This document shows, one piece after another, positions 1 to 45,766 of a stretch of 45,766 bases of DNA. Source of the stretch: Bacteroidales bacterium (GTDB taxonomy: Bacteria > Bacteroidota > Bacteroidia > Bacteroidales > WCHB1-69); assembly GCA_017395245.1 (NCBI GenBank), contig JAFPVR010000085.1, positions 1-45,766 of the forward strand, written 5' to 3'. The position numbers and the translations under genes were made by a program. The notes under the pieces are model-generated. The model had not been told where the DNA came from. It worked only from the letters and a program-made list of their open reading frames with translations, and did no database searches. How positions within the stretch are numbered: position 1 is the stretch's first letter; each line of letters starts with the position of its first letter.

Positions 1-56
1 AATAGTGAATAGTGATTAGTGATTAGTGATTAGTGAATAGAGGTGAGTAATGAATA
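1..56. repeat. Heptanucleotide tandem tract (AATAGTG/ATTAGTG)
   Basis: Consecutive 7-bp units: AATAGTG twice, ATTAGTG three times, then degenerate AATAGAG, GTGAGTA and ATGAATA. It lies downstream of nadB on the minus strand, past a second, different heptad tract. The same word family recurs, inverted, at 5755-5799. Confidence 0.85.
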
Positions 57-60
57 GGTA

Positions 61-90
61 TATTCTGCATTCTTCATTTTACATTCTTCA
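61..90 (-). repeat. Heptad tract overlapping the 3' end of nadB
   Basis: Read on the minus strand the units are TGAAGAA, TGTAAAA, TGAAGAA and TGCAGAA. The stop codon of nadB and its last residues (MKNVK) are encoded inside this tract, so the repeat has replaced or extended the natural gene end. Confidence 0.8.
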
Positions 91-1654
91 TTGAATGTGG
101 GGGGTAGTCAAGGGAGTAGTGGAGGCCGCGGCTTTCCTTGCGGGCCATGGCGTGGCGGACGATGAGGTAGCCGATGTTGATGAGGTTGCGGAGCTCGCAG
201 ATTTCGGGGTTGAGGATGGACTTTTTGTAGAGGTCCTCGGTCTCGCGGTAGAGGATTTCGAGGCGGTCGAAGGCGCGCTGTAGACGCAGGTCGGAGCGCA
301 CGATGCCGACGTAGCTGCTCATGATGGTTTGCAACTCCTTGCGCTCCTGGGTGATGAGCACCATCTCCTCGTTGAGGACGGTGCCTTCGCTGTTCCAGTC
401 AGGTACCTCCTGGCAAAATTGGATGCTGGGCAGGTCTTCGACGGCGTGGATGCAGGCGCGGTGCGAGAAAACCAAAGCTTCCAACAACGAGTTGGAAGCC
501 AAGCGGTTGGCACCGTGCAGACCTGTGGAGGCGCACTCGCCGGAGGCGTAGAGGTTGCGGATGGAGGTCGCACCCCACTCGTCGGTTTCGATGCCGCCGC
601 AGGAGTAGTGCTCCACCGGCACCACAGGAATCATCTCCTTGGTGATGTCAATGCCGATGCTCAGGCATTTGGCGTAGATATTGGGGAAGTGCTCGAAAAT
701 CTCCTTTCGGGGAATCGGGGAGGTGTCGAGGAATACATGATCGACACCCTGCTGCTTCATTTCGGAGTCGATGGCGCGGGCCACGATGTCGCGGGGTGCG
801 AGCGAGCCGCGTTTGTCGTATTTTTCCATGAAGGCCACCCCGTTGGCGTCGCGCAGGATGGCGCCGGCACCGCGCATGGCCTCGGTAATGAGGAACGAGG
901 GCGACTCTTTGGGGTTGTAGAGGGAGGTCGGGTGGAACTGGATGAACTCCATGCCGCGCACGGCTCCCTTGGCGCGATAGACCATCGCTACGCCGTCGCC
1001 GGTGGCTACCAGCGGGTTGGTGGTGTGCTCGTACACCATGCCGAGACCGCCGGTGGCCATCATGGTCACTTTCGCGAGGATGGTGTGGATGTTCTTGGAT
1101 TCGGGGTTATAGACGTAAGCCCCGTAGCAGGTGATGTCGGGCGTGCGGCGGTTTACCTCCACGCCGAGGTGGTGCTGGGTGATAATCTCCACCGCCAGCC
1201 GGTCCTCGTAAATTTCGATGTTCGGGTTTTTCCTTGCGGCCATTATCAGCTTCTGCTCAATCTCATAGCCGGTGATGTCCTTGTGGTGGAGGATGCGGTT
1301 CATGGAGTGGCCGCCCTCCTTGCCGAGGGCGAAGCTGCCGTCCTGGTTCTTGTCGAAGTCGACGCCCCATTGCACCAGTTCCATGACGCGTTCGGTGGCT
1401 TCGCGGATGGTCAGCTCCACAATGTGGCGGTCGGAGAGCTCGTCGCCGGCCACCATTGTGTCTTGAATATGCTTTTCGTAAGAGTCAGGCTTGTAGATCA
1501 CCGAGGCGATACCGCCTTGTGCGTAACGGGTGGAACCGTCGTCCATCTTCGCTTTCGTGACCATGCAGACTTTGCCGAAATTGGCGGCTTTCAGGGCGAA
1601 GCAGAGTCCCGCAATGCCCGAGCCGATAACCAGAAAATCAACTTCTTTGCGCAT
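74..1654 (-). CDS. nadB: L-aspartate oxidase (NadB)
   Basis: This FAD enzyme oxidises L-aspartate to iminoaspartate, the first step of de novo NAD synthesis. It is 526 residues, the usual family length. The N-terminus carries the dinucleotide motif GSGIAG. Further along are the family signatures EFIQFHPTSL, PVEHYSCGGI and GECASTGLHGANRLASNS, and near the C-terminus the helical-domain motif RKESRGLHYSLDYP. The start follows a minus-strand TACTTTTG box by about 27 nt. nadA and nadC are not in the window, so the gene appears to stand alone and divergent from the methyltransferase. Its last residues (SMKNVK) fall in a heptad tract and are probably not ancestral. Identification is secure. Confidence 0.97.
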   Translation of the reverse strand: MRKEVDFLVIGSGIAGLCFALKAANFGKVCMVTKAKMDDGSTRYAQGGIASVIYKPDSYEKHIQDTMVAGDELSDRHIVELTIREATERVMELVQWGVDFDKNQDGSFALGKEGGHSMNRILHHKDITGYEIEQKLIMAARKNPNIEIYEDRLAVEIITQHHLGVEVNRRTPDITCYGAYVYNPESKNIHTILAKVTMMATGGLGMVYEHTTNPLVATGDGVAMVYRAKGAVRGMEFIQFHPTSLYNPKESPSFLITEAMRGAGAILRDANGVAFMEKYDKRGSLAPRDIVARAIDSEMKQQGVDHVFLDTSPIPRKEIFEHFPNIYAKCLSIGIDITKEMIPVVPVEHYSCGGIETDEWGATSIRNLYASGECASTGLHGANRLASNSLLEALVFSHRACIHAVEDLPSIQFCQEVPDWNSEGTVLNEEMVLITQERKELQTIMSSYVGIVRSDLRLQRAFDRLEILYRETEDLYKKSILNPEICELRNLINIGYLIVRHAMARKESRGLHYSLDYPPHSMKNVK

Positions 1655-1680
1655 AATGACCCATTCTATAATGACGGGTG

Positions 1681-1688
1681 CAAAAGTA
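1681..1688 (-). promoter_or_regulatory. Promoter -7 box of nadB
   Basis: CAAAAGTA on the plus strand reads TACTTTTG on the minus strand, matching the Bacteroidota consensus TAnnTTTG, about 27 nt before the nadB start. Confidence 0.7.
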
Positions 1689-1715
1689 CAATTTTTTTGT
1701 GATTTGAAAAAAATG

Positions 1716-1723
1716 TACTTTTG
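1716..1723 (+). promoter_or_regulatory. Promoter -7 box of the methyltransferase gene
   Basis: TACTTTTG matches TAnnTTTG, 16 nt before the ATG at 1740. A TTTG at 1696-1699 is a possible -33 element. Both divergent genes use the same box sequence. Confidence 0.7.
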
Positions 1724-1739
1724 CCGCGTTTAAACGACT

Positions 1740-2687
1740 ATGGACAAACGAAGAGCAAAACGGAACCGCACGCTGACCGTCAGCGCCGACGAGGCTGCCA
1801 CGCTGGAACCGCTCATCAGCGCGACTGAAGACCTGCGTACCGATTTCCGCGATGACATGATTGTCAATGCCGACCTGTTCGATTGCCTCGACCTCCTCCC
1901 CAACGAATATTTTGACCTGATTATCATCGACCCACCGTACAACCTTGACAAGAATTTTCACGGACGCAAGTTTTTGTCCATGAAATCAGACGATTACGAA
2001 GAATTTCTGCGCAGTTGGTTCGGCAAGGTGTGCGACAAGCTGAAACCGACCGGTTCGTTGTATATGTGTGGTGACTGGAAGTGCTCGTCGTCTATGCAAC
2101 GAGTTATCGAAGAGCGGCTTACCATCTTGAGTCGGATTACTTGGCAGCGCGAGAAGGGTAGGGGGGCGAAGGCCAATTGGAAGAACGGCATGGAGGATAT
2201 TTGGTTCGCCGTGAAGAATCCAAAGCATTACTACTTTGATATAGCGTCTGTTATGATGAAGCGGAAGGTTCTTGCGCCATATCGGGTGGAGGGAAAGCCG
2301 AAGGACTGGGACGATACCGTCGACGGCAAGTTCCGCCTGACGCACCCCTCGAACTTCTGGGACGACATCAGCATCCCCTTTTGGTCGATGCCCGAAAACA
2401 CAGACCATCCCACGCAGAAACCTGAGAAATTGTATGCTAAGTTGATACTTGCCTCCTCAAAACCAGGTGACCGTATCCTTGACCCTTTCGCGGGTAGCGG
2501 TACCGCCGTCGTCGTCGCCAAGAAGCTGGGTCGCCACTTCTGCGGAATCGAAATCAATCGCGACTACTGTCTTTGGGCCGCCAAACGTCTCCTTATGGCC
2601 GATGCGAATCCTGACATCCAAGGTTATGCCGACGGGGTTTTCTGGGAGCGCAACACTCAGCCAATGAAACATGGCTGTGATAACTGA
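1740..2687 (+). CDS. Site-specific DNA methyltransferase (beta-type, orphan)
   Basis: This 315-residue protein should transfer a methyl group from S-adenosylmethionine to the exocyclic amine of adenine or cytosine in a specific DNA site. The catalytic motif IIIDPPYN lies near residue 63 and the SAM-binding motif DPFAGSGTA near residue 250. That order (DPPY first, FxGxG last) is the beta class. A target-recognition region lies between them, with HPTQKP just before the SAM motif. No restriction endonuclease gene is adjacent, so it is probably a solitary regulatory or epigenetic methylase, or one whose partner is lost. The start is set by the -7 box 16 nt upstream. The recognised sequence cannot be deduced. 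Confidence 0.93.
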   Translation: MDKRRAKRNRTLTVSADEAATLEPLISATEDLRTDFRDDMIVNADLFDCLDLLPNEYFDLIIIDPPYNLDKNFHGRKFLSMKSDDYEEFLRSWFGKVCDKLKPTGSLYMCGDWKCSSSMQRVIEERLTILSRITWQREKGRGAKANWKNGMEDIWFAVKNPKHYYFDIASVMMKRKVLAPYRVEGKPKDWDDTVDGKFRLTHPSNFWDDISIPFWSMPENTDHPTQKPEKLYAKLILASSKPGDRILDPFAGSGTAVVVAKKLGRHFCGIEINRDYCLWAAKRLLMADANPDIQGYADGVFWERNTQPMKHGCDN

Positions 2688-2694
2688 AAATGTG

Positions 2695-2702
2695 TATTTT
2701 TG
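2695..2702 (+). promoter_or_regulatory. Promoter -7 box of the patatin gene
   Basis: TATTTTTG matches TAnnTTTG. It lies 23 nt before the ATG at 2726 and begins just after the methyltransferase stop. Confidence 0.65.
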
Positions 2703-2725
2703 CCATTTGAAATAAAAATTCCTGA

Positions 2726-5017
2726 ATGAGAAAAATAGTACTGATTTTCTTTGCTTTATTCGCCTTAGGGCTTGGAAGTGCCTTCGCCCAAACCGACAAA
2801 CTGGTTAACATCAGCTACGACTTGAAGGGCGATTCCGTGTTTTTCAGCCAGATGCATAAGAGGATGGCCGAGATTCGCAAGAAGGAACATCGTCCCACGG
2901 TGGCGTTGGTCCTTGCGGGCGGCGGTGCGAAAGGCGCCTCCCATATCGGTGTGCTCAAATACTTGGAAGAGAAGGGAATACCGATTGACTTTGTGGCGGG
3001 CACAAGCATGGGCGGTCTCATGGGCGGCCTGTATGCGCTGGGCTATTCCGCCACCGAAATCGACACCATCGTCCGCTCCATCGATTGGAATGTCATGATG
3101 AGCGACAACATTCCGATGGGTTTTTACACGTACACCCGCAAAATGTATAAGGGTACATATATTGTGGATATTCCGTTTACCCAGTTTCATTTCAAGGAAA
3201 ACCTTCCTTCGGGCATGCTTTACGGCCTGAATATTTACAATATGATGAGTGCGCTTTCGGTTGGCTATCAGCATGATGCGAGTTTTATGGAGATGCCGAC
3301 ACCCTACTGTTGCGTGGCCACGGAAATCGTCACGCAGAAGGAGAAACACTGGACTTCGGGCAACATTATCGACGCTATGCGCTCCACCATGTCCATTCCG
3401 GGCTATTTTCGGCCGGTACGTGTCGATTCGATGATTCTTTCCGACGGCGGCACGAAGAACAATTTTCCGACCGACGTGGCGGTTGCGGCTGGTGCCGACA
3501 TCATCATCGGTGTGGAGCTGACTATGCCCCGCGATTACAAGAAGGTGAACAACGTGGCTGACATTCTGATGCAGACCGCGCAGTATTCGGGCGGCTTGGA
3601 GGCGCACAACCGCAACGTGGGCAACGCCACGGTCTATATCACCCCCGACATTTCCGGTTTCGGCATGTTGAGTTTCGGAACGGAGGAAATCAGCACGCTG
3701 ATAAAGCGCGGTTACGACGAAGCCGCCAAGCATGAGCATGAGCTTGACAGCATTGTGCAGCTGGTAGGGAGCGGCGGGCGCGAGCTCCACAACACGCGAG
3801 CTATCAACACCGGCGAGACGGTAGTGAAAATCGTGAATGTGGAATACGAAGGTGTGAGCGATGATGAGGAACAATACATCGACAGCAAGGTCCGCCTCAA
3901 AGAAAATGAATACTATGGCGAGAACACGTTTGAGCTTTGTCAGGCGATTGTCTATGGCACGATGGCCTTTTCGCAGGTGACGTATCGTCTGGAGGGTGAT
4001 AGTGTAAACGGTTACAGGTTGATTTTCAAATGCGAGAAACGTCCGCCGAACTCTTTCGGGTTTGGGTTGCGGATGGACACGGAAGAGTGGATTGCCGCCC
4101 AGATCAACGTCGGCTTCGGACGCAACAAAATTTTCGGTTCATTGTTTGACATTACGGCGAGGTTCTCTATGTCGCCCTACCTGATGGTGAACTGGTACTA
4201 CCTCCCGAAGAAAGGACCCAAGTTCGGTGCCTCCTTCAAGACGCTTTACCGCACAATGATCGGTACGGAGGATCACGAGTACAATATTCAGTATGTAGAA
4301 CGGTTGTGGCGCAATGAGCTCAAAGTCTACATTGCGGACACGCGATGGAGCCAGACGAGTATGAGTGCAGGCATTCGTCTCGAATACATGCCGTATTATC
4401 TGAAAGTGGATCCTTCGCCGGAGGGGCAGGAAGAACCTGTCTGGGATTGGCGCAGGTTCAATCCGTATGCTTATTTCCGCTTTGTCTATGATAATGAGAA
4501 CGCCCGCTATTTTCCTGACCGTGGTCTTCGGGTGAAGGCCAGCTACGACTACAATTTTCGTCGTGCGCATTTTGTCGCCGCAAGTATCCACGGCGTCATT
4601 CCATGTACGAAGTTTTTCGCGATTGTGGCTTCCGCCAACGGACGTTACATTTTCGGCCACGACAACGACAATGTTTTCATGGACAATTATGTGGGCGGTA
4701 CTATGCCGGGCCGGTACTATGAACAACAGATTCCGTTTATTGGCTATAATTCCGCTAGTCGGCGCGAGTCGTTGCTCACCACCGCAGACCTTGAATTGCG
4801 TTTCAAAGTCTGGAAGAAGATCTACTTGTCGGCCATCGGGGCGGTCATGCACGATGGCGAAACGTTGGCTGACATGAAGGAGAAGAACCACCCCGTTTAT
4901 GCCGCTGCCCTGCAGTTCGGTTACAACTCCAAATTCGGTCCGCTGATGGCCAATCTCCATTGGAACAGCCGTTTCCACCGAGTGGGGTTCTATTTAGGCT
5001 TCGGTTACGATTTTTAA
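2726..5017 (+). CDS. Patatin-like phospholipase fused to an outer-membrane beta-barrel (type Vd autotransporter, PlpD-like)
   Basis: This 763-residue protein opens with a signal peptide (residues 1-22, ending SAFAQ). The patatin lipase domain follows: oxyanion loop GGGAKG near 65-70, nucleophile elbow GTSMG with Ser94, and the catalytic Asp in LSDGGTKN near 239, which together form the Ser-Asp dyad. After about residue 370 comes a POTRA-like segment, then a C-terminal region of alternating aromatic strands ending in FYLGFGYDF, as expected for a BamA/Omp85-type 16-strand barrel. In Pseudomonas PlpD this layout exports the lipase to the surface through its own barrel. The likely role is a surface or released phospholipase A. 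The next gene follows from its own promoter 48 nt downstream. Confidence 0.92.
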   Translation: MRKIVLIFFALFALGLGSAFAQTDKLVNISYDLKGDSVFFSQMHKRMAEIRKKEHRPTVALVLAGGGAKGASHIGVLKYLEEKGIPIDFVAGTSMGGLMGGLYALGYSATEIDTIVRSIDWNVMMSDNIPMGFYTYTRKMYKGTYIVDIPFTQFHFKENLPSGMLYGLNIYNMMSALSVGYQHDASFMEMPTPYCCVATEIVTQKEKHWTSGNIIDAMRSTMSIPGYFRPVRVDSMILSDGGTKNNFPTDVAVAAGADIIIGVELTMPRDYKKVNNVADILMQTAQYSGGLEAHNRNVGNATVYITPDISGFGMLSFGTEEISTLIKRGYDEAAKHEHELDSIVQLVGSGGRELHNTRAINTGETVVKIVNVEYEGVSDDEEQYIDSKVRLKENEYYGENTFELCQAIVYGTMAFSQVTYRLEGDSVNGYRLIFKCEKRPPNSFGFGLRMDTEEWIAAQINVGFGRNKIFGSLFDITARFSMSPYLMVNWYYLPKKGPKFGASFKTLYRTMIGTEDHEYNIQYVERLWRNELKVYIADTRWSQTSMSAGIRLEYMPYYLKVDPSPEGQEEPVWDWRRFNPYAYFRFVYDNENARYFPDRGLRVKASYDYNFRRAHFVAASIHGVIPCTKFFAIVASANGRYIFGHDNDNVFMDNYVGGTMPGRYYEQQIPFIGYNSASRRESLLTTADLELRFKVWKKIYLSAIGAVMHDGETLADMKEKNHPVYAAALQFGYNSKFGPLMANLHWNSRFHRVGFYLGFGYDF

Positions 5018-5032
5018 TAACTGAAAAAAATG

Positions 5033-5040
5033 TATTTTTG
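5033..5040 (+). promoter_or_regulatory. Promoter -7 box upstream of 5066
   Basis: TATTTTTG, 25 nt before the ATG at 5066. The surrounding bases (CTGAAAAAAATG) resemble the promoter at 2695. Confidence 0.65.
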
Positions 5041-5065
5041 CCGTTGATTTTCAAGCGTAGAAGCA

Positions 5066-5722
5066 ATGGAAAACCAATCCAACCAAGCCACCAAAAAAGG
5101 GATTATCCTGCTACTCGGTATTATTATCGGGCTGTTGGTTGGCGTGTTGGTGGCGTTCATTGTGGAGAGCAAAATCAAACCGAAGGCCCCGCCGGTGGTG
5201 AATGTGGTCGCGCCGGAATCGCAAGGAGGCAAAGACACCGTATATAAATATATTGTACACAAGTATCAGCCGGGCCCCGCTGATTCCCAAAACCCGCTGC
5301 CAGTCGATTCCTTGGCTACCGATTCGCTTTATGTAGAGGACGGTTCTATGGATTTGATGCTGCAAGATGAGGATGACCAGCCGTATAAGGAGGTAGAGAC
5401 CGCTACGGTCACGTCTGAGCGCATGATTTCCCGTCAGGAGGCACCGGTACTCTATTTTGATGCGAACCGAAATGCCATCACCGCTCCTGAAAACGCTTTG
5501 AAGGTTATGGAGGTGCAGTTCTGGAGTACCCCCATCCATAACAAAATGACCTATCAATTTAAGGACAATGTGCTGAAAATCAAAGGTCTGAAACTTGACA
5601 ATGTTTATGTTATCCACTATAAAGACCATTATTATCTCCAAAGTGACAAGCACATCTATCAGATTTTGCCCACCGCCACTTACCAACGTCTCGTTGAGAT
5701 TCGGGATGTCCCATTCCTTTAG
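5066..5722 (+). CDS. Hypothetical single-pass membrane protein
   Basis: This 218-residue protein is of unrecognised family. Lysine-flanked residues 1-11 are followed by one strongly hydrophobic segment (about 12-33, GIILLLGIIIGLL and onward), then an extracytoplasmic proline- and acid-rich linker. The C-terminal half (about 120-218) is compact and predicted beta-rich, with repeated aromatic/lysine strands such as YVIHYKDHYYLQ. The topology suggests an inner-membrane anchor with a periplasmic domain. It has its own promoter, so co-regulation with the patatin gene is not required. No function is proposed. Confidence 0.8.
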   Translation: MENQSNQATKKGIILLLGIIIGLLVGVLVAFIVESKIKPKAPPVVNVVAPESQGGKDTVYKYIVHKYQPGPADSQNPLPVDSLATDSLYVEDGSMDLMLQDEDDQPYKEVETATVTSERMISRQEAPVLYFDANRNAITAPENALKVMEVQFWSTPIHNKMTYQFKDNVLKIKGLKLDNVYVIHYKDHYYLQSDKHIYQILPTATYQRLVEIRDVPFL

Positions 5723-5754
5723 CCCGCATCATGCATACTACATTGGCTTTTCTC

Positions 5755-5799
5755 ACTACCCACTAATCACTAATCACTAATCACTGTTCACTAATCACC
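5755..5799 (+). repeat. Heptad tract (ACTAATC)
   Basis: Units are ACTACCC, ACTAATC three times, ACTGTTC and ACTAATC. It lies 33 nt past the stop at 5722, between convergent genes, and is the reverse complement of the tract family at 1-56. Confidence 0.85.
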
Positions 5800-5889
5800 A
5801 TTTTCTTTAACGGATTGTGGCTCATCGTAATTAGAGCTTGTATGAATAGAGTAGATTAGGACGTGAAGTGCGGATACGATTATGCAAAC

Positions 5890-5919
5890 AAGGGCCGACA
5901 TTCAAGGATGCCGGCCCTT
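5890..5919 (-). terminator. Hairpin terminator of the C10 protease gene
   Basis: AAGGGCCG (5890-5897) pairs with CGGCCCTT (5912-5919), and the stem extends inward through CAT/ATG. It lies about 30 nt past the protease stop on the minus strand. The following T-run is weak. Confidence 0.6.
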
Positions 5920-5948
5920 ATTGTGTCTGGGACTTTCATTGTGAAAGG

Positions 5949-8012
5949 TTACCATTTTACGATTTTCCGTGTGAGGATTTTGCCGTTCGCGTGCGCTTTC
6001 AGGAAATAGACACCGGCCGACCATCCCGATGTGGAGATGTCGAACTGTTCGGAGTTCGGGGATTCGTCATAGACAAGGCGGCCTTCCGCGTTGAGGATTT
6101 CCACGCGGCGGACAGGGATGTCGTTGATTACGGTGACATGATCGGTGGCGGGGTTCGGGTAGACGCTCAACGTTCCCTCTTGGTAGTCGTCAATCCCTAC
6201 ATGGCCGGCCGTATAGTCGATGTCGAAGCCTGCGTCACGCCCGCTCTCATCCGTTTCCAGCACCAGCATCATGCGGCGGGTGTCCATTACGAAACTGGAG
6301 TCGCTGATATGTCCGGTGAGCGACATAAGGTAGTTCGCCGCTGACACGACATTGTCGTAGAAGTGGAGATAGTCGTGTCCCTCTTCCAGATCCAGCGAGT
6401 TGATGTGGAAGCCGACGGCCGAATATTGCGAGTTGAGCATGATTCGGAACTTGCAGTTGGAGAAGTTGTTGTAGTCAAGTGCGTCGCTGCCGTCGGTGAT
6501 GTTTCCCGTGGCGGAGGTGTACATTTTCGTACCGCTGCAGAATTCGAGGTAGTGTGCTGTGTAGTGCGCCCGGAAACCCTCGCTCGCGGCTGAGTGCGTG
6601 ACGAGTTGGACAGTAAGGCTTGGACAGGTAAATGTCATGTTGAAATTGCCCGTGTCGGCGGTGATGACCATGGGAACGCCCATACCCGTGCAAGACCAAA
6701 TGAACAGGGTGTCACCTTCGGTGAGGCTATAGTCGATGGCCAAGCCGATGTCTTCCAGACGGTAGGAGTCAGGCTGGATGTTCCAGGTGAAGTCCATGCC
6801 GGCGGGGCAATTCGCACCGGTCAGGCTGCCGTCGGTGAAGGTGCCTTCGCGGGCGGTGAGTGTCAGGTTGCCGGAGAGGGGCTGCGGAGTGGGGTAGATG
6901 TATTGCGTGGTGTCGGGGTAGGCGTTGATGATGAGCTCTTGCGCGAGGTTGAAGTTGTTGTTGCCCACAAGCAGGGAGTTGGTGTAGTAGTAGTTGTCCA
7001 TATAGCCGCTCCAGCCGAAGTTGAAGTGGAAAAAATAGTTGCTGTCGACCGTTTTGTAGCCGTCGCAGATAAAGCCGTGCCCGTTGATATCTGGAACGCT
7101 CCAACCGGCATAGTACATCGGAATCTTTCGGCTCAAGTGGCTGACAATCACGCTGTCCCAGTTGAGGTCGGTGGAATCGCGGAAGAGGTATTCGGTTTCG
7201 GGGGAGAATTTGAAGTAGGTGCGCAGGACCCTTGCCGCGCTATGGTTGGTCATGCCGGATCCGTCCGGGCCGTAGTGCATGTCAACACCCACGCCGCAGT
7301 GGTAGATCAGCTTCGAGATTTCGGTGTTGATGCAGGTCGGCTTGTCGCACATGGCGTTGTAGTCGTAGGTTGTGTTGCCGTAGTCAGCCGACTGCACACC
7401 GTAGTGCTCGTCAGTGTAGGAGTAGCTGCCGATGCCGGTTTCGGGGAAACGGAAGTAGTAGAGAAGCTGTCCCATGGCCGTGGCCACGCAGCCGGTGACG
7501 ACACGGCCGTTCTGTCCGGCAAGGTCGCGGGGACAGTAGTAGTTGTAATACTCGCCTTGGTCCCATTGCGAGAGCATCAGCGGCTCCACCTCGTCGCCCG
7601 ATCGGAATGCGGGGGCGTTGGCGAGGATGCTGTTCCAGTAGTCAACATACTGTGGCTGGGAGATTTGCTCCCTCCGGATTTGCTCGATCTGGTTCGCGTA
7701 GTGGTTGATCCACATCTCGAAGGGCGGCACCACGTCGCTGTCGTTGTAGCGTTGCTGGTCGGAGAAGGAGAGCACCGGCGGCACGTTCTTGTCGCCCGCG
7801 ACCACTACGAAGCCGTTCTCCGCATTGAAGATGTAGAGGGTGGGGTTCTGCGCGTCGCCGAAAGTTTTGGCGCAGCTTTCTAAGGTCTTGCCCTGGCTCT
7901 CGAGGAAGCGTTGTGCCACCGTGGCGGCCTCCTGTCGGCTGACGGACTGCGCGAAAGTGAGCCCGCAGAGGGCGATACTGATGAGGGTGAGGTATATCTT
8001 TCTCATATCCAT
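5949..8012 (-). CDS. Secreted C10-family (streptopain-like) cysteine protease with T9SS sorting domain
   Basis: This 687-residue preproprotein starts with a signal peptide (KIYLTLISIALCGLTFAQ). The segment to about residue 130 resembles the Spi-type inhibitory propeptide (FVVVAGDKNVPPVLSFSD). The C10 catalytic domain has the nucleophile in TGCVATAMGQ (Cys175) and the histidine in NGHGFICDGY (His312), followed by HFNFGWSGYMDNYYY. Residues from about 385 to 600 look like beta-sandwich (CUB-like) modules. The C-terminus is a T9SS sorting domain (LSVYPNPATDHV to LTRKIVKW). Relatives include the Porphyromonas/Prevotella interpain-type proteases. Two in-frame ATGs (8012 and 8006) are equally plausible starts. 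Confidence 0.95.
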   Translation of the reverse strand: MDMRKIYLTLISIALCGLTFAQSVSRQEAATVAQRFLESQGKTLESCAKTFGDAQNPTLYIFNAENGFVVVAGDKNVPPVLSFSDQQRYNDSDVVPPFEMWINHYANQIEQIRREQISQPQYVDYWNSILANAPAFRSGDEVEPLMLSQWDQGEYYNYYCPRDLAGQNGRVVTGCVATAMGQLLYYFRFPETGIGSYSYTDEHYGVQSADYGNTTYDYNAMCDKPTCINTEISKLIYHCGVGVDMHYGPDGSGMTNHSAARVLRTYFKFSPETEYLFRDSTDLNWDSVIVSHLSRKIPMYYAGWSVPDINGHGFICDGYKTVDSNYFFHFNFGWSGYMDNYYYTNSLLVGNNNFNLAQELIINAYPDTTQYIYPTPQPLSGNLTLTAREGTFTDGSLTGANCPAGMDFTWNIQPDSYRLEDIGLAIDYSLTEGDTLFIWSCTGMGVPMVITADTGNFNMTFTCPSLTVQLVTHSAASEGFRAHYTAHYLEFCSGTKMYTSATGNITDGSDALDYNNFSNCKFRIMLNSQYSAVGFHINSLDLEEGHDYLHFYDNVVSAANYLMSLTGHISDSSFVMDTRRMMLVLETDESGRDAGFDIDYTAGHVGIDDYQEGTLSVYPNPATDHVTVINDIPVRRVEILNAEGRLVYDESPNSEQFDISTSGWSAGVYFLKAHANGKILTRKIVKW

Positions 8013-8348
8013 GTTATTTTCGAAACCAGCTGCGAAAATACACTTTTTTTTTGTTGTCTGCTGAAAGGGTCGGCGAATTAAGCGAATTAAGCGAATGGGG
8101 TGATGGCTTGGGTGTTGTGGCTCTGTGGGTAATCTTTCTGTCGTGCCAGAACGCCTCCAAAAAGACTTAAGACATAAGACGATAGACGTGGAAAAACAGG
8201 GAAAATATTTCGAGTTTCCATAAAAACCTTTAGTTTTAAGTAAAAGTCTTTTTTAAGTTTATGCAAAGTCCATGATTCGCAAAATTTGCACAATTGGCCG
8301 ACACCAAAAAAAGTGTATCTTTGCCGTTTTGATTAAAATCGCAAAATT
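8013..8348. other. Divergent intergenic region (protease / alcohol dehydrogenase)
   Basis: This 336-bp AT-rich region has no gene. It holds a minus-strand box reading TATTTTCG (8033-8040) for the protease, a degenerate heptad tract at 8163-8190 (AGACTTA, AGACATA, AGACGAT, AGACGTG), and a plus-strand box TATCTTTG at 8316-8323 for the dehydrogenase. Nothing else is recognised. Confidence 0.6.
8316..8323 (+). promoter_or_regulatory. Promoter -7 box of the alcohol dehydrogenase cluster
   Basis: TATCTTTG matches TAnnTTTG, 25 nt before the ATG at 8349. It is the only clear box upstream of the ADH-HdrB-HdrA-like cluster. Confidence 0.7.
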
Positions 8349-9518
8349 ATGTTAGGAAATTTCACATACGAAAACCCCACCCGCCTGCATTTCGGCGAGA
8401 ACAGTCTGGAATTCTTGAAAGAGGAACTAGCCCAATACGGCAAGACCGTCATGCTGTCGTATGGCGGAGGATCCATCAAGCGCACAGGACTTTACGACCA
8501 GGTCGTGGCCATCTTGAAAGAGGTCGGCAAGACCGTCGTGGAGGATCCCGGCGTGATGCCGAACCCGACGGTGGAGAAACTCTACGAAGGTTGCAAGCTC
8601 GCCCGCGAGAACAACGTCGATCTCATCCTCGCGGTGGGCGGCGGATCCGTGTGCGACTACGCCAAGGGCGTGGCCGCCTCCGCATGGCTCGACGGCGACC
8701 CGTGGCAGACCTATTACGTGGAAGGTAAGGATCCTGCCACCGACTTGCGCATCCTGCCCGTCGGCTGCGTGCTGACGATGGTGGGCACCGGTTCCGAGAT
8801 GAACGGCGGCTCCGTCATCTCCAACCACACGCAGAACCTCAAGCTCGGCAAGGTCTTCGACAGCCGTCTGATGCCTAAGTTCACAATCTTGAATCCGAAA
8901 TTGACGTTCACGGTGCCGCAGTACCAGATGGTGGCCGGTATCTTCGACATTATGTCGCACCTTTTGGAGCAGTACTGCAGCAACGAGGACGACAACACCA
9001 GCGATTACCTCAACGAGGGACTTATGCGCTCGCTCATCCATAGCTCGCGCATTGCCGTGAAGAATCCGCAGGACTACGAGGCCCGCAGCAATATCATGTG
9101 GACGGCCACGTGGGCGCTCAACACGCTGCTCAAACAGGGCAAACGTCAGGACTGGATGGTGCACATGATCGGCCATGCCATCGGCGTGGTGACCAATGCC
9201 ACCCACGGCATGACGCTCGCATCCGTCTCCATTCCGTACTACAAATACATCATGCACAGCGGTTTACACCAGTTTGTGCGTTTCGCGAAAAATGTCTGGG
9301 ATGTTCGTCCCGAAGGCAAAACCGACGAGCAGGTTGCTTTGGAGGGCCTCGCCGCGATGGAGGCTTGGATGCGCGAGATTGGCGTGACGATGAAGGCCTC
9401 CGAGTTAGGCGTCACCCCCGACAATATCGATACAATCGCCGATGCGACGGTCCTCGGCGGCGGGTTCATGCAATTGACGCGGGAGGACGTTGTGGAGATT
9501 TTGAAACGGGCACTGTAG
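8349..9518 (+). CDS. Iron-containing alcohol dehydrogenase (YqhD/BDH group)
   Basis: This 389-residue type III alcohol dehydrogenase reduces aldehydes to alcohols, or the reverse, with NAD(P)(H). The nucleotide-binding signature is AVGGGSVCDYAKG (near residues 97-109). Metal-ligand regions are visible as GIFDIMSHLLEQYC, with the downstream histidines in MVHMIGHAIG and NATHGMTLA. Length and N-terminus (FTYENPTRLHFGE) match butanol dehydrogenase/YqhD proteins. It is followed by HdrB- and HdrA-like genes, suggesting that alcohol or aldehyde oxidation-reduction is tied to a disulfide or Fe-S electron module. The stop codon TAG is the second to fourth base of a 28-bp palindrome. Confidence 0.94.
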   Translation: MLGNFTYENPTRLHFGENSLEFLKEELAQYGKTVMLSYGGGSIKRTGLYDQVVAILKEVGKTVVEDPGVMPNPTVEKLYEGCKLARENNVDLILAVGGGSVCDYAKGVAASAWLDGDPWQTYYVEGKDPATDLRILPVGCVLTMVGTGSEMNGGSVISNHTQNLKLGKVFDSRLMPKFTILNPKLTFTVPQYQMVAGIFDIMSHLLEQYCSNEDDNTSDYLNEGLMRSLIHSSRIAVKNPQDYEARSNIMWTATWALNTLLKQGKRQDWMVHMIGHAIGVVTNATHGMTLASVSIPYYKYIMHSGLHQFVRFAKNVWDVRPEGKTDEQVALEGLAAMEAWMREIGVTMKASELGVTPDNIDTIADATVLGGGFMQLTREDVVEILKRAL

Positions 9519-9639
9519 AGACGTTGCGCGCAACGTCTCTACGTGACGAAACGATAACCCCGACCGTAGAGACGGGACATGCCACGTCTACAACAGAACG
9601 GACCCCTAACCGTGGAGACGCAATGCATTGCGTCTCTAC
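9515..9639. repeat. Three 28-bp-type palindromes (GTAGAGACG arms)
   Basis: Copies are at 9515-9542 (perfect palindrome), 9566-9591 (26 bp, imperfect) and 9612-9639. The arms are GTAGAGACG and CGTCTCTAC around a 10-base core: TTGCGCGCAA in the first and CAATGCATTG in the third, each self-complementary. The first copy supplies the dehydrogenase stop codon and is identical to the one inside the T9SS gene at 40473-40500. Confidence 0.9.
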
Positions 9640-9650
9640 AATATGCCAAC

Positions 9651-9692
9651 AATTACCAATTACAGATCACAGATCACCGTTCACTGATCACT
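9651..9692 (+). repeat. Heptad tract (GATCACA type)
   Basis: Units are AATTACC, AATTACA, GATCACA, GATCACC, GTTCACT and GATCACT, ending 6 nt before the HdrB-like start. The same family, in the same plus-strand orientation, lies at 24241-24303. Confidence 0.85.
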
Positions 9693-9698
9693 AAAAAT

Positions 9699-10754
9699 AT
9701 GGAAAAACGTTTTTGGAACGAATATCAGAAGGAAATCGCGGATGACCACTTCTTTTACGAAAGGAGTTGCATCCGGCAGACCTTCTTCCCCGGGTCAGAG
9801 GCGACCTTCCTGAACATCATGCGCAATGACCTCGGGAAGGATGTCTATGACTCCTCGCACCAGCACACCTGCTCGGGCATCGGCTACCACTCTGACGTGG
9901 TGCCGTTCGAGACGACCATGACCATCGTGGCGCGGCTCTTCTCGCTGATGGCGGAGCGTGGCTACAAGAACTACGTTCCTTCGTGCGTCACCTCCTTTGG
10001 CGTGATGACCGAACTCATCGAGAAGTGGAACGAACAGCCGGAGATTTTGGAGAAGGCGCGTGAGTACCTGCTCAAGGCCACGGGGCGCACCTTTGAGATT
10101 CCCGAGAACATCGTCCACCCATCGGACTTGATCTTCAAGTTCCGTTTCGAGTTGAAGGAAAAGATGAAATATCAGCTTGTCAACCGCTTCACGGGCAAGC
10201 CGTTGCGCGGGGTGGAGCACATCGGTTGCCACTACGCCAAGATCTTCCCGAAGCACGGCATCGGCAACGCGGAGTTCCCCTACGTGCTGGCCGGCATGAT
10301 TGAGGCTTGGGGCGGTGAGGTGGTCGATTACCCCGAACGCCGTCACTGCTGCGGCTTCGGCTTCCGCCAATACCTCGTGCAGGAGAATCGCGGCTACTCC
10401 ATCGCCAACTCCAAGAAGAAGTTTGAGTCGATGGAGCCCTACGAGCCCGACTTCATCGTGGCCAACTGTCCCGGCTGCGCCATGTTCCTCGACAAGTGGC
10501 AATACACTATCGCCGAGATGGAGCATAAGACCTACGATAAGGAAGGTTACGGCATTCCGGTGCTCACCTACGAGGAGCTCGCCGGTCTGCTGCTCGGTTA
10601 CGACCCGTGGGTGATGGGCATGCAGCTTCATCAGGTGCAGTGCGAACGCCTCCTCGACAAGATCGGCGTCGCCTACAACCCTGACGACAAATACTGCGGC
10701 GCTTCCGGCAAAATCCTCCGCGCCCCGGAAAAACCCGAGGTATTGAAGGTGTAA
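9699..10754 (+). CDS. HdrB-like CCG-domain (heterodisulfide reductase subunit B-related) protein
   Basis: This 351-residue protein resembles HdrB, which holds the noncubane 4Fe-4S clusters that cleave disulfides. The C-terminal CCG domain is complete: GCHYAKIF, then RRHCCGFGF, then NCPGCAMFLD. The N-terminal CCG domain is degraded: SCIRQTFFPG is present, but the usual CCG is replaced by HTCSGIGYH, so only one canonical cluster site remains. I chose the ATG at 9699. An upstream ATG in the same frame would add 40 residues encoded by palindromes and heptads, which are not conserved protein. HdrA-like follows 114 nt downstream; no HdrC or MvhD is seen. The physiological disulfide, or other substrate, is unknown. 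Confidence 0.85.
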   Translation: MEKRFWNEYQKEIADDHFFYERSCIRQTFFPGSEATFLNIMRNDLGKDVYDSSHQHTCSGIGYHSDVVPFETTMTIVARLFSLMAERGYKNYVPSCVTSFGVMTELIEKWNEQPEILEKAREYLLKATGRTFEIPENIVHPSDLIFKFRFELKEKMKYQLVNRFTGKPLRGVEHIGCHYAKIFPKHGIGNAEFPYVLAGMIEAWGGEVVDYPERRHCCGFGFRQYLVQENRGYSIANSKKKFESMEPYEPDFIVANCPGCAMFLDKWQYTIAEMEHKTYDKEGYGIPVLTYEELAGLLLGYDPWVMGMQLHQVQCERLLDKIGVAYNPDDKYCGASGKILRAPEKPEVLKV

Positions 10755-10757
10755 CTT

Positions 10758-10778
10758 TTGGCTGCTGGCTGTTGGCTG
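10758..10778 (+). repeat. Heptad tract (TTGGCTG)
   Basis: TTGGCTG, CTGGCTG, TTGGCTG, starting 4 nt after the HdrB-like stop. It is the only stop-side tract whose word carries no stop codon. Confidence 0.75.
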
Positions 10779-10810
10779 GCGAGAAACGATTATCTTATAA
10801 CGAGAACATA

Positions 10811-10866
10811 AACTTTGACCTTTGACCTTTGACTTGAAACTTGAAACCTGAAACTTGAAACTTTAA
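10811..10866 (+). repeat. Heptad tract (ACCTTTG / ACTTGAA)
   Basis: Eight contiguous 7-bp units: AACTTTG, ACCTTTG twice, ACTTGAA twice, ACCTGAA, ACTTGAA and ACTTTAA. It ends 2 nt before the HdrA-like ATG and so forms its whole immediate leader. Confidence 0.85.
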
Positions 10867-10868
10867 TT

Positions 10869-11861
10869 ATGACGATAGCAATCATAGGCGCCGGCCCCGC
10901 CGGCATAGAGGCCGCCTCCGTGCTGGCCAAGCAACACCATGTCACCCTCTTCGAGAAGGAGGAGAGACCGCTGTGCAATATCCGTGACAAGGCCTTCCTG
11001 TTCCCGGACTTCAGCTCCGCCGACGAGCTGGCCGACAAGCTGGAAGCCAAGCTTACGGACGAGAACATCACTTTCAAGACCGCCACGCCGGTCGTCTCTA
11101 TGCAGCGCACGGGCGAGCGGTGGACGCTGACCACTGCCGACGGCAGCACTGCCACCTTTGATGCGGTGCTGTTAGCTACTGGCTACAAGGTCTTCGATGC
11201 ACACCAAAAGGAGGAACTCGGCTACGGCATCTACAAGGGCGTAATCACCTCCTTGGAGATGGAGAAGATGATCAAGGAGAACCGGATTCGCAATAATATG
11301 AACGAGGTTCCGAAGCAGATTGTCTTCCTGCAGTGCGTGGGCTCTCGCGACGAGAAGTCGGGCAACCACTACTGCTCGAAAGTCTGCTGCGTGACTGCTG
11401 TGAAACAGGCCATCGAAATCAAGAAGCAGCATCCTGAGACGGATGTCTATGTCTTCTACATGGATCTGCGTATGTGGGGGCAGGGCTTCGAGGAGATGTA
11501 CCGCGAGGCGCAGGAGAAGTACGGTGTCAACTTCGTGCGCGGCAGAATCTCGGAAGCCGCTTCCACGTTCGACAACCGTGTGCAGATCAAGGCCGAGGAT
11601 ACCCTCATGGGCAATCCGATGACGATGAATGCCGATCTCTTGGTGCTGATGGTGGGCATGTGCGCCTCCGAAGGCACCGCCACCTTGTCGAAATGCGCCG
11701 GCATTGACGGCCTCTACCGTTTCGCGCAGAGTCGCTCGCCACACACCGAGGACAACCTCACCGCCCAGCCGAACCTCTTCCTCGCCGGTTCTTGCAAACG
11801 TCCGATGTGCATCGAGGATACGATTCAGGACGCGAGAGCCGCCGCGCTGGAGATAATTTAA
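10869..11861 (+). CDS. Short HdrA-like FAD oxidoreductase
   Basis: This 330-residue flavoprotein is related to the FAD core of heterodisulfide reductase subunit A (or QmoA). The FAD motif IIGAGPAGIEA is at residues 4-14 and VLLATGY near 99-105. The HdrA signature is FLQCVGSRD followed by HYCSKVCC (near 153-176), and the closing FAD-contact region is NLFLAGSCKRPMCIEDTIQDA. It is about half the length of classical HdrA and lacks the N-terminal and C-terminal ferredoxin domains, so electrons probably pass to a partner. It likely works with the HdrB-like protein and possibly the dehydrogenase. The stop codon TAA lies in a heptad tract. Confidence 0.88.
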   Translation: MTIAIIGAGPAGIEAASVLAKQHHVTLFEKEERPLCNIRDKAFLFPDFSSADELADKLEAKLTDENITFKTATPVVSMQRTGERWTLTTADGSTATFDAVLLATGYKVFDAHQKEELGYGIYKGVITSLEMEKMIKENRIRNNMNEVPKQIVFLQCVGSRDEKSGNHYCSKVCCVTAVKQAIEIKKQHPETDVYVFYMDLRMWGQGFEEMYREAQEKYGVNFVRGRISEAASTFDNRVQIKAEDTLMGNPMTMNADLLVLMVGMCASEGTATLSKCAGIDGLYRFAQSRSPHTEDNLTAQPNLFLAGSCKRPMCIEDTIQDARAAALEII

Positions 11862-11931
11862 GACTTGAGACTTAGGACTTGAGACTTAGGACGTATCGAT
11901 ATTTCAAAAAGTCTTAGGTCTTACGTCTTAA
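11859..11931. repeat. Inverted heptad arms (TAAGACT ... GTCTTAG)
   Basis: The left arm, 11859-11893, reads TAAGACT, TGAGACT, TAGGACT, TGAGACT, TAGGACG. The right arm, 11911-11931, reads GTCTTAG, GTCTTAC, GTCTTAA, its reverse complement. The left arm begins with the HdrA-like stop codon. The arms could fold into a hairpin and may act as a terminator. Confidence 0.85.
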
Positions 11932-11950
11932 GCCTAAAAATACGATTGAT

Positions 11951-13078
11951 ATGAGAAAAATACTAACAATAACCCTATTTGTTGCCGCAAGCCTCTGCTT
12001 GTCTGCCCAAACCAACTATACCTTTATTACCCACCACAACGTAGTGAAAAACAGCTACAACTTCTGGGTTTCCGTGCCGGATACGTATGACGAGAAGGCC
12101 GGAGACATGCCCGTGGTGCTGTTCCTGCACGGCGCCAGTCTGCGCGGCACCGATCTGAACCGCGTGCGCCGCTACGGTCCGTTAGATGCCATCTCCATGG
12201 GTCGCGACATCAACGCCATTATCATCGCCCCGCAGAACCCCGGCGGCGCGTGGAATTCTTATAAGGTGCTCGATATCCTCAACTGGGTTTGCAGCCAATA
12301 TGCCGTTGATACCAACCGTATCTACCTGATAGGCATGAGCTTGGGCGGTTTCGGAACGATTGAGTTCTTGGCCAACCATGCGGAAAAGATAGCCGCTTCG
12401 ATGGAACTGTGCGGTGGCACCATTCGCAAAGACCTTTGCAAACTGAATACAGTACCGTTGTGGATCATCCACGGTACGGCGGATAGAGCCGTGCCTGTCT
12501 CCCGCGCCACGGAAATTTACGAGTCGATGAAGAAGTGCGGTCCTACCGACCTGTTACGCCTCGACAAATGGCCGGGTGTCAATCATGGCGATTTGGCTCG
12601 TTTGTTCTACCTGAAAGAAACCTACGACTGGCTCTTCGCGCACTCCAAGGCCGACAACCCGCGCCAGGTTAATAAGGAGATCAAGATAGAGAAAGGGGAT
12701 ATGTCCCGCGCCTACAAGGACATCACCCGTGGCTCCAACGTGATTACGGTGAAGAACTACAGCCGCAAGAAAGTGCAGGACACCACCGACATGCGCCGCG
12801 CCGACGATGATGACGACGAGGAAACTGCCACTGATACGGCCAAAACGGATGCAAAACCGGAGGCTCCCGCCAACAACCAGACGGTGCAGAAGCCTGAGCA
12901 GAAGTCGCAGCCTGCCAACAAGCCCGCCACCGGTGCCAAGTACCACACTGTCAAGCAGGGCGACACGTTGTATGCCATCGCCAAGAAATACCACACCACA
13001 GTCGATAAGCTCTGCAAGCTGAACAAGATCAAGGAGACGACGATTTTGCAGATCGGCCGTAAACTGCAGGTGAAATAA
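11951..13078 (+). CDS. Secreted alpha/beta-hydrolase (esterase) with C-terminal LysM domain
   Basis: This 375-residue protein begins with a signal peptide (residues 1-20, ending LCLSAQ). The hydrolase domain has the oxyanion region VVLFLHGAS, nucleophile elbow GMSLGG (near Ser134), acid in IHGTADRAVP and histidine in VNHGD, like PHB-depolymerase or dienelactone-hydrolase-type esterases. A charged linker (RRADDDDDEE, then Pro/Lys/Gln-rich) leads to one LysM motif at the C-terminus (KYHTVKQGDTLYAIAKKY to LQIGRKLQVK), which should bind peptidoglycan. A cell-wall-associated esterase is likely; the substrate (acetylated or feruloylated glycan, or peptide ester) is unknown. Confidence 0.88.
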   Translation: MRKILTITLFVAASLCLSAQTNYTFITHHNVVKNSYNFWVSVPDTYDEKAGDMPVVLFLHGASLRGTDLNRVRRYGPLDAISMGRDINAIIIAPQNPGGAWNSYKVLDILNWVCSQYAVDTNRIYLIGMSLGGFGTIEFLANHAEKIAASMELCGGTIRKDLCKLNTVPLWIIHGTADRAVPVSRATEIYESMKKCGPTDLLRLDKWPGVNHGDLARLFYLKETYDWLFAHSKADNPRQVNKEIKIEKGDMSRAYKDITRGSNVITVKNYSRKKVQDTTDMRRADDDDDEETATDTAKTDAKPEAPANNQTVQKPEQKSQPANKPATGAKYHTVKQGDTLYAIAKKYHTTVDKLCKLNKIKETTILQIGRKLQVK

Positions 13079-13091
13079 TGTAGAATAGATT

Positions 13092-13160
13092 CCTTGAGCA
13101 GCCCCGAAGGGGCAAGAGCTCGGTAGCCCAGGGTAAGGCCGCAGGCCGCAGCCCTGGGAT
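13092..13160 (+). repeat. GNA-hairpin element, B type
   Basis: It opens with CCTTGAGCA, then hairpin GCCCC-GAA-GGGGC (13101-13113), then AAGAGCTCGGTAG, then a long hairpin: CCCAGGG (13127-13133) pairs with CCCTGGG (13152-13158) around GGCC-GCA-GGCC. It ends 17 nt before the sigma-54 activator ATG and reads in the direction of transcription. Its first half matches the A-type element. Confidence 0.8.
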
Positions 13161-13177
13161 ATAAAGAAAGAAAACGT

Positions 13178-14401
<1,224 letters not shown>

Positions 14402-14405
14402 TAAT

Positions 14406-14433
14406 GGTTATAGGTTATAGGTTATAGGTTATT
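14406..14433 (+). repeat. Heptad tract (GGTTATA)
   Basis: GGTTATA three times, then GGTTATT, beginning 5 nt after the activator's stop. The start-side counterpart occurs upstream of the glycosyltransferase at 25801-25828. Confidence 0.85.
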
Positions 14434-14472
14434 GAAGCTGATGAATCAGAACACCCCCATATTAAAAAAAGA

Positions 14473-14628
14473 CTTCCTTAAGCTGCCTCGAAGAGGCAAA
14501 ACGCGCGAAGCGCAATTAACCCCACACAAGCGACGAAGGAGCGCAGTGTGGGGCGTGTCACACAAGCGACGAAGGAGCGCAGTGTGGGGCGTGTCACACA
14601 AGGTGCCAGTCGCAGTGTGGGGCGTGAC
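14473..14628 (+). repeat. GNA triple-hairpin element A, copy 1, with 36-bp triplication
   Basis: Hairpin 1 is GCCTC-GAA-GAGGC (14485-14497). Hairpin 2 is GCGC-GAA-GCGC (14503-14513). Hairpin 3 has CCCCACAC (14520-14527) pairing with GTGTGGGG (14546-14553). The third module is repeated three times with a 36-bp period (from about 14524 to 14628), keeping frame with lptE and encoding HKRRRSAVWGVS twice and then a variant. Confidence 0.85.
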
Positions 14629-14629
14629 A

Positions 14630-15109
14630 ATGCTCGCTCTCCTGCTCCTTACCGGTTGCCGCATGTCCGTTTCGTTGACGGGCGGCACCGTCGATGCGCG
14701 GGCGAAGACCGTGGCCATCACCACGTTCCCGAACAACGCCACGCTCATCAACCCGACGTTGAGCCAGAGTTTCACGACGGCACTGAAGGACAAAATCCAA
14801 GGACAGACCCCGCTGACCATTGTGGATCGGGACGGCGACTATACCATCGAGGGTGAGATTACGGGATATACAGTGAATCCGTCGGCTATCCAAGGCAACG
14901 ACACGCCTGCTCAGAATCGCCTCACCATCACGGTGCGGGTGCGATTCTTCAACAAGTTTAACGAGGATCAGAACTTCGACCAGACGTTCTCGCGCTACGC
15001 CGACTATAACAGTTCGATGAACCTCAGCAGTGTGGAGGCCACCCTCGTTTCCGAGATCAACGACGCGCTGACTGACGATATTTTCAACAAGGCGTTTGTG
15101 AACTGGTAG
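14630..15109 (+). CDS. lptE: LptE-like lipopolysaccharide-assembly lipoprotein
   Basis: This protein of about 160 residues should plug the LptD barrel and help insert LPS in the outer membrane. A lipobox LLTGC near the N-terminus gives an acylated cysteine, and the remainder (TVAITTFPNN, LTIVDRDGDYTIEGEI, LTITVRVRFFN) matches the Bacteroidota LptE family. The chosen ATG leaves a very short, uncharged signal peptide. The open frame runs 66 codons further upstream through the repeat element, and translation from there, or from an in-frame GTG, would add basic residues and more hydrophobic core. The true start is therefore uncertain. The TAG stop is part of a 28-bp palindrome. It follows the sigma-54 activator. 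Confidence 0.85.
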   Translation: MLALLLLTGCRMSVSLTGGTVDARAKTVAITTFPNNATLINPTLSQSFTTALKDKIQGQTPLTIVDRDGDYTIEGEITGYTVNPSAIQGNDTPAQNRLTITVRVRFFNKFNEDQNFDQTFSRYADYNSSMNLSSVEATLVSEINDALTDDIFNKAFVNW

Positions 15110-15133
15110 AGACGCACGGCCGTGCGTCTTCAC
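15106..15133. repeat. 28-bp palindrome at the lptE stop
   Basis: Arm GTAGAGACG, core CACGGCCGTG (self-complementary), right arm CGTCTTCAC with two changes. Bases 15107-15109 are the lptE stop codon. Confidence 0.88.
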
Positions 15134-15170
15134 ATTGCCGTCATGCATTATGCTACATCTTGCATCAAAA

Positions 15171-15199
15171 ACGGGCGTGACCGGTAAGGCCACGCCCGT
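15171..15199. terminator. Bidirectional terminator between lptE and the DUF5692 gene
   Basis: ACGGGCGTG (15171-15179) pairs with CACGCCCGT (15191-15199), with an inner CC/GG pairing. It follows an A-run on the left and lies between convergent genes. Confidence 0.7.
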
Positions 15200-15222
15200 A
15201 ATAGTTTGTGATTGCGAATCCG

Positions 15223-16326
15223 TTAGGACAAATCCGCACGCTCCATGGCGTCTTTGTAATACTTTTGGTTGACGAAGACGTCTTCCTTGTACGGGTTGAT
15301 ATGACGCTTCTTGGACTGGGCGATGATGTAACCCAACGCGATGATGTTGGTCACGAGGGCTAATGCACTGATGAAGATCATCATCTTCGGGTTGGCGGCC
15401 ACGACAGACGGATCGACTGTGGTGCCCACAACGCCGTCTACGGCAGCTTGGCCGCCGGCAGCATACAGTTTCTCGATGGTGGCGACACCTTCGGGATAGA
15501 GGACGGGAAGCGTAGCCCAGTTGAACCACTGTTGACCATCCTTGAAAGTCTCTTGGAAGAGCGGGAACACCTGTGCAAACATACACCAGATAGCCAAGGT
15601 GTTGGCGCGGTTCTGGATCCAACCGCCGCGGTTCCACAACAGAGCAGCCACCGTGGGGGCGAGCAGCAAAGCGACACCGCAGTACCAGCTGTGCGTCGGC
15701 AGGCAGTTGTAGGTGTAAGCGAAGTTCCAGATGTCGTAAATCACGATATAGACCCACGTCATGTCGGCCCAGATCATGTCTTTTTTGTCTTTGGAGGGAT
15801 AGACGTTCCACCAAGCGGTCATACAGAAGATGTTGATGATACCGGCCACGCCGTTCATCACATTGTGCCAGCCGCCATACTGCCAAACGCCCTCAGAGGT
15901 GAGCCACCATTTGTTCCAGCCCATTGCGGCGCTCTCGAAGTCGGAAGCGCAGGCAATCAGGATGTTGATGGCCACGATGATGAACGGAAACGGCTTGAAC
16001 CAATGTTTGGCGCCGATACCCCATTTGTACTTGATCATCATAAAGCCGATACACCCGGCGGTAGCGGCATAGAGTTTGGCGTAGTGGAACCAGCCCTGCA
16101 TATAGACGTGCGTCTGGTTCTCCAGCGCCCATTGCGCACCGTTGCGCACGCCTACGGCAATCGCGAGGAAGTAAACCGTCAGGGCGAGGGGGATGACTAG
16201 GAAAGTGAAGATGCCGCCGAACTTAGTGCGACGGGCGAACTCGTTGAACAGGATGAGACCCACGAGGACGACGAGCAGCATCCCCCACTGGGCCAGGGCG
16301 TGAGCCCCATAGACTTGGAAAAACAT
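15223..16326 (-). CDS. DUF5692-like polytopic membrane protein
   Basis: This 367-residue protein has about eight or nine hydrophobic segments (for example LLVVLVGLILF, TFLVIPLALTVYFLAIAV, IIVAINILIAC, VALLLAPTVAALLW, IFISALALVTNIIAL). Conserved aromatic-rich loops include KYKWGIGAKHWFKPFPF and YNCLPTHSWYCGVALL, and the C-terminus is soluble. I recognise the overall sequence as the DUF5692 family of Bacteroidota; its function is not known to me. It is co-directional with the small membrane protein at 16917-17252, with the four-helix-bundle gene apparently inserted between them. Confidence 0.85.
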   Translation of the reverse strand: MFFQVYGAHALAQWGMLLVVLVGLILFNEFARRTKFGGIFTFLVIPLALTVYFLAIAVGVRNGAQWALENQTHVYMQGWFHYAKLYAATAGCIGFMMIKYKWGIGAKHWFKPFPFIIVAINILIACASDFESAAMGWNKWWLTSEGVWQYGGWHNVMNGVAGIINIFCMTAWWNVYPSKDKKDMIWADMTWVYIVIYDIWNFAYTYNCLPTHSWYCGVALLLAPTVAALLWNRGGWIQNRANTLAIWCMFAQVFPLFQETFKDGQQWFNWATLPVLYPEGVATIEKLYAAGGQAAVDGVVGTTVDPSVVAANPKMMIFISALALVTNIIALGYIIAQSKKRHINPYKEDVFVNQKYYKDAMERADLS

Positions 16327-16343
16327 AGTGCTTTTATTTTAAG

Positions 16344-16392
16344 TTGGTGATTTCATGTTGGTGATTTCATGTTAGTTATTTCATGTTGGTTA
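16344..16392. repeat. 14-bp (2 x 7) tandem tract (TTGGTGA + TTTCATG)
   Basis: Alternating heptads: TTGGTGA, TTTCATG, TTGGTGA, TTTCATG, TTAGTTA, TTTCATG, TTGGTTA. The last codons and stop of the four-helix-bundle gene (16353) are inside it. Confidence 0.8.
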
Positions 16393-16790
16393 GCTTCGCT
16401 GTTGTTTTTGTTGTTTTTGTTAATATCATAGTTGCGAAGGCGGGACATGAATGATGCTATTTTTATAGATATGTCCGTACAACATTCGCGTAATGATTTG
16501 GCTGTTTCAATATTTATATATCCTAAATCTTCTGCCACATAAAGCATACTCTTTACTTCTCCACAAGAGCCATATGAAATGTTCAGATAGCTTAATAATT
16601 GCCTATTGTCTTTAGAATTTTTACTTTTATCAAAACCCTCTGCTATGTTATTCATTATTGAAATAACAGCACGTTGAATCTGATTGTTAAAGCCAAAATC
16701 CTTACATGTGGCAAATTGGGCATAAATATCTTTAACAAGCCCCCTTGCCAATTGCCAAACTACCAAATCTTCAAAATCAGATATTTTCAT
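16353..16790 (-). CDS. Four-helix bundle protein (S23/Avd-like)
   Basis: This 145-residue protein is of the four-helix-bundle family known from 23S rRNA intervening sequences and, as Avd, from diversity-generating retroelements. It starts with the family pattern FEDLVVWQLARGL and has the typical NQIQRAVISIMNNIAEGFDKSK and YLNISYGSCGEVKSML stretches. It is visibly AT-rich compared with every neighbour, and it lies between a 20-bp near-perfect inverted repeat (16385-16404 and 16818-16837). Both suggest recent arrival as a small mobile cassette. The last 16 or so residues (from NSEANQHE) are encoded by the inverted repeat and tandem tract. No reverse transcriptase or rRNA is nearby, so its job here is unknown. 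Confidence 0.9.
   Translation of the reverse strand: MKISDFEDLVVWQLARGLVKDIYAQFATCKDFGFNNQIQRAVISIMNNIAEGFDKSKNSKDNRQLLSYLNISYGSCGEVKSMLYVAEDLGYINIETAKSLRECCTDISIKIASFMSRLRNYDINKNNKNNSEANQHEITNMKSPT
16385..16404. repeat. Left arm of inverted repeat flanking the four-helix-bundle gene
   Basis: Its reverse complement (CAACAGCGAAGC then TAACCAAC) matches 16818-16837 at 19 of 20 positions. The core AGC-GAA-GCT is again a stem with a GAA loop. A direct copy of TTAGCTTCGCTGTT occurs at about 17299. Confidence 0.8.
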
Positions 16791-16817
16791 AACACTGACT
16801 AATCAACATTTACATAG

Positions 16818-16837
16818 CAACAGCGAAGCTAATCAAC
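16818..16837. repeat. Right arm of inverted repeat flanking the four-helix-bundle gene
   Basis: CAACAGCGAAGC then TAATCAAC, the inverted partner of 16385-16404. It overlaps the start of the 14-bp tandem array. Confidence 0.8.
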
Positions 16838-16928
16838 ACGCAGTAATCAACACGCAGTAATCAACACGCAGTAATCAACACGCAGTAATCAACACGCAGT
16901 AATCAACACGCAGTAATCAACACGCAGT
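16831..16928. repeat. Seven-copy 14-bp tandem array (AATCAACACGCAGT)
   Basis: Seven exact copies of a 14-bp unit (2 x 7) fill 98 bp without interruption. The last copy overlaps the 3' end of the small membrane protein gene and provides its final residues (TAC) and the TGA stop. Confidence 0.95.
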
Positions 16929-17252
16929 GACTTTACGTTCCTTGAGGATGGCGTAAACCGCCCAGACTGCGGTGAGGGTCAGCGACATAGGGACGCCGAC
17001 GGTGATCAGTTCGCGGAGCATGACCGGGAAGCCGCCGGTTTCGAGGGCGGTGAAGAAGGGGTACTGCCAGGTGAGTTCGCCGTTGATGATGTGGTCGACG
17101 ATGAGCATCACGGTGCCGCCCCAGAGCATCTTTTCAAACGCGGGAATCTGCCGTTTCAACGCAGAATCGGCGGTCTTGATACTTTTTTCATTGACTTTTC
17201 TGTATGCGCTGGTCACTATCGCCTGCGCCATGGGTACTATAAAACAGGACAT
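16917..17252 (-). CDS. Small hypothetical membrane protein
   Basis: This 111-residue protein has an N-terminal hydrophobic stretch (CFIVPMAQAIVTSAY) with a basic following region, a central helix (LWGGTVMLIVDHIING) and a C-terminal membrane helix (VGVPMSLTLTAVWAVYAIL). The family is not recognised by name. It lies upstream of and co-directional with the DUF5692-like gene, so the two may form one functional pair. Its C-terminus (VTAC) and stop are partly made of a 14-bp tandem repeat. Confidence 0.75.
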   Translation of the reverse strand: MSCFIVPMAQAIVTSAYRKVNEKSIKTADSALKRQIPAFEKMLWGGTVMLIVDHIINGELTWQYPFFTALETGGFPVMLRELITVGVPMSLTLTAVWAVYAILKERKVTAC

Positions 17253-17286
17253 ATTCGTTGGTATTGTTTATTACTTCGTGTTAATT

Positions 17287-17333
17287 ATTTCATGTTAGTT
17301 AGCTTCGCTGTTAGTTAGCCTTCGGCTGTTAGT
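17287..17333. repeat. TTAGTTAGC repeat patch at the 3' end of the 17329 gene
   Basis: It holds TTTCATG, TTAGTTA and two small hairpin cores, AGC-TTC-GCT and AGCC-TTC-GGCT, each between TTAGTT words. The stop codon of the minus-strand gene (17329-17331) is inside the last TTAGTTG. Confidence 0.65.
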
Positions 17334-18066
17334 TGTTTGGGCTGGTGATGAGTGAGCAGTGGTAGATGAAGGCCATGTGGCTGACAAATTCTTTCATGAG
17401 TATGTCTTCTGAAAAGGTGCTGCCGAAGAGATGTGGGTTTTCAAGCATGAACTCCCGCATCAGTTCGTTGTTCACGAGCAGGTAGGCGTTGTCGGAGTAG
17501 TCGAAGTTCCGCCAGTCGGGGTCGATTTTCCGGCCATTGACGATGATTTCCTCGGGTGCGTCGGAATAGACCAGTCCTTGGCCGGGAACCTCCATGCAGA
17601 GACGCATGGTGGGTATGGCGGCAGAGACATAATACAGCGGGCGCATACCGTCAAACCTATTGACATTGATCAAATCCCAGTAGTCGTTGTACCTGCGCGA
17701 GTGGGGCTGGATGTCGGGTTCGAGGAGGGCACAAACACGTATTATACACCCTAACGTGCTTGTGACCGTACTGCTTGAACGAGGATTGCGGTACACCAAC
17801 GTCATATTTTCGCTATCAATGTTGGAAATAGGCACCGCTGTGTCACCTTCATTTACAATTTCCGCCTCAATACGGAGATAAACGTCTCCACGGTCGTAGG
17901 ATGGGAGTCTGAACGCACAAAAGAGATCCTTCTCGGGTTCCCATATTTTGTCCGTGACGTTACTGATCTTCAGCGATTTGAACTTTATGGTAACTTGAGC
18001 CGCGCAAGGCAAGGTTGCAAGGCAGCAGAGTGCTGCGATGGCTGATATGAGGATACGTTTATACAT
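17329..18066 (-). CDS. Hypothetical secreted protein
   Basis: This 245-residue protein has a signal peptide (KRILISAIAALCCLATLPCAAQ). The mature part has no family I recognise. It contains a beta-rich first half (LRIEAEIVNEGDTAVPISNI) and an alpha-leaning C-terminus (NNELMREFMLENPHLFG). The start at 18066 is 19 nt after a minus-strand TATCTTTG box. The open frame extends 45 codons upstream through the box and the A-type repeat element and should not be counted as protein. Confidence 0.8.
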   Translation of the reverse strand: MYKRILISAIAALCCLATLPCAAQVTIKFKSLKISNVTDKIWEPEKDLFCAFRLPSYDRGDVYLRIEAEIVNEGDTAVPISNIDSENMTLVYRNPRSSSTVTSTLGCIIRVCALLEPDIQPHSRRYNDYWDLINVNRFDGMRPLYYVSAAIPTMRLCMEVPGQGLVYSDAPEEIIVNGRKIDPDWRNFDYSDNAYLLVNNELMREFMLENPHLFGSTFSEDILMKEFVSHMAFIYHCSLITSPNN

Positions 18067-18084
18067 TGTTTCGACTTTCGTGTG

Positions 18085-18092
18085 CAAAGATA
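18085..18092 (-). promoter_or_regulatory. Promoter -7 box of the 17329-18066 gene
   Basis: CAAAGATA on the plus strand reads TATCTTTG on the minus strand, 19 nt before the start. It lies between the A-type element and the gene, and it decides the start. Confidence 0.7.
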
Positions 18093-18110
18093 CATTTTTT
18101 TCTCCATACC

Positions 18111-18190
18111 CCCCACACTGCGGCTTCACCTTGTGTAGGGTTAATTGCACTTCGTGCGTGTTGCCTCTTCGAGGCTGCTCTAAGAATTCT
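18111..18190 (-). repeat. GNA triple-hairpin element A, copy 2
   Basis: In gene sense: hairpin 1 GCCTC-GAA-GAGGC (18163-18175); hairpin 2 GCAC-GAA-GTGC (18147-18157), a compensatory change relative to GCGC; hairpin 3 CCCTACAC (18133-18140) with GTGTGGGG (18111-18118), a change tolerated as G-U. The gaps of 5 and 6 nt are the same as in other copies. Confidence 0.88.
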
Positions 18191-18223
18191 TTTTCAAACA
18201 TATATATGACTTTTCCGGCCTCA

Positions 18224-18247
18224 ACTACTAACTGCTAACTACTAACT
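18224..18247 (-). repeat. Heptad tract overlapping the hypA stop (TTAGTAG sense)
   Basis: On the plus strand: ACTACTA, ACTGCTA, ACTACTA, ACTCCCG. In gene sense it encodes the HypA tail LVVSS and its TAG stop. Confidence 0.8.
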
Positions 18248-18575
18248 CCCGAATCTCCACCTCGTTTCCTCGCAAGAGCCACGTGTTTTCGCTGTTGCAG
18301 TGCGGGCACGTCCTCCCGTGTTTCACTGTCTCGTACTCCCGTTTGCAGTCGTCGCACCAGGTGACGGCAGGGATGGTGTTGACCTTCAGCTCGCAGCCCT
18401 TCAGCAGTTCCTCCTTGTCGGCGGCCCAGCGCCAACAGTCTTCCAACAAGTGCGGGACTACCGTGGAGACCTCCCCGATGTCCATCACCACGGTATCCAC
18501 GTGGTCCACGTGGTTTTCCTCTGCGGCCTTTTTCACGTCGCGGATGATGTAGAAGACGATACCCAGTTCGTGCAT
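18228..18575 (-). CDS. hypA: HypA-like nickel metallochaperone
   Basis: This 115-residue protein delivers nickel to [NiFe] hydrogenase or urease maturation. The N-terminal MHE motif (His2 is the nickel ligand) is intact. The zinc site has two CxxC pairs, CDDC near 73-76 and CPHC near 90-93. The last residues (LVVSS) are encoded by a heptad tract, beyond the usual family end. It lies on the same strand as hypB, with the large Fe-S flavoprotein between, yet no hydrogenase structural genes, hypC-F or urease genes are in the window. Confidence 0.94.
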   Translation of the reverse strand: MHELGIVFYIIRDVKKAAEENHVDHVDTVVMDIGEVSTVVPHLLEDCWRWAADKEELLKGCELKVNTIPAVTWCDDCKREYETVKHGRTCPHCNSENTWLLRGNEVEIRELVVSS

Positions 18576-18607
18576 AACCTTATATTCACTTTACCTTCCT
18601 TGCCACG

Positions 18608-18682
18608 CCCCACACTGCGGCTTCGCCTTGTGTGGGGTTAATTGCGCTTCGCGCGTTTTGTCCCTCCGGGACTGCTCAAGGA
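18608..18682 (-). repeat. GNA triple-hairpin element A, copy 3
   Basis: In gene sense: hairpin 1 GTCCC-GGA-GGGAC (18660-18672, two compensatory pair changes from copy 1); hairpin 2 GCGC-GAA-GCGC (18644-18654); hairpin 3 CCCCACAC/GTGTGGGG (18630-18637 with 18608-18615) enclosing GGC-GAA-GCC. It ends about 33 nt before the hypA start. Confidence 0.9.
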
Positions 18683-18683
18683 A

Positions 18684-18725
18684 TATTCATAATTCATAAT
18701 TCATAATTCATCATTCATAATTATT
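18684..18725 (-). repeat. Heptad tract (AATTCAT) at the flavoprotein stop
   Basis: TATTCAT, AATTCAT three times, CATTCAT, AATTATT. The TAA stop of the 978-residue oxidoreductase (18721-18723) lies in the last unit. Confidence 0.85.
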
Positions 18726-21657
18726 TAAAGACGATCTTGGCGGCGCGTTTCAACATATACGGCAGGATCTTGCTGAACTTCTCCTCGGAGGTGACGAGAT
18801 CGCTGGCTTCGGGGTGCTCGCGGAAGAGGTGGATGGCGTCGAAGGCGCACTTGGTGGTGCAGATGCCGCAGCCGATGCAGCGGTTCTCGTCCACCACGGA
18901 GGCACCGCAACTCAAACAGCGGGCGGTTTCAATACGCACTTGCTCTTCGGTGAGCGGAAGCGTGTATTCCTTGAACTTGTCGGACTGCTCGGCAATGCCC
19001 TCCACCTGGCGGGAGGAGTTATCGTAGCTCTCCACCACGATGTCGTTTTTGTCTAACTCGATGAAGTTGCGACGGTTGCGGCCGATGGTGAGATGACCGT
19101 GCTGCACGTAGCGGTGCAGACTCTCGGCGGCCTCCTTGCCGGCGGCAATGGCGTCGATGGCGAACTTCGGCCCCGTGTAACAGTCGCCGCCCACGAAGAT
19201 GTCTTTCTCCGCAGTCTGGTAGGTCAACGGGTCGGCCTTGGGATATACTCCACGGACCAGCTTGACCTTTGTGCCCTTGAACAGATTCTTGAGGACGACC
19301 GTCTGCCCGATGGCGAAAATCACCACATCCGCATCAAGTGCAATCAACTCATTCTCTTTGTATTGCGGATTGAAATGATGTTTTTTGTCATAAACGGATG
19401 TGCATTTCTTGAAGACGATGCCGGTGACTTTCTCCCCCACCAATTCCATGTCATTCCCATCTCTTTCCTCATGCCACCACACATGTTCGCCGAGCACCTC
19501 TTTGGGACCCCAGCCGGTTTTGATTTCCACGCCGTCTTCGAGAGCCTCGCGGCGTTCCTCCCAAGAGGCGGGCATGATGTCCTCCGTCTCCAGCGAGAGC
19601 ATGGTGACGGAGGCCGCGCCGCTGCGTTTGGCCACGCGAGCCGCATCAATAGCCACATTTCCGCCGCCCACTACAACGACTTTCCGATTTTCAATATCAT
19701 ATAGACGTTCTATGGACAAACCATACGACACGCCTTTGATTTCATTAGCCAGATTGGAGAACCATTTTCCGCAATTCGCGCCATGGAGGAAGTCGATAGC
19801 CGTGATAACGCCAAAACAGTCTTCACCGGGTATGCCGGGCAATTTGCCGCCTTGACAGCCGATGGCCACGTAGAATCCTTTATATCCTTGTTCTCTAAGT
19901 TGTTGGATGGTAATGTCTTTCCCGACTTCCACGCCCGTGTGGATGTCCACGCCGATCTCGCGCATAATGTCGATTTCGGCCTTGATGACGGCCTTATCCA
20001 GTTTATACGAAGGAATGCCGTATTGCAGCATACCGCCGGGGATCTCGTTCTTCTCGAACACTGTGGGTTTGTAGCCCATAGTAGCCAGATAATAGGCGCA
20101 GCTCAGACCGGCGGGACCGCCGCCGATGATGGCAATCTTCTCCTCCCAGTGGTCTTGCACACTGGAAGCGATGGTGATTTCGGGTACGAAGCGCGTTCCC
20201 GCGTTCAAATCCTGTTCGGCGATGAACTTTTTCACCGCATCGATGGCGATGGGCTGGTCGATGGTGCCGCGTGTGCAGGCATCCTCGCAGCGGCGGTTGC
20301 AAACACGTCCACACACGGCCGGGAACGGGTTCTCGCGCTTAATGAGTTCCAAAGCCTCGGTATATTTGCCCTCGGCGGCCTTCTTTAGATAGCCCTGCAC
20401 CGCAATATGCGCCGGACAAGCAGTCTTGCAGGGCGCGGTGCCTGTCGGATAGCAGTTGATGCGGTTCTTGTCGCGGTAATCCTCGTCCCACTTTTCCGGT
20501 CCCCACTTTTTCGCATCGGGCAACTCCTGTTTAGGATAGGTCTGCTCGCCGTGCTTAGTGCAGAGTTTCTGACCGAGACGGACAGCCCCCGCAGGACAGT
20601 ACTCCACACAACGACCGCAAGCCACACAGTTCGTCGGTTCCACCTTCGCCACGTAGGCACTGCGCGAGAGATTCGGGGTGTTGAAGAGTTGCGAAGTGCG
20701 CAACGCATTGCAAATCTTGACGTTGCAGTTGCATATCGCGAAAATCTTGCCTTCGCCGTCGATGTTGGTCACTTGGTGGACATAGCCGTTGTCCTCGGCT
20801 TTCTGCAGGATGGCCATGCATTCGTCGTAGGTGATGTAATGTCCGCGTCCCGTTTCGGCGAGGTAGTCGGCCATGTCGCCCACGCCGATGCACCAGTCAC
20901 GGTAGTCGTCGGCGCAGCCCTCTTCGAGTTTCTTGCGCCCGTAGCGGCACGAGCAGATGCCCACAGCCAGATGGCCTTCGTAGCGTTTCAGCCAGTAGGA
21001 GATGTGCTCGATATCGGCGGTTTCATTCACCATGCTGATGGCCTTCTCCACGGGGATGACGTGCATGCCGATGCCCGCGCCGCCCATCGGCACCATCGGG
21101 GTGACCTTCTCCAACGGCAGGAACGTCATGCGCTCGAAGAACATCGCTAATTCGGGGTGCTTGTCCATCAGCTCGGTGTTCATGTTGGTGTATTCGGCGC
21201 TGCCGGGCACGAACATCGGCACCCAATAGACGCGGTCCTCGCGATTGTAGGTGGCACCCGGCACGGGCCCCTCCTTGGTGTATTTGTCGCCGTAGTCGTA
21301 TTCAAGCATCCCGAAGTAGGCCAGCTTGTCAAGCAGTTCGTCAAACGTGGCGTCGTCGGGGGTGTAGTGCTTCTTGGCGTTCCACTCGTGGAGCAACTGG
21401 TAGGTACGGTGCTCGCGGACCTTCAGCCCCCGCTTCGGGAGCATGTCTAACAGCAGGTCGAGGGAGGCCTCGCGGGTGGTGGCGTCCATTTCGTCCTCGA
21501 AGATGCAGGCGAGACCCCAGTATTCGGGGGCATCGGTGGTCATCTTGATTTTGCCGGGCACGCGGTCGGTGACCTTCCGGACGAATTTCAGCAGTTTCAG
21601 GTTCGGGTGCTTGTCGCCTTTGTGCTTGGGGACGAAGCGGGTGGACATTTCGGGCAT
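18721..21657 (-). CDS. Large Fe-S/FAD pyridine-nucleotide oxidoreductase (GltD/NfnB-like core with extra Fe-S domains)
   Basis: This 978-residue protein combines several modules. An N-terminal domain of about 330 residues has its own cysteine patterns (GICSCRYG, DWCIG, ICNCNVKIC). A ferredoxin motif CVACGRCVEYC lies near residue 342. A GltD-type Fe-S region follows (CKTACP, CGRVCNRRCEDAC). Then come the FAD site IIGGGPAGLSCA near 510, the NAD(P) site VVVGGGNVAIDAARVA near 663 and the closing FAD motif FVGGDCYTGPKFAIDAIAAG. A C-terminal ferredoxin has RCIGCGICTTKC. It probably transfers electrons between NAD(P)H and ferredoxin or another Fe-S partner, as NfnB or SudA does. It lies between hypA and hypB. 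The partner and true reaction are unknown. Confidence 0.9.
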   Translation of the reverse strand: MPEMSTRFVPKHKGDKHPNLKLLKFVRKVTDRVPGKIKMTTDAPEYWGLACIFEDEMDATTREASLDLLLDMLPKRGLKVREHRTYQLLHEWNAKKHYTPDDATFDELLDKLAYFGMLEYDYGDKYTKEGPVPGATYNREDRVYWVPMFVPGSAEYTNMNTELMDKHPELAMFFERMTFLPLEKVTPMVPMGGAGIGMHVIPVEKAISMVNETADIEHISYWLKRYEGHLAVGICSCRYGRKKLEEGCADDYRDWCIGVGDMADYLAETGRGHYITYDECMAILQKAEDNGYVHQVTNIDGEGKIFAICNCNVKICNALRTSQLFNTPNLSRSAYVAKVEPTNCVACGRCVEYCPAGAVRLGQKLCTKHGEQTYPKQELPDAKKWGPEKWDEDYRDKNRINCYPTGTAPCKTACPAHIAVQGYLKKAAEGKYTEALELIKRENPFPAVCGRVCNRRCEDACTRGTIDQPIAIDAVKKFIAEQDLNAGTRFVPEITIASSVQDHWEEKIAIIGGGPAGLSCAYYLATMGYKPTVFEKNEIPGGMLQYGIPSYKLDKAVIKAEIDIMREIGVDIHTGVEVGKDITIQQLREQGYKGFYVAIGCQGGKLPGIPGEDCFGVITAIDFLHGANCGKWFSNLANEIKGVSYGLSIERLYDIENRKVVVVGGGNVAIDAARVAKRSGAASVTMLSLETEDIMPASWEERREALEDGVEIKTGWGPKEVLGEHVWWHEERDGNDMELVGEKVTGIVFKKCTSVYDKKHHFNPQYKENELIALDADVVIFAIGQTVVLKNLFKGTKVKLVRGVYPKADPLTYQTAEKDIFVGGDCYTGPKFAIDAIAAGKEAAESLHRYVQHGHLTIGRNRRNFIELDKNDIVVESYDNSSRQVEGIAEQSDKFKEYTLPLTEEQVRIETARCLSCGASVVDENRCIGCGICTTKCAFDAIHLFREHPEASDLVTSEEKFSKILPYMLKRAAKIVFK

Positions 21658-21695
21658 ATTACTTGTATTTGGTGACTTTGGTGATGGTGGCTACC

Positions 21696-21727
21696 AAGCT
21701 CTTGCCCCTGCCGGGGCTGTTCAAGGT
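21696..21727 (-). repeat. GNA-hairpin element, B type (second copy)
   Basis: In gene sense CCTTGAACA, hairpin GCCCC-GGCA-GGGGC (21704-21717), then AAGAGCTTGGTAG, as in the copy at 13092. It follows A copy 4 without a gap and leads into the flavoprotein gene. Confidence 0.75.
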
Positions 21728-21804
21728 CCCCACAATGCGGCTTCGCCTTGTGTGGGGTTAATTGCGCTTTGCGCGTTTTGCCTCTTCGAGGCTGTTTAAG
21801 GAAG
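21728..21804 (-). repeat. GNA triple-hairpin element A, copy 4
   Basis: Hairpin 1 is GCCTC-GAA-GAGGC (21780-21792). Hairpin 2 is GCGC-AAA-GCGC (21764-21774). Hairpin 3 is CCCCACAC/TTGTGGGG (21750-21757 with 21728-21735), one mismatch. The leading CTTCCTTAA contains the hypB stop codon. Confidence 0.88.
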
Positions 21805-22455
21805 TTGTTTCAAGAGCCATTCGGCGAGGTGGTCGATGCCGTGGCCGGTTTTGGCGGAGATGGGGATGATTTGGGTTTCGGGGTTGCGGAGGTGGATGTA
21901 TTTTTTGCAGCGCTCGATGTCGAAATCGAAGTAGGGGACCACGTCCATCTTGTTGATGATGACGAGGTCGCAGACGGTGAACATGAGGGGGTACTTGAGG
22001 GGTTTGTCGTCGCCTTCGGGCACGGAGAGAATCATGGCATTGCAGGTCGCGCCGGTGTCGAACTCGGCGGGGCAGACGAGGTTGCCCACGTTTTCCAAGA
22101 TGACGAGGTCGAGGTCGTCCAAGGGCACGTTGTCGAGTCCCTGGCGGGTCATCTCCGCGTCGAGGTGGCACATGCCGCCGGTGTGCAGCTGTATGGAGGG
22201 CGCGCCGGTTTTCTCCTTGATCTTGCGGGCATCCACGTCGCTGTCGATGTCGGCCTCCATCACGGCCACGCGCACTTTGTCCTTAATCCTATTAATGAGC
22301 TGGATAAGGGTGCTGGTCTTGCCGCTGCCCGGCGCGGACATCAGGTTGAGGAGGAACACTCCTTTGGCTTTCAGCTCGCTGCGGAGCATGTCGGCGTCTT
22401 TCTCGTTCTCGGCAAAGACGCTCTTTTTGATTTCGATGACTTTCACTTCGTCCAT
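21796..22455 (-). CDS. hypB: HypB-like nickel-inserting GTPase
   Basis: This protein of about 219 residues is the GTPase that drives nickel insertion with HypA. P-loop APGSGKT, the metal-binding switch TGGMCHLDAEM, LVILENVGNLVCPAEFDTG and the guanine motif NKMD are all intact. There is no N-terminal His-rich stretch. The start at 22455 is preferred over an in-frame ATG at 22479, because that codon overlaps the -7 box and would lie upstream of the transcript. The last residues (QLP) and the TAA stop are formed by the edge of the A-type repeat. It would be first in a hypB-flavoprotein-hypA transcription unit. Confidence 0.95.
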   Translation of the reverse strand: MDEVKVIEIKKSVFAENEKDADMLRSELKAKGVFLLNLMSAPGSGKTSTLIQLINRIKDKVRVAVMEADIDSDVDARKIKEKTGAPSIQLHTGGMCHLDAEMTRQGLDNVPLDDLDLVILENVGNLVCPAEFDTGATCNAMILSVPEGDDKPLKYPLMFTVCDLVIINKMDVVPYFDFDIERCKKYIHLRNPETQIIPISAKTGHGIDHLAEWLLKQLP

Positions 22456-22476
22456 CTTGACTGTTTTTTGAAGTGG

Positions 22477-22484
22477 CAAAAGTA
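22477..22484 (-). promoter_or_regulatory. Promoter -7 box of hypB
   Basis: CAAAAGTA on the plus strand reads TACTTTTG on the minus strand, 21 nt before the start at 22455. It rules out the upstream ATG at 22479. Confidence 0.7.
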
Positions 22485-22496
22485 CGATTTTTTTTG

Positions 22497-22504
22497 TATC
22501 TTCG
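22497..22504 (+). promoter_or_regulatory. Promoter -7 box of the Ig-like lipoprotein gene
   Basis: TATCTTCG, one base from the consensus, 37 nt before the ATG at 22542 and back to back with the hypB box. Confidence 0.55.
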
Positions 22505-22541
22505 CGGCCGAAATTTGAAAAGATGAAACGTTGAGTCGAAA

Positions 22542-24206
22542 ATGAGAGCGAATACCTATATCACGGCCATTGTCAGCCTCATGGCACTGCTCCTCGCCGG
22601 GTGCGCGAAAATCAGTGCTCCTACGGGCGGCCCCAAGGACACCACGCCGCCGAAAGTGGTGAAGATGGAGCCCGAGGACGGCACCGTGCGGTTCCAGTCG
22701 AAGGAGATTCGCATCATGTTCGACGAGTACGTGACGCTCAACAACCCGACGGACAATGTGCTCATATCGCCGCCATTACGGGAGTCTCCCAATTATACTC
22801 TCCAAGGCAAGTCGCTGGTTATCAAGTTTAAGGATACGCTTCGGGCGAATACCACCTACAATATGGTCTTTTCCGATGCAATTAAAGACTTCCATGAGGG
22901 CAACACCCTGAATTATTTCCATTACGGGTTTTCCACGGGCGACAGCCTCGATGACTACATGATACGCGGCAATATCCTCGATGCCAAAACGCTCGCGCCC
23001 GCTCAAGACTTCTACGTGTTGCTTTATCGAGGCAAGGCCGACTCGCTGCCGCTCACTGCGATTCCCGATTATGTCTCCAAGTCGCTCTCCGATGGCAGTT
23101 TCCTGCTGAAGAACATCTCGCCCGGCGACTACAAGATTTTCGCGCTTAAGGACATCAACGCCAACTTCCGCTTCGACTTGCCTAACGAGGAGATTGCCTT
23201 CCAGGAGACGCTCGTGACGGCGGTGCGTGCCCTGCCCGACACTGCCCCTGATTCGCTGAAGGCTACGCTGCCGTACGTGACTTTGCTGGCCTTTGCCGGG
23301 GAGGACACCGTGCAGACGCTTGCACGTTACGACAACCCTGCTACAGGGGTCTATAAGTTTCCCTATAAGCACCGCTTCATCGAATTTTCGGCCACGCCTA
23401 TGGATGCAGCCCTCGACTATTTCGAGCAAATCAATGCCACCCACGACACCGTGACCTGGTATTTTCGAACCCCGTTGACGGACACCGTCCGCTATCTTTT
23501 TGATGCTGATGGTCACAGAGATACGGTCAGGATTGTGCCGTTCAAGGAGAAGAAGCAGTCGGGCGGACGCGGTCGTGGCCAGCAGCAAGTGAAGTCGAAG
23601 CTGTCGGTCGGATTCGCGAACGCGGGCGAGTATCACAAACCGTTGACGCTCACCTTTGCCTATCCCGTGCGCCCTACCGACACCTTCAATGTGTGGGTCT
23701 ATTCGCAGCAGCAGGACCGCAAGGACACCGCCGTCTATCGTTACGCTGTACCCGATACATTTTCGATGCAGCTTCCCCTGCCAATGACGCTCACAGAGAA
23801 GAAAACCTATTCGGTGATGATTTCCGACTCGGTGTTTTTCGGCTACAACGGCCTCTCTCACGACACCTTGCGTACGCAATTCACTACCAAGTCGGAGAAG
23901 GATTACGGCACGCTGATAATGAATTACCAGCTTCCCGGTGATGGAAAACAGTATCTGGTGACCTTGTGGAGCAATGACAAAATCGTGCAGGAGGATATCT
24001 TAACTTCTTCGAAGACAATTACCTATCCGTTTTTGAATCCGGGCACTTATCGCGTCACCGCCTTCCGTGACGACAATGCCAACGGTCGCTGGGATCCCGG
24101 TGACTATCGGAAGAAACTACAGCCGGAGACCATGTACAATTTCCCGACAACCATCAATATCCGAGCCTATTGGGACAGCGAGGAGACATTTGCGATAGGG
24201 ATGTAA
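22542..24206 (+). CDS. Lipoprotein with N-terminal Ig-like (Big_5/SbsA) domain
   Basis: This 554-residue protein has a lipoprotein signal ending LLAGC, then KISAPTGGPKDTTPPKVV and an Ig-like Big_5 domain (to about residue 130, IRIMFDEYVTLNNP). The following region has repeated beta-sandwich segments. Two carry the pattern GDYKIFALKDINANFRFD and GTYRVTAFRDDNANGRWD, which resemble prealbumin-like or carboxypeptidase-regulatory modules. This layout is common in Bacteroidota outer-membrane lipoproteins; the function is unknown. The stop lies 5 nt before a 28-bp palindrome. Confidence 0.85.
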   Translation: MRANTYITAIVSLMALLLAGCAKISAPTGGPKDTTPPKVVKMEPEDGTVRFQSKEIRIMFDEYVTLNNPTDNVLISPPLRESPNYTLQGKSLVIKFKDTLRANTTYNMVFSDAIKDFHEGNTLNYFHYGFSTGDSLDDYMIRGNILDAKTLAPAQDFYVLLYRGKADSLPLTAIPDYVSKSLSDGSFLLKNISPGDYKIFALKDINANFRFDLPNEEIAFQETLVTAVRALPDTAPDSLKATLPYVTLLAFAGEDTVQTLARYDNPATGVYKFPYKHRFIEFSATPMDAALDYFEQINATHDTVTWYFRTPLTDTVRYLFDADGHRDTVRIVPFKEKKQSGGRGRGQQQVKSKLSVGFANAGEYHKPLTLTFAYPVRPTDTFNVWVYSQQQDRKDTAVYRYAVPDTFSMQLPLPMTLTEKKTYSVMISDSVFFGYNGLSHDTLRTQFTTKSEKDYGTLIMNYQLPGDGKQYLVTLWSNDKIVQEDILTSSKTITYPFLNPGTYRVTAFRDDNANGRWDPGDYRKKLQPETMYNFPTTINIRAYWDSEETFAIGM

Positions 24207-24211
24207 TTCCT

Positions 24212-24239
24212 GTAGAGACGTGCCACGGCGCGTCTCTAC
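24212..24239. repeat. 28-bp palindrome after the Ig-like lipoprotein gene
   Basis: Arms GTAGAGACG and CGTCTCTAC; core TGCCACGGCG is imperfectly self-complementary. It could double as a terminator between the convergent genes. Confidence 0.88.
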
Positions 24240-24240
24240 A

Positions 24241-24303
24241 AATCACAAATCACAAATTACAGATCACAGATCACTGTTCACAGATCACTGTTCACAGATC
24301 ACA
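24241..24303. repeat. Nine-unit heptad tract (GATCACA / GTTCACA)
   Basis: AATCACA twice, AATTACA, GATCACA, GATCACT, GTTCACA, GATCACT, GTTCACA, GATCACA: exactly 63 bp. It starts one base after the palindrome and ends 5 nt before the stop of the PorT-like gene. Confidence 0.92.
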
Positions 24304-24308
24304 GACTT

Positions 24309-24962
24309 CTAAAATTGGTAACAATAACTGAATGTCATTGCCGAATTGAATTGTTTGTTGACCACGCGACCGTAGACCCATGTGGGGATGCGCACGGGCA
24401 CGATGGAGTTCTCGTAGCGGAAGTTCACGCTGTGATGGTCGGCGATCATGAGGGAGATGCCGGCCTGTGCGGAGAACTCGTACCAGCGGAACGGCGGTCG
24501 TCCGACAATCGGCCCATTGGCTTCGCGCTCGCGGCTGAAGACATTTACCCCGAACACGGGGCCGACTTCCAAATCGAAATTGAAACTTTTTCCCCACAAC
24601 TGCCATTTTCCCGCCGTCCAGACGAGCATCAGCGGCATTTCCACATAGCCTAATGTGAGCGAGTAGAAATTGTCGGCGATCACATTTTTAGGCGTGTAGG
24701 AGTGGCTGCCTTTCATCACGAAATCCAGCTCTAACTGCAGTTTCAGCCGTCCCGACGGAACGATAGAGTGGTTGACGAACCCGCCTACCGCCGCTCCTAT
24801 TTTGTGGAATCCCGACAGGTCGTCGCCTGAAATCTGCGTGGCGGTGAACCCCACCCGCACCCCGCCGTAAAAACGGGAATTGTCGGTTTTCTGCGGCTCT
24901 TGCGCGAAACCGGCGGTGAATAGGGCGATTAGAATGGATATGATGATGATTTTTTTTGTCAT
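24309..24962 (-). CDS. PorT-like outer-membrane beta-barrel protein
   Basis: This 217-residue protein has a signal peptide (KKIIIISILIALFTAGFAQ), then alternating strands typical of the small PorT/OMP_b-brl barrels (FYGGVRVGFTATQ, YVEMPLMLVWTAG, FDLEVGPVFGVNVF, and a C-terminal aromatic MTFSYCYQF). I chose the ATG at 24962. An ATG 12 codons upstream lies in the palindrome 24979-25006 and would add MVHRVSTQTINN before the signal peptide. The role, whether structural or T9SS-related, is not proven. Confidence 0.85.
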   Translation of the reverse strand: MTKKIIIISILIALFTAGFAQEPQKTDNSRFYGGVRVGFTATQISGDDLSGFHKIGAAVGGFVNHSIVPSGRLKLQLELDFVMKGSHSYTPKNVIADNFYSLTLGYVEMPLMLVWTAGKWQLWGKSFNFDLEVGPVFGVNVFSREREANGPIVGRPPFRWYEFSAQAGISLMIADHHSVNFRYENSIVPVRIPTWVYGRVVNKQFNSAMTFSYCYQF

Positions 24963-24978
24963 ATTGTTTATTGTTTGT

Positions 24979-25006
24979 GTAGAGACGCGGTGCACCACGT
25001 CTCTAC
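24979..25006. repeat. 28-bp palindrome between glycosyltransferase and PorT-like genes
   Basis: Arms GTAGAGACG and CGTCTCTAC; core CGGTGCACCA. It begins 4 nt after the glycosyltransferase stop (gene sense). Confidence 0.88.
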
Positions 25007-25010
25007 AGGG

Positions 25011-25793
25011 TTACCACACGGAATCCCAATCCTCCGCCTCCCTCACGGATTTATCCCGTTGAAACTCCAACAGTTTCGCGTACTTGAGGAAGCTGTTGTG
25101 GGCGACGGCACGGGAGAGGATGTAGCCGTCGAGGCCACCGAGGATGCCGCCACGGAAGAAGTAATTGCTGATGAAAGCGGCCAATCCGTGGAAGAACGGC
25201 GAAAAAGCGTTGGCCTTCTTCCCCTGCAGGTATAGAATTTTGGCACCGCGAGAGCTGTAGTTGCGCTCGGGCTTCGAGAAAAGACTGTCGTAGTTCTTGT
25301 AGCGGTAGTGGATGATGTCGGCTTTGAGCCGTTTCGTGTTCTTTTCCGGCACGAAGGCGTGCTGCTTGCGGTCGAGGAAGCGCAACTTGTCCTTGCGGTA
25401 GAGCCGCACGAGCCAGTCGGGGTACCAGTTGCAGGCCTTCACCCACCGCTCCCCGATGTAGTTGCGTCGGCGGATGGCGAAACCGTAGTACGGAGTGTGC
25501 TCCAAATCTAACTTTTGGATGGCCGCCACGAGTTCATCGGTGAGCCGCTCATCGGCATCTAAGCTGAGCACCCAGTCGTTCTTGGCGTGCTCTAACGGCA
25601 GGTTCTTCTGCGGTCCGTCGCCAATGTAAGGGTGTATGAAAACACGCGCCCCAGCCTTCTCCGCCAATTCGACGGTGTTGTCGGTGCTGCACGAGTCGGT
25701 GACGATAACCTCATCGCACACGCGCTGCAGCGAGCGGATGCAGGCCTCGATGTTTTTGGATTCGTTCAGGGTGGTGATGATGCCGGTGATCAT
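25011..25793 (-). CDS. Family 2 glycosyltransferase (WaaE/KdtX-like)
   Basis: This 260-residue inverting glycosyltransferase has a GT-A fold: TGIITTLNESKNIE at the N-terminus, VIVTDSCSTDNT, and the metal-binding LSLDADERLTDE (DxD motif near residues 78-80). The conserved WYPDWLVRLYRKDKLRF segment is typical of the WaaE/KdtX group that adds sugars to lipopolysaccharide core. A hydrophobic helix near the C-terminus (GLAAFISNYFF) may hold it at the inner membrane. The role is probably envelope glycan synthesis; the donor and acceptor are unknown. Confidence 0.93.
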   Translation of the reverse strand: MITGIITTLNESKNIEACIRSLQRVCDEVIVTDSCSTDNTVELAEKAGARVFIHPYIGDGPQKNLPLEHAKNDWVLSLDADERLTDELVAAIQKLDLEHTPYYGFAIRRRNYIGERWVKACNWYPDWLVRLYRKDKLRFLDRKQHAFVPEKNTKRLKADIIHYRYKNYDSLFSKPERNYSSRGAKILYLQGKKANAFSPFFHGLAAFISNYFFRGGILGGLDGYILSRAVAHNSFLKYAKLLEFQRDKSVREAEDWDSVW

Positions 25794-25800
25794 TGTTAAA

Positions 25801-25854
25801 GGTTATAGGTTATTGGTTATGGGTTATTGAAGTCAGTTAGTAGTTAGTAGTTGT
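25801..25854 (-). repeat. Two adjacent heptad tracts upstream of the glycosyltransferase
   Basis: At 25801-25828: GGTTATA, GGTTATT, GGTTATG, GGTTATT. At 25834-25854: CAGTTAG, TAGTTAG, TAGTTGT. In gene sense both read as reverse complements of the stop-side versions at 14406 and 18224/33456. Confidence 0.85.
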
Positions 25855-25890
25855 TGGGGAAGTCGGTACAGCTTTCAGTATCAATTAAAA

Positions 25891-26967
25891 TTAGTGGTCT
25901 TCGTCTTCCAGCTTGGGTTTGTTGAGGTCGTAGCCCATGCGGTATCTCAGATAGTCATCCACATTGATTTTATCCATAGGGTAGCCGTAATTGGTCATAA
26001 AGGTTTTCACTTTCTCATAAATGCAGTCCGAGACAGGCACTTCGCGGTTTCGGCACATAATCAGCTGCGGATAGGTGCAGTACATCTTAGTAATATCGGG
26101 TTTCCCGTCAACAAAATACTCTTTCTCCTGAAAACGGAATTCATTTTTCACAATGTCTCGTTCAAGATATTCGTCGTGACGGTTCCCGCCTGTATCAAAG
26201 GCCAGCCATTGGCCGTTTTGGTAGGCCACAAACACTGATTCTTCTACTTCCGGCTGCACACATACCGGGAAATCAGATGCTTCAAACAAATAATCGTATA
26301 CCATGGGAATAGTGAAGGATTGTGTCTTAATGTCAAAAAGTCCGAACTTTTTCCCGTCAAAAACGATGACCTGATGAGGCGTGTATGTATAGTCCACACT
26401 TTCAAAGATTGGCGGCACTAACACTTTTCCGCACTCATCGATAACGCCCATCTTCTTGTTCTGATAGACGTAATGATAACCCGATTCATGCTCCAACCAC
26501 GTGGTCATGCCGTCGTATTCAAACGGGATAATCACCTCTCCATTCTCCTTGATTTTACCGAATTTGCCATTTTTCACCACCACATACACAATAGAGTTTT
26601 GACTTTCCTGAGGATAAAATTCTATGTAGTCATACTCACAAGGAAGGATTATTTTGCCTTTGTCATCCATAATCCCCCATTTTCCTTTCTTTTTGATCAA
26701 GAAATCCCCGTTTCCTAAATTGTCGCAACAAACATCCTCATACTTGGCGGGAACTAAAATCTCTCCATCATAGTCTATCAGCCCACGCTTCCCGTGCTTT
26801 TCCACCAGCAAAGCGCCATCTTCATCCTTATAGAGAACATGATAGCCCTTGTAAATATCCATCATTGAATCAGACGGAGTACCGTTCTGTGTCTCCGTCT
26901 GCCCCCACGCCACCACAGAAAACATGACGACAAATGCTAATAATATGGATCTGTGATTATTCAGCAT
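25891..26967 (-). CDS. Secreted WG-repeat protein
   Basis: This 358-residue protein has a signal peptide (SILLAFVVMFSVVAWGQ). It is followed by several WG-type repeats: KHGKRGLIDYDGEILVP, KKGKWGIMDDKGKIILP, KNGKFGKIKENGEVIIP, QNKKMGVIDECGKVLVP and DGKKFGLFDIKTQSF, up to about residue 220. The rest has no recognised domain. WG-repeat proteins are widespread, mostly of unknown function. The start codon and the next two codons come from the heptad tract 26959-26993, so the leader is repeat-derived. Confidence 0.88.
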   Translation of the reverse strand: MLNNHRSILLAFVVMFSVVAWGQTETQNGTPSDSMMDIYKGYHVLYKDEDGALLVEKHGKRGLIDYDGEILVPAKYEDVCCDNLGNGDFLIKKKGKWGIMDDKGKIILPCEYDYIEFYPQESQNSIVYVVVKNGKFGKIKENGEVIIPFEYDGMTTWLEHESGYHYVYQNKKMGVIDECGKVLVPPIFESVDYTYTPHQVIVFDGKKFGLFDIKTQSFTIPMVYDYLFEASDFPVCVQPEVEESVFVAYQNGQWLAFDTGGNRHDEYLERDIVKNEFRFQEKEYFVDGKPDITKMYCTYPQLIMCRNREVPVSDCIYEKVKTFMTNYGYPMDKINVDDYLRYRMGYDLNKPKLEDEDH

Positions 26968-26993
26968 TCATAATTCAGCATTCATAATTAATC
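26959..26993 (-). repeat. Heptad tract spanning murA stop and WG-repeat gene start
   Basis: ATTCAGC, ATTCATA, ATTCAGC, ATTCATA, ATTAATC. It provides both the murA stop (26988-26990) and the start codon of the next gene (26965-26967), so it is the whole intergenic space. Confidence 0.88.
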
Positions 26994-28298
26994 AACCCGT
27001 TCGATTTTCGCACCTAGATTGTTCAGCCGCTCCACGATGTGCTCATATCCCCTGTCGATTTGCTCCACGTTCTGGATCACGCTCTTGCCTTCGGCGCTCA
27101 GGGCCGCGATGAGCAGGGCGATACCGGCGCGGATGTCGGGGGAGGACATCTTGGTGGCTCGCAGGCGCTTCTCGCGGGCGAGACCGACGACGATGGCGCG
27201 ATGCGGGTCGCAGAGCACGATCTGCGCACCCATCGACTGCAACATATCGACGAAAAAGAGACGGCTTTCGAACATCTTCTGGTGGATCAGCACGCTGCCT
27301 TTGGCCTGGATGGCCGTCACGAGGGCGATGCTGATAAGGTCGGGGGTGAATCCCGGCCACGGGGCATCGGCGATGGTCAGGATGGAGGCCTCGCGCGGGT
27401 CGGAGTAGATGCTGTAGGGTTCCTGCCCGTGGACGATGAGATCGTCGCCCTTCCGCTCGAACTGCACCCCCATCTTGCCGAAAGTGTAGGGAATCAGTCC
27501 CAGATGGTCGCAGGCGCAATCCTTGATGGTCAGCTCCGACTGGGTCATCGCAGCCATCCCGATGAAGCTGCCCACCTCGATCATGTCGGGGAAGATGCGG
27601 TGTGTGCATCCGTGCAATTTCTTGACCCCCTGAATCTTCAGTAAATTGGAACCGATACCGGAAATCTTTGCGCCCATGTTGTTGAGCATGGTGCAAAGCT
27701 GGTACAGATAGGGTTCGCAGGCGGCGTTGAAGATGGTGGTCTCGCCCTCCGCCAGCACAGCCGCCATTACGATGTTGGCGGTACCCGTCACAGAAGGTTC
27801 GTTCAGTTGCATATAGCAACCCTTCAACTGCTTGGCTTCCAACTCGAAGAACTTCTCATCCGGCGAGGTGGAAATTACCGCCCCGAGCTTCTCCAAACCC
27901 TCGAAGTGGGTGGTCAGCGGGCGCCGTCCGATCTGGTCGCCGCCGGGCTTGCCGGAGTAGGCCTTGCCGTAGCGGCCCAACAGCGGACCGAGCACCATAA
28001 TGGAGGCGCGGATTTTGGTCGATAGCCGCGAGAACTCGTCGGTGCGCAGCTGCTCGAAATCGACATCCTCCGCCTGGAACGTGAACGTATGCTCGTCCAC
28101 CTCCGTGATCTTCACCCCCATCAGCGCCAAAATCTCGCGATAGCGCTGCGTGTCGAGGATGTTCGGGATGTTGGAAATGGTGACCGGCTCGTCGGTCAGC
28201 AGCACGGCCGAGAGCACCTGCAGGGCCTCGTTCTTCGCGCCCTGCGGGGTAATCTCGCCGCGCAGGCGGTGACCGCCTTCTATGATGAATTCTGCCAT
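26988..28298 (-). CDS. murA: UDP-N-acetylglucosamine 1-carboxyvinyltransferase (MurA) with Asp in place of the fosfomycin-target Cys
   Basis: This 436-residue enzyme transfers enolpyruvate from PEP to UDP-GlcNAc, the first committed step of peptidoglycan synthesis. Hallmarks are TPQGAKNEALQVL near the N-terminus (the catalytic Lys of KNEAL), RASIMVLGPLLGR, the PEP loop KPGGDQIGRRPLTTHF and EVGSFIGMAAMT. In the loop the residue equal to E. coli Cys115 is Asp121 (codon 27936-27938), the substitution that blocks fosfomycin attachment. The length is usual for the family. The TAA stop lies in a heptad tract. Confidence 0.96.
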   Translation of the reverse strand: MAEFIIEGGHRLRGEITPQGAKNEALQVLSAVLLTDEPVTISNIPNILDTQRYREILALMGVKITEVDEHTFTFQAEDVDFEQLRTDEFSRLSTKIRASIMVLGPLLGRYGKAYSGKPGGDQIGRRPLTTHFEGLEKLGAVISTSPDEKFFELEAKQLKGCYMQLNEPSVTGTANIVMAAVLAEGETTIFNAACEPYLYQLCTMLNNMGAKISGIGSNLLKIQGVKKLHGCTHRIFPDMIEVGSFIGMAAMTQSELTIKDCACDHLGLIPYTFGKMGVQFERKGDDLIVHGQEPYSIYSDPREASILTIADAPWPGFTPDLISIALVTAIQAKGSVLIHQKMFESRLFFVDMLQSMGAQIVLCDPHRAIVVGLAREKRLRATKMSSPDIRAGIALLIAALSAEGKSVIQNVEQIDRGYEHIVERLNNLGAKIERVD

Positions 28299-28310
28299 GA
28301 TGTTTGTATT

Positions 28311-28422
28311 TGAGACGTAAGACGTGAGACGTGAGACGTGAGACGTGAGACGTGAGACGTAAGACGTGAGACGTGAGACGTGAGACGTGAGACGTGAGAC
28401 GTGAGACGTGAGACGTGAGACT
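28311..28422. repeat. Sixteen-unit heptad tract (TGAGACG) before murA
   Basis: Exactly 112 bp: TGAGACG with two TAAGACG variants and a final TGAGACT. It is the longest tract in the window and lies in the leader of murA. Confidence 0.95.
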
Positions 28423-28445
28423 TTTGGGGGACAGTCGTTAATACA

Positions 28446-28508
28446 AAGTCCTAAGTCTCAAGTCTCAAGTCTCAAGTCTTAAGTCTTAAGTCTTAAGTCT
28501 TAAGTCTT
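28446..28508. repeat. Nine-unit heptad tract (AAGTCTT/AAGTCTC) at the PFK stop
   Basis: AAGTCCT, AAGTCTC three times, AAGTCTT five times. It is inverted relative to the 28311-28422 arm, with 23 nt between. The PFK stop codon (28507-28509) overlaps its end. Confidence 0.93.
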
Positions 28509-29739
28509 ATTCCGGAATCACAATCGGGAAATTCTGCGTGAACTCCATGCGGTAAGGTGCACCGATGATGTTGGTCAGGAAATCGGTGTACTGGTCGGTG
28601 AAGCAGAACTTGTTGGCGTCGTAGTAGGCAGCGGGCAGCGGGAAGTTGCCGATGTTGCCCATCTCGATGGCGTCGGTGTGGAATTCTTCCAACTCGTCGT
28701 AAGGAACGATGTCGCGGAGCACGGGCATCTTGCCGTAGTCCTCGCGGAGCAGGAGGTCAACCACCTTGTCGGCCAGGGTGGAGGTCAGACGACGGTCATA
28801 TTCGTAGCATTTGCCGGAACGCGGGATGTAGCCGGAGATCTGGCCGCGGGCTTCGATGCCGAGACGCTTGTTGATTTCAGAAGCGATGACGCCGCTCACG
28901 CCGCCGAAGCGCGGGTGACCATATTCGTCGAGGTCGGAGCTGGCATACACCATGCCGAGTTCCTGCTTCTCGTCGTCCCACCAGCGAACACCCTCGGAAA
29001 CCGCGATGATGAGGCTGTGTTTCGGGGAACGCATATACATCTCCTTCACGGATTCGAAGAAGAACTCCTTGCGCTCCTTGGTCATCTCGACCTCGGGAAC
29101 CAATGCCATCTGGGCACCGCCGAAGGAGGCCGTACCGGTGAGCCAGCCCGCGTCGCGGCCCATCACTTCGAGGACCATGATACGCTGGTGCGACTCGTTG
29201 GTGGTGTGCAGCTTGGCCGTCAGTTTCTTGATGGCCATGGCGCCGGACGGGAAACCGGGGCACAACACGGTCTCATGCTGCTGGCCGTTGTAGTGGTGGT
29301 ACGTGCGGGTGCGCAGGTCGTTGTCGATGGTTTTCGGGAAACCGATGACGGGGATGCCGTAGGTCTCGTACATCTTCTTGGCCGCACCGTTGGTGTCATC
29401 GCCGCCGATGGTCACGAGCACGTCGATTTTGTAGCGTTCGATGTTGCGGAGAATCTGTTGGGAGCGGTCTTCGGGGCTTTTCTTGCTCGGGAAGGGGTTG
29501 GTACGGCTGGAGAGCAGCGCGGTGCCGCCGTAGAGGCCGTTGTAGGGGATATTGGTGAGGTCAACGATGTCGCCGTCGCCGAGGAGGCCTTTCCAGCCGC
29601 GCAGCACGCCATAGACGCGGAAGCCGAGCATGGAGGCGCGGTTGCGCACCGCCTCGATGCTGGAGTTGATGGCCGGAGTGTCGCCGCCGCCGGAAAGAAT
29701 CGCTAACGTTTTGCCGTTGAAGAGTTTGTCTTTTCTCAT
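28507..29739 (-). CDS. 6-phosphofructokinase, PPi-dependent type
   Basis: This 410-residue enzyme phosphorylates fructose 6-phosphate. The N-terminal loop is ILSGGGDTPAIN. The two residues that separate phosphoryl donors are both of the pyrophosphate type: GGDD at 112-115 (ATP enzymes have GGDG) and PKTIDND at 135-141 (ATP enzymes have PGTIDND). The MGRDAGWL substrate loop is intact. This makes a reversible, PPi-linked glycolytic step the best prediction. The promoter box is at 29784-29791. The stop TAA falls in a heptad tract. Confidence 0.93.
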   Translation of the reverse strand: MRKDKLFNGKTLAILSGGGDTPAINSSIEAVRNRASMLGFRVYGVLRGWKGLLGDGDIVDLTNIPYNGLYGGTALLSSRTNPFPSKKSPEDRSQQILRNIERYKIDVLVTIGGDDTNGAAKKMYETYGIPVIGFPKTIDNDLRTRTYHHYNGQQHETVLCPGFPSGAMAIKKLTAKLHTTNESHQRIMVLEVMGRDAGWLTGTASFGGAQMALVPEVEMTKERKEFFFESVKEMYMRSPKHSLIIAVSEGVRWWDDEKQELGMVYASSDLDEYGHPRFGGVSGVIASEINKRLGIEARGQISGYIPRSGKCYEYDRRLTSTLADKVVDLLLREDYGKMPVLRDIVPYDELEEFHTDAIEMGNIGNFPLPAAYYDANKFCFTDQYTDFLTNIIGAPYRMEFTQNFPIVIPE

Positions 29740-29783
29740 AATTATTTGATTTTGTTAAAATTGTACTTTCGGATATAAACGCG

Positions 29784-29791
29784 CAAAGATA
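29784..29791 (-). promoter_or_regulatory. Promoter -7 box of the phosphofructokinase gene
   Basis: CAAAGATA on the plus strand reads TATCTTTG on the minus strand, 44 nt before the start. Confidence 0.65.
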
Positions 29792-29874
29792 CAATTTTTT
29801 TTTGCAACATGGAGGCATCTGCGTCCCGCAGTAGAATAGACTTTGGGCTTTAGTATTTTAACCTTTTCTTTAAC

Positions 29875-30457
29875 TTTTTTTGGGCGCCCCGGCGCGATAG
29901 GAGGGTCGGCATTCCTGCCGACCGCCGTCAGGGCGTATGCGATACGTTTTTACACCCCCGCATCGTCCTACCGAGCTGTTGTCCCTGTCGGGACATTGCG
30001 TGCCATGACGCCCCGGCAGGGGCGGAATCTCGGTAGCGGGTTGCGCCGACGGTTTGACGACACCCCGGCAGGGGCGAAAGCTCGGTAGCAGGGTGTGACA
30101 ACGTTTTAAAGGCGCCCCGGCAGGGGCGCGACACGGTGATGGGGCAAGGTCTGCGGTGGAGGCTCCGACAAAATCAACACACCGTTACGGTGCGGGCGTC
30201 GCGAGAGGGATAGAAGTGGAAATGGTTTTGGCAAACGGTGGTTTCGACAAGCTCAACTACTGGACGAGAACGGTGTCTGAACCTGTCGAAGGCACACCTC
30301 CTATAGCCAAAACCATTGGAACGGATAGCCCGACGGCGCGGTAGGAGGGTGAGACAGATTGTTGGGGCGGGGGGAGTAGGGGCGTATGGCATACGCTCCA
30401 ACAGCGGTCGGCAGGAATGCAGACCCTCCTACCGTGCCGGCTCGCCCAAAAAAAAAA
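29875..30457. mobile_element. MITE-like nested inverted-repeat element, no coding sequence
   Basis: The outer arms of about 70 bp (29875-29946 and 30383-30457) are imperfect inverted repeats. Both read T-run, GGGCG, then TAGGAGGGTC, GCATTCCTGCCGACCGC and CGTATG-ATACG from outside in. An inner inverted repeat pairs about 30214-30255 with about 30280-30320 (AATGGTTTTGGC ... GCCAAAACCATT, then TTCGACA ... TGTCGAA). Between them are four B-type cores (CCCCGGCAGGGGC or GTCCCTGTCGGGAC with GCTCGGTAG), one inverted. It fills the 752-bp gap 29740-30491; no gene is seen there. Confidence 0.75.
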
Positions 30458-30491
30458 TGAAGCTTAAGCCCTTTTTGCAGCCTTTATCGTC

Positions 30492-31181
30492 TCACCTCCG
30501 TTCTAAATACGTGATGAGAAGAATAAACAGGATGACCAAGACCACGCTGATGGCGGCGATGAAGATTCCGGCTTCCCGTTCGATTTTCGCCTCAGCGGGA
30601 GTTGCATGGTAAGGGCGTTTCGGACGGGTTTCAGCGAAACCGAACAGGTAATTGATTCTGCAGGCAAAGATGTCGCTCTCCAAATCGGAGCCCCTTTTGT
30701 GGGTCGTGGGACAATCGCGGTCATACAAGAATTTCAAAAGGAAGTAAAACCGTTTATTATGCTGAATGGGTATGGCGTAGAATAATCTTGCCCGTCGCTT
30801 CTCCCGCTTAGAACCCTCTTCCATAATGGGCCGCAAACGATCTTGGATTATGTCTGTCTTTGACCATTTAAAGTACTGGATATCCGTGTAAAAAATGGAA
30901 ACAGTGCGCTTCCATGGACGAAACGGGAAAAACACCACCATGCGGTCAGTGTAGAAATAAAAGATTCTGAAAAACGGGGTCCAAATCCCGAAAAGCAATA
31001 CAATGAGCAATAGTGCCAGCTGCTCGATTAGCAAGAAATCCAACAGCATTTCGGACATGAGGAACGTGTATAATCCGACGTAGAAGGTAAGCATCCCGCA
31101 GTCAGATGCCGTGTTGAAGGTGTACTTGTAGCTTTCAATGTCTTCAATTCCAGGGATATATCTTAACCCGAAAAGCGCCAT
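30492..31181 (-). CDS. Hypothetical membrane protein
   Basis: This 229-residue protein has two adjacent hydrophobic segments (about 31-47 and 52-70, LLDFLLIEQLALLLIVLLFG), a soluble middle with basic and aromatic strands (FFPFRPWKRTVSIFYTDIQYFKW, reminiscent of PH-like DUF304 folds), and a C-terminal membrane helix (FIAAISVVLVILFILLITYL). The family is not recognised. It is co-directional with the gene at 31265, separated from it by a heptad tract. No function is proposed. Confidence 0.75.
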   Translation of the reverse strand: MALFGLRYIPGIEDIESYKYTFNTASDCGMLTFYVGLYTFLMSEMLLDFLLIEQLALLLIVLLFGIWTPFFRIFYFYTDRMVVFFPFRPWKRTVSIFYTDIQYFKWSKTDIIQDRLRPIMEEGSKREKRRARLFYAIPIQHNKRFYFLLKFLYDRDCPTTHKRGSDLESDIFACRINYLFGFAETRPKRPYHATPAEAKIEREAGIFIAAISVVLVILFILLITYLERR

Positions 31182-31218
31182 AAAGGATTAGTTTTCGTTT
31201 TCGACGCCACCTTGCTCT

Positions 31219-31267
31219 AAGTCTCAAGTCCCAAGTCTCAAGTCTCAAGTCTTAAGTCTCAAGTCTA
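31219..31267 (-). repeat. Seven-unit heptad tract at the stop of the 31265 gene
   Basis: AAGTCTC, AAGTCCC, AAGTCTC twice, AAGTCTT, AAGTCTC, AAGTCTA. In gene sense the first unit holds the TAG stop (31265-31267). Confidence 0.92.
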
Positions 31268-31960
31268 ATCCACCCCCAGTAGTTTCATCGCATCGGTGCG
31301 GTGCGTGGAGTCGGTGCGGACGAGGAATTCTTCTTCGGCCATCTCTGAAAGGATGGATTCCAGCATTTCTTCCACGATATAGTCCTGAATGTCGAAGTTC
31401 AGCGGCACGGGGGTGTATTGCATGTAACGCTGGATCATCTCGTTCCAAACCTCGTTCACACGGAAAATGGGCATACGCACGGAGACCGGCGACTTGAATG
31501 CGCCTTTCAGGTAGCGGTACTCGTACAGTTCGAAATAGCGGGTGATGGCGTCGTATTCGCCCTTGACCAGCGCGTCGTGATCGGTGATGGGAATCGAGTC
31601 GACGGCGGTGTGGAGCGCGGTGCCGACCTGTGAACCGCAGCTTTCGGCCAGACGGTTGGTGCGCAGGATCAGCGAATCGATGAGGTTGCCGTAGCCATGG
31701 TTGGTGAGCGTGTCGAAAAGCGAGCTCTGTAAGGGGGCATAGTCGATGCGGTAAGTCTCGTTAGCGTAGGAGTAGAAACCGTCCGGGACGCAGAGGTGTT
31801 TCACGGCGGTGTCGGCGCAGGCATCCATGCACGCCCGGATGGCGTTTTCTTTCTGCGCGTTGGTGTACAACTGTTCGACGTATGTGCCGCTTTCGTCCTT
31901 GCAGGAGAAGAACGTCAACGCGGCGAATATGGCTATAATGGTGACAGTCAGCTTTTTCAT
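31265..31960 (-). CDS. Hypothetical lipoprotein
   Basis: This 231-residue protein has an N-terminal lipoprotein signal (KKLTVTIIAIFAALTFFSC), the lipid going on Cys20. The mature protein is alpha-helical and acidic, without a domain I recognise (for example RACMDACADTAVKHLC and EEMLESILSEMAEEEFL). The ATG at 31960 is preferred over one at 31987, which lies within 5 nt of the -7 box. It diverges from the biotin ligase gene; the two promoters touch. Confidence 0.8.
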   Translation of the reverse strand: MKKLTVTIIAIFAALTFFSCKDESGTYVEQLYTNAQKENAIRACMDACADTAVKHLCVPDGFYSYANETYRIDYAPLQSSLFDTLTNHGYGNLIDSLILRTNRLAESCGSQVGTALHTAVDSIPITDHDALVKGEYDAITRYFELYEYRYLKGAFKSPVSVRMPIFRVNEVWNEMIQRYMQYTPVPLNFDIQDYIVEEMLESILSEMAEEEFLVRTDSTHRTDAMKLLGVD

Positions 31961-31991
31961 ATCGTATTTTTCAATTTTCAAATTCAAGCCG

Positions 31992-32008
31992 CAAAAATAC
32001 TATTTTTG
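31992..32008. promoter_or_regulatory. Back-to-back divergent promoters
   Basis: CAAAAATA (31992-31999, minus-strand TATTTTTG) and TATTTTTG (32001-32008, plus strand) are mirror images one base apart. They drive the 31265-31960 lipoprotein gene and the biotin ligase, so the two should compete for polymerase. The plus-strand box ends 4 nt before the biotin ligase ATG, giving a nearly leaderless transcript. Confidence 0.7.
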
Positions 32009-32012
32009 CCGA

Positions 32013-32768
32013 ATGATTCGGAAACAATTTTTAGCAGAGACAAGTTCCACGAACAGTTGGCTGATGACGCTGGCGCGAAGGATGCGGGCGTCAGGCGACG
32101 CGCTGCCCGATTTGTATGCCGTGTACACCGACTTCCAAAACGCCGGGCGCGGGGCGGGCACGAATAAATGGCATAGCTCGCGGGGATTGAACATCCTCAC
32201 CAGCATCTACTTTGAGACGGGGTTAGCCGCCGCCGACCAGTTCGTCTTCAACCTCTGGTTCGCGACCTCCACTCGCCGCTTTCTCGCCAAGTATGTGCCT
32301 GAAGTCCTCATCAAGTGGCCCAACGATCTGTACGTGTGTGACCGCAAGCTCGCCGGCGACCTCACCGAGCATTCCGTTTCCGGAAGCCGCCTCGATTTCA
32401 CTGTCGCGGGCATCGGCATCAACGTCAACGAGGAGGTTTTCCCGTCGGAAATCCCGAACCCCACCTCGCTGTTCCTCGAAACCGGTCGCAAATACGATGT
32501 CGGAACGCTGATGGACGAGTATCTTGCCGTCTTGCGCGAACGCCGTCCGCTGTTGTCCACCGAACACGAGGCCGCCCTTCGCGACGACTACCTTTCGCAC
32601 CTCTACCGCCGCAACGAAATGCATCCGTATCTGGTTAACGGGCAGCAAATTGACGGCATTATCCGCGATATCGACCGCTTCGGGCGGTTAGTGCTGGAAC
32701 TCCCCGACGGAACACGGGAGGCATACGGCTTCAAGGAAATTGCCTATTGCTTGAATGCTGAATGCTGA
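32013..32768 (+). CDS. birA: Biotin--protein ligase (BirA-type, no HTH)
   Basis: This 251-residue enzyme attaches biotin to carboxyl-carrier proteins through biotinyl-AMP. The adenylate loop AGRGAGTNKWHS corresponds to the usual GRGRxGRxW. The binding strand KWPNDLYVCDRKLAG is typical, and IGINVN follows. No N-terminal helix-turn-helix is present, so it is a catalytic, not repressor, type. An upstream in-frame ATG (31809) is rejected because the promoter box lies inside that extension. The C-terminal tail LNAEC and the TGA stop are made by TGAATGC heptads. Confidence 0.93.
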   Translation: MIRKQFLAETSSTNSWLMTLARRMRASGDALPDLYAVYTDFQNAGRGAGTNKWHSSRGLNILTSIYFETGLAAADQFVFNLWFATSTRRFLAKYVPEVLIKWPNDLYVCDRKLAGDLTEHSVSGSRLDFTVAGIGINVNEEVFPSEIPNPTSLFLETGRKYDVGTLMDEYLAVLRERRPLLSTEHEAALRDDYLSHLYRRNEMHPYLVNGQQIDGIIRDIDRFGRLVLELPDGTREAYGFKEIAYCLNAEC

Positions 32769-32844
32769 ATGTTGAATGCTGAATGTTGAATGCTGAATAA
32801 AAATATCGAAAAAAATATTCATAATTCAGCATTCAGCATTCATA
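32752..32844. repeat. Inverted heptad arms (TGAATGC ... ATTCAGC)
   Basis: The left arm, 32752-32800, is TGAATGC/TGAATGT units and overlaps the biotin ligase stop. The right arm, 32817-32844, is ATTCATA, ATTCAGC twice, ATTCATA, its reverse complement, and ends 6 nt before the next promoter. Confidence 0.9.
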
Positions 32845-32850
32845 ATTTAC

Positions 32851-32858
32851 TATATTCG
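32851..32858 (+). promoter_or_regulatory. Promoter -7 box of the YqiA-like gene
   Basis: TATATTCG, a near-consensus box 22 nt before the ATG at 32881. Confidence 0.55.
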
Positions 32859-32880
32859 CGGCCTGAAAAAAACAATCGTT

Positions 32881-33459
32881 ATGGCAAAGAAAATCCTCTA
32901 TATCCACGGTTTCAACTCTGCGGGCGGCGGGCACAAGGCCCAGGAACTGCAGAAAATGTTCCCCGACTGGCAGGTGCTGTCGCCCACGTTCGACTACAAA
33001 GACCCCGCCGGCGTGCAGAAGAAGCTCGACTCGCTCGTGCGCACGCAGCGTGTGAACGCCGTCATGGGCACCTCCCTCGGCGGCTTCTTCGCCATCTACT
33101 GCGCCAAGAAGCACAAGCTCCCCGCCATGGTCATCAACCCCACCATCCGGCCTTCGGAGACACTGGCCAAGCACCTCGGCAAGCAGAAGAACTACGTCAC
33201 GAAGGAGGAGTACCAGTTCACCGCCAGTGACCTCGCCAAGTTCGCCGACTTCGAGGGCAAGGTCTTCGACAAGCTGCCCTGCGACGACACGCTCCTCCAC
33301 TTCGCCCTCTCCACCGACGACGAGCTCCTCGGCGACCACCATTACCTCGAACAGAAGTTTCCCAACTGTCAGGATTTCAATTATTTCGACCAGCAGGGAC
33401 ACCGATTCGCGGGGGTGAAGATATTGAAGCCGATTATTGAGAGGACGATGGGGCGTTAG
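32881..33459 (+). CDS. YqiA/UPF0227-like esterase
   Basis: This 192-residue small alpha/beta hydrolase has the UPF0227 opening ILYIHGFNSAGGGHKAQEL, nucleophile elbow GTSLGG (near Ser65), VINPTIRPSE after it, and the catalytic histidine in the C-terminal DQQGHRF. YqiA of E. coli is a short-chain acyl esterase of unclear physiological role. Strong GC bias in third codon positions compared with neighbours suggests good expression. The TAG stop opens a seven-unit heptad tract. Confidence 0.88.
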   Translation: MAKKILYIHGFNSAGGGHKAQELQKMFPDWQVLSPTFDYKDPAGVQKKLDSLVRTQRVNAVMGTSLGGFFAIYCAKKHKLPAMVINPTIRPSETLAKHLGKQKNYVTKEEYQFTASDLAKFADFEGKVFDKLPCDDTLLHFALSTDDELLGDHHYLEQKFPNCQDFNYFDQQGHRFAGVKILKPIIERTMGR

Positions 33460-33504
33460 CAGTTAGTAGTTAGCAGTTAGTAGTTAGTAGTTAGTAGTTA
33501 GTAG
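33456..33504 (+). repeat. Seven-unit heptad tract (TTAGTAG)
   Basis: TTAGCAG, TTAGTAG, TTAGCAG, TTAGTAG four times. The TAG stop (33457-33459) of the YqiA-like gene lies in the first unit. Confidence 0.93.
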
Positions 33505-33527
33505 TTGGCCCCACGCTGCGGCTGTCC

Positions 33528-34664
33528 TTATATCTTTTGCTGCCGTTGTAGCCACAGCTGAAGCACCGGGTCTGATATATAGAGGCCGTCTTGGCGCAGA
33601 TCTATGAAGTCTTTTTCTATTAAGGTCTTCTGCATCCTGCTTACATTGGATTTTGTCCCAAGTTGGAACTTCTCCAATATTTCCTGCGATGCAAAACCAG
33701 AATGTTGTCCTGCTATAATAGCGCGGAGAAAATTCATCTGGAAGCTGGTGAGAGCCCTCGTCTGCTCCAAAAACAGAGGAGTACATTGTATCATCAGGTC
33801 TTCAACTCCCTGCTCGAATTCAGCATCCGTGACTTCTTTTTCAGTGTTGAGCATCACATTCCAAGCCAACTGCTGCACGTAGGATGATTGATTCTGCACG
33901 ATTTCGCAGATTCGAGTCACGTATTGTGCATCAATGGAAAGGCCTTTCTCCTTGAACTTCCGTTGTATAAAGGGAGTCCAGTCGGCTGTCGGGATAGGTT
34001 GCAAATAGTTCAACTCCCCGAACTGGTATAACGGCATACGCTTGTTTTGGAAAAGATTGGTCATCATGTGCTGACGGCTTCCGAACAAACAATAGGAGAC
34101 GTGTTTCTGGTGCTGCCAAGCACCACGCATCCGCTTTTGTACATCCAGAGTGTCGGGCCAATCACCCACCTGCTGGAATTCATCGATGCAGATTACGATG
34201 TGTTTCCCAATATGTTGCGCAAGAATTTCAGGCAGGTTGAGTATCTCTTCGGGCTTATACTCCTTCGGGGTGATTCCTAATGAGATGGAATAGTCTGTTG
34301 TCGGGTCTGGACTGAACGAGATTTTGGGTGTCAGTCGGACCAGAAAGCGTTTGATGTTTTCTATGGCGATCTCCATCTTGGATGAGGTTTGTTTCAACAA
34401 GGCGACGGCAAACTTGTTGTAGAAGTCGTATTCCGATCGACAATCGTAAATGTCAATGTATACGGTATGGACAATTTTTCTGTCCACCTCTTGTTGCACT
34501 TTTTTAACGAGTGATGTCTTGCCCATGCGACGGGGCGAAATAAGGATGACATTAAGCCCGTTCTCGAAATTCACTTTTAGTCTGCGAGTCTCCTTTTCCC
34601 TGTCCGTAAAATTGTTTCCGCTTACTGAAACACCATAGATAAAAGACCTCTCTATTTCTTTCAT
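33528..34664 (-). CDS. AAA+ ATPase with C-terminal winged-helix-like domain (archaeal-type ATPase family)
   Basis: This 378-residue STAND-like ATPase has Walker A SPRRMGKTSL (near 43-52), Walker B HIVICIDEFQQV (near 161-172) and a sensor region FGSRQHMM. The C-terminal third (FQMNFLRAIIAGQHSGF ... SNVSRMQKTLIEKDFIDL) looks like a winged helix. Members are common, often scattered and variable between strains, and no biochemical role is firmly known to me. A perfect 16-bp inverted repeat sits between its promoter box and its start, suggesting self-regulation. Confidence 0.9.
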   Translation of the reverse strand: MKEIERSFIYGVSVSGNNFTDREKETRRLKVNFENGLNVILISPRRMGKTSLVKKVQQEVDRKIVHTVYIDIYDCRSEYDFYNKFAVALLKQTSSKMEIAIENIKRFLVRLTPKISFSPDPTTDYSISLGITPKEYKPEEILNLPEILAQHIGKHIVICIDEFQQVGDWPDTLDVQKRMRGAWQHQKHVSYCLFGSRQHMMTNLFQNKRMPLYQFGELNYLQPIPTADWTPFIQRKFKEKGLSIDAQYVTRICEIVQNQSSYVQQLAWNVMLNTEKEVTDAEFEQGVEDLMIQCTPLFLEQTRALTSFQMNFLRAIIAGQHSGFASQEILEKFQLGTKSNVSRMQKTLIEKDFIDLRQDGLYISDPVLQLWLQRQQKI

Positions 34665-34701
34665 AACAACTGTAAAATATTGTAAACAAACGCCTTAATA
34701 G

Positions 34702-34749
34702 GTTCACTACTTAGTGGACCACCGATTAGTGGACCACTAAGTAGTGAAC
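34702..34749 (-). promoter_or_regulatory. Operator-like inverted repeat upstream of the AAA ATPase
   Basis: GTTCACTACTTAGTGG (34702-34717) pairs exactly with CCACTAAGTAGTGAAC (34734-34749). Inside, TTAGTGGACCAC is a 15-bp-spaced direct repeat. It begins 13 nt downstream of the -7 box and ends about 38 nt before the start, the place for a repressor site or a leader hairpin. Confidence 0.75.
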
Positions 34750-34762
34750 TTGTATTTCGCCG

Positions 34763-34770
34763 CAAAAATA
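34763..34770 (-). promoter_or_regulatory. Promoter -7 box of the AAA ATPase gene
   Basis: CAAAAATA on the plus strand reads TATTTTTG on the minus strand, about 98 nt before the start, an unusually long leader for this window. Confidence 0.65.
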
Positions 34771-34823
34771 CAAAAACATTTAATCGGTTCAATTTGTTTC
34801 TACAATATTTTTTCTACGAAAAA

Positions 34824-34857
34824 AAATGGTCGTCACCAGCACTGGCAACGACCATTT
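34824..34857 (-). terminator. Rho-independent terminator of the first T9SS giant gene
   Basis: AAATGGTCGT (34824-34833) pairs with ACGACCATTT (34848-34857) and has an inner CCAG/CTGG stem. In gene sense it is followed by eight Ts, 8 nt after the stop codon. Confidence 0.9.
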
Positions 34858-34865
34858 ATAATTCA

Positions 34866-37800
34866 TCATTTCTTCACGAACGCCTTCGTCACCACTCCCT
34901 CCTCCGTCGCAACGCGCACGAAATACATGCCCGCAGCGAGATCCGAAACATTGATGCGGGTCTGTAGGGGCGAATGATTATTCGCCCCTACCACGGCGCG
35001 AACCACCTTCCCGTAAACGTCCACGACCTCCACGGACATCCCATCGCCCTGTACATTGTTCATTGTACATTGTACATTGATGAAGTCTCCCGCCGGATTC
35101 GGATAAACCCTTACGTAACTGTTATAATCCACAATGCCTGTCGAGTCAACATGGGTGGTCTTGCCGAGCACAACGGGCGTCCAGTCGCTGGTTTGAACGC
35201 CGCAGACCGATTGTACTTGTATCTGATATTCGGTGTTGGGTTGCAAGTCGGTGATGAGGTAGGAGGTCGCGTAGGAGACGTCGGAGCTCATCTCGCCGCT
35301 GCCGGCGCGGTACTGTATATTCCACTGCTCCGCGTCGCCGGTCTCGGTCCATTCGATGGAAAGGGTGTTCTCCGTTGAATCAGTGACGTGCAGGTTGGTG
35401 GGCGCGGGGCAGGGACCCTGCTCCGTTGCGAAGGTGATTTCCGAACCGTAATAGACGGCGGTGTCCGTGGCGACAAACGCCCGCATCACATACTGCGTGG
35501 AGTGTTGCAAGTCCGTAACGATATAAACCATCGGATTTTCCGCCACATTCACGGAATGGCTGTAGCTTCCACTGGAGAGTATCTTCCACTCAAATCCCTG
35601 GTTGATAATCGGTTGGTTGCCCAAATCGACGATATGACCGTGGAATGTGGCATTCGTCTGCCCAATCTGCGACACGGAATCGGTGACCACCACCGGCGGC
35701 ACCACCGGACAATCGGCGGTGAAAGCGTAGAGAGTGGTGTCAGGATAGTGGTTGAACAATTCATCGATTTGATACAGCGTGGTCCCTTCCGGACTTTGGA
35801 AGATGAACCCGCACTGGTTGAACATGTTGCCGTTGTCCCAAACCAGTTGGACATTTGCCCCGTGGCATAGCATCAACGGGATGGTGTCGTAGGACATCGT
35901 ACCGTGCTGACCGACATGGTCAACAGCCGCCAGGTCCGCAATCTGCACGCCATTCTGTCTTACATACAAGTGCCCGCCGCTCCAGCCGTCGCCGTAGGTG
36001 TCGGTCAGAATGAGCGTGTATTCGCACTGGTCAGCCACCTCGCAGGAGGGCGTGTAGAACGACAGCATCTCATAGTTGGAAACATCCCCGTTGCCGCAGT
36101 CGGCCTGCACACGCACAAAATACTCGGTCTCAGGCTGCAGGCTCGTTAAAGTGAAAGACGGGCTGTTCACCGCGTTGGAAGTCCACGAGGTGGCACTGGC
36201 CTCCTTGTAATCGACATTCCAGGCGGTCTCCACATTGCCCGGGGCCCACGCAAACGTCGCCGATGTTGGATGCATCTCCGTGATTGCCAAATTGTTCACG
36301 GGGTCGCAATTGTTGCTGTGCACGGAAACATTGTAGATGATGGCACCCGGCTGGTTGAAGACGGCGTTGTCGTTCGTCCAGGCAAAGGCCACCTTGATGG
36401 CGGAGTTCGCATCCGGGTTGTAATACGGGTTAGCCATAATGGCCGTAATATGCACGACATTGCCATTGGTCATGTTGAAAATATAAGGATACTGCTGATT
36501 TCCGGTGAGCGGTTTGTAGTTAGTGAAGTCAAAGCTGTACCCAGACCAATTTATGTTGTACATTATGTACAGCGGATACGAAGCGCTGTTTGACATAGCC
36601 GTGGAGGCCGCGTACTCCACCGTAGGATTAGAGAGGAGCAGTTTCATGAAATCGTACCGGCTCTCGCCCCCGACCTTTACATCGAACTCGATGGAGATTT
36701 CGGGGTTTGTGCCAATGCGGAAGATCTTCTCGGCAGTCACCGTGGACTGGCCGTTGCCATAGTTGGGCGTCACGCCGTTGTTGGAGATGAACAGCCCATA
36801 GTCGGCATCGGCTGTGGTATCGACCTGCCCCACCATCCATCGGTTGTTGCATGAGCCGTTGTTGAGCCCCCAGTCTTGGTCGTAAGAAGGCGAAAAATCG
36901 GTGTAGTAAGGCAGATCCTCAATGCCCAACGGGGTGGAGAAACTCACCGACTTCCAAGCCGAACCCGAACACACGGAAGATACCTGCACCTGGTAGTTCT
37001 TGCTGCCTTGCAGTCCGTCGAAAATGTAGAATTGGTCGTAGGTGGTGTCGTAGTAAACCCAAGTGGTGTCGGGCAGAATGCGGTAGCGGATCGCGTAGCC
37101 GTTGTCGGAGAATCCCACCCAGGAAATGGTGGCAGAATCGGTGGTGATACCATCCGCAGTCAGGTAATAGATCGGCGGGCATTCGGGACCGTTGAAAACG
37201 GAAATGTCATCCACCGTGATGGTGCCGCCGCCGGCCTCCTTGGCGAAGAAGGCAAGTTGGATGTAGTCGGAGCCTGACGGAAGCGGTATCGAGTCGTTTT
37301 GCAACGCGGAGGCCGACTGCGTGAACAGCGCCCGTCTGTGCCAGCCGCCCATGGCACTTGTCCGATAATAGACGCCGAAGTCATCGGCATTGTTGGAGCC
37401 GTTGTTGGACGAATGCTTGACGGACACGTATGGGCGCGTCACCGCCGAGATGTCGAATACCGAAGACGTTATCCCGCAGGTGTCTGTCCCGGGGTAGATG
37501 TGGTTGTGGTAGAGCTTTCCGTTCGTCCATGTCCACGAGTGCCACGGATTGGTGTTCAGTGCCCAGCATTCCGGCGCTGCAGGAAAGGTTTCCAAGAACG
37601 GCTGCGCATCGGTGACAACCTCTATCGCGCAACCCGAGATAAAGCTGATGTTCCGCCATTCGGCCGTGTCGGAGCTGCAGTTGGTTGCCACGCGCACATC
37701 GTAGAGGGTGTGTTCCTGTAGTCCCGTGAGCATCGCGAAGGTGTCTGTCACGGTCATCGAAACAACCCCGGGATCCGTCCAGGCGAGGGTCTGCGGCTTG

Positions 37801-40067
37801 TACTGCAGCATGTATGTGGCCGACGGCTCGTAGGAAGTCCACGTGACCATCGCCGTGTCCATGAAGGTGCCGGCGACCATGAGGTCATAGACGGCCTCGC
37901 ACGCGGGTTGCCACACATGCACATTGGAGACGATGGCACCGGGCTGTGTGCCGGAACTGTAGTTGTTGTGCCACGCGAACACTAACTTCGCCACGCCGTT
38001 CGGGGTAATGTTCGCTAACTCCATGCTGACATGGATTACATTGCCGTTAGTGAGGTTCAGCTTGTAAGGGTAGTTCGGACTGCCTGTCTGCCCCACATAA
38101 TCGATGAAACTAAGCGCATTTGTCGTGTAGTAGATTTGGCTGTAGTCCGGGCTGCCCGTGGAGGCGGGAAACTCCACGCTGTCGGGAGCCCAGAAGACTT
38201 TCAGGTAGTCATTGGTGGACTCGCCGCCTGCCTGCACGTCAAATTCGAGATAGACCGTGGGACCGCCGCTCGTATGGAAAGTCTTATACGCACAAACGTT
38301 CGTGGTGGCGGAGACATTATAGCCCGCCGTCGTGGCGTAATTCTGCGCGATGAAAAGGGCATTGTTGAGCGTGCCCACTCCAGGGGCACCCATCGTCCAA
38401 TGGTTGCCGCAGTTACCGTTGTCCAACACCCACGACTGGTCAGAAGTGTCCGCAAAATCCGTGGAATAAGGAAGATCCACCGGCGCCATGCCTGTGGTGA
38501 ACGTTCCCTGTATGTAATAAGCTTCCGTGGTATCGCAAAGGGTGGCGACCTCCACGATATAAGAGGTCAGCGACTCCAAACTGGGCAGGGTCACCTCCTC
38601 CGTCACCACTACGCCGTAATTGGTCCACGCTGTGTCGGAGGCCTTCTTGCAGCGCACGACGTAGCTGTAGCTGGGAGCCCCGATCCAAGTGACGACTACA
38701 TCGCCGTTATTGTCCGTTCCCGCACTCACCACCTCCGAGACCACCGGACAGGCAGGCCCGTCATACACGCTGATATTGTCGAACTGGGCCCGCGTGTTAT
38801 AGGCGCTCCCCACTCCCTCGAAGGCGAGTTGGAGCGTGGAGGAGTTGGAGGGCAGCGACAGCGAGTCTGTCACCCAGGTTGTCGTGGGTGTGACGTAAGT
38901 CCCTAACTTGTGCCAGGAATCCTGCGCATTGTCCCGGTAATAGACGGCCACATCCTTGTGATAGCCTTGGAAATCCGGCTGGTAGTGGGAAAAACGCAAG
39001 TACGGATGCGCTAACCCCGAGGCGTCAATCACCGGCGAGACCGCCAAAATAGGGCTAAAGGAATTATATGATGTGGTGTAAATATACCCGCTCTGATAGG
39101 TGAAGAAGTTGTTGTCCCACGACCAGCAATTGGCGTCCGTGGCGAATGTCTCCACGAAGGGTGTAGGATAGGTCATGCACGGCGTGACAAAGTGGAACGC
39201 TTCCGACAAGGCGGAGGCGTGGCCGTCACAAATCCGGGCCATCCAGGCCACGTAGGGTGTGTTCGGCATCAACCCCGTCACCGCGTAGGAGCTGCCCGTG
39301 ACCGTGTCATAGACATTGTCAGGATAGGTTCCGGACTCAGGCCGATAGACAATCAGGAAAGTGTCTGCGGGCGAACCCTGCCAATAGAATGTCACTGCGG
39401 AAGTGTCTAACGAGAGGGTGAATGACGGAGGCCAGCAGTCTGATGCATAGACGGATACGTTGTCCACCGCTGCCGGCACCTGTGACGCTTGGGAGGCACT
39501 GTAGCCCCATGTGTAGAACTGTAGCGTCTTCACCCCGGACGCATAGCCCAAGTTCACGTGCCCGTGCCGCCAAGCGTTGTCATACAAGGCATAATCAAGA
39601 TGCTCGTTGGCATACGAGGGGGCTCCTGCGGGCATCAGGTCGGACGTGTCGCGGAGAAAGACTTTCATTCCGGCACTCTGATAGGCGTTAGGGGTACACC
39701 CCGATGCCTTCCAGTCGAATTCCAGATCGAAGGTTCCGCCTGCCCCGAAGTCAATGAGGCGTTCGGCGAACAGGTGGCAGTTCTCCCCCATCGAGATATA
39801 GCTCCCGGAAGTGTCCCGGCTGACATACAGCGAATAGTCGGCCGGGAGCCCCGTCACTGACGTGCCCGTGCCGATGACGAAGTGGTTGTAAAAGAGTGTG
39901 GAGGCCGGAGCCGGATACCGCGAGAAAATCCAGTGCGCGTTCTCGCCTTGGTTGCTGAAGTCGCAGGTGTATGGCACCGTGGCCGGGATCTGCTGCAGGC
40001 TGTCTATCTGTGCCTGCGCCGCCCCGCAGAGCAGCATTGCGATGAGGAGGGTGGAGAGTTTTTTCAT
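34866..40067 (-). CDS. Large secreted adhesin-like protein, T9SS substrate, paralogue 1
   Basis: This 1733-residue protein has a signal peptide (KKLSTLLIAMLLCGAAQA) and is built of alternating choice-of-anchor-J/MAM-like jelly-roll modules (WSWDNNFFTYQSG, LRFSHYQPDFQGYHKDVAVY) and fibronectin type III modules (VTWIGAPSYSYVVRCKK, TSATFAWAPGNVETAW). A module near residue 1390 carries ILTDTYGDGWSGGHLYVRQ. The C-terminus is a T9SS sorting domain from VRVYPNPAGDF to AFVKK. It should be moved across the outer membrane and attached to the cell surface. Inside the sorting domain lie a 28-bp palindrome (34964-34991) and a heptad tract (35050-35077), both in frame. Its paralogue lies immediately upstream in the same orientation. 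Confidence 0.93.
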   Translation of the reverse strand: MKKLSTLLIAMLLCGAAQAQIDSLQQIPATVPYTCDFSNQGENAHWIFSRYPAPASTLFYNHFVIGTGTSVTGLPADYSLYVSRDTSGSYISMGENCHLFAERLIDFGAGGTFDLEFDWKASGCTPNAYQSAGMKVFLRDTSDLMPAGAPSYANEHLDYALYDNAWRHGHVNLGYASGVKTLQFYTWGYSASQASQVPAAVDNVSVYASDCWPPSFTLSLDTSAVTFYWQGSPADTFLIVYRPESGTYPDNVYDTVTGSSYAVTGLMPNTPYVAWMARICDGHASALSEAFHFVTPCMTYPTPFVETFATDANCWSWDNNFFTYQSGYIYTTSYNSFSPILAVSPVIDASGLAHPYLRFSHYQPDFQGYHKDVAVYYRDNAQDSWHKLGTYVTPTTTWVTDSLSLPSNSSTLQLAFEGVGSAYNTRAQFDNISVYDGPACPVVSEVVSAGTDNNGDVVVTWIGAPSYSYVVRCKKASDTAWTNYGVVVTEEVTLPSLESLTSYIVEVATLCDTTEAYYIQGTFTTGMAPVDLPYSTDFADTSDQSWVLDNGNCGNHWTMGAPGVGTLNNALFIAQNYATTAGYNVSATTNVCAYKTFHTSGGPTVYLEFDVQAGGESTNDYLKVFWAPDSVEFPASTGSPDYSQIYYTTNALSFIDYVGQTGSPNYPYKLNLTNGNVIHVSMELANITPNGVAKLVFAWHNNYSSGTQPGAIVSNVHVWQPACEAVYDLMVAGTFMDTAMVTWTSYEPSATYMLQYKPQTLAWTDPGVVSMTVTDTFAMLTGLQEHTLYDVRVATNCSSDTAEWRNISFISGCAIEVVTDAQPFLETFPAAPECWALNTNPWHSWTWTNGKLYHNHIYPGTDTCGITSSVFDISAVTRPYVSVKHSSNNGSNNADDFGVYYRTSAMGGWHRRALFTQSASALQNDSIPLPSGSDYIQLAFFAKEAGGGTITVDDISVFNGPECPPIYYLTADGITTDSATISWVGFSDNGYAIRYRILPDTTWVYYDTTYDQFYIFDGLQGSKNYQVQVSSVCSGSAWKSVSFSTPLGIEDLPYYTDFSPSYDQDWGLNNGSCNNRWMVGQVDTTADADYGLFISNNGVTPNYGNGQSTVTAEKIFRIGTNPEISIEFDVKVGGESRYDFMKLLLSNPTVEYAASTAMSNSASYPLYIMYNINWSGYSFDFTNYKPLTGNQQYPYIFNMTNGNVVHITAIMANPYYNPDANSAIKVAFAWTNDNAVFNQPGAIIYNVSVHSNNCDPVNNLAITEMHPTSATFAWAPGNVETAWNVDYKEASATSWTSNAVNSPSFTLTSLQPETEYFVRVQADCGNGDVSNYEMLSFYTPSCEVADQCEYTLILTDTYGDGWSGGHLYVRQNGVQIADLAAVDHVGQHGTMSYDTIPLMLCHGANVQLVWDNGNMFNQCGFIFQSPEGTTLYQIDELFNHYPDTTLYAFTADCPVVPPVVVTDSVSQIGQTNATFHGHIVDLGNQPIINQGFEWKILSSGSYSHSVNVAENPMVYIVTDLQHSTQYVMRAFVATDTAVYYGSEITFATEQGPCPAPTNLHVTDSTENTLSIEWTETGDAEQWNIQYRAGSGEMSSDVSYATSYLITDLQPNTEYQIQVQSVCGVQTSDWTPVVLGKTTHVDSTGIVDYNSYVRVYPNPAGDFINVQCTMNNVQGDGMSVEVVDVYGKVVRAVVGANNHSPLQTRINVSDLAAGMYFVRVATEEGVVTKAFVKK
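34964..34991. repeat. 28-bp palindrome inside the T9SS sorting domain (paralogue 1)
   Basis: Arms GTAGGGGCG and CGCCCCTAC; core AATGATTATT. In frame it encodes about VGANNHSPLQ. The same position in paralogue 2 has a different palindrome. Confidence 0.88.
35050..35077. repeat. 28-bp heptad tract inside the T9SS sorting domain (paralogue 1)
   Basis: TGTACAT, TGTTCAT, TGTACAT, TGTACAT; encodes NVQCTMNNVQ in the minus-strand frame. It is identical in paralogue 2 at 40562-40589. Confidence 0.9.
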
Positions 40068-40096
40068 ATTGTTAGGGTTTTATGTTTCTTCATACG

Positions 40097-40197
40097 CACC
40101 ACACTGCGGCTTCGCCTTGTGAGCACCACACTGCGCTTCGCCTTGTGTGGTGTTAATTGCGCTTCGCGCGTGTTGTCTCTTCGAGACTGCTCAAGGA
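40097..40197 (-). repeat. GNA triple-hairpin element A, copy 5, with partial duplication
   Basis: In gene sense: hairpin 1 GTCTC-GAA-GAGAC (40175-40187, compensatory change); hairpin 2 GCGC-GAA-GCGC (40159-40169); hairpin 3 CACCACAC/GTGTGGTG (40145-40152 with 40124-40131, compensatory change from CCCC/GGGG). A second hairpin-3 half is at 40097-40122. It lies in the leader of paralogue 1. Confidence 0.88.
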
Positions 40198-40317
40198 AGA
40201 TATTCTTTCTTTTACTATGGTAGTATGACGAAATTCTCCTGAAATTGTTGCAGGAAAAATGTGTTTTTTATATATTGTTGATAACCAATGTATTATGTTG
40301 ATTTTCGCTGCGTTAGC

Positions 40318-40348
40318 AAAAAGGGGAACCCTCCCGAGCTCCCCTTTC
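40318..40348 (-). terminator. Rho-independent terminator of the second T9SS giant gene
   Basis: AAAGGGGA (40320-40327) pairs with TCCCCTTT (40340-40347), followed in gene sense by a T-run. It lies about 27 nt past the stop. The remaining gap 40068-40374 holds only element A copy 5 and no clear -7 box. Confidence 0.8.
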
Positions 40349-40374
40349 ATCGTTCGTTCAATATTCACCAATTC

Positions 40375-43300
40375 CTATTTCTTGACGAACGGTTTGGTAA
40401 TCACCCCCTCCTCCGTCGCTACGCGCACGAAATAGACGCCTGCGGCGAGGCCTGAAACGTTGATTCGAATCGGTAGAGACGTTGCGCGCAACGTCTCTAC
40501 ACCAACGGCGCGAACTACCTTCCCGTAAACATCCACGACCTCCACGGACATCCCATCGCCCTGTACATTGTTCATTGTACATTGTACATTAATGAAGTCT
40601 CCCGCCGGATTCGGGTAAACCCTCACATATCGGTCATAATCCACAATGCCGGTGGAGTCCACATGGGTGGTCTTGCCGAGTACCACCGGGGTCCACTCGC
40701 TGGTCTGGACACCGCAGACCGATTGTACTTGGATTTGATATTCGGTGTTCGGCTGTAAATCCGTGATGAGGTAGGAGGTCGCGTAGGAGACGTCGGAACT
40801 CATCTGGCCGCTGCCGGCACGGTACTGGATGTTCCACTGCTCCGCGTCGCCGGTCTCGGTCCACGCGATGGCGAGGGTGCTGGTTGACGAGTCGGTGACG
40901 TGGAGGTTGGTGGGCGCGGGGCAGGGCGGGACTTCCGGCTCCAATGTGGTGAAAGCGATATCGTTTCCATACACGGTATCAAAAGGAGTTGTCGCAAAAG
41001 CACGGTAATAATAGGTCGTGGCTGGAGAGAGTCCAGTGACCGGGGCCGCCATGGTGTCTCCGGACGCGCTTATGAGCGTGTAGCTACCATCGTAGAATTC
41101 GAAACCTTGCTCCAAAATTGGCAGATCCCCGTAGTCCGCAATATGGCCGTTCAGCACTGCTTCGGTCTGCGTGATGTCGCTTGCACTGTCGGAGACGACC
41201 ACAGGCAAGGCTAACTGGCAGTCTGCCGTGAAGGAGAACATCGTGGTGTCGCCCACCATAAATGGCAGACCGATTTGTTGATACATTTGCGTCCCGTCTG
41301 GACCCGTCAGTGTGATACCACATTGGTTAGTGTAACTGCCACCATCCCAAGACAGCTCCACAAAAGCGTTGTGGCAAAGGTCCACCCACACCGTGTCATA
41401 CGTGGTCACATTGCTCAAATGGTGGTTTACGGCTTGCAGATTGGCCACCACGATGCCATCTGAAATCACCCTCATCACGCCTCCGTCCCATCCGTTACCA
41501 TAACTGTCGGACAAGACAAACATGTACGGACACATATAGTCGCACAGCATAGTGGTAAACGTCGTGTTTGTTGGTATAGACTGGTCGTTGCCGCAGTCGG
41601 CATGCACACGCACGTCGTAATTTGTAGAGGGTGTCAGTCCGTTCAACGTACAAGCCGGTGTACCCGATACCTGCAGTTGGTTCCACGTCAAGGCCGAAGT
41701 CTCTTTGTATTCCAAGATCCAGTCAGTTTCGCCGCCGTTACCGGGAGTCCAAGAGACATAGGCAGAGGTGGAGAGCACATTGGAGACCGCTAACTGGCTC
41801 ACGGGCCCACACGTCGGGTTCCTCACCGAAATGTTCGTGATAATGGCGCCGGGTTGCGTCCCCCACATGTGGTCGTTCTTCCACAGGAACACAACTTTTG
41901 CCTGGTTACTGTTGGGATTATTCGCGACGGGGTTCGGCATAAATGCAGAAATATGAACAAAACCGCTACCTATTGTTTGCGACATGAAATAACCCGGGGA
42001 ATTGTAACTGGAGTAGGCGTTGTACCCCGAAAAATTGTATGCGTAGGTTGAATAACTGTTTTTCGCATATACAGGGTTGTTGTAATCGGGATTTGTGGAG
42101 GCGGGGTATTCAGATGACCCTGGTGCAACAAACAGCTTGATGAAATCATACGACCCCTCCCCAGCAATGCGGAGGTCAAATTCCACCAAAAGAGTGTCCA
42201 CATTGCTCACATCGAACAATTTCTCAGCCGTCACTACGGTGACAGCTGTATTGTCATAATGAGGCGAGACACCATCGTTTGTGATGAACAGCGCGTTGAT
42301 ATGGTTTGCATCGTCCACTTCGCCCATGGTCCAGTAGTTGATGCAACTGCTGTTGTTAATCCGCCACCCGCGATCGGAAGTCGGGGCGAAGTCCGTGTAA
42401 TAGGGCAAACTTACGGCCGTCAGCGTGGTGGATAGCTGTGTCGTGATCCAGTTCGGCTCGTTACAGTTACCTGAGACCTGGACCGAATAGGTGGTTGAAC
42501 TTTGCAGGTTGTTGATAACAAACATCGTGTCAGTCGTCGTGAGATACGTCCATATTGTGTCGGATATGTCTCGATAGCGCACAACAAAGCCGTTTTCGTT
42601 GCTTCCCTCCCAGGAGATGGCGGCGGCATTGGAGGTCACATCCAGAATCGTCAGGTTAGTCAGCGGCTCACACGACGGACCGTTATAGACGGAGACATAG
42701 TCGATGTCCACATAGCCCCAACTGTTGTTGGTGGCATAGAAAGCCAGCTGGATGTATGGGCCGCTGACGGGCAGCGGCAGTGAATCCGTAGCAGACGAGC
42801 CGCTGTATGACACAAGGTGCTGCCACGGATTTAAAGAACTGGTACGGTATGCCACTCCGAGAATCTGAGTGGATTGTGCATGAGTCAGCTTCAGGTAGGG
42901 AGTGGTGACCGCCGAGATGTCCATCAAGGGGGAATAGACTGGGCAGGTGTCCCCCATTGAAGTGCTTTCGTGATAGGAATGGTTGATATGCGAACTGTAA
43001 ATGCTGTGGTTCCATGCGTGGTTCGGGTTAACGGCCAAATTCCAGCAATCTGCCGTCCCATTGAAATCCATCACGTAGGGGGTGCTGTCGGTGACCACAA
43101 TGGAACAGGCGGTATTGAAAGAGGTGTAGCGCCAGTTTCCGAATCCCAGTACGCTCCCGCAGTTCACCCGCACTCGCACGTCGTAATCTGTTTCGGGAGT
43201 TAAATTATTCAGTATCAAAAAGTTGGTGTCGATAGTTGATGTCAATGCCGCGTTCCAATCCGTGTTATGGGGTTTGTATTCCACCACGAAGTTTTCAGAC

Positions 43301-45597
43301 ACGGTCGGAGAGACCCAACTCACGGTGGCATGTCCGCCCACAATGTCGCCGACTTGCAAATAGGAGACCACGTCGCAGTCGGGCTGCCACACATGCACGT
43401 TGGTGATAATCGCGGCCGGTTGCACATCGTTGTAAACACTGTAGTCGTTGCGCCACACGAACACTATCTGCGCCTCGCCGTTCGGGGTCGGGTTGGGCAT
43501 CTCCGCGCTGATATGCAATACGCTGTCCTGCGTCAGGTTCAGTTTATAAGGGTAATAAGCCTCGCCCGTCAAACTCAAATAATCTTGGAAGTTCATCGCA
43601 TACGTCTTGGCCGTATCATTGGCATACGGAGCTTCGTTTTCGGAAGAGGAATACTCCACGGAGGCGGGAGCAAAGAAAACCTTCAGATAATCCGAGGGCC
43701 TGTAATTCATGGTGTTTCCGCCACACAACACGTCAAACTCGATGTTCACCGTCGAGATGTCACTCATGCTGAACTTTTTGGAAGCCAAGACAGTGGTGTA
43801 ATTGTGGTCAAGGCTATATCCGGGGGAGACGCTGTCGCTGGTCACGAACAGTGCGCTGGTCATCAGATCATACCATCCGACTGGAACACCCATCATCCAA
43901 CGGTTGAGGCATGTGCCGTTGTCGAGCTGCCATCCACGGTCGGCCGTGTCCGAGAAATTGGTGAAATACGGCAGGTTGACCGCCACAACAGGCGAGATGA
44001 AAGTGCAGGAGACCCATTGTTCCAGGTCACAATTTGGTGACACCTGCACTTCGTAGTTGGTAAGCGAGGCCATAGGCTCAATAATCGCCGTACCGCCCAA
44101 ATCTTCGATGAGATGCCAGGTCGTGTCCGGAAGGGTACGATAGCGCACCTCGTAAGGCATATTGGCTCCCGCGATCCATTGGACGAAGGCGGTGTCCGCG
44201 TTGAAGCCGGAAATGACCAAGTCGGTTGCCGGCGGACAGTCCGTGCCGTCATAGACGTAGATGTCATCCAAGGAGATACGGGCAAGTTGCTGGTTTTCAT
44301 GCTGTATGGAGAAGAAACCGAGTTGCAAAGAGACGGAATGCGAAGGAATCGCCAAGGAATCCGTTTTCCAAATGTTGTTTCCAGTCGGGGTGAAGAAAGT
44401 TCCCAAATAATGCCAGTCATCCGCCTCATACTCACGGTAATACAAAGCCAAATCTTTATGTTCCCCGTTGTACTCGTTCTGCATCCGGGAAAATTTCAGA
44501 TACGGATTGCTCAATACTGAGACATCAATTACCGGCGATATGGCCCACGAAGTATCCACATATCCGGAAATTTGCCCGCTGGAATAGGAAGCGAAATTCG
44601 TTGTGTAGATGGAATTTGAAAGCAAATTGAAGCCCGGACCAAGCGTCCAGCAGTGCTGATTTAAAGCAAAGTGTTCCTCAAACGGGGCAATGTACGTGCC
44701 GCACCCCGTGATGAAGTGCGTGCCCAGGTCCATTGCGGACGTGTCTCCGTCGCAGATTTTCGCCATCCAGACAATATATTCCGTGTTGGGAACCAGTCCC
44801 GTAATGGTCGCCAAATTGCCACTAACAATCTCATTTATACTGTTTTGTGCAGTGCCATTTGCCGGCCTATAGATAATCAGGAATGTGTCGGTGTCGGTCC
44901 CCTGCCAGTTGAGGATGGCTTCCGCGCCGTCAACGGTTACCGTGAACTGCGGCGCGTCGCACGTGGAAGGTGTGATCGAAATGTTGTCGATAGCCGCCGG
45001 AACATTTCCGGCACTTGGATTGTGGTACCCCCATGTGTAGAGCTGCAGCGTCTTCAAACCGGAAACATTGTGCAGGGGGACACGAATGTGCCTCCAACCG
45101 GTGTCGCCAACGGCAAGTTCCAAATACTCAGTACTGTAGCTCGGTGCGCCGTCCGGCATCAGGTCCGTCGTGTCACGCAGGAAGACCTTCAATCCGCCAT
45201 AGATATACCCTCCGCTTTGGTATCCCGAGGCTTTCCAGTCGAGTTCCAGCTCATAGTTTTGAGGAACCGAGTCGAAGTCGATGATACGATCGGCATAATA
45301 GTGGCTCGACTCAATGTTCGCCCCGTATGTTTCAAGTATCGACGTATCGTTACTGATGTAGAGCGACTTGTCCGTCCCGCCCGCCATGGACGTGCCCGAA
45401 CCGATGGTGAAATGGTTCAGATACGAGGTATAGACGTTGCCGCTCCGGGTGAGGATCCAGCGAGCGTTCTCGGTCTGGTTGTTGAAGTCGCAGGAATACG
45501 GCACCGAGGCCGGGATCTGCTGCAGGCTGTCGATCTGCGCCTGCGCCGCTCCGCAGAGCAGCATTGCGATGATGATGATGGTGTAAAGTTTCTTCAT
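40375..45597 (-). CDS. Large secreted adhesin-like protein, T9SS substrate, paralogue 2
   Basis: This 1740-residue protein has the same plan as paralogue 1: a signal peptide ending LLCGAAQA, then IDSLQQIPASVPYSCDF, alternating jelly-roll (LKFSRMQNEYNGEHKDLALY) and fibronectin type III (TLAIAWTETGDAEQW) modules, a module with FVLSDSYGNGWDGGVMRV near residue 1370, and a T9SS sorting domain from VRVYPNPAGDF to PFVKK. The first residues and the last 150 or so are almost identical to paralogue 1, while the middle is clearly diverged. That implies an old tandem duplication with the ends kept alike. A perfect 28-bp palindrome (40473-40500) and a heptad tract (40562-40589) are read through in frame. 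Confidence 0.93.
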   Translation of the reverse strand: MKKLYTIIIIAMLLCGAAQAQIDSLQQIPASVPYSCDFNNQTENARWILTRSGNVYTSYLNHFTIGSGTSMAGGTDKSLYISNDTSILETYGANIESSHYYADRIIDFDSVPQNYELELDWKASGYQSGGYIYGGLKVFLRDTTDLMPDGAPSYSTEYLELAVGDTGWRHIRVPLHNVSGLKTLQLYTWGYHNPSAGNVPAAIDNISITPSTCDAPQFTVTVDGAEAILNWQGTDTDTFLIIYRPANGTAQNSINEIVSGNLATITGLVPNTEYIVWMAKICDGDTSAMDLGTHFITGCGTYIAPFEEHFALNQHCWTLGPGFNLLSNSIYTTNFASYSSGQISGYVDTSWAISPVIDVSVLSNPYLKFSRMQNEYNGEHKDLALYYREYEADDWHYLGTFFTPTGNNIWKTDSLAIPSHSVSLQLGFFSIQHENQQLARISLDDIYVYDGTDCPPATDLVISGFNADTAFVQWIAGANMPYEVRYRTLPDTTWHLIEDLGGTAIIEPMASLTNYEVQVSPNCDLEQWVSCTFISPVVAVNLPYFTNFSDTADRGWQLDNGTCLNRWMMGVPVGWYDLMTSALFVTSDSVSPGYSLDHNYTTVLASKKFSMSDISTVNIEFDVLCGGNTMNYRPSDYLKVFFAPASVEYSSSENEAPYANDTAKTYAMNFQDYLSLTGEAYYPYKLNLTQDSVLHISAEMPNPTPNGEAQIVFVWRNDYSVYNDVQPAAIITNVHVWQPDCDVVSYLQVGDIVGGHATVSWVSPTVSENFVVEYKPHNTDWNAALTSTIDTNFLILNNLTPETDYDVRVRVNCGSVLGFGNWRYTSFNTACSIVVTDSTPYVMDFNGTADCWNLAVNPNHAWNHSIYSSHINHSYHESTSMGDTCPVYSPLMDISAVTTPYLKLTHAQSTQILGVAYRTSSLNPWQHLVSYSGSSATDSLPLPVSGPYIQLAFYATNNSWGYVDIDYVSVYNGPSCEPLTNLTILDVTSNAAAISWEGSNENGFVVRYRDISDTIWTYLTTTDTMFVINNLQSSTTYSVQVSGNCNEPNWITTQLSTTLTAVSLPYYTDFAPTSDRGWRINNSSCINYWTMGEVDDANHINALFITNDGVSPHYDNTAVTVVTAEKLFDVSNVDTLLVEFDLRIAGEGSYDFIKLFVAPGSSEYPASTNPDYNNPVYAKNSYSTYAYNFSGYNAYSSYNSPGYFMSQTIGSGFVHISAFMPNPVANNPNSNQAKVVFLWKNDHMWGTQPGAIITNISVRNPTCGPVSQLAVSNVLSTSAYVSWTPGNGGETDWILEYKETSALTWNQLQVSGTPACTLNGLTPSTNYDVRVHADCGNDQSIPTNTTFTTMLCDYMCPYMFVLSDSYGNGWDGGVMRVISDGIVVANLQAVNHHLSNVTTYDTVWVDLCHNAFVELSWDGGSYTNQCGITLTGPDGTQMYQQIGLPFMVGDTTMFSFTADCQLALPVVVSDSASDITQTEAVLNGHIADYGDLPILEQGFEFYDGSYTLISASGDTMAAPVTGLSPATTYYYRAFATTPFDTVYGNDIAFTTLEPEVPPCPAPTNLHVTDSSTSTLAIAWTETGDAEQWNIQYRAGSGQMSSDVSYATSYLITDLQPNTEYQIQVQSVCGVQTSEWTPVVLGKTTHVDSTGIVDYDRYVRVYPNPAGDFINVQCTMNNVQGDGMSVEVVDVYGKVVRAVGVETLRATSLPIRINVSGLAAGVYFVRVATEEGVITKPFVKK
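40473..40500. repeat. 28-bp palindrome inside the T9SS sorting domain (paralogue 2)
   Basis: Identical to the palindrome at 9515-9542 (arms GTAGAGACG/CGTCTCTAC, core TTGCGCGCAA), but here in frame, encoding about VETLRATSLP between VVRAVG and IRINVS. Confidence 0.93.
40562..40589. repeat. 28-bp heptad tract inside the T9SS sorting domain (paralogue 2)
   Basis: TGTACAT, TGTTCAT, TGTACAT, TGTACAT, identical to 35050-35077; encodes NVQCTMNNVQ. Confidence 0.9.
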
Positions 45598-45626
45598 ATT
45601 GTTTGGGTTTTATGTTTCTTCATACG

Positions 45627-45702
45627 CACCACACTGCGGCTTCGCCTTGTGTGGTGTTAATTGCGCTTCGCGCGTGTTGCCTCTCCGAGGCTGCTTAAGG
45701 AA
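45627..45702 (-). repeat. GNA triple-hairpin element A, copy 6
   Basis: In gene sense: hairpin 1 GCCTC-GGA-GAGGC (45679-45691); hairpin 2 GCGC-GAA-GCGC (45663-45673); hairpin 3 CACCACAC/GTGTGGTG (45649-45656 with 45627-45634). It is placed 30 nt before the paralogue 2 start, in the same flanking sequence as copy 5. Confidence 0.9.
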
Positions 45703-45722
45703 GCTTCTTTCTCTTGGGCAGG

Positions 45723-45766
45723 CACCACACTGCGGCTTCGCCTTGTGTGGTGTTAATTGCGCTTCG
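45723..45766 (-). repeat. GNA triple-hairpin element A, copy 7 (cut by the window end)
   Basis: Hairpin 3 (GTGTGGTG 45745-45752 with CACCACAC 45723-45730) and the first half of hairpin 2 are present in the same orientation as copy 6. The rest lies outside the window. Confidence 0.85.

What the first reader, a model, noticed from the sequence alone, without database searches (positions are those of the whole stretch)
1..33504. A genome-wide-looking system of heptanucleotide tandem tracts with many unrelated words but one fixed period
About 25 intergenic tracts (for example 1-56, 9651-9692, 10811-10866, 14406-14433, 18684-18725, 24241-24303, 28311-28422, 31219-31267, 33456-33504) use at least a dozen different words: ATTAGTG, GATCACA, ACTTGAA, GGTTATA, AATTCAT, TGAGACG, AAGTCTT, TTAGTAG, TGAATGC, TTGGCTG, TGTACAT and others. 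Nearly all keep exactly 7 bp, or 14. Ordinary replication slippage should give mixed unit lengths. A constant length with a changing word suggests a process that measures 7 nt, such as a templated polymerase, a recombinase footprint or selection on phase. Heptanucleotide STRR repeats are known in heterocystous cyanobacteria; I know of no counterpart described for Bacteroidota.
Basis: partly seen in the sequence, partly recalled or inferred. Interest (0 to 1): 0.9.

Follow-up and report, generated by a model that had tools for sequence, protein, structure and literature searches.

The report
Outward-facing heptamer repeats at gene ends
The gaps between genes of this probable rumen bacterium, and of several unrelated bacteria, fill up with tandem 7-letter repeats whose word changes from species to species but whose length and direction relative to the neighbouring gene tend to stay the same, which points to an unexplained common process of DNA growth.

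Summary
In 444,766 bp of the host genome 64 of 99 arrays with period 1-30 have period 7; in 18 congeners 215 of 337. Of 354 tracts 313 are intergenic. The claim that Bacteroidota have no described counterpart is wrong: MacGregor 2015 reports heptamer repeats in five Bacteroidetes.

New here: (1) the vocabulary is restricted (105 of 1172 words) and species-specific: TTAGYAG 352 against GACTTRR 4 pattern hits in G019, 38 against 381 in the host. (2) Orthologous spacers carry different words in sister species. (3) Tracts abut or overlap the upstream stop codon. (4) Close to gene ends the G-richer strand reads out of the gene, 116:26 at 3' ends and 49:15 at 5' ends; stop codons, G-quadruplexes or replication strand do not explain it. 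The polarity recurs with other words in a cyanobacterium, an acidobacterium and a planctomycete, not in two candidate-phylum genomes with few tracts. Rehm 2015 reported this geometry for G4-forming words.

Best reading: lineage-specific heptanucleotide repeats that grow by 7-nt slippage-type steps from gene boundaries into spacers and turn over fast. The enzyme and the reason for 7 remain unknown.

The parts
1..40 (.). heptamer tract, word AATAGTG/ATTAGTG, at the contig end
62..92 (.). short heptamer tract, word ATTCTTC
5754..5798 (.). tract CACTAAT x6.4 in a convergent spacer, 31 nt from a stop; orientation opposite to the rule
9650..9692 (.). tract ATTACAG/ATCACAG/TTCACTG, about 5 units; the relative G016 has about 2 units at the orthologous place (read by eye)
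10813..10866 (.). CTTTGAC x3 followed by ACTTGAA x4.6 just before the start at 10869
11858..11895 (+). tract TTAAGAC/TTAGGAC starting at the stop codon of the gene 10869-11861; first arm of an inverted pair
11911..11938 (-). second, inverted arm of the pair, 12 nt before the gene at 11951
14406..14432 (+). GGTTATA x3.9, 4 nt after the stop of 13178-14401; G012 has a TTAGCAG tract in its place, G016 none. In the counts it was scored as 5' because my gene caller took the ORF 14432-15109
18223..18247 (.). tract AACTACT/AACTGCT
18685..18722 (-). AATTATG x5.4 overlapping the stop of 18721-21657(-); G016 has fewer units of the same word
24238..24305 (-). TCTGTGA/TGTGAAC x9.7, 3 nt from the stop of 24309-24998(-); G016 keeps about 2 units (by eye), G012 and G019 other words
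25795..25827 (+). GTTATAG x4.7 next to the start of 25011-25793(-)
25835..25852 (.). AGTTAGT x2.6, second tract of the same spacer
28311..28421 (+). TGAGACG x15.6, 14 nt from the murA start (26988-28298,-); first arm of an inverted pair
28446..28509 (-). TAAGACT x9.1 in register with the TAA stop of the phosphofructokinase-family gene 28507-29739(-); second arm
31219..31266 (-). AGACTTG x6.9 overlapping the stop of 31265-31987(-)
32752..32798 (+). TGAATGC x6.7 at the 3' end of the ORF 31809-32768(+), whose stop lies in the tract where G016 has its own; first arm of an inverted pair. Scored in the counts against another ORF (32223-32648,-)
32817..32842 (-). ATTCAGC/ATTCATA, second, inverted arm
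33455..33506 (+). TTAGTAG x7.4 overlapping the stop of 32881-33459; G016 has 2.7 units of the same word
35050..35079 (.). TGTACAT x4.3 inside the ORF 34866-40067(-)
40562..40590 (.). TGTACAT x4.1 inside the ORF 40375-45597(-)

Best explanation
The tracts are lineage-specific heptanucleotide simple sequence repeats that build and rebuild the spacers of this Bacteroidales genus. Shown: period 7; a restricted, species-specific vocabulary; changed unit numbers and complete replacement of the word between sister species; a start at or across the upstream stop codon in about half of the tracts that face one; and a polarity in which the G-richer strand reads out of the gene close to both 3' and 5' ends, sometimes with a second, inverted tract facing it. 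Inferred: new units are added in 7-nt steps by a slippage-type polymerase reaction at 3' ends that point from a gene into the spacer (during repair or restart within the spacer), words spread within a lineage by copying of existing tracts, and selection removes what enters a gene or its leader, so that tracts end up pressed against the stop codon and the leader. Units of 7 would largely escape mismatch repair, which is present. Transcribed inverted pairs can fold into strong hairpins as a by-product. No regulatory function was shown.
For: Period. 313 tracts intergenic, 30 inside genes, 11 at stretch ends, of 354; coding fraction 0.84. 105 words of 1172 possible, random draws of like composition give 250 or more in 300 draws; same-species same-word pairs 309, shuffled mean 126, largest of 1000 shuffles 176; TTAGYAG x3: 0 to 352 hits per genome, reversed control 0 in all 40; GACTTRR x3: host 381, G012 0, G019 4, reversed control 0-12 per genome. 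Turnover: of 97 paired spacers with five relatives (112 pairs with 13 relatives in all), 6 have tracts with a shared word, 11 with different words, 24 a tract in one genome only, 56 none; against G016, whose phosphofructokinase-family gene is 96% identical in DNA, 12 of 27 spacers are under 0.55 identical, 7 at least 0.7 (9 with a side under 25 nt set aside). Stop register: 149 of 306 3'-facing tracts start -25 to +6 nt from the end of the stop; the stop recurs one unit on in 25 of 85, against 2-17 at the other six phases. Polarity: 116:26 and 49:15 within 10 nt (sign test p 9e-15 and 2e-5, orthologous copies not removed; at 3' ends the majority in 17 of 19 species); 62:13 for words with stops on both strands, 22:6 for words without an outward stop; 27 of 313 units hold GGG or CCC; background 3' skew 0.02. 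Pairs in one spacer: inverted better 33, direct 13, tie 18, of 64. Other phyla, 3' ends within 40 nt: Moorena 13:2, Acidobacteriota 14:1 and 2:0, Planctomycetota 6:0, Elusimicrobia 3:1. MutS1 above cut-off in 37 of 40 congeners.
Against: No gradient of unit decay from gene to spacer, as directional growth might leave (first unit 0.852, last 0.854 over 51 tracts at 3' ends). Small duplications outside tracts show no sharp 7. Polarity is reversed in Moranbacteria (3' 0:3, 5' 1:2) and even in Doudnabacteria (1:1, 1:1), and beyond 40 nt there is no clear sign (Moorena 5' 7:12, Acidobacteriota 5' 6:1). In the bait-picked loci outside Bacteroidota, with cruder gene calls, 3' ends give 8:4 and 5' ends 5:13 within 10 nt. 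Tracts more than 10 nt from a stop but nearest to it run mostly opposite (8:23), which I read as second arms. Part of the 5' polarity in the genus is background leader composition (0.10-0.18). Gene ends are my own uncurated calls; at least two window tracts (14406, 32752) were scored against a doubtful ORF. No enzyme was identified, and copying of words between sites was inferred, not seen.
Confidence: 0.45

Rival explanations
1. Ordinary replication slippage with a 7-nt polymerase footprint (the proposal credited to Mrazek 2007), neutral, with no relation to gene ends except that selection removes tracts elsewhere.
For: Period 7 in genomes of many phyla; unit numbers differ in place; mismatch repair gene present.
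Against: Does not predict polarity relative to both gene ends, nor that one genome reuses few words at many unrelated sites.
Confidence: 0.25
2. The unit is an inverted-repeat element (G-rich arm, core, C-rich arm), mobile or copied as a block, like a foldback or REP-type element; single tracts are half-elements.
For: Adjacent tracts match better inverted (33 against 13 direct); hairpin z -6.1 for one host spacer; tracts stand beside palindromic repeats that turn over too; Y1/REP-type transposase family in 36 of 40 congeners.
Against: Only 64 adjacent pairs among 313 intergenic tracts, 18 of them undecided, 16 with at least 6 of 7 inverted matches; the transposase is also present in the tract-poor species G014.
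Confidence: 0.15
3. Selected RNA-level devices: all-frame stop arrays after genes and unstructured A/C-rich leaders before genes.
For: 91% of intergenic words hold a stop on some strand, 73% for random words of like composition; stop in register; leaders lean the same way without tracts; GACTTRR units are mostly TGA/TAA/TAG, TGG 14 of 106.
Against: TTAGCAG holds a stop on both strands yet lies one way 17:0 at 3' ends; words change or vanish between sister species beside the same genes; outside the genus the 5' background skew is opposite to the tracts.
Confidence: 0.1
4. Assembly or binning artefact.
For: The genome is a draft with 3.25% contamination and two full-length MutS1 matches.
Against: Same property in 18 other genomes of the genus and in unrelated genomes; reversed control of TTAGYAG 0 in 40 genomes.
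Confidence: 0.01

Closest known systems
Heptanucleotide long simple sequence repeats of prokaryotes (Mrazek et al. 2007; paper not held, known from MacGregor 2015 and Rehm 2015)
   Same: Period 7 dominates; scattered over phyla.
   Different: Here resolved into species-specific vocabularies with word turnover at orthologous sites and a polarity relative to gene ends.
GGGAATC / GGGGA(C/T)T repeats of Xanthomonas and Nostoc (Rehm et al. 2015, PMC4692102; found passages and sections 13 and 16 read)
   Same: Heptamers; G-rich strand near the ORF on the coding strand after stops (overlapping them) and on the non-coding strand before starts; inverted pairs.
   Different: Those are G-quadruplex-forming words; here over 100 words, 27 of 313 units with GGG or CCC. 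Between their two species most repeats stay between the same genes, with length and sequence variation; here words are often replaced.
TAACTGA direct repeats of Beggiatoaceae, Cyanobacteria and five Bacteroidetes (MacGregor 2015, PMC4679880; abstract, found passages, sections 3 and 10 read)
   Same: Intergenic heptamers holding stop trinucleotides, near gene ends, indels mostly in 7-nt steps between related strains.
   Different: The word TAACTGA is absent from 354 tracts here; MacGregor stresses one word and start codons, here many words and chiefly stop codons.
STRR repeats of heterocystous cyanobacteria (word recalled; three heptanucleotides in Calothrix are mentioned by Rehm 2015)
   Same: Several heptamer words in one genome.
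   Different: The recalled word CCCCAGT is not among the 105 words.

Membership tests
Heptanucleotide long simple sequence repeats | Tandem copies of a 7-nt unit longer than expected by chance | tested here: met
Heptanucleotide long simple sequence repeats | Copy number changes by whole units between related genomes | tested here: met
   same word with different copy number in orthologous spacers, e.g. 33455-33506: 7.4 against 2.7 in G016; between species only, and spacer lengths also differ by other small indels
GGGAATC-type G-quadruplex repeats | Unit with a run of three or more G | tested here: not met
   27 of 313 units hold GGG or CCC; the words GGGAATC, GGGGATT and GGGGACT are absent from 354 tracts
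GGGAATC-type G-quadruplex repeats | G-rich strand reads out of the neighbouring gene | tested here: met
TAACTGA repeats | The word TAACTGA | tested here: not met
   0 of 354 tracts
Phase-variation (contingency) repeats | Repeat switches a surface or similar gene by frame or promoter spacing | tested here: inconclusive
   30 of 354 tracts lie inside called genes; some window tracts flank housekeeping genes such as murA and a phosphofructokinase-family gene; no expression data
Mobile repeat elements (REP, MITE, foldback) | Copies share flanking sequence beyond the repeat, or an empty site with target duplication is seen | tested here: inconclusive
   some spacers lack the tract in a sister species, but neighbouring sequence is replaced too
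Templated (telomerase-like) repeats | An RNA template and a reverse transcriptase tied to the word | not tested
   no search made

The most novel reading that the evidence does not exclude
Many bacterial phyla share an unrecognised activity that extends DNA 3' ends pointing out of genes by 7-nt units, G-rich strand leading as in telomeres, each lineage with its own word or words; spacers are the fossils of this activity.
Probability: 0.1. Interest if true: 0.9.

Novelty: new variant of a known kind. Interest (0 to 1): 0.6.

Why it matters
A rule that holds for unrelated words in several phyla (7-nt step, G-rich strand leaving the gene, at times an inverted partner facing it) cannot come from the sequence of one word, and the G-quadruplex reading given to the published case does not cover it. 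It makes the old question of why heptanucleotides dominate bacterial simple repeats testable: score polarity and word turnover in closed genomes and look for a gene whose loss stops it. It also warns that many spacers in such a lineage are replaced within a genus, so their sequence is a poor guide to conserved regulation.

Tried and rejected
Shared vocabulary across phyla: I first thought that unrelated phyla use the same words. Rejected.

Stop codons as the cause of polarity: words with stops on both strands keep it 62:13, words without an outward stop 22:6. Rejected as sole cause. G-quadruplexes: too few G-runs. Replication-strand or transcription skew: would give opposite outward signs at 5' and 3' ends; the observed sign is the same. 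REP transposase as driver: present in 36 of 40 congeners, the tract-poor G014 too. Loss of mismatch repair: MutS1 in 37 of 40 above cut-off. Directional growth seen as a decay gradient: none. The first run of the small-duplication count had a script error that gave zeros; one search is the corrected run. The first attempt to align the phosphofructokinase-murA spacers misread loci that were not turned to one strand; one search is the better comparison.
Full report
Observation. The host is a draft genome of 3.78 Mb in 129 contigs, the window being contig 72. Named metagenome contigs with 72-94% DNA identity over hundreds to thousands of bases (Tb.RUG.140, RUG182, RUG13189, Reindeer_1_mag_206) place it among uncultured Bacteroidales; that they come from the rumen I infer from their isolate names. 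In 444,766 bp of host DNA 64 of 99 arrays with period 1-30 have period 7, none period 5 or 8; a Markov copy has none of period 7. In 1,430,003 bp of 18 congeners it is 215 of 337, with 30 of period 8 and 8 of period 6. Tract density runs from 1.2 to 38 per 100 kb between species, on samples of 11 to 445 kb.

Vocabulary. 354 tracts in 19 species use 105 of 1172 possible words; random words of the same composition would give about 273, at least 250 in 300 draws. Word use is structured by species (309 same-species same-word pairs, shuffled mean 126, largest 176). Whole-genome counts make this plain: TTAGYAG x3 gives 352 hits in G019, 281 in G050, 186 in G012, 38 in the host, 0 in 16 of 40 genomes, with 0 for the reversed pattern in all 40. 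GACTTRR x3 gives 381 in the host, 118 in G007, 0 in G012, 4 in G019; its reversed pattern gives 12 in the host and is nonzero in 10 of 40. These are overlapping hits, several per tract. Outside the genus the first word is no commoner than its reversed control, and it is absent from 24 genomes of other lineages picked for another heptamer. Words are thus amplified within lineages.

Turnover. The spacer between the phosphofructokinase-family gene and murA shows it best. The host has TGAGACG x15.6 and TAAGACT x9.1, G006 shorter tracts of much the same words, G016, G007 and G009 GTGATTA-type units, G012 GACGTGT-like units, G005 a weak AAAGTTC tract, G002 and G020 palindromes, and in G013 and G019 the genes overlap. 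Over 97 paired spacers with five relatives 6 have tracts sharing a word, 11 have different words, 24 have a tract on one side only and 56 none (the other eight relatives gave 15 more pairs, not in this count). Against G016 (96% DNA identity in the phosphofructokinase-family gene) 7 of 27 spacers are at least 0.7 identical, 8 between 0.55 and 0.7, and 12 under 0.55; 9 with a side under 25 nt were set aside. Where the word is kept, unit number differs: 33455-33506 has 7.4 units, G016 2.7; at 24238-24305 G016 keeps about two units of the host's ten (by eye). One ORF end near 32752 shows the tract taking over the stop: G016 ends in TAG where the host runs on into the tract to a TGA.

Place. 313 tracts are intergenic, 30 inside called genes and 11 at stretch ends (own gene calls from a codon model, not curated). 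Of 306 tracts facing a gene's 3' end 149 begin between 25 nt before and 6 nt after the end of the stop codon. In 85 gene ends chosen by a strong tract at +3 to +16, the match to the next unit is 0.52-0.64 at the stop codon, 0.72-0.79 in the three bases after it, and about 0.27 from 10 to 22 nt inside the gene; the stop recurs in register one unit on in 25 of 85, against 10, 8, 12, 17, 2 and 11 at the other phases. Words hold a stop on some strand in 91% of intergenic tracts, 73% for random words of like composition and 51% for other spacer 7-mers.

Polarity. Read each tract on the strand that leaves the nearer gene. Within 10 nt of a 3' end G exceeds C in 116 and falls short in 26 (of 144); within 10 nt of a 5' end 49 and 15 (of 66); 10-40 nt from a 5' end 30 and 5. 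At 3' ends the majority holds in 17 of 19 species; G021 (1:1) and G022 (1:2) are the exceptions. TTAGCAG lies one way 17:0 and TTAGTAG 10:1 at 3' ends; ATTGGTT reads outward 4:0 at 3' ends and 10:0 at 5' ends. Same-word tracts agree in outward direction in 667 of 934 pairs, in top-strand direction in 492 of 934. Tracts more than 10 nt from a stop, yet nearer to it than to the other gene, run mostly the other way (8:23). Two tracts in one spacer match better inverted in 33 of 64, directly in 13, undecided in 18; at least 6 of 7 bases agree inverted in 16, directly in 3. The host's murA spacer folds as RNA with z -6.1. Spacers without tracts have no such skew at 3' ends (0.02) and a weaker one at 5' ends (0.10-0.18). 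Stop codons, G-runs, replication strand and transcription do not account for it (and reasoning).

Generality. In 80 loci picked by one heptamer (the listed part), arrays elsewhere in the same stretch are again mostly of period 7: 51 of 83 outside Bacteroidota, 23 of 34 in Bacteroidota after removing 19 loci that I took for congeners (some of the rest may be congeners too). In stretches not chosen for repeats, from genomes known to carry one such tract, with their own gene models, the commonest words differ, and at 3' ends within 40 nt the outward strand is G-rich in 13:2 (Moorena), 14:1 and 2:0 (two Acidobacteriota), 6:0 (Planctomycetota) and 3:1 (Elusimicrobia); Moranbacteria 0:3 and Doudnabacteria 1:1 do not follow. 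The eight genomes together give 39:8, with one tie, at 3' ends and 13:5, with one tie, at 5' ends; beyond 40 nt there is no clear sign. One of the eight (Bacteroidia G064) had no tract; G056 had one tract without a scored placement and was left out; G068 yielded only 2.3 kb and two G061 pieces were under 330 bases, none of these scored. Against this, the bait-picked loci with cruder gene calls gave, within 10 nt, 8:4 at 3' ends and 5:13 at 5' ends outside Bacteroidota.

Literature. Searches. Rehm 2015 (PMC4692102; found passages and sections 13 and 16 read) states for GGGAATC and GGGGAYT that repeats lie nearer the ORF on their 5' side irrespective of its orientation, overlap stop codons and can form inverted pairs, and treats them as G-quadruplex sequences while finding no function. 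MacGregor 2015 (PMC4679880; abstract, found passages, sections 3 and 10 read) gives TAACTGA repeats in Cyanobacteria, Beggiatoaceae and five Bacteroidetes. Both cite Mrazek 2007 for the abundance of heptanucleotides and the 7-nt polymerase footprint; that paper was not held. In those searches I found no paper on multi-word heptamer vocabularies, on word replacement at orthologous spacers, or on this polarity for words that cannot form quadruplexes; most papers were seen as listings only.

Mechanism. Shown: period, vocabulary, turnover, place, polarity. Inferred: 7-nt slippage-type extension at 3' ends leaving genes, spread of words within lineages, and trimming by selection. The polarity is the same for both kinds of gene end, and where two tracts share a spacer they tend to face each other, which fits growth of both DNA ends into a spacer; an inverted-repeat element inserted as a block would look alike. 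A mismatch repair gene is present, which fits the lack of 1-4 nt units (established knowledge: mismatch repair acts poorly on larger loops) but not the preference for 7. No decay gradient was seen, and small residual duplications do not peak sharply at 7, so the step size may belong to tract growth rather than to the first duplication.

Noticed in passing
window 24212-24239, about 9515-9640, 24979-25006 and other spacers: Short palindromes of the type GTAGAGACG...CGTCTCTAC, REP-like, that also differ between sister species.
   Followed up: partly
window about 14476-14620, 18600-18680, 40096-40210, 45625-45766: Composite palindromic modules (CCCCACACTGCGG..CTTGTGTGGGG, TTAATTGCGCTTCGCGCG, CTGCTCAAGGAA) recurring in spacers, some next to heptamer tracts.
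   Followed up: partly
window 34702-34749 (spacer 34665-34865): A symmetric array TTCACTACTTAGTGGACCACCGATTAGTGGACCACTAAGTAGTGAA in a spacer 99% identical between host and G016, the best conserved of 27 compared: a likely regulatory site amid rapid turnover.
   Followed up: no
window 34866-40067 and 40375-45597: Two neighbouring ORFs of 1733 and 1740 aa, each with a TGTACAT tract within about 220 nt of the 3' end of the frame.
   Followed up: no
window 16830-16928: A perfect 14-bp array TAATCAACACGCAG x7.1 beside small ORFs and related 14-16 bp arrays (16334-16392, 17265-17334); the orthologous G016 spacer lacks it.
   Followed up: no
relatives G012, G002, G006 and others: Period-8 arrays (30 of 337 arrays in 18 relatives, none of 99 in the host).
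   Followed up: partly
G000 contigs C60 and C120: Two full-length MutS1 matches in the host assembly, perhaps a second strain or contamination.
   Followed up: no
G013 and G019, junction of the phosphofructokinase-family gene and murA: Genes overlap where the other species compared have 24-224 bp spacers.
   Followed up: no
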